The position numbers were made by a program, and so were the translations under genes. Positions 1 to 64,000 of a stretch of DNA of 64,000 bases are shown here, piece by piece. The stretch is from Bryum argenteum (Eukaryota; Streptophyta; Bryopsida; Bryales; Bryaceae). The notes beneath the pieces are model-generated. The model searched no databases and had not been told where the DNA came from. It saw only the letters and a list, made by a program, of their open reading frames with translations. Positions within the stretch are counted from its first letter, which is position 1. Every line of letters starts with the position of its first letter. The stretch lies in the NCBI GenBank assembly GCA_037043015.1, contig CM073323.1, positions 17,865,758 to 17,929,757 of the forward strand, in the 5' to 3' direction.

Positions 1-779
1 CACATGCCAAGAGGACGGAAGGGCAGCGCAGGAAATTACAGAACGGGCAGTCCTCACCTTCGTGAACACAGTGCTTGCCTCCATGCTTGCCTGAAACTTT
101 AGATTACTTACATTTATTATTTGCTGCTACTTTTCTTGGAGCCTTCCATGAGCTGCTGTAACTGCCCTCTTGCTCCTCCTCTCTTTCTTTCTTTGCCATG
201 CCCCGCTCTTCTTCTTATAAACGTTCTCTTTCTCCCTTCTTGCTCAAACTCTCATCAGCTTTTTAATCGAATGGAAACCACTCACTCAGTTCCATACAGG
301 ACCGACCGATGCTTTGAGAGGGGGAGCAGGCCGGGACATCGACTCATACTTGCACAAATCTCATTATTGCATTGAATTTCATGAAGAATTAACTGAGTAA
401 TCGGATTCGATCGAGCAAGCCATCACATGATGAGAACAATAGCATGTTCATTCATGTACAATGATTACTGTTGATGATCGTAGATTGCATGCATGATTGC
501 TCGGACGGGAGGCTGCTGATCCCGATCTAGTTGCAATTCTTATGAGGTGTTGATCTCTGCAATTTTGGCTCGAGGTTGCAACAATTGAACGGTGTCATTG
601 CGTTCTGAAGATTTAGGACTGTAGGAGAGCCTTTGTGACTGTTACTTTATGACTGAGTTTCGTGATTGTGAGACGGACTTTTATTTTGCAATGTCCTTTT
701 CGAGGAGATGTGCGTGTGAATTATTAGCCTGAGTTTGAGTTAGGATTGAGTTAAGATTACTTTTGAAGCAATCTCGTCA
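1..779. other. Upstream flank of the E2F-like gene, no gene seen
   Basis: Moderately AT-rich sequence ahead of the first supported ATG at 780. Short open frames here show no recognisable protein pattern. It probably holds the promoter and 5' untranslated region of the gene starting at 780, but I see no clear TATA box or other defining site. Confidence 0.4.
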
Positions 780-3700
780 ATGATGCCTACGCGAAGGCAA
801 ATGGTTTGTAATGAGGAGCTCCGGGTATGTAACGGCAAAGAAAATTCCTCCGGACGAAATTGTCTTAGGACTTCAGAGATTCTCTGTCCTGAATCAACAA
901 GTACTGCGGTGGCGATTGTTGAGCAGCCGGAATTGAGGTATGTGTGCGTACAGTGTTCGTAACTGCTACTCTGTGCGCCGTGACGCGAATCTCGAGTATT
1001 CATGTGAAGAGAGTTGTAACAACCTCCCGGGTTATTATTCCCTTTGCTGAAGGCTTCGTCCTTACCGAACATGCTGGCGTCGATGTGGACGTGCGTGTAC
1101 ATCTACTTTTTTGAGAGATTTCGAATCTGAATTTGAATCAATAATAATTGCAGCTCTGCTGAAAGAGTTGAATCTACATCGTTAACCGCTGGATTGCACC
1201 ATCCGCAGAAGCAGAAGGGGTTTAGGAATCGTTCTAGGGGTGATTAGAATCAGGACATCCCAGGGGTCTTAGGTCTGCAGCACAATTATGTTCAGCCATG
1301 CGGATCAGTCGCATTAGTTTCCGACACTATTCTTATTCGTTCCCTTCCTCCATTTTCAATACTCGTGACGAATGATTATATTGCTAACTGCCATTCGATC
1401 TTCTGCAGAGCATACAAACTCGGCAAGCAGAAGTGCTCTTACAATCAGGTCGAGCTGGTAATAAATGATATAAGCGGCGGGAAGGTGTCAGAGCTGCGGG
1501 TGTCGGAGGCGATCGAGACAATTGTAGGAACTGAAGTGGATGAGCAGCTTCGTGAAAGTTGCCTCAAATTCCATGTACGATTCGTCAACAATACACGGAT
1601 TCAACTATACATTTACGTGGTTTACTCGAGTCCCTATGGAACGACGAGACCCGATAAGCACACTGTGTTGTATCATTGGATGCCTGTCACTCGCTCGAGA
1701 TGTAGGAAGGGATGCACTGGTTCTGTAATTCGAGGTCTACAGAGATTTGGTAGAATGCCGCGAAGAGGAGCTGCGGCAGTGGATGGGGAGGAGACTTGGA
1801 AAGAACCGCGTCATTTGTACATCGCAATTGATGAAGCCAGCACTCACGTTTGTCCACGGCACGAAACCTCAAAATTCAGACTTCTCGTAGCTGCCTACGA
1901 TGATAGACACCAGTTACTTGGAACCACAGTCTCCAGCAGCATTCGAGTTCTCGCTAACAATGATGCCCCGCTCGGTGCTGCTTCGTTTAAGCTCCATTGC
2001 CACTTGAAAGGTAACGACCTATCCTCTATCTGGCAATGAAACAAAGCCGCGGATATCCTTTGAAGAGGAAGGACCTTGATATTCTCACACAGTATCCCCG
2101 TGCTATGAAAGTACATGTTCTGCACAAATTAACCCATACACAAATCGATATCGTCAATGACTGAAGCATATTCGGGAAATCATCATCACTACCGAAATAC
2201 TATGCTTGTCATGAAGTATTAGTAGATTGGAGAAGGACTTATGGTTCAATCTCGTGATCGAGATAACTCTAAAGCGTAGGGCATTGTACCTGGGGTTCTC
2301 GCTGTAGCAAAATCAAAATAATTGTTAAATGGTTTGTATGGTTCTTCATAACAGGTGCACTCAAAGGTCCATCACCAATTCGAAGTAGCAGGCTCCAACC
2401 AAGTGACCACCAAAATCCAGCTCACTGTCGGTTACCTCTTCAAGGTGAAGCTTGCACCCTGTTTGTCTTTTGCTTGTAGAAAATTCTGTTTAATTTCAAT
2501 CTTACGCTTGTGATGACCTGAATCGGCTTCATAGCAACTACCTCTGAGAATGAGCTCTTAAGGAGCAGTGAGGATAGGCTCCAACCTAAAAGTTTGAAAA
2601 GTAGAACTTACGGCTTTGTTATGTTACTCGACAGCTCTTCCTCCAAACACGAGTCCTTCAAGGTCTAAATGTACAGCAACGGAGGAGGTAACGAGAAGCG
2701 ATTCATCTACCTCTAAAACGATAGGATTGTTTATGTCTCATACCACAAGTGATTCCTCAAACAAGCAGGTATACCAGACATTCTGAAGAATTCCACCTTG
2801 TAAATCGTAAAATGCTGAATATCCTGGATATCCGACTCAAGTATTAAAAATCTACAGTACGTTCAATAATCTGCAAAAACAAACCCGCTACACCAGTTGG
2901 TCACCATGGATACACTCCAAGACGACAGAATGCATAATAACTTCCTTCTTTCAGGCAGTTGCTGTACGACGTGAGGGACATCGGAGGAAAACTGCTTCAG
3001 AGAGCCTAGATAACGATTTCAACGAACATGCTGCCGCTCATCTCACCAGCAGGTAAGGCATTACGTAATGAGAGTGGCCGCGTGGAAATGCATCTCTTTC
3101 GGTGAAATGCATCTCTATCGGTGAATTGCAATATTTTAGATCTGCTGGACTTTTCTCTATTCTCGAGCACTCACTGTTCGGTATTTTGCACGTGGTAGGA
3201 TCTTGGAAGCTTGTTCAGTGAAGCCCGTTGAGTCTATCATTTCCCTGAGGACGTTAGCAAGGATTGTTGGTGAGCATCCAAAGACATGACACCTAAAATT
3301 TTGATATTCCATGATACATGTCGCGTTCATCAACCTCATCAGCTCAACTTCATTCGGGCACTTTCTGGTTGATTGCTCTGTGTAAGGTGCTCTAATTGAT
3401 CAGTTTGAACAGGTTCTAAGCGCGGGGTCGTGGCTGAGATCCTCAGCGTTCTTCAGAGCGTTGGAGTAGTGCATCAGCAGGAGAAAGAAAAGTACAGATG
3501 GCTTGGTGGTTCGTTCATCGTGTCCACTCTCACAAAATTGTCAAAGGTGCTAATCACTCACTTGAATATCATTGAAATGAATTCTTTATTGACTCATGGA
3601 CAATTCCCAACTTATCATACTCTAGTAATGCATCACCGTCAGCCTATTAATTCTGCAGACTTACGATTGCATCTATGCAAGCCTTATCTTCATACGGCAT

Positions 3701-5905
3701 TACCCTTGGCGCGACAAAAGTACTTGGATATGATACATTAATATGTAAGTATACCCAAAGCTAATGCTGCAACTTAAAAGTACTTTCAGGACATAAGCCC
3801 AAACGCGAGGAGAAAAGCAGCGGCACAAGGTGCAGGATCTAGAAACGGCTCAAATACGTCTATGATACAGCAGCAAAATCTTCGACGTGAGTACACCAGA
3901 ACTGCATGTGTACTATGTCACGAAAAATCATGTAATCTGACCTCCACAATGATGTCTTCCGATACTTTGATGGAGAGAACACAAAAGCAGAAGCCTGTTA
4001 CCTTTTTCCTAAGTAGGTTAACATAAGGCACTGTATTTAACTGGTGCTTCTCCTGGTTGAGGTGCATCAGAGGACGAGACGATCGATTACTCCATCTGCG
4101 GTCTCAGCGAGAGACTCATTCGACTATTTTTGATTGATGTGGTACGGGCCCAACCTCTAGTCCGAATGAAAGTAGATTCCACCACTTAGATTAGAATGAA
4201 TGAAAGGCGTGCGCTATCTTCGCATGTTTTTACGTTTTTATTGCTGAAATATGCATGTCACACCAATGCAGACAACTCCCGTCTCCTTGGACCAAGCATT
4301 GACTTTCTTCCAAGACAACCACAATGACAATGATGCTGAGGAATATCGATGTGGGTATTTTCTGTGCACAATCTAATTGCAAGTGGTTCTATTGGACACA
4401 TACTTCACCTTGCCAAATATCCAGTCTGTAGTTGTTCTGTAATTGGCTCCAGCAGCTAATGTCGCGTTTGTTGCGTGATGTTCAGTGAAAGGGAGAAGAC
4501 TGTCAGAGATATTAAGGATTTTTGGAACCCTGCACCTGGTCAAGCGGTGCGTACCCCGACGATATTCAGCATCTTGCACCTACCAGTGGGTTGGTGCAGA
4601 AGCAGTGATGAATTATCTAAACGAACTCTCAGGCAAGCAGACATTAAACGCTCAATATTAGCATCATGACCTCGTCGTAATGTACCTGTTATGGGCTCAA
4701 TCATCTTGCGTTCAGAAGAATCTTGTGAATCTAGAACTAACATCTTTGCAAGAACATGAAACGTATAATGATTAACATATAGCCTAGCTCGAAGTATTTC
4801 ATAGAAAGAGAATCGAGCATGAATATCCTCGAGGATGTGCAAAGATTGGTCGCTTCATTCAGTATACCGTTGAACATTACAATGAGCAAAAGCATTACTT
4901 TGTCAATTTACAGAGTATTGTTTGGTGTCTGCAACAGGGTCCACCATGCAAAGTGAGGTTCATGGCAGCACCACACACTATTTGAGATCCTCCAATTACC
5001 CAACAGCAAAGAGAGATTTCAATTGTGCATCTGCAAGTGGTAGTCACCAATGCGACGAAAGTTCCGACCATTTGGCAGAACCTACCACCTTCCAGAAGCG
5101 GTTGGAGAATGAAAACGGTCTCTCCAAACGATCTAAGAGAAGATTCTCGGACGAGACCGAACCTTACCCTGCTGGATGTCGATTGATATCCGCTAATAAA
5201 CTCTCTGGCACCCGAACCAGCATGCCCAAACGACCTCGTCACAATCTGCCTACTTCGCAGGTCACAAACATCGGACAGGATGATCACAATTGCGCCGGAC
5301 TGATGAACAACTACGCTCAGGGTTCCTATCAACCGGCCTTCCCTGAACGCTGGGGTCAAGAGGTCTCTAGTGATATTCCAGATCCTATGATCGGACAACC
5401 TTCAGAGAGGCAAGATGGTCCCTTGCAGAGGAACGATACGTATGAAAGTCGTGGGTACCCCTTTGGATCGAGAGAAGTTGTAGCGGAGGGTACAAAGAAG
5501 AGCAGATTCAATACCCAATGCAGGAGTACTCTCGACGTGATGCTAAACTCACCAGTGGACACCTTCGAAAGCTCGAATAGCAGCGTTCTGGAAGGAAGCG
5601 ACGCTCCAATCTCGCAATTTGGTGTAGACAATGCCTTCTTCAGCAACCCAGAATATGGATCTGGGCCGAGCGTGTTTCAATTCCCGTACAAGAAACGACC
5701 TCACAACTGGAGCACCTTCCTTGCCGTAGCCGCTCCGACGTGTTTTGATGATCAGATGGAGTATTCTCACCCAGGATATATCATGGATCTGAGCTGCCGC
5801 AATGAGCTCCCCTGTTTCAAACCTCTTTACTACTTGCAACAACTATTGACGCCTCAGCAAGTCGAGCAAGTCACAGCACAAAATCCAGGTACAAATCAGG
5901 AATAG
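780..5905 (+). CDS. Divergent tandem E2F/DP-like winged-helix protein (12 exons)
   Basis: Exons read by eye: 780-937, 1409-2010, 2355-2444, 2635-2768, 2955-3052, 3199-3269, 3413-3546, 3790-3886, 4071-4141, 4272-4350, 4486-4632, 4938-5905. They join in one frame to 882 codons and a TAG stop. All introns are GT-AG except the last (GC-AG). Residues about 340-425 and 460-550 each look like an E2F/DP winged helix: a first helix, a helix with KRGVVAEILSVLQSVGVV (first) or GRRLSEILRIFGTLHLV (second), then a wing ending KYRWLGG or TYQWVGAE. Two such domains in one chain is the layout of atypical E2F (DEL/E2F7-8) repressors, which bind E2F sites without a DP partner. The family RRxYD motif is degraded in both. 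Residues 53-253 form an unrecognised, beta-rich looking domain. Residues 561-882 are low-complexity and polar, encoded by one long exon. DNA binding in the nucleus is inferred. The fifth/sixth exon junction and the start are the least certain points. Confidence 0.7.
4633..4937 (+). other. Predicted GC-AG intron of the E2F-like gene
   Basis: The donor reads AG|GCAAGC and the acceptor CAACAG|GG. Using it joins the second winged-helix exon in phase to the 968-base last exon, giving codons GGG TCC ACC ATG across the junction. Without it, translation of exon 11 runs to a stop after about a dozen further codons. GC donors are a known minor class and usually match the rest of the donor consensus well, as here. 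Confidence 0.6.
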
Positions 5906-7362
5906 CCTCAAAAAACCATGTAAAAACACACTATCAACTGAACACCGAACTCGTGTGCTGTGAAATTGCAGAATTACAATATATAACAGAATTCAAAGAC
6001 TTTGAAGCGATTTGTTAATGGTAACAGATAAGAAACAATCATGTACATACATAGAAAGAACGAGGAGATCGATAGCAAAGATGAGTCGATGCAGAGAATG
6101 GGCCTTTAAAGAAATAAATTGAGGTATCATATAAGATAAAATTTCGTATTAAATTAGCACCATAGGTAGCACTAACACCAGGATTAGGTCCTCCCCTTTG
6201 GTTTTGATGACCATTTTGTATGCAGCATTCTTGTTCCACTATGTACACTACTTCCGAGTTATCTACCACAAGCTCTTCTCACAAGCGACGGGAAAGGGTG
6301 CTGCTCTGGTGCGTCCAGTTGCTGAGCATGGCGCAGTCGAGATGCCCAGCCATCTCTTCTCGAAAAGGAGAGAGGAAAGCTCGCCTCCACCTCCACCTCC
6401 ACCTCCAGCTACTCATCTCCATCAGCTTTTAATTCCGTTCTCGCAAGGACTATGGTTGAAGAAATGTCCAGATTCCGACCAAACCAGCTGCTATAGCCCG
6501 CTCTCAACTCCTGTTGATGCTAAAGAACCCTCGGAGAGATAACCGATTCCAGAGGTTCTGCCAGCGGAAAGTCGTCGAACCCCTTCAATGATGTTTTGTT
6601 TTCTAGTAAGTAGTTTCCGTTTCATCCTCAGCTTGTTCATGACAAAGAGCACTCTCAGTCACCTACCATCTGACATGCAAGTTGTTCTAGACTGTTCTAC
6701 ACATTTCCTTGCAATTATTGTGGCCTGTAAGGTGTTCTACATTTTTATACAAGTTATGTGTGTACTTTATGTATATGTGTACCCCTTTTTTCAGCTTAGA
6801 TGTCAGACATTACATATAGGTGGTTGTGTATTCAGGAGAGACTCTGGAATGTTGGTGTTTAGGCCTTGGTTCTTCAGCTTTGTGGGCATGAGTTCGGAAA
6901 ATTCTAGAATAGTTCGGAGGATAGTTAACTTTGTAGTAGAAGAATGTGACAAAAGCAGCCCTATGCAACTAGTATATTTTTGCAAAAGCTTTATGTACTG
7001 ATTTGCACAGAGTCGTAAGGGATCTTTCACTAGCACTTGTGAAACTTTCTTGTGTATTTGATAGTTGTGTGCACAATCATTCCTACTCTATGGGCCTTCC
7101 TCTTTAGTGTTTTAACACATGAAGATGAGCAGCCTCAAAATAGTTAAAAACCCTTCGAACAACCCTTTTTTGTACAGGGTAAAGGAGGTCCACTCGAACA
7201 TTCTTGATTTTAAGGAGCCTGTCCATGAGGGGGGAAGGCTTTGCCCATGAGGTGTTCAAGTAGGGACAAATGGTGGAGCAATTGTATCCATAAAGAAGTG
7301 CAACAAAGTATTGAATTTGATTTCGCCTCATCCAAGGAAGCATATATCAATTCTTTCATGTA
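5906..7362. other. 3' flank of the E2F-like gene, no gene seen
   Basis: Likely holds the 3' untranslated region of the upstream gene. A short CTCCAC hexamer run lies near 6385-6415. Open frames of 70-137 codons on both strands are compositionally ordinary and match nothing I recognise. Confidence 0.35.
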
Positions 7363-8294
7363 TTAACCCCTAAAAATCCAGGAAAACCGATTCGGTTTTC
7401 TGAGATTTCGGGCAGCTCATTTTAAGCATTTAAATTGATATTTTTGCCTAAGATTTTTATTGGGTGCTCCCCATACAGTAATGTGTATGTGGTAAAATTT
7501 TCAAAGTCAAATTTTAATTTTATAACCTTCACCTAGAAATTTTAGGTTTCAAGTCCTAAACGGGCAGTTTAAAATAATTTTTTTATTTTATTTTTTTTTA
7601 GAAATATGTTCATTACCAAATTACTATTCAAATTCCAAAGTATCCGAAGTCAAAAAGTTTACCAATTTTACAAGGGCAGCCTCCAAAACTTTCAAAAATA
7701 ATCTTCACAATTTCTAGTAATTTTACAATTTTTTCTTTCAAAAATTGCCAAAATTCGAGATTTTGGATTTTTTCCAAGATTTTTTTTTTCAAAATTCACA
7801 TTATCATAAATGCACCTTCTCACCGTCGAGATTTTTCTCAAACTAAATATATCATACGTGGTGCTTGTTTTACTATATGGTTGTTTTTAGACCTTCTTTC
7901 ATAAAGTATTTTACATTAAGGTCAAAAAGTGGAATTGGTCTCTAAAATTTTGCATGAGCATACCCATCTTGATTACCTACATGAAAAAAAATGAGGGAAA
8001 AATATTTGGAATAACAATCATCAAGTTGCCCTTGGCACCATTTAGACAATGCCTCTCACGCAGCGGCAAAAAAGTGTTGGTCAAACTTTGATTGTTATGA
8101 TCTCACAAATGACAAACATCCAACGGTTGAAATTTTGACCAGTCCTTTGTATACAAGTTAGGTACAAGATCTTATGGTTCAAAGTCTAAAACCGGAAAAA
8201 AAAGTTTCTCCATTTCCCCATTTCCAAACGAAGGTGAAAAATGGCAGTTGTTGGTTGTGGAGGTCGAGGAAACCCCTGGATTTTTAGGGGTTAA
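7363..8294 (+). mobile_element. TTAA-flanked element A (932 bases), piggyBac-like ends
   Basis: Both ends read TTAACCCCTAAAAATCCAGG, inverted with respect to each other, including a TTAA at each side. The interior is AT-rich and non-coding. A near-identical copy in opposite orientation is element B at 11017-11950. The right TTAA is shared with element C, so A appears to have entered the TTAA at C's left edge. Length and interior also match element I (59417) once I's nested insert is removed. Non-autonomous: no transposase frame. Confidence 0.85.
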
Positions 8295-8539
8295 CCCATA
8301 AAGGTTCTTGATGCAAAATTGTAAAAATAGACATTCCCTTACTTCAGGCCTAAAAACTCTCAATCTAAGAATTATCTGGTAGATCCAACTGTAGGATCTT
8401 GAATTTAACTTAACCTTCCACTCACTTGCCAAAATTGAACCATTGATTCTTCTTCATTTGTGAGATTATAATGGTCAAAGCTGGCTGAATTTGGGACTCC
8501 AAAAAGCATATTTTGCTTTCCTGGACCTTTAGGGGTTAA
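8291..8539 (+). mobile_element. TTAA-flanked short element C (249 bases)
   Basis: Left end TTAACCCATAAAGG, right end the complement of TTAACCCCTAAAGGTCC, both with TTAA. The interior contains the shared core (GTAGGATCTTGAA near 8390, then TTTGTGAGATTATAATGG near 8456). It resembles the elements at 38438, 51113 and 61978, all about 250-270 bases. Confidence 0.75.
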
Positions 8540-9140
8540 CATAGTAGGTGGTGAGATTTCGAAATTTTACAATGCAGAACATAAGTATATTAAACCAACC
8601 ACATTAGAGGATGCAAACTTGGGGCGGTCAGGGGCGTGCAACACAACACAAGACTACAAAATATCTCTTTCACAACTAGATTGAGCATTTTTTGAGAAAA
8701 TTATGGAAAGGTCATGAAGTTTCATGGTAGAATAAGCACCTGCACATACTTAATAGACACACATCCCATGTTACAATCAAAGTAACAAAAATATGCATGA
8801 AATATGGGATTGACATTGTGACTCCAGCGTCACGCTTATCCCACACTCTACATTCTCTAGACATAACTTACTTCAAACTTATCAAAGCAGCATTTGCAAA
8901 AACTACATCAGTAATTGTAAGAACAATAAAGTAGAAAAATCCTTGTTGTGCAACTGTACCTCATCCTTGTTGTGTAAGTGTACCTCTAAAGCTCTAAAGG
9001 AAGCTTTAACATCCAACAATGCTAAGGCTGGGTTTAAACAGACCAAAATTTTGCCTCTCGACGGAACAACTATTGTTGAAGATATAGAACCATTGCAAAG
9101 GTTTGAGATTGCCAACATCGAATTGGTTAGTAATACTCTC

Positions 9141-9203
9141 AACAACAATGGACTCAACGATGTTCTCAACAACAATGGACTCAACGATGTTCTCAACAAC
9201 AAT
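9141..9203 (+). repeat. 27-base tandem repeat, about 2.3 units
   Basis: Two full units and part of a third, starting AACAACAATGGACTCAACGA, encode LNNNGLNDV in the frame of the split open frame. The period is a multiple of three, so unit number does not disturb the frame. Confidence 0.85.
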
Positions 9204-9288
9204 GCAAAAGAGGATGCTCACAACTCTGATGGTGAAAATGGTAAATTTGAAGATTTTAGTAACTTTAATGTTGCTATTGAGTGAGAAG

Positions 9289-10270
9289 TTAACCCCTATA
9301 CGGGCCGAATGTCGAAAAACGACATTTTGAATGGAAGGCAGCAACTTTGAATAGCCATATATTTTTCATTTGAGGTCTGTTTTGGATGAAATCACTTGGG
9401 TTAGGTTCCAAATCAAGTCTTGTTTGTGTTTTAAAATTTTCAAGCCCATACAATAAATTATGAATTAATGGAATGCACTTTAGTGAAAACAGCTCTTGTT
9501 TTTGGGTTTCCAAGCATCGGGCATGTATTACCATTGCAAGCCAATTGTGTGAAATTAAAAATAGTTTTTCATGAATTTTTTTTTCATGGTCATGGTCTTA
9601 AGGTGATTCTTAACAACTTTGTAGTGAGAAGTTTTTTGATCCAAATGATTTTGCTATTGGATTTGCAATGATGTTTTGTCAACAGAAAAAGTGAGGAAAT
9701 GGATGATATTTGAGGAGCTATATCTCCTTCATCCACCGTTGGATTTCAACTTCATTTTTTGAGATGGCCTCCAATTAGAGTCTAGTCTAAGTGGTAGAAA
9801 CCTTAACAAGATCGAAGATGTTTTGAAGATAAGGCATGAAATTGAATGCAAAGGGTCTAGTTTTGGACTATTTTTCCTTTGTAAAATGTTCGGCACTTTT
9901 TACCATTGCATGGCTTTTATTTGAGCCAAGAAATATTTTTGATGAATTTTTGTTGGGTAAAGGACTTATTAAGATGAAGGTGAGCATCTTTCTAGTTGGT
10001 GATTTTTTTCATTGCAATAGGTATACTGGTAGCATTTCCACCTCAAAGTGAAAATGATGAAATTTTGCAGTTTGTTTTTAGTATTAATATGTTACGATCT
10101 CCGGATCTATAAGGCCTCATGACTTGAATTTTGGTCCACATGATCTTTGATAAGTCTATTACAAGTTTGTACGGTTGAGATCTTAATAACTTCTTTTCAT
10201 TTTCATCTATGGCGATTTCTATGGAAATGTGCTTTTCTGCTAAAAATAGGATGGGTTGTTTAGGGGTTAA
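9289..10270 (+). mobile_element. TTAA-flanked element D (982 bases)
   Basis: Left end TTAACCCCTATACGGG and right end complementary to TTAACCCCTAAACAACCC, each with TTAA. The interior matches, in reverse orientation, element E at 56719-57699 (about 981 bases), and weaker copies near 35500, 37200, 40800 and 62600. Non-coding. It sits inside an open frame whose phase is kept if D is excised precisely. Confidence 0.75.
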
Positions 10271-10713
10271 ACTCAACAGGCATGAAGAAACATTTTCAAT
10301 AGGTGAGGGTTTGGTATTTCCTTTGGAAGTAGGTTTAGGTAAAGAGGTGGTAGGCACTTGTGCATCAAGGAGCAATATCAACAACAACAGTCTCTTGGAT
10401 GTAAATCATACATCATCATTCCTACCTCATAGGGGTCTCTATGAGCAAGAGCCACAACCATTATATTAGGTTTATCTTTCTAACCTAAACAAAAGTACCT
10501 ATGATGTGGAAGAGAGGGCTATAAATATTTGTTCAAGGTTTAAGTCAACCCTACAAGAAGAATAGCAAGAACAAGATTTTAGCTTATTTCTTGCCCTCGG
10601 AGATGATTCTAGCTTGTAAAAAGAAGCGTGATCAACCACTATTGAATTTCACAAAATCTAAAACCCTTCACATCAAAGGTGTGCACTACAGTATGTGAAG
10701 AACTTCTAACTAA

Positions 10714-12108
10714 GGGCGGCTTTACACGAGGGGCCAAGCCATTGATGGGCCAATTCATTGCCAAATCCTTTTTTGTGATTGGTCGAATTCCTTGAAATTG
10801 ACCCGAGGGCTTTACATGGGGAGTCAAGGCCAATTTTCTGAAATTATATTATCATGGGTGGGGGACAAGTTATGACACGGCCCGCGCTCCAAAATTTGGG
10901 AGATTCAAGAATGGAAAGCCAATTCATAACCTAGAGGCCGTTTCTTGATTTCAATTAAAAATTTATTATTTTCACTAAAATACTTTAATGTGAACAAATC
11001 GAAAGCATGAATGTAGTTAACCCCTAAAAATCCAGGGGTTTCCTCGACCTCCACAACCAAAAACTGCCATTTTTCACCTTCGTTGGGAAATGGGGAAATG
11101 GAGAAACTTTTTTTTCCGGTTTTAGACTTTGAACCGTAAGATCTTGTACCTAACTTGTATACAAAGGACTGGTCAAAATTTCAACCGTTGGATGTTTGTC
11201 ATTTGTGAGATCATAACAATCAAAGTTTGACCAACACTTTTTTTTGCCGCTGCGTGAGAGGCATTGTCTAAATGGTGCCAAGGGCAACTTGATGATTGTT
11301 ATTCCAAATATTTTTCCCTCATTTTTTTTCATGTAGGTAATCAAGATGGGTATGCTCATGCAAAATTTTAGAGACCAATTCCACTTTTTGACCTTAACGT
11401 AAAATATTTTATGAAAGAAGGTCTAAAAACAACCATATAGTAAAACAAGCACCACGTATGATATATTTAGTTTGAGAAAAATCTCGACGGTGAGAAGGTG
11501 CATTTATGATAATGTGAATTTTGAAAAAAAAAATCTTGGAAAAAATCCAAAATCTCGAATTTTGGCAATTTTTGAAAGAAAAAATTGTAAAATTACTAGA
11601 AATTGTGAAGATTATTTTTGAAAGTTTTGGAGGCTGCCCTTGTAAAATTGGTAAACTTTTTGACTTCGGATACTTTGGAATTTGAATAGTAATTTGGTAA
11701 TGAACATATTTCTAAAAAAAAATAAAATAAAAAAATTATTTTAAACTGCCCGTTTAGGACTTGAAACCTAAAATTTCTAGGTGAAGGTTATAAAATTAAA
11801 ATTTGACTTTGAAAATTTTACCACATACACATTACTGTATGGGGAGCACCCAATAAAAATCTTAGGCAAAAATATCAATTTAAATGCTTAAAATGAGCTG
11901 CCCGAAATCTCAGAAAACCGAATCGGTTTTCCTGGATTTTTAGGGGTTAATTGTATGAATCGACCCCAAGGGCTTTACACATGGGGGAATTGGCACACAC
12001 TTCATTAATTGTTTAATGTGTTCTCCAAGTGGCCCATGGAGCCAATTGGGCTCAAAATGTGACTCAATTGAAGATTTGTTGGCCTTGACTCCCCATGTAA
12101 AGCGTCCC
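10714..12108 (+). mobile_element. PIF/Harbinger-like element J1 carrying TTAA element B
   Basis: Terminal repeats GGGCGGCTTTACACG and, at the right, the complement of GGGACGCTTTACATG. Flanking triplets are TAA and TGA, a diverged copy of the usual TTA/TAA target. The sequence outside B matches, in reverse, element J2 at 23850-24349, which lacks B. Non-coding. Confidence 0.6.
11017..11950 (-). mobile_element. TTAA-flanked element B (934 bases), inverted copy of A
   Basis: Reverse complement of element A with the same 20-base ends. By eye I noticed about four substitutions and small homopolymer length changes over 930 bases. Flanked by TTAA on both sides and inserted in J1. The related J2 has no insert at the corresponding place. 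The A-B pair forms an inverted repeat with a 2.7-kb spacer. Confidence 0.9.
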
Positions 12109-12141
12109 TGAGCGACAAGAGAACTTGCAAACAAAGAACCA

Positions 12142-12145
<4 letters not shown>

Positions 12146-12180
<35 letters not shown>
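12146..12180. repeat. Poly(A) tract, about 35 bases
   Basis: Uninterrupted A run just after J1. It could be a retroposon tail or a simple slippage tract; no retroposon body is evident to its left. Confidence 0.9.
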
Positions 12181-12181
<1 letters not shown>

Positions 12182-12734
12182 ACACTGTATTGTAGGTATT
12201 AACGAGAGGAAGGCTCATCAACAAGCAAAGCCGACTCTAGAAACAGCTCTTTCAAACAGAAGAGAATGTTATTGCAAGTCAACGAGGAAGGCGCCAACCT
12301 CCTCCAGCCAGCGCCAATTTGGAGTTGGTAGAGATCAAAGTCGACAGAACATGCTTGGACTTCAACAGCTTTGGGAGCCTTATTGCTGTGGAGGGCGGCG
12401 ATTCCATTGTCAAGGGTATTGCTGAAGGCCTCAAAGTCAAAGGTCCAGCGCCTCAATATTCGCAGGTGCGTCTGATGGAAGGTTGTACTCAAAGTGCATT
12501 TTCAACTCAGCAACAAGGACCAACAGCAAAGCAAGACCTTCTCCACCGTGATAGACATGACTTTGTGATGGCAACATTCCTGAACTTACCGCTGTAGAAG
12601 ATATTATGTTGTAGAGGATGTTATCATCGATTGTGCTCCAATAATCCAATTCACAATTGTAGTCCTCTCCACCACCAATGAATCATTTATAACCCAATGC
12701 TTATGCCTTTATTCTTTTCTCCTACAACGGCAAG
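12181..12734. other. No supported gene
   Basis: Mixed-composition sequence with overlapping open frames up to 97 codons on both strands (12199-12649). None has a recognisable motif or a splice partner I can defend. Confidence 0.3.
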
Positions 12735-13305
12735 TTAACCCCTAACTTTCCTTAAAAACCAAAACGGTCTTTTGATGATTTGGGCAGCCTTAGTTTCGTA
12801 GTAAAAATGAATATTTTTGAGATATTTTTTGGGATTGTGTGAGTTACATTGCAAAGTAGGTGCGGCAAAAATTGCAAAGTCAAATTCTGATTTTTGAGTC
12901 TTCTAGGACGATCCTTGGGTTGCGAGCCGAGATGGGGTAGCTCAAATAAGTAACTTTTTTGAAACATGTTCATTACTAAATCACTACTCAAATTTCGAAG
13001 TGATTCAAGTCAAAAAGTTTACCAATTTTACAAGGGCAGCCTCCAAAAATTTCAAAACCAATCTTCGCAATGCCCAAAAAAACTTGGGAGACAAACTTTG
13101 AATGTTAAAATCTCTCCAATGGTGAACATCCAACGGTCAATTTTTTGAACAGTAATCAAGCATATTCTTAGGTACAAGATCTTACGGTTGGAAGTCTTAA
13201 AAAAGGAGAAGAAATTGGTCCACACCCCACGAGTGCGTAGAGGTAGAGAATCGCAGTTTTGAATTTTCAAGCTGCCAAAAAACACCAAGGAAATTTAGGA
13301 TTTAA
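12735..13305 (+). mobile_element. TTAA-flanked element F (571 bases), shortened A type
   Basis: Left end TTAACCCCTAACTTTCC; the right end is decayed (TTTAGGATTTAA). The interior shares stretches with element A, such as TTTGGGCAGC near the left, and the core (CATCCAACGGTCAA near 13127, CAAGATCTTACGG near 13174), but part of the middle is missing. Confidence 0.6.
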
Positions 13306-14019
13306 CAATGGTAACAGGACGGTAGAGAGCAACCGTAACAAGAGGGTGAATTTAGCAACAAGATTGTGCTAGTGGTAGTTGCCAATAAGGTGATTTGAGA
13401 ATAAATATTACATGATAAATATTAGCAGGTTTTAGTAAAACCACATGAGATTTAATATTATAGTGATGTTCTCTACGTGACCTAAATATTTACTCCAAAA
13501 CTCCTAAGCACAAAAACACTTCAAAAGTCCTAAGAACAAAAACTTTTTATCCTTTGTTTGCAAATCTCGTTTATAGTTTTCTTGAATCTTTAACTTCATT
13601 TTGGAGCAAGTTTTGCCCTCTACGATTTTCTTGTCCCTTTACGCATGGGCCCTAAGTGCCACATTGGGTAGTCCCCTAACTTTCTTTTCATTTATCATAG
13701 ATAATTCCTCGACTGCTGAGAATATATTAGTATCTGAATCGCATTAAAAAATTCCTTCCATGCATAAGAATGGGTGTTCCTACTGCCCTAGTTCCAATCT
13801 TTTGTATGAGAGTAATATTGCAAATGTTTGATAGTTTTAGACAGCCATTGTAAATACAAAAAGTACCTCGGCTTAAAGTGCGACGGAGACGAGAAGGAAT
13901 ACACCTTTATCTAAGCAGGTCAACGATCAGAACCAAAAATGAAAAACCATGATAGATACATCTATATTCCCTTCGAATGTAAAAAAAGACTGCTTGAAAT
14001 CGAGCCGAAATATTACATA
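13306..14019. other. No supported gene
   Basis: AT-rich sequence with no terminal repeats or coding pattern that I can defend. Confidence 0.3.
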
Positions 14020-14225
14020 CTAGAACATCGACAGGATATACATTTGTAAAAAGCCCAGCTCAAAACGGTCTCTAATCACTGGAACCTCCAATATTGCCTC
14101 TGTGATGTCAAACACGAGCTCCGCAAACTGGAAGATGATATGCACCATGCTTCCTGGTGTTGGAGGTCCAGTGATGCTCTTGAATGAAGGTTGGAAAAGA
14201 TTCCCTCGCTGTGTCCCAAAAAAGC
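14020..14225 (-). other. Possible exon downstream of UPF2, same strand
   Basis: After a good acceptor (CTTGCAG at 14232-14226), a frame of about 67 codons runs to a TAG at 14022-14020. It contains GTQRGNLFQPSFKS and VFDITEAILEVPVIRD. A small upstream frame with a GTAAGT donor near 14612 would join it in phase. This could be a separate small gene, an alternative 3' end of UPF2, or chance. I do not recognise the protein. Confidence 0.25.
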
Positions 14226-14767
14226 CTGCAAGGAGAAGAATATTAAAATGGATACAACCAGGAACTTATCAGTTACTAAAACTCTCGCCCATATAAAGCT
14301 TGATTTTCAAATCTCTGATAAACCATTAGTTCTCAGTAGTAAGGTAAACAGTCCTAAAATCAAGCATTGCATACACCCTAAATTCTTGCCCACTTCCTAA
14401 ATTTCAGATAAACGAACGTACCACGTGTAGAGTGCTTGGATTCAGGTGATCTTCCTCAGGACACTCTAAAATTCATTAGCATAAATGCTTAAAAAGAGTA
14501 CAAAACTATGGCATTCTTCTTTTCCATGATTTTCCAACCAATGTGTATGCCTTGAATGCTTGGCTTTAGAACCGGTTACTCTGAAATCTTTAAGGAGGAA
14601 GTGGCAACTTACCAGGGAAATGGGCGTAGCAAGTGGCAACTCTGTGATACTCCATATCCGAAGAAGAGGTTCTCAGAGGTCGTACTTGGCTTGTACAAGG
14701 CAGTAGTAGACGTCTGGTTGCTACAAAACCAGAAGAGAGGATACAACAAACAAACAACGATGCAAGC

Positions 14768-17700
14768 CTATCGTCGCCTTCCTTGGCCGCCGGCAGCAAT
14801 GGGGCGTCTATGACGAGCAGCATTGTTGCCAACTCTGCCACCCCCATCGCCCCAATGAGTACCACCACCCCGACCACGGCCAACACCAGGCGCTCCTTGA
14901 TGCGAGGCCCAGTTCATAGGCTGAGGGGCGGTGCCTGCACGATCCTCCTCGTCCCTCTCATTGTACTCCAGCACTAATCGCTTGATATCTTGCTTCTCCT
15001 CCAGCTCCGCAGCTTCTTTCTGCTTCGTGCTCAGCACAAGAGAGCAATCACGCGGAATGCGGAGCTGTTTCGTCTGTTGTTTGTTACCTTTTTTCACCAA
15101 CACTCGGAACTGGACACTCGTTCCATTTGTTTGATCATCCACTACCTCGTCCCCTGACTCTATGTCTGTACCTCCACCTCCCCGGCCATGATCCTTACTG
15201 TCGAATAGATTGAGTGGTATTGTCATGTTCAACGTTGGACGAGATCGCATCTCAAGTTTGCGTGAATCTATGCTTTCTTGCATCAGTGCACGATACTCTC
15301 GATCGAATTCGGCTTCTTCCGCTGGGTCTGTCTCTGGCATCTTCTTTTGCATCACCTTCACTTTCTCTTCTTCCTCTGATCCTGCTGTATCCGCTCCCCC
15401 TTCTAGCTCCTCTGCTTCCAGCTCATCGTCACCTGCAATGTTACAAGTCAATATCATAATGAGACTGCTAGTGGAATGATTAGACAGCTTCTAAACAGAC
15501 CCAATCCAGCAGATCTCTACTGTACTGATCCCTCAATTCTCCTATTCATCATGTATATGGCAATGTAATTTTTTAGGTCAAGATTGTGTGTAATTAATGA
15601 GAGACCTAAGCCTTGCAAGGGTAAAAGCTAAGTGTTTGGATGTACGGCTGGTGAGTAGATAGGCTTGAAATGAAGAGATTAGTAGGATTGTGTATAAAAT
15701 CCAAATTGATGATCAATCTCATTGTTGTTGATTTTTTCAGTTGATGATCAATCTCATTATTGTTAAATTTTTCAGTTAATGATCAATCTCATTATTGTTA
15801 AATTTTCAGTTGATGATCAATCTCATTTTTTCGGTTCTATGAAGGTTCCACACTCAGACTTTGGGGAATTGGGGTAGTCTGCACAGATTGGCGATAATTT
15901 GGTGGATATTCATACCCTCATCCTCGTGGAATGTGTACTTTTCTTCTTCGAGCTCCTCCTCTTCCTCCTGGCCATCGGCTTCCATACTACCACTTTCTGT
16001 CTCTGATTCACTATCCCCATCATCCGGATGAACTACCGCGGTTCTGGTTCCAAGTTGTGGAGCTCCAGTATTTTGAGCGTCCTTGCCGAACTCCGAGGTT
16101 GATTGGTTGTTATGTACCTCTCCATCTGCTTGTATTGCTGTGGCTGGAGGGCGAGAACTCCGTTCCTTCTCAGAAGCTGCTAGGTTGCGATCAACCTCTT
16201 CTAACTCGAGCAATGCTTGATTAGCCTCGTCATAGGTAGCGTACCGTACCATCTTTGGACGTAGATCTGCAAATAGATCCTGTAAACAAACAATAGCACA
16301 TCATTATTTCTTTCCCAACCCGAAGCAGTAGTACTGGCTAACAACAGTATTGATAAAGTCGTAAAAGCAGCACCGGAAATAATTGCATGAGTGGAAATGT
16401 TATTTGTTCAGTTCTGTACCTGAAGGTCAAATTCCACGTCCAAAGGGATGACTCCCTTGCTGAGAACGTATCGTTGAAAATAGAGTAGAAATCGATCAAG
16501 CCGGCGCTTAGATGAACCTCGATCAAAGAACTGTCCACAGGTCTCAAGAAGCGTGATGACCATACGTAATCGGAAGCAGTCTTCTGGAGGGTCCAGCACA
16601 TCTTGCTGAATTTTCATAGCAGAAATAAAGAATACAGTTAGATATTATAAGGACATGATATGATATGAAAGAAGAAAACTTTCATAAAGTTACTGATGAA
16701 TTGTCTTGTAGGCTGCTATTTTATCAAGGAACAAGTATCCCAGAATATGACGACTGAGAGTGCAGGCAAGGTAGAAAGCTTTGACGCTACCGAGGCTCGA
16801 AACAAAAGATGGTGCTACTATCATAATGTCAAACATAATGCATCAGTCTCCTCGATTATCATATCCTATTTAGTTTGAATGAAATCCGAATGGTGCAGTT
16901 CTAAGGGTGAGGGTTCGCAGCAGCTACCAAGAGGATGAGAAAGTGCCACCCCATCCTCCCTCCCATCCCTGGAATTTTAATTTGAACCCCCCCAAGGCCA
17001 TTTTTGATGATTTTGAATTCAGAAATGGGCCCTGCGGCCCCAAATTACTCTAGGAGCCTACTCCTTGGCAATTTAAACCAATACACTAAAAAATTAGGGG
17101 GCTCCTTTACCCCTCCCCATCCAACGCTCATCCTCATCTTCATCCTCTTGGTAGCTGCTGCGAACCCTTAGGCCAGTTCTAAAGGAAAAAATTACCTCTG
17201 AAGTCCCATGACCATAACCAATGATCAGATAGAGAGTATCAAAGATAACAGGAGAGTCGATGAGGCGGTAGCTATAAAGTTCTCCAAGAAACCGCATGTA
17301 TGCAATGCGTCGCTGCTGCATACCATACTCATTCAACTCCAAACCCACCCTAATAGCTTCAAGGACCTGGAATCGATTCGACAAGGATTAGCGATGTGTC
17401 GTTTATTCGATTACCATGATGCAACAACTGCCCATCCCCAAGCTACAGGAAACTATCCGTATTCAATATCCGTCGCTACTTATATTCATGAACGTAGCTG
17501 GCTGTTTCCAGATGAGAATGTAAAACTGTTTGGAATTCTGAAAAGGACTTGGCACAGATATGATGTCACGGCTTTGATGAGTGGAGTGTCGTTACCTCGT
17601 CAACCACAGCAACTGCAAATGCATCATGATAGCGGCTTAAACCAGCAGTTAAGGAGGCTATTAGGTGAACTTGACTGTATTTTCCTTTATAGACCTTCAT

Positions 17701-20700
17701 GAAGCACTTCAACAAATACGTTTCGCAATCGCTCCAAGGAAGCTTTCTCAATTGCCGTAGAACATGCTCGATAGTTGTTTTATCAAGATCCGCAAAGAGC
17801 AACTTCCGGATGTACTGCAAAACATGAACCAATATTTTCAGTATCCATTTGCATTATTGACCAAGTCATGCAAATGGCAGTAAATATACACAGAGGACGA
17901 TGTTTAATATACCTGATGTAATGGTGGGCGAACTTTAGAGACACGAGCAGACCTCTCAGGAGGCTTACACTGGTAGTAAGCATTCTCTACAAGAGTGCTA
18001 TGTCGAGCATCCAGATTCTTGACATTCTTGAGACGCATTATAATCTCTAGCATGTTGCCCATACGCATGGATGTCTCAGGAAACCGATATAGGAAGCGCC
18101 CGCAAGTTTCTAGCAAGTTGCACGCCACATCAATGTTGTGGTGTGTAAAATCGTCTAAGCATGACTGTAAAAGCACACGAATGACCATCAGAGGAGTCAG
18201 CAACATATGGGATAGCTCTAAAAGGTACTTGAAACCATCAATATTCGTGAAATTCGGTTGCATTATGAAAAGACATAGGACATAGACTCTGGATGCCACG
18301 AGCAACTTAATGCTAAATATTGTCAAGATATACCTAGAGTCATCCTATTGCCTTCTTAGCAATATGCTTTTAACTTTAGTGACGCACCTTCAAACAGCTG
18401 AATATCAGGCCTGGCGATGCCACCTTGAACTTCGCAAGTTCACCGAGGAAACGAATATTCCTGATCTTGGTCTCAATGTTCATTTGGTCCTACATAGCAT
18501 TCTCAATTGTAAGGTTTAACAATGAACATCATCGCAAGCCGCTGACAGAAAATGTGTCGTACGAAAAACATGACACTAAGAATATCGGTTCTCACATCTC
18601 AATTGCTACTCAGCTTCTATTACAGCGGAATAGACGCAGACACAATAGGACTGTAGAATAGACTTGCACTCAATCCAGAATGCCAAAATGTCAGTCTAGA
18701 TTCAAACCTAACGATTTATAATATTCCTCAGCTCCAAATATCAAGCATACTAAGAAGTCTCAAGCCAAGAAGTTCAACCTTTTTGTTCATTAGAAAGTTG
18801 AATTCGTCCTCGAGCAATTGTAGAATCATAGGGGCTACATCCTTCATGCACGTTGATAAGGTGGCGACCATTCGAGAATAATATGGTATGAGCTCCAAAG
18901 AACTTCTTGAAACATTAAAAAGTGTGCGCACAAGCTTTTTACGGCTGCTCTTGGAATTCAAATAGCAGAAATCTACCTGCACAGAGACAAAATATCAATA
19001 AGCATAGAATAGAGGACAGGTGGAAGTATACTCAGCTCTACCCTGTCTATGGAATAAAAGCGACGCCATCACGACAGAGAGATGGCCTGTTCCGAGCCTT
19101 CTGAACCACTCAAAACATCAAGGATCTCGTCAGAAATACCGTGAGTTGGTCGATGAGATCTCGACTGACACAGCCGGGAAGCCTCTGAAGAAGACTGTCG
19201 AGACTAGCACCTTCGGCGCCCTTCACCTTTTCCTTCTCAGTTTCTTTGTCCAACTTCTTCTCACCATCCTTGTCTTTTTCTTTCAGCTTCTCCTTGTCTG
19301 ATTTCTCCTCCCTGTCTTTGTCTTTAAGCTTTTCATCCGAAACAGCTAGGACTTCCGTAGCTTGAGACTCTGCTTCTAAAATAACATCGGCGATTTCTGC
19401 TGCCGGGACAGCAGCATGCTCAGGTTCCTGTCAACAGTGAACCGATGACGATCAGAAGCCCATTCTAAAATACACAACCAAGAATGTGGTTCTTATTGGA
19501 ACATGCACCATGTAAGATGTAGGAGAAAGAAAATCACCACTTGTTCTCCAGCCTTTTGTGAAGATTCGGCTGCCCCCTTTGGTTCAGACTCTCCAAGTAA
19601 AACAGCAGGGACGAACGCACTGGCCACATTTCCATTCCATAATGAGGATGACATAACAAATAGTATAGCACGTATCATACACAAATCCTCTTTGTCAAAA
19701 TAGCTCAAGGAACAATAAGACGAAATTCATGAGCCCATTGTCATTTGAAGGTTCATTGACCAACAACAAATGGATATAAAGAGGTAGAGGCAATACGCAC
19801 CGAAGATCAGGCAGGCTTTCATAGAAGGAACGAGTATCCTCATCATCCCAAATAGGCTCTGGAGTAGCAGGTTCCTTTCCAGCCGCTTGCGAAGCCCCAT
19901 CGTCTCCAGTAGTAACACGTGTAGTGTGTCCATCCTCCGGCGTTACTGGAGGCGGCATATCCAGTGCTTCTGACAATCTGCACAAAGAAGTGGCGGCTAA
20001 CCAAAATTACACAAATCACAAACACGCAACTCTGGGCACTGAAACAGCAGCAATAGGTGTCGACCATTCACAGGTGACACTACAGCGACTTACGAAGAGA
20101 TATTGCGAAAGAGATGCTCGTAAGCCTTTCGAAGCTTTTCGTATGCAGCTGCATTTTCTTCACTAAGCTCTCCCTTTGCATTCAGCATTCTTGCATTCTC
20201 TGATTCCAACTGTCGCAAGGCCTGCAAGAATTCAAACAAGTATCAAACACCGTACTTCCAGCGCTGGCTAAGAAGAATAATACCATCAAAAGGACATGAT
20301 CTGAGAGAACCTAAAACTGCAACATGGTGCCAAATTCAAAACCTTGACGCCGGACTGGATAGAATGAAGCTCAAGAGCACCACACAATCTGATGGTCCAT
20401 AACATGAAAGTCCCAAAATAACAAAATTGAAAAGTAGAAGAGCACCACGAATCATTACCGTATGCTCTGACTGAAGGAGTTCCATCACTGCATCAAGAAA
20501 AGATTGAAACAGCTTGCGCAATTGCTTCTTCTGATCCGCAGTTATGCTAAGCTCCTTGTAAAGCTGCACAAATCTCAAGGGTTATCGGTAAACAACATAT
20601 AATGCGGATGCTTTAGCCCATCGACAGCGCACGAAATGCTATATGACAAAGCATTCATGTTACATGCTGTCAGAAGTTGCCAATACGTATGTACTTCAGT

Positions 20701-22102
20701 TCGTTTCCGTAAATCATATAGACTGAAAACAAGCCAAGCTGATGGATCTGCTCCAATTTATGAGCCGAAAACGTAGTAAGGTAAAGAAACGATAAAATCC
20801 ATCACTTCCTTTCCGAAACCTCTGTACACCTCAAAACTTCAAACCAAATGGCTGTTAGTAAGTACCTCCTCTTGTCCATCTTGCCCTGTTAGAGGAAGGC
20901 CAAGAAGCCCCCGACCTTGCTTTGCAAAGCTAACCAGAAGAGAAAGATTGGTCTGAGTAGCTTCCCGGTCCTTCAAGTGCTCGCTGCTAGCGAGATCCTT
21001 AATGATGTTGTAAAACACACTTCCATCCTCAAACACTCCACAGAAGTAAAGCTCCATCAACAGCCTGAGTGTGCTACGTTTCTTCATTGCCCGCGAGCTA
21101 CGATCACCGTCGATATCGTCCCCTTTAGCAGGAAAGAAAACTTTCAACAGCCCTGTCAGTAGTGTTGGTGCAAAGTCTTTGTATCTTTGGTGAAGTAAAG
21201 AGCAGACCTACATTCACAACGTGGAGTTAAAGACGGCTCACAAGCCACATGTTCCAAGGAGTCCAATGCCTCCTGCATCACTTTATTATCGTCTCATCCA
21301 ATCATCACAGCACACATAAGAGTTAGAAGTCGGTACCTGCACAGCCGCATTGATATCCGAGCTTTTCAACTTGGCATCCAATACTGCAGTTACTGCTTCA
21401 CTTACGAACTTGCTCAGATTCACAACCCGAAGCTCCTCAAGCAGACCTTCTCTCTGCTCTTCATTGATCTGTTTCAACTTCTTAATCACCGCTGTATTTC
21501 GCTTGATGCTCGAATCGAGCGTTTTGAAGAAGCTTGCATCTGTCAACATATCAAAGATTAAGATCAATAAACCAATAAGCAGAAGAACTTCAATGGACAA
21601 ATTCTTTCTACTACGATCTAAGCACACATAACCTAAAGTAGAATCCAGATTACCAGGTCTCTCTGGCGATAAATTGGATTGACGCAACTGACGCTTCGCT
21701 TCTGCCAATTTTCTCAGCTCCTCAGCGCGCGCAACAGCTTCCTGCAACAATTCAAGAAGTGAACCCTAACCAGCTCAATGCCACTGATCACAGGTCGCTC
21801 ATGAAAAACCGAGTAATATCAAGATTCGAGGATTATCTTTAAATGTAAGGCATCCAAAAGGAGAAATTCGCCATGAGAGCTTCGCTACGAAAAGATTCAC
21901 AAGATTCTCTCAAGACTACAATTCTCCTTGTTCAAGAAAAAAGTGGCATTGCATGACTGACCTCATCGCCATCCTTGCTCCGATGAGCGGTGTCGGCGGC
22001 AGCGTGGTCATCGTCATCATGTGCAGCTCCACCTCCACTTGCTGGAGTGGCTGCCTCGTCGCCCTTGTCCCCGTCCGCTCCTCCTTTCTCCTTCAACCCC
22101 AT
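14768..22102 (-). CDS. UPF2: UPF2, nonsense-mediated mRNA decay factor (17 exons)
   Basis: Exons on the minus strand: 22102-21962, 21741-21633, 21539-21337, 21207-20866, 20563-20459, 20221-20094, 19977-19801, 19619-19541, 19427-19140, 18976-18779, 18489-18388, 18164-17913, 17814-17596, 17366-17196, 16605-16420, 16279-15916, 15432-14768. All join in frame to 1242 codons, close to the plant orthologue length. UPF2 bridges UPF1 and UPF3 on the mRNA and activates UPF1 helicase; it is mostly cytoplasmic and perinuclear. Three MIF4G helical domains lie at about residues 60-290, 500-700 and 715-900. They include signatures TLDSSIKRNTAVIKKLKQIN, THHNIDVACNLLETCGRFLY and KLPWSDCETYLLKCFMKV. A lysine-rich linker (about 460-500) precedes the second, and an acidic stretch lies at about 970-1040. 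The C-terminal UPF1-binding part contains RPTLNMTIPLN, KRGNKQQTKQL-like VKKGNKQQTKQL and KQKEAAELEEKQDIKRLVLE. The tail is glycine/arginine-rich. The start is the first ATG ahead of an acidic, GDE-rich leader. Confidence 0.95.
16905..17173. mobile_element. Mutator-like MITE in a UPF2 intron (269 bases)
   Basis: Terminal inverted repeats share GGTTCGCAGCAGCTACCAAG then AGGATGA, with mismatches only at the outermost bases. They are flanked by the 9-base duplication CAGTTCTAA at 16896-16904 and 17174-17182. A 9-base duplication fits Mutator-like elements. It lies wholly within the 590-base intron between exons 14 and 15, so the reading frame is untouched. A relative interrupted by J2 is at about 23741-24467. 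Confidence 0.85.
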
Positions 22103-22906
22103 GGCTACAAACCCTAAAAACTCGGCTCAAATCAGCAAGCAGTGGCATGAACACAAATCGGGCAACGTGAGAACAGCGATTTCGGTCCTCTACATCGATT
22201 AATGCACTTCACCGCAATTAAATTGGCGTGGCGATGGTGGAATACAATACGACGCACAGCAGCTCCGTAAGCAAAGCGGTCTTACTTGCTTGCAGGAAGC
22301 TGGATTGCGGATTGGATGAACGTTTTCGACTTCTGTCGCGTGGACTTGGATGATCTTCGTCGCCCCATTGGATGTATGGATGGAGGAAGACCATCCATGC
22401 ATTTTATTACACTAAAAACATATAAAATCCACGTTTGATCACAAATAAATGTGTTTTATAGTTGATATTAACCTAAAAGATTTATATTGAGATGTTTATT
22501 GAAGGTTAAAGTAAATGTTCAATTTTTTTGGTATATGGAGACGGTATGACCAACAACAAATACAATGGGATTTTTAAGGCAAAAAGAGGATGTGAATAGA
22601 AGACATTTGTTGGAAATATTGGAGAGATTTTAGAAGTACTAGCGTAAACACCAGTTGTACCAAGAAGTAATTATTCAAGTTAAGTATATTTTGCTAAAAA
22701 CATATTTCATTTATTCCCTTGTTCTCTCACTCCTTGTTTCCTCTCTCACTTGCTTCTTCACTCCCTCGTTTTCCAGTTCTTACCTTCCCTTGTTCTCCTC
22801 TTCATGTGTCCCCTCGCCTCTTTTTGACCTTGTTTACAAAAAAGATCCAACAAACGAACATACCGTTATTATTTTGTTATATTACAAGTGAAAGAAAACC
22901 CGCTAA

Positions 22907-22918
22907 TTTGGCGGGAAA
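22907..22918 (+). promoter_or_regulatory. Consensus E2F binding sequence
   Basis: TTTGGCGGGAAA fits the E2F consensus TTTSSCSS extended by AAA. It is about 0.8 kb upstream of the UPF2 ATG in UPF2 orientation. Plant E2F targets usually carry such sites closer to the start, so a regulatory role is uncertain. Confidence 0.35.
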
Positions 22919-23504
22919 AAAAATCAGTGGAGAGTTCTTTAGAACATATATATTCCTTTCTAAAAAAAATCATTTGCATAAGGTTACCCCTTCCTCTCTC
23001 CATGTTATTACCATTAATCATATTGCCAGTGAGTCTTGTAGTTGCGTCCCCAACCACCTTAAAAGTTGTATACTTTTATATATTAAACATGCATGCATGT
23101 TGATGTCACGCCTACACACATTCTCCCCATCTCCTTACTCCTCCATGCCCCGTACTTTATCCCGTCTTGGTAAATTTGGTAATTTTTTTAAGGTTTTGCA
23201 ATCTTATTTATTTTGGGCAAATTTTAAGAATAAAATAGCATATACCGCAGCTTCGCCAGATTTCAAATAGTGTTTTCAAACTTTACTTGTGAATATCTTA
23301 TAAAGTATGAAGAATTTCAAATCATGAAATGACTTTTCGGAAAGGTATGGAAATTTTCTTTAACCTCAAAAGGTTTCAATTTCATATAAGCTAAACATAG
23401 TAAACTAGCAATGACATACCTGTCGTCGCAATAGGAAAGCTCTGTATATGGTACTTTTATAGATAATTTACACAATCCAAAAAAATAAAAGAAGATAGGT
23501 AGAT

Positions 23505-23632
23505 AGGTTGTTTGGTAAGTTCGTAAGATGGTAGGTTGGTACGTTGGGTAGGAAGGTTTGGTAGGTAGAGATGTTTGGTGGGTAGGAAGGTTTGGTAGGT
23601 AGGAAGGTTTGGTAGGTAGAAAGGATTGCCGA
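23505..23632 (+). repeat. Short-period G/T-rich tandem repeat
   Basis: Irregular repeats of GGTAGGTAGGAAGGTTT and close variants over about 130 bases. Minisatellite-like; no protein is implied. Confidence 0.85.
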
Positions 23633-23740
23633 ACAATTTTATGTTATAGAAGTAGATAAGGTGGTCATCTACAACCTCATAAGGTCCAATATAGTAAATA
23701 AGGGGTTGACCATACCCCAAACGTCCCGTTTTGAGGGCAT

Positions 23741-24467
23741 TGGTTCACGGTAGCTACCAGAGAGGCATCCTAGAATTTGTAGAGACGTTCTCCCCAAAGC
23801 CGTTTTTCATGATTTTGAGTTTGGAAATGGGCTCTCTACCCCCAAATTAGGGATGTTGCACATGGAAAGTCAAGGCCAACAAATCTTCAAGCCAAGTTGC
23901 TCATATTTTGAGCCCAATCGGCTCCATGGGCCACTTGGCGAACACATCAAACAATTAATAAAGTGGGGGTCAATTCCCCCATGTGTAAAGTCCCTTGGGC
24001 CCGATTTGTGGAAGGAAAGTCCCCATGAGGCCAAATTGTATTATTAGCTACATTCCATGCTTTTCGTTTGTTCACATTAAAATATCTGACTGAAATAATG
24101 ATTTTGTATTGAAATCAAGCAACTGCTTTTAGGCCATGAATTGACCTTCCATTTTTGCATCTCCCAACTTTTGGAGCGTAAGCAGTGTCACAACTTGTCC
24201 CCTACCTATTACAATATAATTTCAGAAATTGGCCTTGACTACCCATGTAAAGCTACAACGACCAATTTCAAGAATTGGGCCAATCACAAGAGAGGATTTG
24301 GCCATAAATTGGTCCCATCGGTGGCTTGGCCCCTCGTATGAAGCCGCTCTTACTCATTGGTAATTTAAACCAATACATTAAAAACTAGGGGACTCTTCTA
24401 CCCCTCCCCCATCCATCCTCCTTGGAAGGGGCTCCATCCATCCTCTTTGGAAGGGGCTACGAACGCT
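23741..24467. mobile_element. Relative of the UPF2-intron MITE, interrupted by J2
   Basis: Left end TGGTTCACGGTAGCTACCAG and right end GGGGCTACGAACGC match the UPF2-intron element, as do interior stretches such as ATTTAAACCAATACA. It is broken at CCCCAAATTA by a 500-base insert with TTA target duplication. The intact intron copy reads CCCCAAATTACTC and serves as the empty site. Confidence 0.7.
23850..24349 (-). mobile_element. PIF/Harbinger-like element J2 (500 bases)
   Basis: The left flank is TTA (23847-23849) and the right flank TTA (24350-24352). The ends begin GGGATGTTGCACATGG and, on the other strand, GAGCGGCTTCATACG. The related UPF2-intron element has a single TTA at this place. A 3-base TTA/TAA target is typical of PIF/Harbinger and Tourist elements. 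Non-coding; the reverse of J1. Confidence 0.75.
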
Positions 24468-24628
24468 TACTCCCCTTTTGATTTCTTTCTAATAACACAT
24501 AGTGTTGTAGCACATTTCTCAGAGCGCTTTCCCATTTGTCTATTCTTATCTTGCATACGATCTGCTGCTTTGTAGCTATTTCTCACAGGTTATGGGCCTT
24601 ATCTCTTCGCTATAGACAATAGAAGAAA

Positions 24629-25005
24629 ATGGAGCGACGTGACGATTCTTTGAAGGTTTTCGATGGTACAAAGTTTGGTGTATGGAAGTTCCACATGGAG
24701 ATTTGCTTTGAGGAGAAGATGGTTTTGGACGTTATCAACAGATCTTCGGTAGCGCCTTCTCTCAGCGAGCCAGAGGAACTTCGCGAACTATGGAACAAAA
24801 AGAACTCGATGGCTCGGCGAATGATCAGTTCCGCTGTCACTCTCCCTGTTCTCGAGAACCTAGTAAACTGCACTACAACAACGTGAGTAAAGCGTGGAGG
24901 TTTTGGAAACCAAACACCGTTAAGGTTTTCGAGCGTTTGAACGTTATCTTTGACGAGACCTTAAACTATTGTTCAACACTGTTTCCAGGTGAACATGTAC
25001 AATAA
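24629..25005 (+). pseudogene. Copia gag N-terminus, frameshifted
   Basis: Starts MERRDDSLKVFDGTKFGVWK, the usual form of copia gag (a short lead, then GxNFxxWK-like). After about 75 residues the gag-like text continues in another frame (VFERLNVIFDETLNY) and stops near 25003. The start is repeated at 31678 with variant bases. Confidence 0.6.
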
Positions 25006-25040
25006 GTGATATTCCGTACAATATCTTTCCGGACTTTGAA

Positions 25041-27023
25041 GTGTATATTCCAAATTCGGACACAAGTGAAATTTCCACAAGACCTTATTCACAGGATATG
25101 GATGGTTCTCTCTCAAAATCGCTAGACAATCCTTGTTCCATCATGCGTAACTCTTCAGTGGGAGATACCTTGCCTACGGCTGATGACACTCACATTATGG
25201 AGGAAAACTCTTCAGTTTCTCTTCCAGTGGGAGAGCTTTCTCCAATGGTTACCGATCAACGTCAGTCTTCACCTCAGGCTTTGAGCAGTCAACATTCATC
25301 AAATTTTTCTCCTTACTATGATTCCTCACCAAATATACCTAAACTTCGCTCAATACCGAAGATCTATGCTACTAAAGGAAACTTATCAGATGAGGAGCTC
25401 AGTCATTCTAGACGTTCCCATGCAGCTTTGGTTGACTCAGCTAGTACATATAGGGAGCCTTAAACCTACAAGGCAGCCTTAAAGTCACCGGATGTTTCTT
25501 CTTGGCAGGATGCCATGAACAGAGAATACCAATCGCTCATTGATAACCGAACGTGGACTCTTATTGAACCTCCTCCAGATACAAAGATCATCTTGAACAA
25601 GTCGGTGTACAAGTTGAAGTATCGGGCTTCTGGAGAGATTGACAAATATAAGGCTCGACTTGTGGCGAAAGGCTATAGCCAAGTTGCTGGTATTGATTAT
25701 GAGGAAACATATAGTCCCGTAATCAAACATGCTTCTATTCGTACCATTTTTGTTGTAGGAGCGGCTCGCCAGATGCAATTAATGCAATTTGACATTGGTA
25801 CCGCTTACCTCAATGGTGACCTAGCTGAAGACATTTTCATGAAGCAACCTGGAGGATACGAGGATGTCAATCACCGAGGTTATGTTTGTTGACTTCACAA
25901 GAGTTTGTATGGACTCAAGCAGTCCGGACGACAGTGGAATTTGAAATTCGACAATTTTCTTAAGCGACATGATCTTACACCAAGCGATTATGACTCATGC
26001 GTTTACTATCGAGTTAATTCGACCTGGGATATAGATACAATTGTTGGTATCTTTGTAGACGATGGCATGGCATGTTCTACGGATCCTACCGTACTCGACA
26101 TTATCGTCAAGCACCTCGAATCAGAATTCAAAGTCATGCTGAGTAACGTGGAGTACTACGTTGGATTTCAAATTCAACGAGATCCTTTCACAGGTTCTAT
26201 TTTCATACACCAATCTAAGTATATTGATGATATTGTGAAACGCTTTAATATGGCAAATGCGAATCTTGTTTCTACACCGGCGGATCCACATTCTCCTATT
26301 TGGGACGACCCCGAAGATGAACCCTTGAGCCCTGAGATACCCTTCAAAGCGATAGTTGGATCGATTATGTACGCAGTGGTTCTTACAAGATTTGATATCT
26401 GCTACGCTGTTAGTCGAGTTGCAACATACACCGACCGGCCGAGACATCGGCATTGGATAGCTGCCAAACAAATTTTGCGTTATCTCAAAGGCACAGCTAA
26501 TTTCGGAATTCTCTATCATGGTTCGATAAACCATTTGACTCTTCATGGATATTGCGACGCCGACTTCTCGAATGACCAAGACGACCGGAAGTCAAGAACC
26601 GGCTACGTCATGATTCTAAGCAATGGAGCTATAGATTGGACGAGCAAAAGGCAGGGGTGCACAGCTGAATCGACTGGCGAGGCTGAGTTTGTCACTATTG
26701 CTGAGGCTTTGAAAGATACGCTATGGCTCGCTAATCTCCTCAGAAGCCTTGGCATTCATCAAGATGCTCCTACGATCCTCTATTCAGATAACCAGGGTGC
26801 TATTCATCTTGTGAAAAATCCGCGTTACCGCAAGAAGACGAAACATATTGAGCGCAAGTATTACTTCAGTCGGGAGAAGTTCAATAAGCGACAAATGGAC
26901 ATCCAGTATGTCAACACAAAAAATCAACTCGCCGATGTCTTTACTAAAGTTGTGCTACGGGAAGCTTTCTCTTCATCTGTATCTCTTCTTGGACTTACCG
27001 AGACTCCACCGTACGCTAAGTAA
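25041..27023 (+). pseudogene. Copia linker, reverse transcriptase and RNase H with stops
   Basis: A serine/proline-rich linker ends in TAA at 25461. RT follows from about 25500 (WQDAMNREYQSLIDNRTWTL), with KYKARLVAKGYSQ, the LNGDL block, a TGA in place of a codon at 25890, then LYGLKQSGRQWN and the catalytic FVDDGMA near 26055. RNase H runs from about 26550 with YCDADFSND, AESTGEAEF, YSDNQGAIHLVKNP and the closing VNTKNQLADVFTK. This is the standard Ty1/copia order. The two stops and the missing integrase make it non-functional. Confidence 0.9.
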
Positions 27024-27344
27024 TGATTTGCGACTTCAACAAAGCGTGCGCGGGAAAATTTTTGAATTAAAACTCAACGAGTGGGAGAGACTAATCGAGT
27101 TTCGTTTCGTTCGAATGTTCATATACTCGAGTGGGAGTGTTGGATGAATTTCGTTTAATATGAAGATCGATTACTTTTGTCCGTTCCACCACCGTACATA
27201 AGCTTGCTGTACATTGATAGTTCTTACCTTGCACAGATGTTTCCGTAGGAGTGTTTGTAGTGCGCTAGTGTTGTCTTTCACAGCTGCGCTTAAGCGGTGT
27301 GAAGTGTAAGCACGGTGAATAACTTCCTTCCATTATTTTTGGTC

Positions 27345-28030
27345 ATTTACCAAAATTTTGATATAGTGCGCACGTCCCACTAAGAGTGACAAAAGATATG
27401 CCGGATAAAGAAGCCAATCTGACAGAGAAGAGGTTTCGACGAAGATCTGGGACGTACAGAATTCTTCAGAGCGTGCCATGTTGCTGACAACCATTAACCG
27501 TAAGCATAATATTGATATCACTCCTTTCTAGAACCCAAGCGTCCTGATCATCGGCCACAGCAACAGACCATTTGCCAGGATCAACTGGAGTAAAGTTTGA
27601 AAACCAATCTCTATATTCAGTCATATGCTCAGTCGCACCAGTGTCCGCATACCACGTCCGTGAGTCAAGATTGACACTAAGTGCTTGAGAATGTCGACTT
27701 ATTGTCATGAACGGGTAAAAATCACTCTCAGCGGAGTTGCAATCAGAATCATGATCAGAGTTGCATAATATAGGTTGACTCGTAGCAGTATTTGCATCAC
27801 TCTGTTTTCGAGAATTGTTAGAATTTCGAGAAGATTTCTCAGATCTCTTAGAATCAGACCGAGGCGGTTCCGGACATTCATCTCGCCAATGACGTGGTTT
27901 CCCACAATTGTAGCACAAGGAATTAGTTGTCTTTGATTTCTTTCTAATAACACATAGTGCTGTAGCACATTTCTCAGAGCGCTTCCCATTTATCTATTCG
28001 TATCTTGCATATGATCTGCTGCTTTGTAGC
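27345..28030 (-). pseudogene. Inverted copia gag zinc-knuckle and protease fragment
   Basis: On the minus strand a frame reads CYNCGKPRHWRDEC, the CX2CX4HX4C zinc knuckle that packages RNA. A basic/serine linker follows, then WYADTGATEHM, the aspartic protease active site (DTGAT). The gag-like text extends upstream to 28030, where the CACTA element interrupts it. It is opposite in orientation to the copia pol frame to its left and is probably part of the deleted middle of a related element. Confidence 0.8.
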
Positions 28031-28069
28031 CACTATAAGAAACCTGCGTTTTTAGTGATGTTGTAAATG

Positions 28070-28640
28070 ATGTCTAAAAAGACAATGTAGACATTAATTC
28101 GGATGTCTTATAGACGATAAGACATCCTAGACATAACAGATGTCTAAACAAACGTTTAAAAAGACACGAAGATGTCTTAAGATCGAAGATGTCTTAAGGT
28201 AATTTTAGAAGGATAAAAAGTGTGCCACGTGGGTGCCACGTAGATGACACATCAGCTTGAAGTGGACGGGCAGTGCCACATGGGGATGAAATTCATCATG
28301 ATGTGGAATTTTACATGGTCCCACGAAAGATGACGTGGCGGCGCCAGAATCCTACGTGGACCCGAGAAAATCCGACGTGGCACGCGGGAAAAGTTGATGT
28401 GGACCCGGGAAAATGACGTGGCATGCCACGTCAGCATATTGCGAAGGTTTTATGCTCCTATCATGATAGTTTTAGACATCAGTTAAGACAACTTAAATGT
28501 CTTGGAAGACATCTTAGATGTTGTACAAGATATCTTGCGAGACGTATGCAATGTCTTACAACATATCTTAGTAGACAATTTTTATGTCTTATAAGGTGTT
28601 TCCAGTGCGTAGAATGATGTTTAGGTTGATGTCCTTATTA
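28070..28640. repeat. Left subterminal repeat array of the CACTA element
   Basis: Dense copies of GATGTCTTA, AGACATC and variants in both orientations flank a GC-richer block (28224-28437) with repeated CACGTGG, GACGTGG and CCACGTC motifs. The right end has the same AGACATC repeats near 31415-31610. Confidence 0.75.
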
Positions 28641-29562
28641 AATTTGTCATGTTTGCTCGAATGTTTGTAACGACATCCCCTAAGACATCAATGTGAACGT
28701 TTTGTGTTAAACATGATGTTTGCAACAATGTTACTATTGATGTTTTTTGGGCATATGAAAGGACATCTAGGATGACATTTTTAGAGGTTTATATAGTCAT
28801 CAGATCTGTAATCCACAGACGTCTCACATAACATCAATTGTAAACATTGTCACATCAAAAAGTATGAGTCAAACATATATTGCCATTAAAACCTAGGTCA
28901 TTAAAACCTCAAATAACACAAAACTAGAGTATTTACTAACACGCGTGTCAACAACTACGATATACTACGCATCCACAATCTGAACTCCGTAAGTCCCTCC
29001 ACTACCATCGCTTGCTGTCGATACCCGTATGGTCATGTGCATGTCCCGCCGCTACACATATTCAATAAGCCAATATCAATTGCATTTAAAGAAGGGTTTG
29101 TAAAGGTAAAAAAATTCTGATTTAATTCCATTTAATTGCACTACCTAGGTTGAGATGGTTTACTTCCTAAGGTCAAGATATCGACACAATTAGACATTCT
29201 TGCAAACATCTGCTTAGACATTTCTTCAGACATCCTTCTAGACATCATTAAAAACAACGTTATAGACATCTATGCATAGATCTGTTCCACTCACCTACAA
29301 GCACGCATGTCGCTTCGCGGCCTCAGATCGTGTTCGCTGCCCCGACCCCTTATGTCCCACCTTCCAAAACAGAATTCCATCAACACATTTAGACATCTTC
29401 ATAGACACGCTCTAAGACATCTTGCAGACATCATCATAGACATCTTTTACAACAAATCAAATATCACAAGTACTAGGGTTTCCTTCACAACAAATCAAAT
29501 ACTACAAGTCCTAGGGTTTCTTGTACAAGATGCTTTTGAAACCCAGTACCTCTTAAGTAGCA

Positions 29563-29935
29563 AATCTTAGCCACATGAAGAAGGAAACCTACTCTTGAGA
29601 GCTACTGGATTTCTACAAATACTATTCTCTTATTGTAGTTAACGATCATTTTGAAACTGAATGGAAACAATTTCGAAATCCTCTATACTTTAAATACAAA
29701 CTCTTTGGAAAAACTAAGGCAAAATGAGCTTTGTAATTCCATTTGAAGATCTCATGACCTAACTATGGCGGCGGCAACAAACCTTAGCCACATGAAGAAG
29801 CAAACATTAGCCTCTACACTCCAAACACTAACTGTTTGAAAAAATGAAGGCAAAAATGAGCTTCGTGCGGCCTCTAATTCTACTTAAAGGTCTCATGACC
29901 TAACTATGGCGGCGGCGGCAAACTGTAGCCGCCTC
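29563..29935 (+). repeat. Diverged direct duplication inside the CACTA element
   Basis: Two copies of a block of about 180 bases, each containing TTAGCCACATGAAGAAG, AGGCAAAA-TGAGCTT and CTCATGACCTAACTATGGCG followed by GCG repeats. This might be captured host sequence that was duplicated; it is not recognisable. Confidence 0.55.
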
Positions 29936-31199
29936 TGTTCATCCATTGAAGTCAATGAAAATCATCCCTGTAGATGGTTCTGGATGCTGTCGTAGATGTC
30001 ATCTTCGACATCTTCATAGACATCATGTTAGACATTTTCATGAACGTCATCTTAGACATCCCTGCAGACATTATCGTAAACATCTGATGACATCTTCAGG
30101 GTTTCAATCACAACATATTAACTATAAAAGATTTTTTGTTTTCCCTCACAACAAATCAAATACCAGATGCTTTAAAGTTCTTTCCACAACAAAGCACGTA
30201 TTGTAAGTCTTAGAGTTTCTTCCACAACAAATCAAATAATCTTTATTGATAGAAAAAGTGTGGAATTACAATCATGAGACTATTTATAGTCTTCCATGGT
30301 GATAGGCTCTCTTTTAAACTCTCAACTACCTTTTATTTCTACCTTAACTAACTTTCCAACTAACTTTCTTAATACTAATTCTATTCTAGAATTGTCTCCT
30401 AAATTGTATTAAATTGCTACTTTCATAAATTCATATTTCTTGTAAATTTTCTTTAATTTGTATAATACTGGTTGTTGATGATAGAGTAATGTGTAGTCTT
30501 GCCATTAGACAATAATAATCTAATTCATAAGTAATCAATAATATTTAATTCCTTCTTGAAGTAAGCCAAAAAACATTGTTTATTGTTTTTATTTTCGTCT
30601 TATATTTTCTTTAAGTATTTGAGAATTACCCTCAATCGGAGACCCGCGCCAATGGAGGACAAGTAGTAAGAGAAAAGATTGATATTATTCTAAAAAGACC
30701 CTTAAGTACTGCCGCTTTTTAGTAAATGAAGTTTAGGAGGATGTCGTGCAGGACATCTTCATAGACATCCGAGTAAATGTCTACGCGGACATTCATGCCT
30801 GACTGTAGTTGTGGTAAGTTGGACATCGTGTTAGACATCCGACTAGATGTTGAATGACTTGTCAACTGGTCCAACGTGGAGTTTTTGTTGCCATGTAGAT
30901 AAAGCGCTGTAAATAACTTTTTTAATCTATGTCCACATGTTTTTTGAGGATTAAATGTCCACGAAATTACCTTTACTTTTTTTTTTGGCACCATTGTTAT
31001 CTTATAGATATTATATTTTATATATAATATTTTTTAAATATTTAAATATTTTTAAATCATAAAAAATTACAGAATTATAATATTCTAATTTATTTGAATA
31101 TAATAAAAATTTACAAAATATATTTTTATTGAAATATAATTATATATTTTAATATTTTTTTAAAAAATAGACCAATGAAAAAATAGTGAAAATAGACTG

Positions 31200-31330
31200 A
31201 AATTAGTATTTTCAGTATTGCCACGTCACATAATGATTTAGAAAAAAAAAAAAAAAAAAAAAAAAACTAAAGTGTGATGTTTTTTTTCTACTTTTGAATA
31301 CTGCTGCCCATTCACCTACTCTTTTAACAT
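31200..31330. repeat. AT-rich tract and poly(A) in the CACTA element
   Basis: Very AT-rich sequence from about 31000 leads to an A run near 31241-31266. No gene. Confidence 0.6.
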
Positions 31331-31625
31331 TAGAAATGCTTTTTACTCTGTCCACCAGTAAATTTTGGTCGTTTTTACCTTGTTGGTCCAAAATCCCTTG
31401 CCAACGTGGCAGTTTGATGTCTATCCAGATGTCTTTAAAGACATCCATGTCTTCACCAACATCTTCTTGTTTGGTGATGTCTTCATACCCCTCCAATCCA
31501 AAACGTGCCCGTTAGACGTACAGACATCCTCCTGTCTTCGAAGACATCTTTTAAGACAGTAAGACATCACAAAATATATTAGACATCACATAAGACATCG
31601 CAAAAAACAGGAGTTTCTTATAGTG

Positions 31626-31710
31626 AGCTATTTTTCACAGGTTATGGGCCTTATCTCTTCGCTATAGACAATAGAAAATGGAGCGACGTGACAATTCTTT
31701 GAAGGTTTAT
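31626..31710 (+). mobile_element. Second half of the copia leader split by CACTA
   Basis: Continues the 24575-24660 sequence (GGTTATGGGCC, then TCTCTTCGCTATAGACAATA) and the gag start MERRD at 31678. It diverges after about 31708. Together with 27925-28030 it forms a second copy of the chimeric leader. Confidence 0.7.
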
Positions 31711-31789
31711 ATCCCAGCCTCTTCCACACTTTTGAAAAGTGGGGCTAGCTTGCATCATGCAACACTTTGGTCTAGCTGCCACTATGTGG

Positions 31790-32021
31790 TGGCAAGGCAT
31801 CACTGCTCTCTCCAATGCTCAAAAACCTCTTCATCATTTTCCGCGCAGGTGAAAACATGGATACCATTTGCTCGCAAATCCCGGTAGTTGATCAGGCTAC
31901 GGGGTGCGGCTGGAGCATACATAGCTAGAGTACATTTGAGGGGGAATCCCCCGGGCAATATAACCACTGCCCAGCCCTCCCGGAATTTAAAGTTCCGGCT
32001 TCCGGCTTGTGAGGTTATCAC
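31790..32021 (-). pseudogene. Copia pol fragment, minus strand
   Basis: The minus strand reads APAAPRSLINYRDLRANGIH, matching the post-protease region of the copia element at 49306 (APxAPRNLISYRDLRSNGIH-like). It is truncated on both sides. The same lineage as the 46-51 kb element, but a separate fragment. Confidence 0.6.
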
Positions 32022-32103
32022 AATTCAACCAGGATCCGTCCTTGCAGAACTTAAAGTTCCGCCTTCTGGCTTGTGACAATATCACAATTCAACCAGGATC
32101 CGC
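31989..32103 (+). repeat. 64-base direct repeat, two units
   Basis: AAAGTTCCGGCTTCCGGCTT near 31989 recurs with small changes at 32053. Both are followed by TATCACAATTCAACCAGGAT. Confidence 0.8.
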
Positions 32104-32631
32104 AGATGCAAGAAGACTCACTCATAACATACATTCTAGGTGGGTCCGGACCCCTCTGATTGATTAGACCGACTTAGATAGTAAAAATACGCCCAAGTAC
32201 AAAATGACACTAAGAATACACCCAATCGCAAAACAAAAGTAAGCATACGACAATAACATAACTCTGGTGTTAGAAGATTGTTTTGTTTTGTTTTTTTTTT
32301 TTTTTTCAACCATTCGGATCGACCGTTGGCTCCTTCCTCCCTAGAATCTTCAGAACTATTGTCTCTTGGTTGATATCATTTTCTTGCCTGATTGAAACTC
32401 CATCATATCGACTTGGTGCATGCGACGTGCAATGATGTCCTCTACTCTTTGGCAAATTCTAAGCAAGCTTCTTTACAGAATACTTTGTACCCTATGCAAG
32501 CTCTCTCCAAAAATTGTATAAAAGCAAAAAGAAAACTAAAATCAAGCTCTCGGCTGGTAGAGTCACGTGCTGATAATGTGTAGTGAGCAAGAAAAAAGAG
32601 GAAGCAATAAATGGTACTGAAAAGAAAGATA

Positions 32632-32637
<6 letters not shown>
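32104..32637. other. No supported gene
   Basis: Ordinary AT-rich sequence with a T run near 32290-32306. Nothing recognised. Confidence 0.3.

Positions 32638-32695
<58 letters not shown>
32638..32695. repeat. (TA)n microsatellite
   Basis: About 28 uninterrupted TA units. Confidence 0.95.
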
Positions 32696-32697
<2 letters not shown>

Positions 32698-33073
32698 TCC
32701 AGAAAAGACTTTTACTTAACTTGAACTAACCGGAAGATAAGATCTGGTAGAAGGTTCTAGAAGGTTCCGAGGTCGCTCATCACAACATTTTCGACATGAG
32801 GGGTTAAGGTAACATAAGAATGCAAGGTATATGCGGAGAAATATGGGAACGGAGGAGGGGAACGCGGGAACAGGGTGAAATGGCAGGGAACACGGCACGG
32901 GCATGGAAGCCCGGCATTCGATTGATCGATCGATCGATCGACTTCGTCGTCGCCCCACCGCGCACCATCGCTCGCACAGTACTTGTCTCCTTCACTTCCC
33001 CTCTCGCGATCGCATCTCCGAAGGCGCCATAGCTGCCTTCGCCTTCACCTCGTATCATCACCACTGCCCCCAG

Positions 33074-33216
33074 GTTTCCCCCTCACCCACCCTCATTCTC
33101 CCTTTCTCAAATTATTCGCTTTCCATCATTCTCTTTTTCGCCTCTTCTCGTACCCTGGATCGCCTCTTAGGGTTCACAATCCCCACAAATCACTAAATTC
33201 TCATTCTCCATTGCAG
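33074..33216 (+). other. Predicted 5' untranslated intron of MPC1
   Basis: The donor CAG|GTTTCC at 33073/33074 and acceptor TTGCAG|GG at 33216/33217 lie just upstream of the ATG at 33224. The sequence between is C/T-rich. The upstream exon start is not defined. Confidence 0.45.
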
Positions 33217-33223
33217 GGTCATC

Positions 33224-34215
33224 ATGGCCGCCATGAGAGCGTTCTGGAACAGTCCCGTGGGGCCGAAGACCACGCACTTCTGGGGCCCAGTGGCCAATTG
33301 GGGTTTCGTAGCTGCGGTAAGCGCTCCTCATTCTAATTGATACTGAATGTCCTTACGAATCTGCAATCGAGTTGAATGACATTTCAAGAAGATCACCAGG
33401 TTACCTGTTCGCTACACAAGAAATGTATTGGATGGTAAACAGTGTAAATGCGATTTCTTGAACATTATCAGTAATTGCATGTTCCAATCATTCCAGCTGC
33501 AGCATTGCCTGGATCTCTGGATAGATTCGGGTTTATGGTCATCCATTTTGATAGAATTTCCTCTCATTCTGGTACTTGCCAAGCATGTTCATAACTTGAT
33601 TAGTAGAATTCGGGATGTTTCTATGATTATCCAGCTTATGTAGTAGCATAATATGGTAGTGATATACTGAGGTGGTCTTTAGGTTCTGGATAGGAGATTA
33701 ACCAAAAGTCTTAAACTCAATTCGGCAATATGGCCATTTCATTCGGAACGCCGGATCTCCCCGATCATTGTTGATAAGTGTGCTGGATTTGTAGGGAGGC
33801 TGACTATTTCTGTTAATGTACGCGTTTGTGTAGTGGACTTACAATTGTGGTGTCATGGTTTTAGGGTTTGGTAGACACGCAGAAGCCTCCGGAAATGATA
33901 TCAGGGAACATGACAGGAGTGATGTGCGTGTACTCGTGTCTATTCATGAGGTTTGCATGGATGGTGCAGCCACGAAATTACCTCCTTTTCGGTGTACATG
34001 CTTCCAACGAGTGTGTGCAACTGTACCAATTCCAGCGTTGGTACCGATGGTATAGCGCGCAGTAAGTGCCTTGCATACATTTCATGGTTTTTGTTTCTGC
34101 ATGAGCTTTCTGCGCGGTTGGTGTAATACATTTCTTCCTGTCATTGCATGGTGTATGTGATTGCAGACGTACTACTGTAGTGCGTGAGCCGACCATTCTT
34201 CAGAAAGATATGTGA
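33224..34215 (+). CDS. MPC1: Mitochondrial pyruvate carrier subunit 1 (MPC1)
   Basis: Coding exons 33224-33316, 33865-34061 and 34167-34215 join in frame to 112 codons, near the usual plant length of about 109. MPC1 pairs with MPC2-type subunits in the inner mitochondrial membrane to import pyruvate for the pyruvate dehydrogenase complex. Family signatures are clear: [20 protein letters not shown] at residues 9-28, then [35 protein letters not shown] and [11 protein letters not shown]. The protein is short, with hydrophobic helices at about 22-40, 50-68 and 75-95 and no separate presequence, as is usual. The poorly conserved tail is encoded by the last 49-base exon. The first ATG is chosen because it directly precedes the conserved start and follows a clear acceptor. 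Confidence 0.95.
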
Positions 34216-35470
34216 AGATAAACAAACAATTGAAGTATCTTTGTCCTGATGGTGGGTTTCGTGTGTTTATTACTGAACTGCAGGCCAGACATGGACCCCA
34301 AGACCAAACGCCATTGATCACACGACTCGTTTTGCTTTTTTTCTTCTGGTTTCTTTGCAATTCCTACCACGCTGGTCTTTATATCATAAAAGGCGTCCTC
34401 CCTCTGTTGCTTGCTTGCTATGCTATGCTATGCTATGCTGCCTGTTGGTCGAGGGTGTAGCCCAAATGTTGCTAGAAAAAGTCCTATCATTATCCAAAGC
34501 ACTTTCGACGCAATGTTTTTTCAACGCCATTGTAAGCATTCTCCTGCAGCTACCTGCAAGAATTGGTGCTGTAGTCTTCTTTCTTGCAACCTCTCAACAA
34601 GAATCAACGTTTTCGTGTTAAGTTTGTTCGTCATTATGTCAGTAATATAATGTCCTTGACGTTGTGTATAATAATCACCCTTCTGGTACTGTGACTACAC
34701 ACAGCTCTCTCTGTGTGTTTCCTTCGTTCAGGTCTCTCTCTTCGTTTACATGTGTTATGCAGAGTAAGTTGTTGAGTTTTTAGCATGCATGCGATTAAGA
34801 GTGATTTTGTGCAGGGGAGTGAAAACACTACCGTCAATGGCACTTACTAGGTATGTAAGTTCCATGATTTTTCGTATCCCTCGATGCGTCAAAGTGTTCA
34901 CTGTGAAATTCAAGTATCCTTATCCCTGTCAAATCATAAGTTATCAGGCCGAAGCATGACAACCTTTGTGATAAGGCATTTGCAACTACTTTCTCCTTGG
35001 GCTTTGAGGGATAAAAGTGCACGAGGAGTCTCCCATTTTTGTTTGGTTTGCTGCTCTTCATTGTCTATTCATGTGAGTCTTCTTCTCCTTCAGGATGTCA
35101 TCGTTATCAAGCTTGATTTAGATCTTTGTTTTGAGAATAATCTGAATTCTCAAGTGTTGTGTGTAAATTACACTCATAAGTGGTGTTCTTGTTTAGGGAT
35201 GATTGAGTTGTCCTTTTCCTCTTGTAAAAGGATTGCCCCTTATGTTCATATCTATACTAGTATGCCCTTGCGACGGTGCCACACCCGCTGAAATACTTTT
35301 ACCATGCCCCTCTTGTTCTTTCTCCTAACTATATAATTAGGTCATTTCTATTTCTGTAATTTTTGGTGAGTCGAGGGCCATAAATACTTCAAAATTCAAT
35401 ATCTTGGGACCTGTTGACCCGTTTTGTGATCTACTTGTTTTCCACAACTCTACAAAAAAACCCATTTCAT
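34216..35470. other. Downstream of MPC1, no further gene supported
   Basis: Holds the MPC1 3' untranslated region and a (CTATG) microsatellite at 34419-34440. T-rich sequence follows. Open frames up to 135 codons (34884-35288) have no recognisable motif. Confidence 0.35.
34419..34440 (+). repeat. (CTATG)n microsatellite
   Basis: Four to five units of CTATG. Confidence 0.85.
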
Positions 35471-35479
35471 GCGGCCTGA

Positions 35480-36459
35480 TCTTAATGGCGGTCTCTCAAA
35501 ACATAATGTTCACAAAACAAAAGAGACTACTTGCCTTAAATAAGAGATGTGATAGCCTTTTTATAAACTTAAGTAGGACATTTTGGATGAAGGGTTTAAA
35601 GTTTGAAGAGCCATACCTTCTTCACTTAAATATTGTTTTTTACAGATACACTTGTATAAGGTTCCACATTGAGTCTAGTTTGTGTGATGAGAATTGCAAG
35701 GCTGTAAATGAAGTTTAAAATTAATTGCGTGCATTATAGTGAAGGCAACATTTGGTATTAAGTTTTCAAACATTGCAAGCCAATTAAATAAAATTAAGAA
35801 TGGATTTCCTTTACGTGAGAATGATATTTAGATGAATCCCAATAACTTTCTAATTGGGAGGTTTGGATTCAAGCAACTTCGGTATTGGATTTGCAATGAT
35901 GTTATTTCATGAATGGATGATTTTTGAGGAGCTATTTCTCCTTCATCGACATTAAAAGTGAGCTTTATTTTTGGTATGGATTCCAATTTTTATAAGTTTT
36001 GGCGGTTTTCACCACTGTCAGGGTAATTCTTCAGCCAAGAAATTTTTATTTTGGTTTTCTTTTTTCCAAAGTTGTTATTGTAGCTACAATTATCATCAAA
36101 GTATACATTTAATACTTTTAATTCGTTCAATACGAAGTTGAGAGAATTAAACTTTTGAATAGAGTTTGATGGTATTGTTATTGTGGTAACCATTCATCAA
36201 ATTAAACCTACGGTCTAAATTGTTCGTAGTAATTATGGTTGTTACCGAGATAAAAGTAAACAACTTTCTAGTCATAGAGTTTTTGTTGTAGTAGCTTTGC
36301 TGGTTGTAGTAGTATTGTAAATTTAGTTACATGATTTACAATAAGTTTATTACCAAATGGCATGATTAAGATTTGAATAACTTACCCCTATTTTCATTCT
36401 GAGATCTTCGTGAAAATGTCTTTCTTGGTTAAAAATAAGTTGGCACGTATAGGGGTTAA
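35480..36459 (+). mobile_element. Decayed D-type TTAA element
   Basis: The right end TATAGGGGTTAA is preserved (TTAA at 36456-36459). The interior follows element D (AACATTGCAAGCCAATTAAA near 35770). The left end is not recognisable, so its position is estimated from the length of about 980. Confidence 0.45.
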
Positions 36460-37179
36460 AATAGTTGTTTGTTTGTTTGGTCCATTGCGTTGTCAACAAG
36501 ATCCTGGAGATAGGTGGTCAAATAAGGGCCCAAGAGGTGCCGTCCAAGGCACATGTTTTTGTAATTGTACTATCAATACTGATTCAATGTGTAAATTGCG
36601 AGGTATGAAATTTTAGAGTATTTATGGTTCCAAAATTTTTGAATAATGAAAAATTGTCTTGATTTATAAGTGACAAATTGTAGAAAAGTGGATTGAGAAA
36701 ACTTCTAGCCTTTTTATCTTAGTGACCGTAGGAGGGACAAGTGTAGGAATAACAATAGAATCCGGACAGGGTCTTCGTTTCGAATATGTTTGGGATTAGA
36801 TCAAGGTTGGGGTTTGGAACATGGACAGAGGTTTGAGATGGAGACAAAGACAAGGATGCAGATATGGATATGTATAGAGTTCATAATGTGTTTTGAGATA
36901 TTATATATATATATATAATTGTGCTTTAAGACAAGGGCACCGATAGAGACATGTACATAAATTGGGTTCTAAATAGAGAGAGGAACTACATATTTCCAAT
37001 TATTTATTCGGGTATAGCAACGCTACAACCTGCATGGAACATATGAGTTTAGTTGAAAAACACAACTTTTTAAAAACATCATGTAGAGGAAAAAGGTAAG
37101 TTATCTATATTCCAACCACACAATTCCCTTATAAACTCATTATAAGTCATGTGGATCAGTTGAAAACTTATTACCAAAT

Positions 37180-37930
37180 TGTAGCATTTTTATTGACAAA
37201 GTTGATACTGACAATGAAATATTCTTCAATTACAAAGATGTACACTTTTATTTCAAAACTACCCTTCTCCTAAGAATGTATTTAGCTCTAATGATAGCAT
37301 TCCAATAATGAAATCCACCCAAATTTGTACAAAGAAAATGGAGTCCAAAACCAAACCCTTGCACTGAAATGAATGCCATATCTTCCTCACATCTTTGATT
37401 GAGCAAAGATTCTTACCATAAAACATGATTTGAATTGGACTCCAATCTAACGAACAAAGTTGAAATTGAGTAATGAATGAGGAAAATACAACTCCTCAAG
37501 GACCATGTACATTTTTTTAAAATTTAGAAAATATCATTGAGACTCCTATAAAAAATTATTTGGATAAAAAGTCTTTCAACCAGAAGTTGTTGGATTTTAT
37601 CTTGAGGTTATACTTATATTAGAAAAGTCATGAAAAACTACGCTTGAGTCTGTTGATTGACTTGCAATGGTAAAACATGTTCCATGCTAAAAAACCCTAA
37701 AACATAGAATCCCTCCAATCAAATGCATGCTATAAATAACTACCATCTTAGATGAATTTGAAATTATTACCACCCAAATTCTAATTTGGGATCCAACCCA
37801 ACAAATTTCAATCACACTCTCAACCGATGGGATTTTTGCATAAGATTCTTGGTCAATGTTCCTTATACTACAGGGTGTGTGTGTGTGAATTTGCAAAGTC
37901 ATTTTCCTTTTCTTTCTTTCTTTCTTTCTT

Positions 37931-37980
<50 letters not shown>

Positions 37981-38370
37981 CATTTTAGGTCACAAGTCCA
38001 AATAGGTCAACAAGAAAGTAAAGTAAAATAAGTATTTTTTGTATACTTTTTTTTTTTTTTTTTTTTTTTTGGAAATGATACTACTACTCATATTTCTAAA
38101 TTTCTAAGTTCAAGCTCTCACCACTTTTGCAAGGGCACCCTTCAAAATTTACAAGAACAAGAGCTTGCAAAAACACTTGTGCATCAACTTAAGACGTTAT
38201 AATCTTACAAATGGTGAAGATGCAACCGTTAAAATTTGACATGATGTTATCACAGGTAGTATCATCAAGATATTACAATTAGAAATACCAGAAAAAATAC
38301 CTCGACTTGGACAAAGTGGCCAAAAATCACAATCTTTGGTTTTGAAGATTCAAAAACAATTTCCGACCGA
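37180..38370. mobile_element. Decayed D-type and A-type TTAA remnants
   Basis: 37180-37710 resembles the E/D interior (GACTTGCAATGGTAAAACAT near 37660). 37780-38370 resembles the A interior (CTTTTGCAAGGGCACCCTTC near 38130, ACAAATGGTGAAGATGCAAC near 38208). Long T tracts with CTTT units lie at 37915-37976 and 38048-38070. Ends are lost. Confidence 0.4.
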
Positions 38371-38437
38371 CAAGAGGAGTTGAAGAGATTGGAATTGTTG
38401 GATACAAAATAAGTAAGAATTATGAAATTGTTGATAT

Positions 38438-38707
38438 TTAACCCCTTAAGATCCAAGAAAGCCGAAATGGCTTTTTGGGCTATTTCCGCAGGGAAAATAT
38501 TCAGCCAACTTTAACCACTATAATCTCAAAATCGGAGAAACATCAACAGTTCAAATTTGACATTTCAATAAAGGGTTAAGTTAACTCCAAGATCCTACGG
38601 TTGGATCTTTTTATTAATGCTTAGATTGAGTTTCTTTGGGCCTGAAGTAGAAGAAGGTACTTTTTGATAATTTAGACAATTTTGTATCAAGGATCTTTAG
38701 GGATTAA
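38438..38707 (-). mobile_element. TTAA-flanked short element G (270 bases)
   Basis: Left end TTAACCCCTTAAGATCC, right end the complement of TTAATCCCTAAAGATCC. Reverse orientation relative to C and 61978, with the same core (ATAATCTCAAAATCGG near 38520, GATCCTACGGTTGGATC near 38591). Confidence 0.7.
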
Positions 38708-39210
38708 AAAAGGAATAGTAGACTTTGAAAAATAGAAGACGGTCACTCGCATGCTCGCAAACGTGAGAGGGGTATCATAAATGGAATTGGCAATAGAAAT
38801 ATCACCACTTTTTGAATTTTGTTGCCATGAAGTGAAAGAGGACAAACAAATGAGATTTTTATTATTAAAAAGCAAAACAACTTTGAGTGGAAAAAAGCAA
38901 AGAATGATCATAGGGCATAAGTTTTTTCTTATTATTCCTTAAAAAAGCAACAAAGCCTGTGATTGTAACAATGATTGAATCTGTGACTGTGCATGAATCC
39001 CTATCTCCAAGGCCGGTTGGGGATGGCTTTTAGATTATCATTGCACCCTTTAGATTACTCCTCCTCAAACAAATCTTTGGCTTCTTCTGCAGGGTATACT
39101 TTGAATGTTTTTAATGAAAAAGTCTAGTGAGACTTCTTCATGATTCATTCTAGTAGAGTGGTCTAAAATGGAGCAGGTCCCACAATGGAGCTTTAGTAAT
39201 CTTTCACTTA

Positions 39211-39621
39211 GAGCATCTTCAATCCTACGCATGAAAAGGCGCAAGGCTCGTGGCCCATCTTCGAACGGATAATTGTGGGCTTTAACGGAAACACGGTACC
39301 AATGGAAGCGGACATGGCCCTGTTGAATGACCTCTCTTGGCTGTCAATTTGAGAGACTCCCTTGCGCCCGCTACTAGGCACCGAGACGGCTCTAGAGAAT
39401 CAAGAAAGGAAGTATATGGCTTGGCTTACGCATGACATGGAAGAGCCAACGGATGAAGTGAATGGAAAAGTGGATGACATGGAGCGTTTGAAGTGGCAAA
39501 TAGAGTGGATATGATGGGAAAGCGCGGCACTGCAACAAGCATGCTTCTCATCAGGAGCCCGGATCGAAGCAAGTGAGAGTAGATGTCGGCCGCCTTTGTT
39601 GTGCATGCAATGAAGATGCTC
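39211..39621. mobile_element. PIF/Harbinger-like MITE (411 bases)
   Basis: Ends GAGCATCTTCAATCC and, on the other strand, GAGCATCTTCATTGC, flanked by TTA at 39208-39210 and 39622-39624. Interior GC-richer, with no credible coding frame. Confidence 0.75.
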
Positions 39622-40270
39622 TTAGTGTATCGCTTCTGGCAAAGAGCACGTGAGATTTCTTGCCCTTACACGTCACCAAGACTCACGCCAACCAACCAGC
39701 TCCCGGTCAAATTCACCTCACTTGTTGTGAGTTCTCATTCTCCCTTTCATCTGTGGCTTTCACGGACAATTTTCTCGCTAGTCGAACAGAAGTTTGAGAA
39801 GCCATTTGCCGGCATTTGTTAGGCGAATCCTCTTAAACTACTCGTGGCACCTTGAGGATCATGGGAAAGCACTCGCCTTTTGTCGTTTGGAGTGCCATTT
39901 GGAGGAAGACGATAAGTCATGCTCTTACACGTACTATGATATCATGTACTCACTCTAAAAATTATTGGGTATGACTTTAGGGCACCTTTCATAACACCTA
40001 TATTTTCAACTTCAAAAATTTATAACTCATTGTCGAAGAGTCCAAAAATAATGATTCCACTTGCTCTAACTTTTTACTAATTTTCCCCATGCACCAAAAT
40101 TGCTTGCAGGGGTAAGATTTTCCGTGCTCAATATTGCACCACCTTACTATAACCCTTAGAGCTAGATAGGTCGTCGATGGTTGGATGTGCTAGTCCCGGG
40201 GACCAGGACATCCAGCCTTGAGGAGGACTTGGCTTCAGGTTTGGGCAATTTGCTCTTTTGTGATAGGATT

Positions 40271-40693
40271 AAGGCTTGTTCGCACCTGGTCTTAGAGGAG
40301 GTCTTAGGAGGGGGTCTTAACTCTATTAAAAAGTGTGTGTTCCCACCTACATTCATTAGTAATTACCAATCCTACATGGATGTCCACATGGCACACTTTA
40401 AAGAGTAGAGTATTAGTAAACATTTAGGAGGACAAAAAGAAATCTGAGCAATAGTAGGCAATACTTAAAGGAGCACCAATATTCAAAAGATTCTCAAATT
40501 TTCCTCACTTAAGAGTGGTCTTATGTATTGTCCCACTTGATGGGCCATTACGTAATCCCCTCACAATTGATTACACCTTTACGAACCTCATTGATGACAC
40601 CTTTCCTCAAAAGAAGATATTCCTCCCCAAATTGTGGGGGTGTTAAATTTTTATCCATGCTCTTTGCAGGCCAGGTGCGAACAAGTCTTTAGT
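40271..40693. mobile_element. Inverted-repeat MITE (about 420 bases)
   Basis: GGCTTGTTCGCACCTGG at 40273 and CCAGGTGCGAACAAG at 40671 are inverted. The target duplication is unclear, so the superfamily is not assigned. Confidence 0.55.
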
Positions 40694-40799
40694 TTAGAAA
40701 ATCCAAAAAATAGAATCGCCTAGTAGGATGGCCACTCTAATATGTGATGTGTTGTTTTTGTTAAAATAATAATATTGCATAGGTCCAAAGTGGGCTATT

Positions 40800-41370
40800 T
40801 GACTTTGGACACGCTTTCGTTTGACCCAATTTTTAGTTAGTAAAGTTGAAACTTTTTTGGAGATTGTAGAGTTTTTCCATATATTTCCAATAAGATTATC
40901 CATGTTTCAAAAATTCCTAACACTTTATGAGATATTCACTCTAAAAGTTTCAAAGTGTAGTCAAGGCATGCTGATATATGCCCGAAACTATATTATACGC
41001 TTATATGTTCTCAAATCTTGCCATGTTGATTTTGGAAAAGTTTTTCACAATTGCAAGGTTATTAATTTTGAGGCAGAAAAAGTTGTGATAATTCTAGTAT
41101 GAGAGTGTTGAAAGATGAAGATCAAAGCAAAGATTCATCGTAGTAGGTTTGTGAATAGCACTTTTACTCTAAACCCGAAATTGATGTGAATTTTGTAAAT
41201 CTTTATGAGTGATATTTTACTACGATTTAGCATTCTAGAAGGCCTATGGATCAAAATTTGATTCACATGACTTACAATAAGTTCGATTCAAAAATGTGTT
41301 AGTGATATCTAAATAGCTTACCTTTATTTTTGACACTTAGAAAAAATAGCCCATGGTGTATAGGGATTAA
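40800..41370 (+). mobile_element. Fragment of a D-type TTAA element
   Basis: The right end TATAGGGATTAA near 41358-41369 is a decayed form of the TTAA terminus. The interior near 40985-41060 resembles D. Left end lost. Confidence 0.35.
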
Positions 41371-41509
41371 GATTTAATTCTACATAAAATGAGGTTTGAT
41401 TGTAATTCATTCCAAATATTAGGAATTCAACAAAACATTGAAATAGAGGTTTCGACCTGAGAGCCGGAGGATATTATTTGATCGAATCAAATCTTAAAGG
41501 TTATTAGAG

Positions 41510-42305
41510 CATGGCCAGTTATGTGCTTCAGGCCGAGCCGCAACGCTACATGAAAAGCTTGCAAGCATCGTTCGGCTAGGTGTCGAAACTTCACCCGAAA
41601 CTTAAAAGTTGGGCAGAGGAAAAGGCCGCTCAGCAATCACATTTTTTCAGACAAGCCGGTTATAATATAAACTATTTTCTACCAATAAAATTTGTGCCAT
41701 GTGGCACTATTCCATTGGTTGATAAGGACACTAAAATGTAAATGAAGGCACGAAATAACGTAGAGTTATGAGACCTCAACCCTCCTAGTCGGGTTACAGG
41801 GATAGTACATGGGCTTGGGTCCCTCACACTCCAAACAAGGCTCCACTCTTTTGCCTATAGTCGGGGCTCAACCTGCTCTTAACTCCTAAGAGTATGCCCA
41901 GCCTGCACTGTGGGCCGGGGAGTAGAGCCATATTTAGTGTGTCAGGAGTCCCAGCCCACACTCTATCCTTATAACCCGATCAAGAGGGTTGAGGTCTCCT
42001 AAATTCTAGAACACTATAACTCCAAGTTATCCCATGCCTTCATTCATATTTCAGTGTCTCTATTAACCTATGGAATAGTGACACATGGCAGAGATTTGAT
42101 TGACAAAAGTTTTTTATATTATAATCTGCTTTTCATCAAATGTGATTGGTGAGAGGCCTTTTCCTTTAGCATGTGATTGGCTAGAGGCCTTTTGCTCCGG
42201 CCTGTATCCTAGTCTGGGGTGGGGCTACGCCCGACCGAGCGGCGCCTGCGACGTTTTCACGCATCAGAGCCGCCCGGCCTGACGGACAGGGCTGGGCATG
42301 CTCTA
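41510..42305. mobile_element. Foldback-like element with long imperfect arms
   Basis: The outer ends TTAGAGCATGGCCAG and CTGGGCATGCTCTAA are inverted. Inside, two arms of roughly 300 bases face each other: CTCAACCCTCCTAGTCGGGT at 41776 against CCCGATCAAGAGGGTTGAGG at 41976. A centre near 41880 again contains a GGGCATACTC-like end. It looks like two copies of one element in head-to-head orientation. A single-arm relative is at about 51415. Confidence 0.55.
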
Positions 42306-42309
42306 AAGT

Positions 42310-42760
42310 CGAAAGCCCCTAAAACACCTCAAAACCACCCTTTTTCAATGCTAGATGTAAAGATTCAACTTTTGGCGCAATCTTAAGTAGGTAACCGTAA
42401 GATCTTACACCTAGCTTGTCCATGTATGTGCGTACCAAAACTTAGTTCCAAATTCCTTACTAGTTGTGAGATCATATCATTGAAAGTTGAAAAATAACCT
42501 TATGGTATGTTAGCATAGTAGCCCTTGTTGCAAAATGGGTTCGAAGTTTTTTGTGAGCTTAAATAAACCAATTTTAAGAGTAAATTTGACATGAGGCTCT
42601 TCACATTCTTGTTCTTCGATGAGTTAGGAACATGTCTATGCAAATTTTTTTACCCTAAAAGCAACCTATGCAACCTAAGGAAATTGCTTCAATTTTCAAC
42701 TTCAAAAGCCCCTCTTTGATAATAAAAATGGCATGTGAGGAATAATTGGATGAAAGATCC
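42310..42760. mobile_element. K-type dispersed repeat copy 1
   Basis: Shares with 44100-45070 the order CAAAACCACCC, then AACCGTAAGATCTTACACC, then TGTGAGATCATA and CAAAGTT-like sequence, i.e. the core found in the TTAA elements. Terminal repeats are not clear in this copy. Confidence 0.45.
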
Positions 42761-42959
42761 AAACGGTTAAAATATTTAAAGCTAGAAATGGTCTTTCACT
42801 TCTTCCGGATGAAATTATTCTAAGTGTAAAATAATGGTGATTACAAAGACAGCATGCACCCACCTGAGTTGGGGGTAAAGCAGGAGTGGGCCTCATAATG
42901 AAGGATGCAACAGGCAAAGATTCGTGAAATTTAGCTTTTCATGTGGGACAGCACCCCAT

Positions 42960-43410
42960 AATCATTTGACGGCAAAAGGACGGCATGCCAGAAAGCCAAT
43001 TAAATTATACACCGGAACCAAAAGGACGGGCAGGCAGGGAACGGGCAGCGAGGGAGGAGCTGCCCGTGGATTGATCAATTGAGCCATGATGGCCGACCAG
43101 GCCTGACAGCCTGCCGTCGCCACAATCAAGATGCCAGTGATGCGCGCCCAGGCTTGACCGCCGGGCGTGGTCGGCGACCGGGAGACACAGGCACGTGGGG
43201 CTGGCCAATGATGGTCTGACGGGTGTCGGACGAATGATGGTGGTCATGATGGGCTGTCTCCCCCTTTTCTGACAGGCCCTATGATTGGATTGATGAGAAA
43301 AGTCGGGCGCATTGGTTGCATCCCCGGGCGCGGGCCGGGTTCTGGCCGCCGGGCCCCATTCAATGCCCGGGCCCCCGTTACCCTTCCATCATTGCCCTCC
43401 GGGTAAGTTA
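42960..43410. other. GC-rich island without a gene
   Basis: Far more GC-rich than its surroundings, with runs such as GGGCGCGGGCCGGGTTC near 43327. Open frames here have no protein pattern. It may be the interior of an unrecognised element. Confidence 0.35.
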
Positions 43411-43589
43411 AAATCGTACTAGGGGGTGAAACAATCCCCTCAAAAGCTGACCCACAATTATTTTGCTGCCAGTTTTGGAAAATTTAGCTCCAGACCTGTC
43501 AATCCTGTCCTACCAGCCTGGGGCCTCAATTTTGTACAAAGGTACGGAGAGCCAAAACAACCCCCAAAAAAAAAATTAAGAAAAAAAAT

Positions 43590-44086
43590 CTCCCTCAAAT
43601 TCCTCCTTGTTGCAAAACGGTCTAAGTCACAAAATTTGATCTTTCTTTAGATTAACCCTTAAAGGTCCCTTGGGGATAGTATGTATGTTGTCGTATAATT
43701 AGGATTTGCTACCAACAAGAAACTCTAAACTGGAATCGTAATAGCTCACTAGAACCGCATCAATTCAAATGTCAACTTCTTCTTTGAACTCAAACCCATT
43801 AAAGGTGTGCATTCACTCCAAATACAACTAAAATACACCGTATGCTACTGGTCCCCACGGCACGCTCAGACCTTTAGGGGTTAAGCTCAAAAAATCTCAA
43901 TCTAAGCATTATTTAAAAGATTCAACCGTAAGATCTCAAAATTCACTTGATGTTCTTCTCCCATACCAAATTTGAACCGTTCATTCTCCCTCATTTGTGA
44001 GATTATAATGGTCAAAGTTGGCTGAGTTTTTCTCTTGCGGGAACCTCCAAAACTTGTTCTGGGTTTTAAGTAAAGTTAGGGTTTAA
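43590..44086 (+). mobile_element. TTAA element H (51113 type) interrupted by another TTAA element
   Basis: Outside the insert, the sequence matches the reverse complement of 51113-51381 closely (CTCAATCTAAGCATTATTT, GAGATTATAATGGTCAAAGT, GCGGGAACCTCCAA). The right end is decayed to GTTAGGGTTTAA and the left end is unclear. Confidence 0.65.
43653..43884 (+). mobile_element. TTAA-flanked element nested in H (232 bases)
   Basis: Ends TTAACCCTTAAAGGTCC and the complement of TTAACCCCTAAAGGTC. The host sequence reads TTAGATTAA before it and TTAAGCTCAAAAAATC after it. The related element at 51113-51381 has a single, uninterrupted TTAGATTAAGCTCAAAA (reverse complement). This defines the target duplication as exactly TTAA. 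Confidence 0.85.
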
Positions 44087-44099
44087 TTGCCTTAGCACC

Positions 44100-44798
44100 A
44101 ACTAACCCCTAATGTTGTAAAAGACTCAGAATAGCCCTTGGTCATTGCAAGGTGCAAACTTTTAACTTTTGATACATTTTTGAGTATTTTACCGTAGGAT
44201 CTAGTACCTAACTTGTACATGTATATGTGTATGAAATCTTAAATTCAAATTCCTCATCAATTGTGAGATGGTAATGTTCAAAGTTTAGAAGATAGAAATT
44301 TCCCCCTAGTTTACAAAATTGGTTTGAAGTGTTTAGTGAGCCAATTTTGTGAGTAAATTTGAATTGAGGCTCTTCACATCCTTGTTCCTGAGCAAGTTAT
44401 GGTTACGTCTATATAAATTTATACCCTTATTGAATTTATGCCATTATTAAAAATACTTAGGTATTCACATGGAGGTATGTTGAAATGTGAATACAAAGGC
44501 CATCTTTGACAATAAAAAAAAGACATGTGAATAATTCTTGTATTGAAAATCCAAACAATGAGATCATGCCTTGGTACCTCTTATACTCATACAACTTTAT
44601 GGGGCCCCAGTACTGCCAAAAGCCCTCAAAACCCACCCTTTATCAATGCAAGATTAAAATTTTCAACTTTTGACATAATCTCAAGTATGTAACCATAAGA
44701 TCTTGTACCTAACTTGTCCATGTATGTGTACCAAATTTTAGCTTCAAATTCTTTACCGATTGTGAGAACGTAACATTCAAAGTTGAACTTTTTTTGTG

Positions 44799-44832
<34 letters not shown>

Positions 44833-45070
44833 TTTATTTATCTTACAAAATGGGTTTGAAATTTTTTGTGGGCCCAAAAACCAATTTTGAGAGTAAATTG
44901 GAAGTGAGTCGTGTTCTTAGGTGAGTTAAGGACATGTATATGCAATTTCTACCCTCGTGTGATCTATAAGACCTAAAGAAACGCTTGAATCTTCACAAGG
45001 AGGTATGCTAAACTTCAAATACAAAGGCTTGTCTTTAACAATAAAAACGACATGTGATTATGAATTGGTT
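44100..45070. mobile_element. K-type repeat copies 2 and 3 in tandem
   Basis: Two diverged units of about 490 bases (about 44100-44590 and 44600-45070). Each has an ACCGTAGGATC or ACCATAAGATC segment, a GTGAGA segment and a shared tail with AGGTATGYTGAAMTT. The first begins CTAACCCCTAATG, a near-TTAA terminus. A T tract lies at 44796-44826. Confidence 0.45.
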
Positions 45071-45179
45071 GAAGATCAAGACGGTAAGATTATGCTATGA
45101 AACATTATTTACATGTACAAAAAGAAAATTCCAAAAAAAATAAAATTTAGCTTTTTGGTCAAATTCCTTGAAGTTTCTG

Positions 45180-45410
45180 CGATTTGATTGACTTTAGTCA
45201 GATTTTGAGAAATAAATGAGCACATACCGCAAATTGGGCAAAATTTCAAATAGTATTTCCAAACTTTGAGTGCAAATATCTCTTAAAGTACAAGGAATTT
45301 CCAATGAGGAAATGATTGTTCAGAAAACTCTACAACGTGCCAAAGTAGTTACTTCATACGATCTAGTGTAAAGAGGGCTCAATTGACTTTCTATATCCAC
45401 CCTACATTAC
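45180..45410. repeat. Dispersed repeat shared with 23190-23410
   Basis: Shared pieces include GCACATACCGCA / GCATATACCGCA, TTTCAAATAGT followed by TTCCAAACTTT or TTTCAAACTTT, and AATATCTCTTAAAGTA or AATATCTTATAAAGTA. Boundaries and type unknown. Confidence 0.5.
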
Positions 45411-46367
45411 TCAACCTTGGCAACTCGTTGAAAGTCCTTTTCAGGAAGATTAAAGAATGAAAAAAGCAAAATACATGGAAAGAGAGAGGGAGCTCTCTAC
45501 CTAGTGACATCGATCATGTTGAATTCATCAAAACACCAACAATGAAAAAGAGAGAGGTCCAAGCAATCTTCAATCTTAAAAGAATAGCACGTGTAAAACT
45601 TTTTCCAACTCCAAATATTGCGAAATGTGTGCGCAAACGCAACCGCAAAGATGCAAAAAGCACAAAATGGATGACGAGGAGGAAGCTCGCAAAAATGAGC
45701 ACGCAACAACAAGTTGGAGAAAAACATGAGGAGGCATGGGTGGGTATGTGGCTTTTTTTTCAAAAGCAAGAAAGAGTGGATGGAATGGATTTTCCCCCAT
45801 GATGAGTACAATCTGCAACAAAAAAAGAGAAGAGAGAGAAACTCAATCAGTGATTGTGGCAATGATTGAGGCCTATAAAAAGGGCCGCGAACCCATTCTT
45901 CTATATGGGAATTGTACCCTATCTCTCGTTTTTTTCCCTTTTTTTTTTTGTTTTTGACCCTTTTTTTCCGGGTTGTTTGTTTGTTCGTTCAGGGCCCGCT
46001 TGGGATACTCCCGCTAGCTAGCTTTATCTCTAGCTTTATCATTAACCGCCTTCGCCTGGTATTGTACCTGTGTCCATGCATGTGAAATGGTCCCTGCACA
46101 ATCACCCATCTGATTGCATGCTAAATCATTCCATGACATCCCACTCCTTTTTCCTCTTCCCTTTAGAAAAGGACACCAAAGTGACAAATACATCTTCAAT
46201 GTAAAAGGAACTACTTGTTTTTGCTTTTCTCTGCGACCATAAATTGTAATCTGATGACCTTACTACTGAAAACGGTTTACGGGTAGTGATAGAAAATCGA
46301 GCATGCTCGAGGCTACACAAGGGTCAAAGGCTAGTGTAAAACAAAAGTGGTGTAAAACTTTGGAGAT

Positions 46368-46748
46368 TGTTGAACTGTGTGTGTGCGAGGACCTCAAAGT
46401 CCCGGGTGCTCACACCCCGGACATTCTTCTCTCTTGGACAGTCATTTTCAGGCTCAACTTAGATAGACTCAGCTCTTCCCATACCCGGGACTTTCCCCGT
46501 TTGATTTGATTGACTAGCCCAACCCCTTAGTGGGACCCACCTAGATCATTTCAGCCGCCCCACTACTTAGCCTTTTTGGACTCATCTCACCTTTTGAGAC
46601 TTGTCACTTTCATCCCTCGGATATAAAAACCCACACTCCCATTTTAGGGATACCTTTTGCTAAATTTCATGCCGTCTTGCTGCCAAAATTCTCTCTCAAG
46701 CTTTCTTCCTCGTTTTTCGAGTTTCCTTGCAAACCTTTTCTTACAACA
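46368..46748 (+). repeat. 5' LTR of the copia element (381 bases)
   Basis: Starts TGTTGAACTGTGTGTG, ends CTTTTCTTACAACA. Contains ATATAAAAACCC near 46621, a plausible TATA box for the retroelement transcript. Confidence 0.95.
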
Positions 46749-46765
46749 CGTTATCAGCACGATCG
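46749..46765 (+). promoter_or_regulatory. Putative tRNA primer-binding site
   Basis: CGTTATCAGCACGATC directly follows the 5' LTR, where reverse transcription is primed. It resembles primer sites of plant copia elements, but I did not match it to a specific tRNA. Confidence 0.5.
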
Positions 46766-47986
46766 ATCGAACCATGAGCTAAACATCCTTCGTTTTTTCT
46801 CTATGTTTTTCACTTTGTTTTTGTTTCGATAGATTTTCCGCATAAATCTTATATAACTCATACCCAGCCACTTTCATCGTTCTTCTTCTCTTTCTCATCG
46901 TTGTTTTTCGTTTTCTCTTAAAAAGTTTTTCTCTCTAAAAACACAGTACTCGTTGAAAATTTCAGAAAAATCTCCTTCTCCGAAGTCAGTAGAAAAAAAT
47001 TCGAAAAAAACTCTATCTCTGAACTCAGCCGAAAAATTAAAAAAACTTTTTTTCTCTCTTCGTTGCCGTTTTTTCTTTACAGTCATCGTTTTTTTCCTCC
47101 GCCGTTTTTTTCTTTTCTACCTCCTTCGTCATTGATTTCCCTGCCGTTTTTTGATTCGTCCTTGATTCCGCCAGTAATCCTCGTGTAAATACTGCCTGTC
47201 AGCCACCGTTACGGAAGGCCGGTCAACTGCCAAGATTCATCGCACCGTTAAGTCTTCATCCACCGACACTGTCGGCCGTTTTTTTTCTGTCTGTCTTCGA
47301 CCTGTCTACGCAACTTTTTGCGCGCGAAGTTTTTTTTCGAATTTTGCCTCCTTCTTCCACTTTGAATCTTCCCGCCCCTCAAGCGCATACTTAATCGAGG
47401 AGGAGCAAGCTAGAGATCACCCTTTTCCGGACTTAGCAAGTTCTTCACTGTCTCTTCCTTCCCCGCCGCTGGTCCTCTCCTTAGTTTTCTTGTTTTTTCC
47501 GCCGTCTCTTGTCTTCTCCGCCATCGGAGCCTCTGTTCGCATTTTTCTGCAGGGACCTCGGAGATTTTTCAGCAGCGAAAGGAAGGGGGAAGAAGATCAC
47601 TCGATTGATCGCCACCGCCGTCGATCGAATCATTTTCCATCCACTTCGTTTGTTGCCTTACTTTAGACCCTCTCCGAAAGATCTCCCTTCTCCACCGTTT
47701 TTTTTCTTTTTCTAGTCCTCTCCTTTTTGCTGTAGAACCTATTTTGATCGATCATCTGTCGGAGGGAGGGATATATCGGCGTGAAGCAAGGAGGAGCTCC
47801 GAGAATACCAGGGACAGCTCTTTCTCTCCTCGTTTCTATCAATCTCCTTGTCATTTCCTATTTTTGCTTCGTAAGCTCCTTGTTTTTCCCTGCTTTTCAT
47901 CTATTCTTGTGTGGTCTTTCTTTTTCCCTCTCTTCCTTCCTTTTTTTTTTTTTTTTTTTTTTACGCGTGTCTCTTCTGTTTTCAGG

Positions 47987-50061
47987 ATGTCCAAACCGAG
48001 TACCTCGGTTGAAGAGCCCCGGATCCAGCCCCTGCTGTTTTTACCTTTGAAGTCAGATGGAGGAAATTACATGGAATGGAGTATAGACGTCCGGACACAC
48101 CTTTGCGCCGAGGAGCTCCACCCCGTTCTGAAAAAGATTCCCCAAGGCGCGGAGCCACTTCCGGTTGCGATGGTATGGAAAGCGTTACTTGTGATCCGGA
48201 GACACCTGGACCCGTCCCTGCGCCGCCAGTATATTCAAGTGGAGAACCCGACGGAGTTATGGAAGAAGTTAAAGCACCGGTTCCAACACGAGAAGGCGGT
48301 TTTCTTACCTCAAGCACGCAGCGAATGGATGACACTCCGGGTGCTAGATTTTCCCGACCTCTCTTCTTTTAATTCTGAGCTCCATCGAATTGTGGCCCAG
48401 CTGAAGCTCTGCGGCCAACGAGTCACGGAATAGGAGATGATCGAAAAAACTCTTTCCACGTTCCCACCCGCATCCGCAATCTTGGCGCAACAGTACCGCA
48501 ACATGCAGTTCGAAACACAAGCCGAGCTCATGTCTCATCTTCTACTTGCGGAGAAACAACTCCAGATTCTACTCAAGAACGCGGAGTTAGCACCACCGAA
48601 GGAGACCCACGCGGCCGAGATTCCACAGAAAAAGCCCAAGGACAAGCAATCGAAGCCATCGAAGCAGCCGCAGCAGAAACAAGGAGGAGGAGGAGACCGT
48701 GACCGAGACCGTAGCCCACGCCGAGGGCGCCAAGACTCCCGCTCCAGTGAAGCACGCCGAAGTCCGAGTAGGAACGACAGCCCCAGACGAAGTGACGATC
48801 GAGGCAAGCAGCCAGCGGACAAAAGGGAGGGGCAGAACAATGATAAGGGAATTCCCTATACCGAAACTCGTTCGTGCTACAGGTGTGGCGAGCAGGGGCA
48901 CATCGCCAGGGATTGCCGAGCACCGGAGTTCGTGGCGAAATTATTCAAAGAGCTCCGTCAGCTCCGTCAAGCCGTCCAACAAGCCCAGCCAGCTGAACAT
49001 CGGGAGACTCATGCGTTTGAGGCCTCCTCCTTAGAATATACTGATGTTGAGAATTTTTTAGTGAGTGTTCCCAGGTTTACAGAATCCAAAACGGGACCAG
49101 AAGTTGCGCTCATCGATTCTGCCACGACCCACACCATTCTCAAAAACCCGGAGTACTTCGAATTTTCACCTGTGAACTCGTGCTCCAGGGGTAGCATAAT
49201 CACTATTGCGGGACCTCAGCAATTCCACTATAGAGAAGGGAAGGCCACATTTTACTGCCCGGTGGCGCGAAGGTGGTCTGCTCCCACGCCATGAACTCCC
49301 CCGACGCGCCCAGGAATTTGATTTCGTATCGGGATCTAAGGAGTAATGGCATCCACCTCAGCACGGCTTCGGCACGAGGTGAAGAGGTGCTCGAGCTCCG
49401 GCGGGGTGGAAAAGTCCTCGCCACCACTCAAGTAGTGGGAGCTAACGGCCTTTATGGAATCCATATTTGGCGCATCCCAAATCCGGGCTCTGCAAAATCC
49501 GGAGGGGTACCCGCTGGACCCAGGTACGCGCCAAAGCAAGCCGCCAGCCAACTAGTTGTGGCCTCTGCTAATCCCGGGCTCCCGCAAGGGGCCAGGACGC
49601 TGGTGAAAGGCGCCCTCCAAAGGACCGGAGGTGACGCAATTCCCGGGAGCGACGTACTGCAGCCGTGCCCACCGCAAGCTGCGGCCTCTGCGGACTCCGG
49701 ATCCCCCACGCGAGGTGGGGGCCTCACTCACCCTGAGGTAATGCCAGGAACGCGAGAGCCAGTAGTGATCCCATCCGGGTCTTACTCGGTTGAGATCCCC
49801 TTGAAGATCATACTTTGGCATAATCGACTTGGGCACCCCGGAACCACCATGTTCCGACGCCTACTCCCAGCCACCACCGGCCACGCCGTGTGCCAATCTG
49901 ATGCTGAGAAGGTCGGGACGTGCACTTCGTGTATTCAAGGAAAATTCGCCGTCGCAGCGTCCAAGTGGAGGATCCCCAAGGAGGTGCCGGCGGCGCTGGA
50001 GCGACTTCAAGGCGATGTTTGTGGCCCAATCACCCCCGCATGCGGCCCTTTCAGGTAAATC
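47987..50061 (+). pseudogene. Copia gag, protease and integrase zinc segment, broken
   Basis: Gag starts at the ATG 47987 (MSKPSTSVEEPRIQPLLF) and runs to a TAG at 48431-48433. It resumes in frame at once (EMIEKTLSTFPPASAILAQQ) and carries the zinc knuckle CYRCGEQGHIARDC near 48875. The protease motif is IDSATTHTIL near 49115, with DSATT where DSGAT is commoner. A frame change near 49270 leads to SPDAPRNLISYRDLRSNGIH and the integrase histidine/cysteine segment (HNRLGHPGTTMFRRLL, then CTSCIQGKF near 49925). The frame then ends near 50056 at the deletion junction. Confidence 0.85.
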
Positions 50062-50536
50062 CCAAACCGGCTATGCCTTCATGAAAAACAATGCGCTTGT
50101 GTCTTGGAAATCAGTCAAACAGACCGTCACCGCGACCTCAACGAACCATTCGGAGCTGATCGCATTTCACGAAGCGGCGTGGGAGCTAGTGTGGCTGCGA
50201 ATGATGGAGGAGCTCATCATCAGCAAAACTCCGCTCGAATTTTCAAGGCAACCGACTACCTTGTTCGAAGACAATTCCGCATGCGTCACTCAGATGGGCG
50301 CGGGCTTCATCAAAGCCGACCGAACCAAGCACATCGATCCCGAGCTGTTCAGCTACTCTCAAGATTTAGTCCGGCAAGGCAAAATGGCAATCGTGAAAAT
50401 CGAGTCGAGTAGCAACATAGCTGATTTGCTTACTAAGGCACTCCCCGCACATACTCATAGACGTCTTGTACAAAAAGCCGGGATGCGCCTCCTTCATGAA
50501 CTCGAGCAGCCTATCTCTTTTTCTTCAGCACCTTAA
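50051..50536 (+). pseudogene. Copia RNase H C-terminal part
   Basis: Reads GKSQTGYAFMKNNALVSWKS, then TSTNHSELIAFHEAAWELVW, LFEDNSACVTQMGAGFIKAD, KHIDPELFSYSQDL and IADLLTKALP. These are the late RNase H motifs, including the DNSA acidic residue. The first part of RNase H and all of RT are missing just upstream, so no active enzyme is encoded. Confidence 0.9.
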
Positions 50537-50723
50537 AAGTTTTTTTCCTTCATTGAAGGTTTTTTAAAAGGTGTTCAAGTTTTTTAACGAGGGGCTTGCT
50601 TTCGTGATATTCACAGTATCAGAACTTTTTCAAACATTAGAAACTCTCGAAGTATTTGTGCATAGGTATATAGTTCTAGTAAATCTTGTTTAGTGTTTGA
50701 CTTTTTCGGCCCTCGAGGAGGAG

Positions 50724-51108
50724 TGTTGAACTGTGTGTGTGCGAGGACCTCAAAGTCCCGGGTGCTCACACCCCGGACATTCTTCTCTCTTGGACACTTA
50801 GTCATTTTCAGGCTCAACTTAGATAGACTCAGCTCTTCCCATACCCGGGACTTTCCCCGTTTGATTTGATTGACTAGCCCGACCCCTTAGTGGGACCCAC
50901 CTAGATCATTTCAGCCGCCCCACTACTTAGCCTTTTTGGACTCATCTCACCTTTTGAGACTTGTCACTTTCATCCCTCGGATATAAAAACCCACACTCCC
51001 ATTTTAGGGATACCTTTTGCTAAATTTCATGCCGTCTTGCTGCCAAAATTCTCTCTCAAGCTTTCTTCCTCGTTTTTCGAGTTTCCTTGCAAACCTTTTC
51101 TTACAACA
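50724..51108 (+). repeat. 3' LTR of the copia element (385 bases)
   Basis: Preceded by the purine-rich tract GAGGAGGAG at 50715-50723. Differs from the 5' LTR by an extra CTTA near 50797 and one substitution near 50881. Confidence 0.95.
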
Positions 51109-51112
51109 GAGA

Positions 51113-51381
51113 TTAACCCCTAACTCTCCTTAAAACCCAAAACGGGTCTTGGAGGTTCCCGCAGGAGAAAAACTCAGCCAACTTTGACCATTATAATCTC
51201 ACAAATGAAGAAGAATGAACGGTTCAAATTTGGTAAGTGAGAAGAATGTTAAGTGAACTTTGAGATCTTACGGTTGAATCCTTCAAATAATGCTTAGATT
51301 GAGATTTTTTGAGCTTAATCTAAGGGAAGGTCAAATTTTTGTCACTTAGACCATTTTGCAACAAGGAGATTTAGGGGTTAA
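51113..51381 (-). mobile_element. TTAA-flanked short element (269 bases), beside the 3' LTR
   Basis: Ends TTAACCCCTAACTCTCC and the complement of TTAACCCCTAAATCTCC. The first T of its TTAA is the last base of the copia duplication GAGAT, so the copia element entered at the edge of this older element. It is the uninterrupted relative of H at 43590. Confidence 0.9.
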
Positions 51382-51414
51382 AAGTGAGGGAGCTATCTCT
51401 CAAGCAGAGTGCCG

Positions 51415-51815
51415 AAGAGCATGCCCAGCCTTGTGCGGTAGGTCGGGCCGCGGGGTTGCGTCAATCCGTCCTAGACGCGGCTCGATTTGGATTGAGAACG
51501 CCAACCAAGGCTAGAAGAGAGACCAACTGAAGGTTGTAAGCCAATCACATTTCTGCCACTATCCAATCACATTTCTGACAAGCAGGTTATAGTGGAAACC
51601 ATTTTTTACCACAATGGCACTTGCACATTGGTTGAAGGGAACGCTAAAATGTGAATGGAGACATTGGAAAACTTGGAATTTATGGGGTGCTAGAATCAAG
51701 GGGACTTCAAACCTCTTGGCCGGGTTATAAGGATATTGTGTAGGGTAGGCATTCTCACACACTCCAAATCTGGCTCCATGCCCCGACCTACAGAGGGGCT
51801 AGGCATGACGTATAA
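51415..51815. mobile_element. Single-arm relative of the foldback element
   Basis: Left AGAGCATGCCCAGCC and right GGGGCTAGGCATGACG are inverted and match the ends and arm of 41510-42305 (ACCTCTTGGCCGGGTTATAA near 51713). Boundaries approximate. Confidence 0.5.
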
Positions 51816-52277
51816 AGATATCCTCAATGTTACATAGTCTATATTACATAAAATAACCTTTGTCTACTTCAGACCCAAAATAACTCAATCTCAATATCGT
51901 CTAGAACATTCAAACATAGAATCTAAAAGTTAACTTACCTTTTTTCACTTGCATGTCAAAAGTTGAAAAATTAGATTTGTTTCATTTCATGTCAATGTCT
52001 TTTGTTTCAGGTGGAAACGCCAAAAAGTCATTTGAGCTTTCTTGGATCCATCTTTAGAGGATATATATGAATATATAAGAAAGATTCCTAACACAGATAC
52101 GGAACATTCCTCCTTGGACACACCCTGAACTCTAACGGAGAGGTCCCAAGAGATTCTATTACCAGACCAACCTACCAAGGGTGGGATGTTTTGACCAAGA
52201 GTGGGAAAATTCAATGAATGGGAGAACATTCTTTCCGCTAAAAACTGAACCAACCAACCAACCCAGATTACATGAAA

Positions 52278-52440
52278 TAATGGCAAAAAGGGATAAATAT
52301 ATAAATATAAATATATATATCCCAATGAATCTCAAATTGGCCTCCTCACAACCGGCACATCATGTAACCAATGGCAAGCACCGAATGATCGCCCCCTGGG
52401 CCTCCACCTCATTTGGGTTTTATTTTATTTTATTTTATTT
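52278..52440. repeat. AT-rich microsatellites
   Basis: ATAAATATA-type repeats near 52290-52320 and (TTTTA)n near 52420-52441. Confidence 0.8.
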
Positions 52441-52567
52441 TAACCACCCTCATGACGGCTACCGGTAGATAGATAGGTTTTAGTAATTCGCACCCACACT
52501 ATTTTTGGACTCTACCATTTGCGTTGTTGGTTTTTGTACACCTGCCCCCCCCGCCCCTCAATAGCTA

Positions 52568-52784
52568 CACTAAATAGGTAGATTAGTGTTAGATTTTTAT
52601 AAAATTTGAAAATGCTACAAGTTTTTACTTTTGGTACAAAAAATTTACCAAGAGTATTGATTCCAATACTATGTAAGGATCCCCATCTTGACCATTGTAG
52701 AGGGTAAAAATATTGACTAACAGTAAAAACTTATATCTTGTTTATGTAAATTAGTGCATCTAACACTAATCTACCTATTTAGTG
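52568..52784. mobile_element. MITE with CACTAAATAGG ends, copy 1 (217 bases)
   Basis: Ends share CACTAAATAGGTAGATTAGT, continuing 7 more bases, perfectly inverted. They are flanked by TA on both sides (52566-52567, 52785-52786). A TA flank suggests Tc1/mariner; the CACTA start suggests a short CACTA. The flanks favour TA but do not decide it. Confidence 0.75.
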
Positions 52785-52876
52785 TACTGGGATTGCATGT
52801 ATCAAATCTCTCCATTCTTGTGATGGACGTTCATAATTCATCTATCAATATTTTTGGATAGAAGTTAGATTCAAAA

Positions 52877-53188
52877 CCTAAGGTAGACCATGCTAAATCC
52901 GTGCATTTAAGGACTACACTACAATTGGAAAGTTGGAATATGTGGATCAATATTTTTCAATTATAAATATGAAAAAATGAAGAAGTTTCCATATATTTGT
53001 GATATTTTTTAAGCACTTATAAAAATAAAAATAAAAATCAGAAGTGACATATACTGCATTACCTAAAACCGTTCACATGCTCCATGTGCACATGAGGTAC
53101 ATTCTTTTACATGAAATCTAGAAAGTAGGCAAGAATCTAGAGTGGGTGGTTTAAGAAGATGCACGGATTTAGCATTGTCTACCTTAGG
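52877..53188. mobile_element. MITE with CCTAAGGTAGAC ends (312 bases)
   Basis: Terminal repeats of 30 bases, 29 matching, starting CCTAAGGTAGACCATGC on the left and, on the other strand at the right, CCTAAGGTAGACAATGC. It overlaps the TTA flank of the next element. Target duplication unclear. Confidence 0.7.
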
Positions 53189-53646
53189 GTGCCTTTACAC
53201 TTTGGAACGATAGGGATGATAAAGAAAATTAAAATTATTTTTGTGGGCATGGCTCTTGACCATGATAAATCAAAAATGAATTTTTGAGTGGCTTGGTCAC
53301 TCTTGTAGTGTAAAGTGGATTTAGAACTCAACAAGTTTATGCTCAATTTTCTGATATCATTCTCTCTTTTTCCTTCTTTGAGTAAATGAACACTAGCCAA
53401 TCAATGATTCTTGAGCCTCATGGTCTTTCTGATTGTAGTTAAGTCGAGGCATTGAGTCTATAATCAAGGAGACCATGAAATCATTATCCACTATGGAAAC
53501 TTTAGCATAACTTTGGGAACCTCTCAGAGTTAGTGTTCATTTTCTTTTTTCCAAGGTAGTGTAAAGCCAAACGGGACCAAGAGCGCTTTACTTTGCAATC
53601 ATTGATTCTATGGTCAATCTTTATGGTCCATAGTGTAAAGCGACCC
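53187..53646. mobile_element. PIF/Harbinger-like MITE with GTAAAG ends
   Basis: Ends GGGTGCCTTTACACTTTGG and, on the other strand, GGGTCGCTTTACACTATGG, flanked by TTA at 53184-53186 and 53647-53649. Related in its ends to J1 and J2. A similar end, TGTAAAATGCCCC, occurs alone near 62565. Confidence 0.7.
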
Positions 53647-53711
53647 TTACTTTTGTGTACTCGGTAAAGTTGACAAAATTTATAGGATTGTCAAGCTCTC
53701 CTTTACTACAA

Positions 53712-53923
53712 CACTAAATAGGTAGATTAGTGTTAGATTACTATAAGATTTGAAAATGCCAGAAGTTTTTTATTTTTGTTTTAAAAAATTACCTCAAGTA
53801 ATGATTCCAATACTATGAAAGGATCCACTTCTTGACAACATAGAAAGTAAAAAATATTGACCAATAGCAAAAACTTACAAATGTTTATGTAAATTAGTGT
53901 ATCAAACACTAATCTACCTAGTG
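53712..53923. mobile_element. MITE with CACTAAATAGG ends, copy 2 (212 bases)
   Basis: Left end identical to copy 1 for at least 27 bases. The right end has lost four bases (CTACCTAGTG). Interior similar to copy 1 (GATTCCAATACTATG, then GGATCC). Confidence 0.7.
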
Positions 53924-56000
53924 ACATAGAAAGAAGAAGAAAACTCCTAACTAAATGTATAATTGCACTTCAGGTTGAGGGTAGAAGAATGGTGATAAAC
54001 TTACAAAATGTAGTGCATAAAAAGAATACTAGAGTTAATAAAAAAAGGTCACATATTAATCATACGCTATGACAAAAAAAAAATGCATGAATAAGACACA
54101 AACAATATACTCTACCAACTATTTCTTCTTACTTGCAAGATGGTTGGAAGTCATATTTAGGTCTAATGATGACAAATTGAGGGATGTCCACCCTTTAATT
54201 ATGGAATAATGTTTGTTGAACAAAAGAATCCCATGATGAGGAGCTCGAAGTAATCATGGTGTGTGCATGGTTGTCATACGACCATATCATAAAATAACCA
54301 CTTTCCAAGGTTGGATTCTCCACTTCCAAAAACCACAAAGTAAAATAGGAAACGGAATCTAAAATAGGAGTAAAAAGATCTAATGGAAGTGGGGAACATG
54401 GCTCCAGCATTGCTGAAAAGGCAGGCACTTCTCCTCACCTCCGGATACCCTTCCCATGTTGTTGGGTTGGGTACTTCCTCCATTCCTGGATGATGAACTC
54501 GTCACGTAACGATATGTTCACCCCACCTCGCATCCTTATTTTAGGACGAGAGTATCTTGAGAGAGCCTGTGCGAATCTAGGTTGGGGTTTCGAAATATCG
54601 TCGGTTTTCAAATAATGCGGGCCGTACTGACATGAGCATGCAACATTATAAACTCTATGTGGGTTGTGGTGTATGAGACTTTGTCGCTTGAAATGCTATG
54701 CTAAACTTGTTGGAGTGAGCATAGTATAAACATCATTTCTCAAGAGGAGCATGTCAAGAAGTGAGAGCCACTTTATATTTGGGGCCGGAGTGAGGGCCGG
54801 CTGGAATTCTTCAAATGTCAACTAATAAGATGGCTTGGTTTTTTTCAAATCCGCCCTAAGGGCTTCATACTAGGAACTTCAGTTTATCCCATGTAGCATC
54901 ATATGTGGCACTATTTTGGCGCCAAGATGTTCCGGCCTTAGTGATGCAATTGGGACGATAAGCTTGTCAGCGCCCGCGTTAGTCTCGATGGCTACGTAGA
55001 GGTGCCCATTTTCAGCGAGATGTTAGCCGGTGAGGTGACCGGATGAGAATGCGCCTCTCCAGCATTTTTGGATCTATCATGCTTGGGCACACAATTCACA
55101 AAACCACCTTCGTCAAAATTAGCACAAAATCAGCCAATTTTGAAGCGGATTTGGCGCCCTCAGAAATCAAAGCAAGATAGCACAGCAAATTGGCGAGCAA
55201 GAGAGCTTATAAAACGAGTTTGTTGTTGCTGCAGCGAGGCCGGTTCCATGAGTCCCAGTGGGGTAGTCGATTGAGCTCGAGCCCCCAACACGCCATCGCG
55301 GCCTGGCATCCGACGCAAGTGTGCGGATGCTCTAAGTAGCCAAGAAGCAGTGTGTCAAAGTAGAGATGCTTGTGAGTGAGATGTGAGTGTAAAGTCATTG
55401 CTTGATATAGCATCCTCACTAGAGTAGCGGCCATCACCAAGATTGGCCTGGAGGAAGGATACAATGAGTTTGAAAATCTCGGTGGCAAAGATCTAATCAT
55501 ACAACTCTACAAGGTTCAATGTCTTATTTTGTTACCTATTCGCTCGAAGTTTTCACACCGCCACAAGATAATCACATAGGTGTGCCTTGTGCTAGATTAC
55601 TAAGTCCATTAGCCATGCTTATAGGCATCTCTACTCGTAGTAGAAAGAAACGACTCACCATATGAGCCATGGAGGGCTTGTTTGAAGAGGTTATGGTCGA
55701 TTGTCGTTGACGAATTCAACATGACTTTTAAATCCTTTTCATTTATTCGCAAGATTGTGTTAAGTGCTTATTAGGTCTCACAATTGCGATCCATATGACA
55801 CCCTACCCAATGCGGAGCTTTAATGTCCCTAATCCTCTTTAAACTCTCTCATGAAATATAAGGTGATAAAGTATGATAGCTTTTGCACTCCAAGTGTGTT
55901 GTGATGCTGAGGCCTCACTTGGTCGCAAACTAGACTTGCAATCCAGTCAAGAATAACTTTGATCTTTGGAGATTGTAGAGACAAGTCACTTTTGTCGTAG
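53924..56000. other. No supported gene
   Basis: Mixed AT-rich sequence with a GC-richer stretch at about 54770-55330. The latter contains GGCATCCGACGCAAG and a GATGCTCTAAG end like the GAGCATC termini elsewhere, so it may be a decayed element. Open frames up to 97 codons lack motifs. Confidence 0.35.
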
Positions 56001-56002
56001 TG

Positions 56003-56560
56003 CAGACAAGGTAACTTCACAATTTTGGAACAATGCTCCAGTCCAAGCTCTAAGATTGAAATGGCGTTTAAGGAAATGGGTTTCAGGGAATGGAGGAAGT
56101 GCTACTTGAAGTGACTACTTGTTCAAAGAAAGTTAATTTTTTTTACTTCGCAACACTATTTTGAGTACTTTCTTTCACTAATCTAATCGGCGGTAATTCT
56201 TGCCACTAGTGTGAACAACGCATGATATTAGGGCTACAATAGCTTATGAACATGATCGGTACTCCGGTTGAGGGTAATTTTTACTTTTCAAGATCGCAAG
56301 AATAAGGCAGTGTTGACGCACTCTAGACAAGGTTTCTCTACAAATTTGAGATGATGCTCCAGTTTAAACTCCAATACCAAACTGACCTTTGAGAAAGAGG
56401 AAGAACTGTTAGTTCAAGAAACTAATACATGGTGAAAGAAGTGTGAATTTTAATTTTAAAACACTATATTGAGTAGATTCATTCACTTACTGAGTAGATT
56501 AGCAGTTAGGTTGTGCCTTCAATGTGGCCAACACATGAGAGAGGCGCAAGATTAATTACC
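56003..56560. repeat. Diverged tandem repeat, period about 330 bases
   Basis: The blocks starting AGACAAGG at 56004 and 56335 both continue with ATGCTCCAGT at about 56052 and 56372, then with a CACTATTTTGAGTA / CACTATATTGAGTA segment. Roughly 1.7 units. Confidence 0.6.
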
Positions 56561-56718
56561 AAAGAGAATACAACTATTGGTTGTTTATGCAACAAAAATG
56601 AAGCAAGAAACAAGCTTTCATATAAACAAGTTAAACACAATCAACAAATTGGTTACATGTCCCGTCTATTTTGCTTAAAGAATGATGCAATAGGCTAAAT
56701 CATAGCCAAAAAATTCTA

Positions 56719-57699
56719 ATAACCCCTTTACCTCCTTGGGGTATTTTTAGCCAAAAACACATTTTCAAAAAAGGTGTCATAGATGAAAAGGAAAGCAAGA
56801 ACTTTAGATCTCAACCCTACAAACCTTTAATAGACCTGTTGTAGGCCACGTGAACCAAAGCTTGACTCATGAGACCTGATAGATTTAGAGATTATAATGT
56901 ATAAGTGAGCAAAAGATGCTACAAATTTCCACATTTTCACTTTGAAGTAGAAATACTACCAACATAAAATTGAAATAAATTAATCACTAACTAGAGATCA
57001 TCTTCATCTCCAATATACCTTTTTAACAAAAAAAGAAAATCCATCAAAAAGATATGTGCCTCAAATAGTAACCTTTCAATGGTGAAGACTGCCCCAAAGT
57101 ATACAAAGCAGAAATAGTTCAAAACTAGATCCTTAGCACTAAAATCTAGGCCCTATCTTCAATACGTCTTCAACTATGTCAAAGTTTTTACGACTAAAAC
57201 CAAACTATAATTGGAATCCATCCCAAAAATCAAGTTGAAATGTAATGGTGGATTAAGGAGAATGATCTAACTCCTCAAACTTCATCCATTTTTTCACTTT
57301 TATAATTGTAGAAAGATCATTGCACATCCAATACCAAAGTATTTGGATAAAAATACTTGAAAGTAGAATACTGTTAGGATGCACCTCAAGATCATACTTA
57401 TGTAAGGAAATTTCATTAAAACATATTTATGATTTCACATAAATTACTTGCAATGGTAAAACATGCCCCATGTTTGGATTTCCATAAACATCAGCTGCCT
57501 TTTCTAAAATGCATGTCAGTAATTCGAAATTCATTGTACGAGTCTGCAATCTCAACCACATATATATTAGACTTGATTTGAGACCAAAATCAAGTGATAT
57601 TTTCTAAAAAGAAGTCGTGATGAAGAAATTATGGCTCGACAAGGTTTCTACCCTTTATCCAAAATGTTGTTTTTTGACACTAGGGATGTTAGGGGTTAA
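56719..57699 (-). mobile_element. TTAA-flanked element E (981 bases), reverse of D
   Basis: The right end reads GTTAGGGGTTAA (TTAA 57696-57699). The left end is decayed (ATAACCCCTTTACC). Reverse complement of the right part matches D (GTCAAAAAACAACATTTTGG against GTCGAAAAACGACATTTTGA). Confidence 0.65.
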
Positions 57700-59416
57700 G
57701 TCTTAGTACTAAAAGAAAAATACAATATTTCATCAGTGTCACTTTAAAATGGAAATTTTAGTAACAAATGAACCGCCAAAAAAAAATCCTACTAGAAAAT
57801 TCTTTACCCTTGTATCGAAAATACCCTCGCACCAAAAACATTCATCCAAAATCATTTTTGGCTCAAATAATAGCCTCGCAAAATTTTATAAAGGATAATT
57901 AGTCGAAATCTACACCCCTTCCTACTCAAATTCTAGAATTCTCAAAAAACTAGACTCTTCTTGGAATCCATCCCAAAAATGAAATCCAACTGTAGATGAG
58001 GGAGATAGAGCTCCACAAAACCATGTATTTTCTAGGTTTTTTCAATATAGAAATACCATTACTAATCCAAGAGAAAAGTTATTCGAATTTAAAAAATATT
58101 CCAACTAGAAATCATTTGAGCTTTAACTTAACCTTTAAATGCCCAAGACGGGTTCCAAGCCTAAAAGCATAATTCTCAAAATTTTGTTGTAGATAAAAAA
58201 ATGAAGACAAGCTATTTAGATCCCAATTGTAAAATCTAGGGTTGTTCTAGGCTTGTTGTAGGTGATAAGGATAAAATATGAAGTCTTCTAGATTACAGGA
58301 TCATAATGTATTAATACCAAAAACACGTCGGAGGATTTTATAGTTTTCACTTTGGGGTGGAAATGTTACTAACAATCCTACTCCATTCATGAAGTCTCCA
58401 ACTAAAAATTTGTTCAGCTTCATCTAAGTTTGAGTTTCAAGTCCAAAATGGTGAGTATAAATTTAGTTATTGTTTGGAATTCCATTTTTGGTAATTAAGT
58501 TCTTGAGTGACTCAAATAAATAATTAAAAAAAATTTAACAAGGAAAGCCTCCAAAAATTACAAAACAATCTTCACAATTTCTAGTAGTTTTCGAGTTATT
58601 AATTTTAAATCTGTCAAATTTTGAGATTTTGGAACATTCCTAGTATTCTTTTTCTTAGAAGGCACCTACTCACCTTCCATATCTTTCTTGAACCAAAAAT
58701 ATAAAATGTAATACATGTTTTCCTATGTAGTTCTTTTCAAACCTTCTTTTAAAAAAAATAATTTGCATGAAGGTCATAAAAGTAAAATGAGGCTCTAAAA
58801 GTTTGCTTGAGGGTATCCAACTTGATTGCCTACTTGGGAAAAAACAAAATATAACCACATTGTTTAGGGTAACAATCTTTGGGTTTCTCTTTGCACCATG
58901 GAGACAATGTTTCAAAAAACGTAATGGTTTGCTAATGTGTTTCATTTACTAACCCCCAATTAAAATATAAAATACATGTGGTTGTACTCCATGTGCATTG
59001 AATGGATATCTTTACATGCTAAGAAAAGAGATAAACACTTTAGCGGAACAATGAGTTCTCTTTTTTCTTTACACAAGTCACTAGTACACTTGCATGGTGT
59101 TGCCACGCCCACATAAATACTCCAACCATGTTCATCCCCCTCCCCGCTCGTACCATCACCCAAAGAGGCTTTCAGACTCATAGATCCACAATTCTATTCT
59201 TAGTAATTTTTACATGGTTCCAAACGACGTGATTAGGTTCCTCTCATTTTCCTACTCCATCTAAAATTAAGTCAAATTTTGTAATTTCCAACAATAAAAA
59301 GCACAAAATTTAAAATCTCAAGATCTGCGATCCAATTGTTGCTCGCACCTCTACAAGAATACCCGATTTCAATAAGACAAAAGATCCCATCATCACAAAC
59401 AAAACAAACTCCCTCC
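57700..59416. other. Overlapping remnants of D- and A-type elements
   Basis: 57720-58120 resembles D/E. A degraded end, CTTAACCTTTAAATG, is at 58131. 58480-58950 resembles A (GGAAAGCCTCCAAAAATTAC near 58541, CAATTTCTAGTAGTTTTC near 58574). 58950-59416 has nothing recognised. No gene. Confidence 0.4.
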
Positions 59417-60714
59417 CTTAACCCCTAAACTACCAAGGCCTTCGATTAGGAGATTTGCGATTTCGGGCACCATAAGTTAAGATGTTAAAAGTAATATTTT
59501 TGCATAAGATTTTTACTGTATGTTCCCTTTACTACAAGGTGTATGTGGAAAAATTTGCAAAGTCAAACTCCACCTATGGAGTTCTTAAACACAAATTTTA
59601 GTTTTCAGCTTTGGGGCGGGCAGAAAAAAACTTTTAATTTTTACCTTTTTTAATTAATTTTTTTTGGAAATCTTTTCTTGATTGATTTTGTACTTAGGTT
59701 TCCAAGTGACCCAAGTTGAAACTTTTACCAGTCCTACAAGGGCACCCTTCAAAAATTTCAAGAGCTAGATTCAAAGTTTTCTTTGATATTTCAATATTTT
59801 CTTTCAAAATTTTCCAAAATTTGAGATTTTGGAATTTTTTGAATTTCTTTTTTCTTGAAATCCAAAAACTCAAGAAGGTATATACTCACCGTTCATTTTC
59901 CCCCTAAACCATATACAATAAACATGGTGCATGTTTTACCAAATCTTTGATTTCTACCTTCTTCTAGTAATTAAATTGCATGAAGGTTCAAAAAGCAAAA
60001 TGAGTGTCTAAAATTTTGCATGGGCATGCCTAACTTAGTTATATACATGGGAAAAAATATGAGCTAGATGTTTAAGGTAATAAGCATCACGTTTTCCTTT
60101 GCACAAAGTCGACTATGTTTGCTGAAAAAAAAATTGCATCAACTTTGAACGTTATGATCTTACAAATGGCTACGATCCAACGGTTGAAATTTCAGCCACT
60201 ACCGTAACACCATAGCAGGTTCGTTCATAAATAATTCTCAAAAAAGAAAACGTAAAAAAACGGAAATTACAAGGAAAAAGAAACAAATAACATTAAAATT
60301 GTACCAAAATAAAAACGAAAGTACAGGAAATCAGTAAATATGTACCGTAGTTAGTTTAACTAAGTATGGCCGCCAAAAATTGATGAAGAATGAAATTAAG
60401 ATGAAAATTTAAGTACATCTATCTCTTGCACACGAATAATTTTTTATCAAATAATTAAAGAAAACGAATCTCAAAAAAATCATTTTTTGGGAGGCAAACC
60501 TTATTTTTTCAAAAAAAATAAATATTCGTGCGGCAGGTGGCGAACCTGCTATGGTGTTACGGTATCTCTAATAATAGTTCTCTTCAAGATCATACGGTTG
60601 AAAGTTTCAAAAAAGTGTAAAAAATATTCTCACACTCCAAAGTTTACAAGATGGTATGGAATTGCAATACTGGAGTTTGGAGCTCACAAAATACCATGGT
60701 AGTTTAGGGGTTAA
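59417..60714 (+). mobile_element. TTAA-flanked element I (A type) with nested insert
   Basis: Ends TTAACCCCTAAACTACCA and its complement, 20 of 21 terminal bases matching. The interior follows A (GATTTCGGGCA, AAGATTTTTACTGT). Subtracting the nested 361-base element and one TA leaves 935 bases, against 932 and 934 for A and B. Confidence 0.85.
60202..60562. mobile_element. MITE with TA duplication nested in element I (361 bases)
   Basis: Perfect terminal repeats starting CCGTAACACCATAGCAGG, 22 bases, flanked by TA at 60200-60201 and 60563-60564. It sits inside the shared core between the CCAACGGTTGAAATTTC and GATCATACGGTTGAAAG segments. The TA target suggests Tc1/mariner. Confidence 0.8.
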
Positions 60715-60842
60715 TACCCCATAGCAGCCCAGGCTCTCAGTTCCTCAGACCCGTTCCCGCGGGCCTCGCACCTCTCCCAGAGGTGAATGTAACTTTTTCA
60801 ATTTATACCTCCCGAAAAGGGCTTTCAATGTTTAGGGGTTAA
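60711..60842. mobile_element. Possible short TTAA-bounded remnant (132 bases)
   Basis: It begins at the right TTAA of element I (TTAATACCCCATAGC) and ends TGTTTAGGGGTTAA. Left and right ends match poorly, so it may be a deletion product rather than a complete element. Confidence 0.4.
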
Positions 60843-61752
60843 TATATAATATATAGAGAGAAAATACAAAATGAAACTACCGTATGCAAGGAAGGCCAAA
60901 GATGTATTGTTTTTCCCTGAGAGAAAGAACTAAAATTAAATGCAAGGAAGCAAGAACATTCCCAACTGTCAACCATGGGCTTGACTTCTCACCCTATATT
61001 TCTGGGGTGAGCATTATAATAAAAGGAAAAAAGAAAAAGGCCACTTTCAATTATGAGACAACTAGGCCAACAAAAAACCAAAAGGGGATCATAATGTCCC
61101 CTTGCATCCGCTCATGATCATGAGCAAACACACAACAACAACTACGGGTGGGAAAAAGATCATGCCAGGTAGATAATAGCATGGCATGGAGGGACATATT
61201 TGGGAGACCGCGGAGGAGGTAGGCCCCCCGCCCCCCTCTTGGACGGGAGGTGCCAAAAGTGACCAAGAGAACAACATGGCACTAGTAGGGACACTCCTAC
61301 TCATGGGGTGGCGAGGGGGCGCAATCCAACCATCCACCACTCCGCTCCTCGTGCCCCCCCCCCCCAAACGGGCCCGCTCGCCCCTCCCCATGATCAAGCA
61401 TCATGTTGGAGTTCATGGCCCTTTTCACACCATGACCCAATTATATGCGATGGGGCGTGCACGACCGTCGTCTCGTTCGAAACAAGCAAATCCATTGAAT
61501 TGGATTGTGGCTCCATCTTCCTCCATCCTTTTTACTTCCTAAAGTTGGTTGCATGAGGGCGGGTCCATTCTTTGGTCGTGTTAGGTGATTATTCCCTTTT
61601 TGGGATAATCACTCAAAACAAAATACCATTTTGACTTCGGATATATATGCTCCATGTTGATTTTTGTTTTTTTTGTTGGAATCACATACTTTTCCAAAAA
61701 GGGCCATGTAGGGTTCAATATTTCACCATAGATGGTACTTTATCCAAATTCT

Positions 61753-61797
<45 letters not shown>

Positions 61798-61977
61798 TGT
61801 AAAGGAGGTACTTTTAGAAAAGAATTCACTACTTTCAAAAATATAGCCTTTTGTATATGAATTTTAGCATTACCGCCATGTGACAATTCAAGCTTTTGTT
61901 CTAACGTTTGTAAGTCATATGAGGGTAGTAATAATTTAAATGTAGACCTAAATGCTGTCCACCCTATGCCGCCCAAT
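60843..61977. other. No supported gene
   Basis: Includes a GC-rich stretch at 61190-61440 with C tracts, whose proline-rich open frame looks like composition only, and a T tract at 61756-61794. Confidence 0.4.
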
Positions 61978-62245
61978 TTAACCCCTAAAGGTCCTTGATA
62001 CAAAATTGTTTAAATTGTAAAAAAGAAGCTTCTTCTACTTCAGGTGCAAAGAAACTCAATCTAAGCATTGATTAGAAGATCCAACCGTAGGATCTTGAAG
62101 TTAACTTGACCCTTTTCTCGAATGTCAAATTTGAACCATTAATTTTTCTCCAATTTTGAGATTATAATGGTCAAAGTTGTGTGAATTTTCTCCCTGCGGA
62201 AATTCCAAGAAGCGATTTCCGCTTTCTTGGACCTTTAGGGGTTAA
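61978..62245 (+). mobile_element. TTAA-flanked short element (268 bases)
   Basis: Ends TTAACCCCTAAAGGTCC perfectly inverted for 17 bases, with TTAA on each side. Interior with the core: AACCGTAGGATCTTGAAG near 62083, TTGAGATTATAATGGTCAAA near 62155. Best preserved member of the C/G family here. Confidence 0.9.
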
Positions 62246-62590
62246 GAGATAGTCGCGTGGAATCCTTTCATTCTTGGCCGAGAGGTGGATAATTGAAGTC
62301 CATTAAAATTTGTTATTAGTGAACTTTGAGTATATTATTGAAAAAAAAAGAGTTGGGCATTTTAACCAAAGTTTGAGTTTCCATTTTTATCGTACCGAAA
62401 CTCTTGGTTGAGTGGCCAAACTGTCAAAAAATAGTGCCATGTAGGAAATTTGGGCACCTTTCACCTTCTGACTTTGTGCTCTACTCTAAAGGCCGAGATG
62501 CCAAACTTTTGCTCTCCACCAATTAGATTATTGGGTTTCTTTGACCTCTTGATTGATGGACATAGTGTAAAATGCCCCTAACTTGCTTAG
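62246..62590. other. No supported gene; one orphan MITE end
   Basis: Contains AGTGTAAAATGCCCC near 62566, like the right end of the GTAAAG MITEs, without a clear partner. Otherwise ordinary AT-rich sequence. Confidence 0.35.
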
Positions 62591-62799
62591 GGACTAAATT
62601 TGAAGAGCCGCAATATAACGTTACTTCCTAGATGGAAATTTGGCCCAAACAAAATTGCTTCTTTTTTTTGACAAGTAAGGAAAAACCTTATTTTGAAACT
62701 CCTTTTGTTATGTTTCACAAATAATGAAGAACATTAGTATAATATATTTTGTACATGAACATGTTAAATTTTTTTTTTATTGAAATCCTTTTGAAGTTA

Positions 62800-63869
62800 T
62801 ACGGAAAATGATGTTTTATGTCGAGATAATTTTTAAAAGAAATGGTCTTGAAGGAGTCATATCTCTTTCATTTACCAAATTTCAATATTTTCAAATTTTA
62901 AGAAGCAATTTTTTTGGACTTATCACACATCTTTGAGAAAAGTGTCATAGATGAAATAGAGAGTAAGCAATCAATCATTAGATTTAGATTTCAATCATAC
63001 AAACTTGTAATAGACGTGTTGTAGGTCATGTGGACCAAAATCTCACCTATAACACCTCATAGATTTCGAGCTCATGACGCATTAGTGCAAAAAACATGCT
63101 ACAATTTCATTCATTATCACTTTGAAGAGAAAATACCACGAACATGTAAAGTGCAATACAAAAAATAATTAACAAACTAGAAGAGTTTACATATTCATTT
63201 CAAAAACACTTTCGTACCAAAAAATTCATCAAAACAAATTTCTAAACTCAAATAGGAGCCTTCCAGTGGTGAAAACTGCTCCAAAATCTACAAAGAAAGA
63301 TAGTCCAAATCTAAATCCTTTTGCACACAAATCCATACCCCTTCAATACATCTTTGATTAGGTTAAGGTTTTTACCACTAAAACTAGACTATGATTGGAA
63401 TCCATCCCAAAAAAAGGGGGTCAAAATTTAACCGTGGATGGAGGTGATCTAGCTCCTTAAAATAAATTTTTTCACTTTTTTTTATTGTAGAAACATCATT
63501 GCACATCCAAGACCAAACTTATTTGGATAAACAATTGCAACTACAAAGTTGTTAGTATGCATCTAAAGATCATACTTGTGTGAAAAGTTTCATGAAAGAA
63601 TATTTTTGATTTCACATAATTAGCTTTCCATAGCAAAATATGCCCCATGTTTGGAATCCCAGAAAAACAAAAGTTGCCTTCACTAGAAATATACTCATTA
63701 ATTCAAAATTCATTGTATGGCTCTGCAATTTTCACGACACAAACTAGACTTGATTTTGAATCTAATCCAAGTAAATGTTTTCAGAAAGAGACTCAAGATG
63801 AAGAAGCTACGACCCTTCAAAGCTTTGTTCCTTCATCAAGAATTTTTTTTCAACACTAGGGACCTTTAG
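62800..63869 (-). mobile_element. Decayed D/E-type element
   Basis: Follows E in order: AAGTGTCATAGATGAAA near 62939, TAATAGACGTGTTGTAGG near 63008, GGAATCCATCCCAAAAA near 63398, and CACTAGGGACCTTTAGAATT near 63855 in place of the TTAA end. Left end not defined. Confidence 0.5.
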
Positions 63870-64000
63870 AATTTGATCGATTACAGTAAATATATATGTT
63901 AATACAATCATTCCCTATACTCACTTTTGGATAATTGTGTAATATGCTTTGAGTACTAATATGTTATAATCTTGCAATCTATGAGCCTTCATGACTCAAA

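Follow-up and report, generated by a model that had tools for sequence, protein, structure and literature searches.

Non-autonomous piggyBac-superfamily elements in a moss genome, and two-gene autonomous relatives as their likely drivers

The window, a 64,000-nucleotide stretch of a Bryum argenteum contig (CM073323.1), contains eleven bounded elements with inverted ends and a number of decayed copies (Table 1), together making up 16.2% of its length; a UPF2 gene is also present. The end motif TTAACCCCTAAA, allowing at most one mismatch, was matched 22 times in the window against 0.63 matches expected, and a chance origin was rejected since 100 shuffles yielded three matches at most. TTAA was observed at both ends of ten of the eleven elements, the sole exception being the element at 56719, and CCC adjoins TTAA at both ends in nine, the remaining two (12735 and 38438) having decayed at one end. 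The terminal inverted repeats extend over 10–27 bp at 80% identity or higher. An earlier note, made from the sequence alone, had listed these segments as TTAA-flanked with inverted ends; its starts were right within one base (nine exact, whereas two needed correction, to 43652 from 43653 and to 59418 from 59417), and its size clusters were seen at 233–270, 571, 932/934 and 981/982 bp, to which a single 1,297-bp element has to be added. The further decayed copies that it claimed were also found, for example in the regions at 35577, 37282, 57703 and 62925, and an additional end lies at 60842, beyond the 1,297-bp element. As the note had stated, no transposase was found within the window (best profile E 2.9).

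Table 1 Elements and decayed copies in the window (positions within the 64,000-nucleotide stretch).
Feature	Position	Strand	Remarks
932-bp non-autonomous piggyBac element	7363..8294	-	TTAA both ends
249-bp non-autonomous element	8291..8539	+	TTAA 8291-8294 common with 7363..8294 element
982-bp non-autonomous element	9289..10270	+	TTAA ends; 9289 family
934-bp element	11017..11950	+	99.25% identical, inverted copy of 7363-8294
571-bp element	12735..13305	+	two ends match the two L053 ends; right end decayed (ATCC)
Decayed 9289-family copy	35577..35988	+	one end at 36448-36459
Decayed fragments	37282..38243	.	37282-37704, 37832-37901, 38083-38243
270-bp element	38438..38707	+	one end and subterminal block match L051; right end decayed (TCCC)
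51113-51381-type copy	43603..44086	-	split by 43652..43884 element
233-bp element	43652..43884	+	inside 43603..44086 copy; TTAA duplicated
269-bp element	51113..51381	+	uninterrupted, the empty site for 43652..43884; matches to L050 and L053 at both ends
981-bp element, 9289 family	56719..57699	-	ATAA left, TTAA right
Decayed fragments, same families, in string	57703..58912	.	similarity
1,297-bp element	59418..60714	+	relative of 7363-8294; L053 match at right end
268-bp element	61978..62245	+	multi-copy family
Decayed 9289/56719-family copy	62925..63862	+	similarity

Elsewhere in the genome, at least 116 piggyBac DDE domains (PF13843) were scored out of 775 candidates, with E values down to 7e-82 and transposase open frames reaching 1,331 amino acids. 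Six of nine long autonomous stretches fetched (labelled L, as in Table 1) contained TTAA-flanked elements of 5,286–6,362 bp, and no matching end pair was found in the other three (L046, L049 and L054). Transposase loci L009, L010 and L013 are shorter, TTAA-bounded at 2,222–2,563 bp, and have unlike ends, so element size and build vary. In L069, the one long copy fetched from a young family, the transposase is divided between two overlapping frames, and no right end was found within the fetched stretch. A sequence search of the PDB up to E 1 returned only piggyBat (9c0f, E 2.6e-26) and piggyBac (6x67, E 6.2e-26). Three Asp residues, which we take to be the catalytic DDD triad of piggyBac, align with those of 9c0f and are invariant in all ten aligned transposases; a Cys-rich C-terminal tail is recognisable by eye in seven of the ten, and is changed or truncated in L053, L046 and L049. 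The predicted transposase model (pLDDT 71, pTM 0.73) has an RNase H-like fold as in 6x67, which was also its best Foldseek match (E 3.9e-24), followed by 9c0f and then Tn5. The genome contains several deep transposase lineages.

Most of the long autonomous stretches fetched are a two-gene piggyBac variant: a second gene lies upstream of the transposase in seven of nine, and was not found in L049 and L054. Its product has a conserved helical domain of about 90 residues. The genome was queried with the group-A domain, so that the match to 35 of 116 is partial by design. No Pfam family was found above the cut-off for this gene, with a weak TEA match (E 0.087–0.11) in one of twelve, and the best hit of a PDB profile search, a TRP channel at E 0.0078, was taken as chance. 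Foldseek comparison of its fold with the PDB gave a best E of 3.0 and 48 insignificant matches, among which were several cyclin/TFIIB chains. Pattern searches of viral contigs for relatives of the transposase and of the second gene gave 14 and 15 stretches, none of which was confirmed.

We infer that the second gene may encode a partner protein acting in end binding, nuclear entry or regulation. It could instead belong to the transposase as a 5′ exon, or be simple cargo, rather than encode a separate protein, as might be suspected from the approximately 90-nt GT-AG intron-like stretch that separates it from the transposase in L050, L051 and L053, and from the overlap of the two frames in L047 and L048. 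Splicing at this stretch would, however, leave the two frames of L051 and of L053 in different registers, and the upstream frame of L050 stops short of the intron-like stretch, so that none of the three would give a fusion. The L051 acceptor was placed 6 nt too early in this comparison, with no effect on the frame. Furthermore, dN/dS ratios of 0.10–0.28 (unsaturated pairs) show purifying selection on the helical domain of the second gene, which keeps the same place and strand across lineages whose transposases are only 33–47% identical. We therefore regard the exon or cargo reading as unlikely, albeit one to be kept in mind, and favour a separate partner protein.

The window elements were set against these autonomous elements. 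Those at 12735 (over 12735-12899 and 13067-13305, both matching L053) and 51113 have both ends in common with them, whereas those at 7363, 11017, 38438, 59418 and others have one end or subterminal blocks of up to 285 bp in common; several also match L069. In the 7363-8294 element, bases 1–160 match one end of L053 (67%) and a 250–285 bp block nearer the other end matches L050, L051 and L053 at 71–74%, while at this second end the outermost 90 bp show a match solely as an inverted repeat. The 233-bp element (43652) had no match to the other elements or to the autonomous elements compared. Several window families would be internally deleted derivatives that kept end and subterminal stretches, and the long relatives encoding a DDD transposase, for which the earlier note had proposed a search, do exist. 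For the 981/982-bp family (9289 and 56719), tied to piggyBac by ends and target only, no autonomous partner was found among the elements fetched: beyond the ends there is no match, the matches in L051 belong to a copy hosting the inserted autonomous element, and L054 and L021 contain partial matches. Mobilisation of this family by a different, unseen transposase nevertheless seems improbable, as TTAA stands at both ends, next to CCCCTA, in all four copies fetched (the window's own included).

We examined whether the TTAA target holds genome-wide, and the outcome favours the earlier note. In the young family TTAA precedes 61 of 62 left ends; in the 268-bp family it precedes 92 of the 100 ends listed (343 found), using end patterns that in both cases left out sites with G as first base. 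Comparison of flanks with empty sites revealed TTAA duplication in two nested insertions, one of them the 43652-43884 element relative to the empty site 51315-51318. Within a TTAA context, a duplication of all four bases and one of TA are difficult to tell apart. TTAA alone does not separate piggyBac from Sola3, whose target is likewise TTAA, or from TA-target Tc1/mariner or Stowaway elements reading T-TA-A; yet the fourth-base variants among target sites (three of eight non-TTAA sites of the 268-bp family), although few, favour a 4-bp duplication, and a DDD transposase of piggyBac type is encoded in the long elements that have end and subterminal sequence in common with the window elements. 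Those superfamilies are largely contradicted by this common sequence and were rejected as very improbable, and the piggyBac assignment made by the earlier note is supported by both target and autonomous relatives.

A genome-wide count gave 14,192 exact 12-base ends (7,028 + 7,164), compared with 172 (90 + 82) for a reversed control. The 982-bp family (9289) yielded 6,275 first-look candidates, the best 40 of which, when scored, were mostly full length at 93–95%; the 268-bp family (61978) yielded 2,190, the best 40 comprising itself and 39 copies at 96–97%. The young family, counted from the best 40 of 614 candidates, includes 34 identical copies (full score over 1,448 bp, query included) among 41 rows. 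Since only the best candidates were scored, the genome-search counts of 116, 150 and 40 are score-selected lower bounds. The young family is, by its identity, a very young burst of copies, and we infer that elements moved very recently or are still moving. Contamination by an animal or fungal genome, which might come to mind because piggyBac is best known from animals, is contradicted by copies on all 11 large contigs, in one window with a UPF2 gene and nested inside each other, and was rejected as negligible. The LEAFY domain of the genome is identical at 154 of 158 positions to one that is presumably from a moss; the host is thus a moss, in agreement with the plant host first proposed. Two of seven stretches from contig heads, examined for telomeres or organelles, consist entirely of N, and the other five were uninformative.

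Taken together, we consider it close to certain that these segments belong to the piggyBac superfamily as non-autonomous elements, in a moss host. Transposases from autonomous relatives of 5–6 kb elsewhere in the genome would excise the window elements and insert them at TTAA, and probably do so by the hairpin cut-and-paste chemistry of piggyBac; the second-gene protein would act with them, as in other two-protein plant transposons. The moss host is unexpected, and the likely driver is a two-gene variant of piggyBac. More tentatively, mosses may harbour an old, diversified two-protein piggyBac branch with a new-fold partner and at least one lineage jumping today, that is, a native active land-plant system.

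PiggyBac is usually regarded as an element of animals, in whose genetics it is a much-used tool. Its thousands of copies in a moss, with several deep lineages and a fresh burst of identical ones, broaden this host picture and provide a natural plant system in which target choice and silencing can be studied. With the conserved second gene, the idea that some piggyBac elements rely on a partner can be put to the test. Two genome tables from other plants put piggyBac near zero, with 1,230 fragments (0.00%) in C-fern (PMC6890710) and one fragment in Stipa (PMC8319324).

Plant PIF/Harbinger elements are two-protein transposons, in which one element carries the transposase and a separate, Myb-like helper gene, with a 3-bp TWA target. 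The moss elements work alike in having two genes, but superfamily, target (TTAA) and helper domain (no Pfam family above the cut-off) differ, and membership is not claimed. They resemble piggyBac (6x67, which we take to be that of Trichoplusia ni) and piggyBat (9c0f) in TTAA target, CCC ends, DDD triad, Cys-rich tail and fold. The T. ni element is described as 2,472 bp in length, with a single gene that encodes 594 residues (PMC10140906), whereas the moss elements measure 5.3–6.4 kb in six bounded cases, have a long stretch N-terminal to the DDE domain and a second upstream gene, and reside in a moss. In the mosses Ptychostomum knowltonii and Pohlia nutans, TIR/DNA elements are given as 29.13% and 23.68% of the genomes, with CACTA named the largest part in the former (PMC11704416) and a CMC-EnSpm track displayed for the latter (PMC9247546); the word piggyBac has no occurrence in the main texts of these two articles. 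DNA elements are abundant there too, and the many copies in the present moss suggest that repeat annotation in mosses may list piggyBac elements by different names. The piggyBac-related MITEs of coral and the Pokey MITEs of Daphnia (PMC2872659, PMC4912750) are likewise short relatives of autonomous piggyBac elements, but in animal hosts.

The window held eleven elements with both limits defined, bearing out the earlier report of TTAA-flanked segments with inverted ends: TTAA was present on both sides of ten (the eleventh is flanked by ATAA/TTAA), and CCC at both ends of nine. We found 22 matches to the 12-base end TTAACCCCTAAA in the window (≤1 mismatch) versus 0.63 from shuffles, and 14,192 exact copies in the 258.8-Mb genome versus 172 for the reversed pattern. 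Matches to a library of window elements and their autonomous relatives covered 10,369 of 64,000 bases (16.2%, decayed copies included), whereas the reversed window gave no match. No transposase was detected within the 64 kb (best profile E 2.9), as had also been claimed. The end CCCCTAAA (e.g. 7363–7374) includes CCCTAAA, the plant telomere unit, at over 14,000 places, which could mislead telomere or telobox searches. Other features of the window are tabulated; the UPF2 pieces sit just past the first element cluster, and frames of the same kind adjoin the Copia-type pieces.

Other features identified in the window
Feature	Position	Strand	Remarks
UPF2 gene pieces	14768-21207	-	Upf2 domain 14768-15490; MIF4G 17904-18344, weakly 20839-21207
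Copia-type retrotransposon pieces	25893-27023 and 47609-48433		reverse transcriptase and gag matches
Perfect 25-nt inverted repeat	10809-10833 and 12079-12103		flanks the 11017-11950 element on both sides

We then searched the genome with the PF13843 profile, scoring the best 116 of 775 candidates, most without stops, and fetched nine long stretches round representative matches. TTAA-flanked limits of 5,286–6,362 bp were defined in six (L047, L048, L050, L051, L052 and L053), with one end of L050 reading TTAATCCC and the two ends of L048 in poorer agreement; the end search found no matching pair of ends in L046, L049 or L054. Three other stretches (L009, L010, L013) span 2,222–2,563 bp between TTAAs, with ends unlike each other. 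Both ends of window elements 12735–13305 and 51113–51381 match the long autonomous elements; 7363–8294 and 11017–11950 share one end plus a 250–285-bp block (71–75%) toward the other, and one end or subterminal blocks are shared by 8291, 38438, 59418 and 61978. No autonomous partner for the 982-bp family turned up among the fetched elements. The long elements carrying these ends and blocks encode a piggyBac transposase, the superfamily originally proposed.

The TTAA target was evaluated at nested insertions and genome-wide, and both favoured TTAA. A 233-bp element (43652–43884) is nested inside a copy of the 51113–51381 type, with one TTAA in the uninterrupted copy versus two in the interrupted one. 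Likewise, a 982-bp-family copy harbours the autonomous element of L051 (empty copy, AGTATTAATATG; filled copy, AGTATTAA...TTAATACA). TTAA precedes 61/62 left ends of the young family, the many-copy family represented by L069, and 92/100 ends of the 268-bp family among the matches listed (343 found), G-first sites being left out of both patterns. Where TTAA surrounds it, duplication of TA alone would be hard to tell from a four-base one; a four-base target is favoured because 3 of the 8 non-TTAA sites of the 268-bp family are fourth-base variants. Two adjoining window elements (7363–8539) have a single TTAA in common, as do two oppositely oriented young-family copies (G000:C2:1911475-1914365); in such pairs, the flanking TTAA of one element appears to have been used as target by another.

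A second gene, a frame with a conserved domain, lies upstream of the transposase on the same strand in 7/9 long stretches, and was not found in L049 or L054. A profile built from one lineage (group A) detected it in L048 (5.5e-17), L047 (6.4e-9), L046 (3.6e-6) and L052 (7e-4), with a best reversed control of 0.19. Among the 116 scored transposases (the best of 775 candidates), 35 were preceded on their own strand by a match at a distance of 992–1,725 bp, a count partial by design since the query was a group-A domain; none had a match downstream or on the opposite strand. Second-gene dN/dS was 0.10–0.28 in the 14/28 pairs without saturation, of which just two had dS < 1 (0.16, 0.19). AlphaFold predicted six helices for the domain (pLDDT 86, pTM 0.77), and a PDB fold search with this model returned nothing significant (best E 3.0). 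Between the second gene and a transposase ATG, L050, L051 and L053 have ~90 nt that resemble an intron; the two look like separate genes, because joining across these ~90 nt breaks the frame in L051 and L053, and the upstream frame of L050 ends before them. The second gene most plausibly encodes a partner protein that would serve in binding the ends, in import or in control. L051/L019 versus L020 gave a dS of 0.40 in the second gene versus 0.01 in the transposase, and we read them as mosaic elements formed through recombination or conversion.

Two families include near-identical copies. A 1,448-bp query taken from L069, on its left side, gave 41 rows when the best 40 of 614 candidates were scored; 34 of them, the query included, were full-score copies. 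The young family also contributed 58 equal-scoring matches, counted by eye, among at least 150 scored second-gene matches. Several of its equal-scoring transposases have 831-aa open frames, and that of L069 lies in two overlapping frames. Within the 982-bp family, three copies share 99.5–99.8% identity with one another, and one of the three shares 94.9% with the window copy.

The host is a moss. Its LEAFY gene lies on C5 (PF17538, two exon matches), and the DNA-binding domain agrees at 154/158 places with 4bhk (LEAFY homolog 1, which we take to be from the moss Physcomitrium), scoring 369 bits versus 162–286 for the four other LEAFY chains. Of the 258.8 Mb, contigs C1–C10 make up about 251; C11 measures 6.4 Mb or more, and C12 just 114,600 bases. 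The largest, C1 (44 Mb), carries few of these elements: 1/62 young-family ends (10.6 expected), 5 of the best 116 of 775 transposase candidates (19.8 expected), and 3 ends of the 268-bp family versus 59 on C2. C1 could be a sex chromosome or in a closed chromatin state, and N fills the first 1,500 bases of its sequence.

No moss piggyBac appeared among the literature matches listed for the superfamily in land plants, in bryophytes, or in mosses and Physcomitrium in particular, most subscription journals and Repbase lying outside their scope; the one moss genome paper among the matches used the word "piggybacking". General statements place piggyBac in "plants" (PMC10140906, PMC10813416), and two plant tables show no more than traces (PMC6890710, PMC8319324). 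The available text of the matches listed describes no second ORF in piggyBac-like elements. Repeats of the moss Ptychostomum knowltonii were annotated by EDTA and RepeatModeler2; piggyBac is mentioned 0 times in the EDTA paper's main text, so moss annotation may be mislabelling such elements.

The earlier assignment of the window elements to piggyBac was right, and understated: as judged from sequence, the moss harbours a large piggyBac population that has been active recently and whose autonomous form has two genes. Thirty fetched DDE domains showed 33–47% identity between main groups, 58–61% across two looser splits and 69–98% within groups. Membership in piggyBac is firm: by sequence, piggyBat and piggyBac chains were the sole PDB matches of the L051 transposase at E values up to 1, and its predicted core (pLDDT 71, pTM 0.73) matched the folds of 6x67 (3.9e-24) and 9c0f (1.3e-23), then Tn5 (7.3e-6). 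Like piggyBat, it has three Asp residues and a Cys-rich tail, which align between the two.
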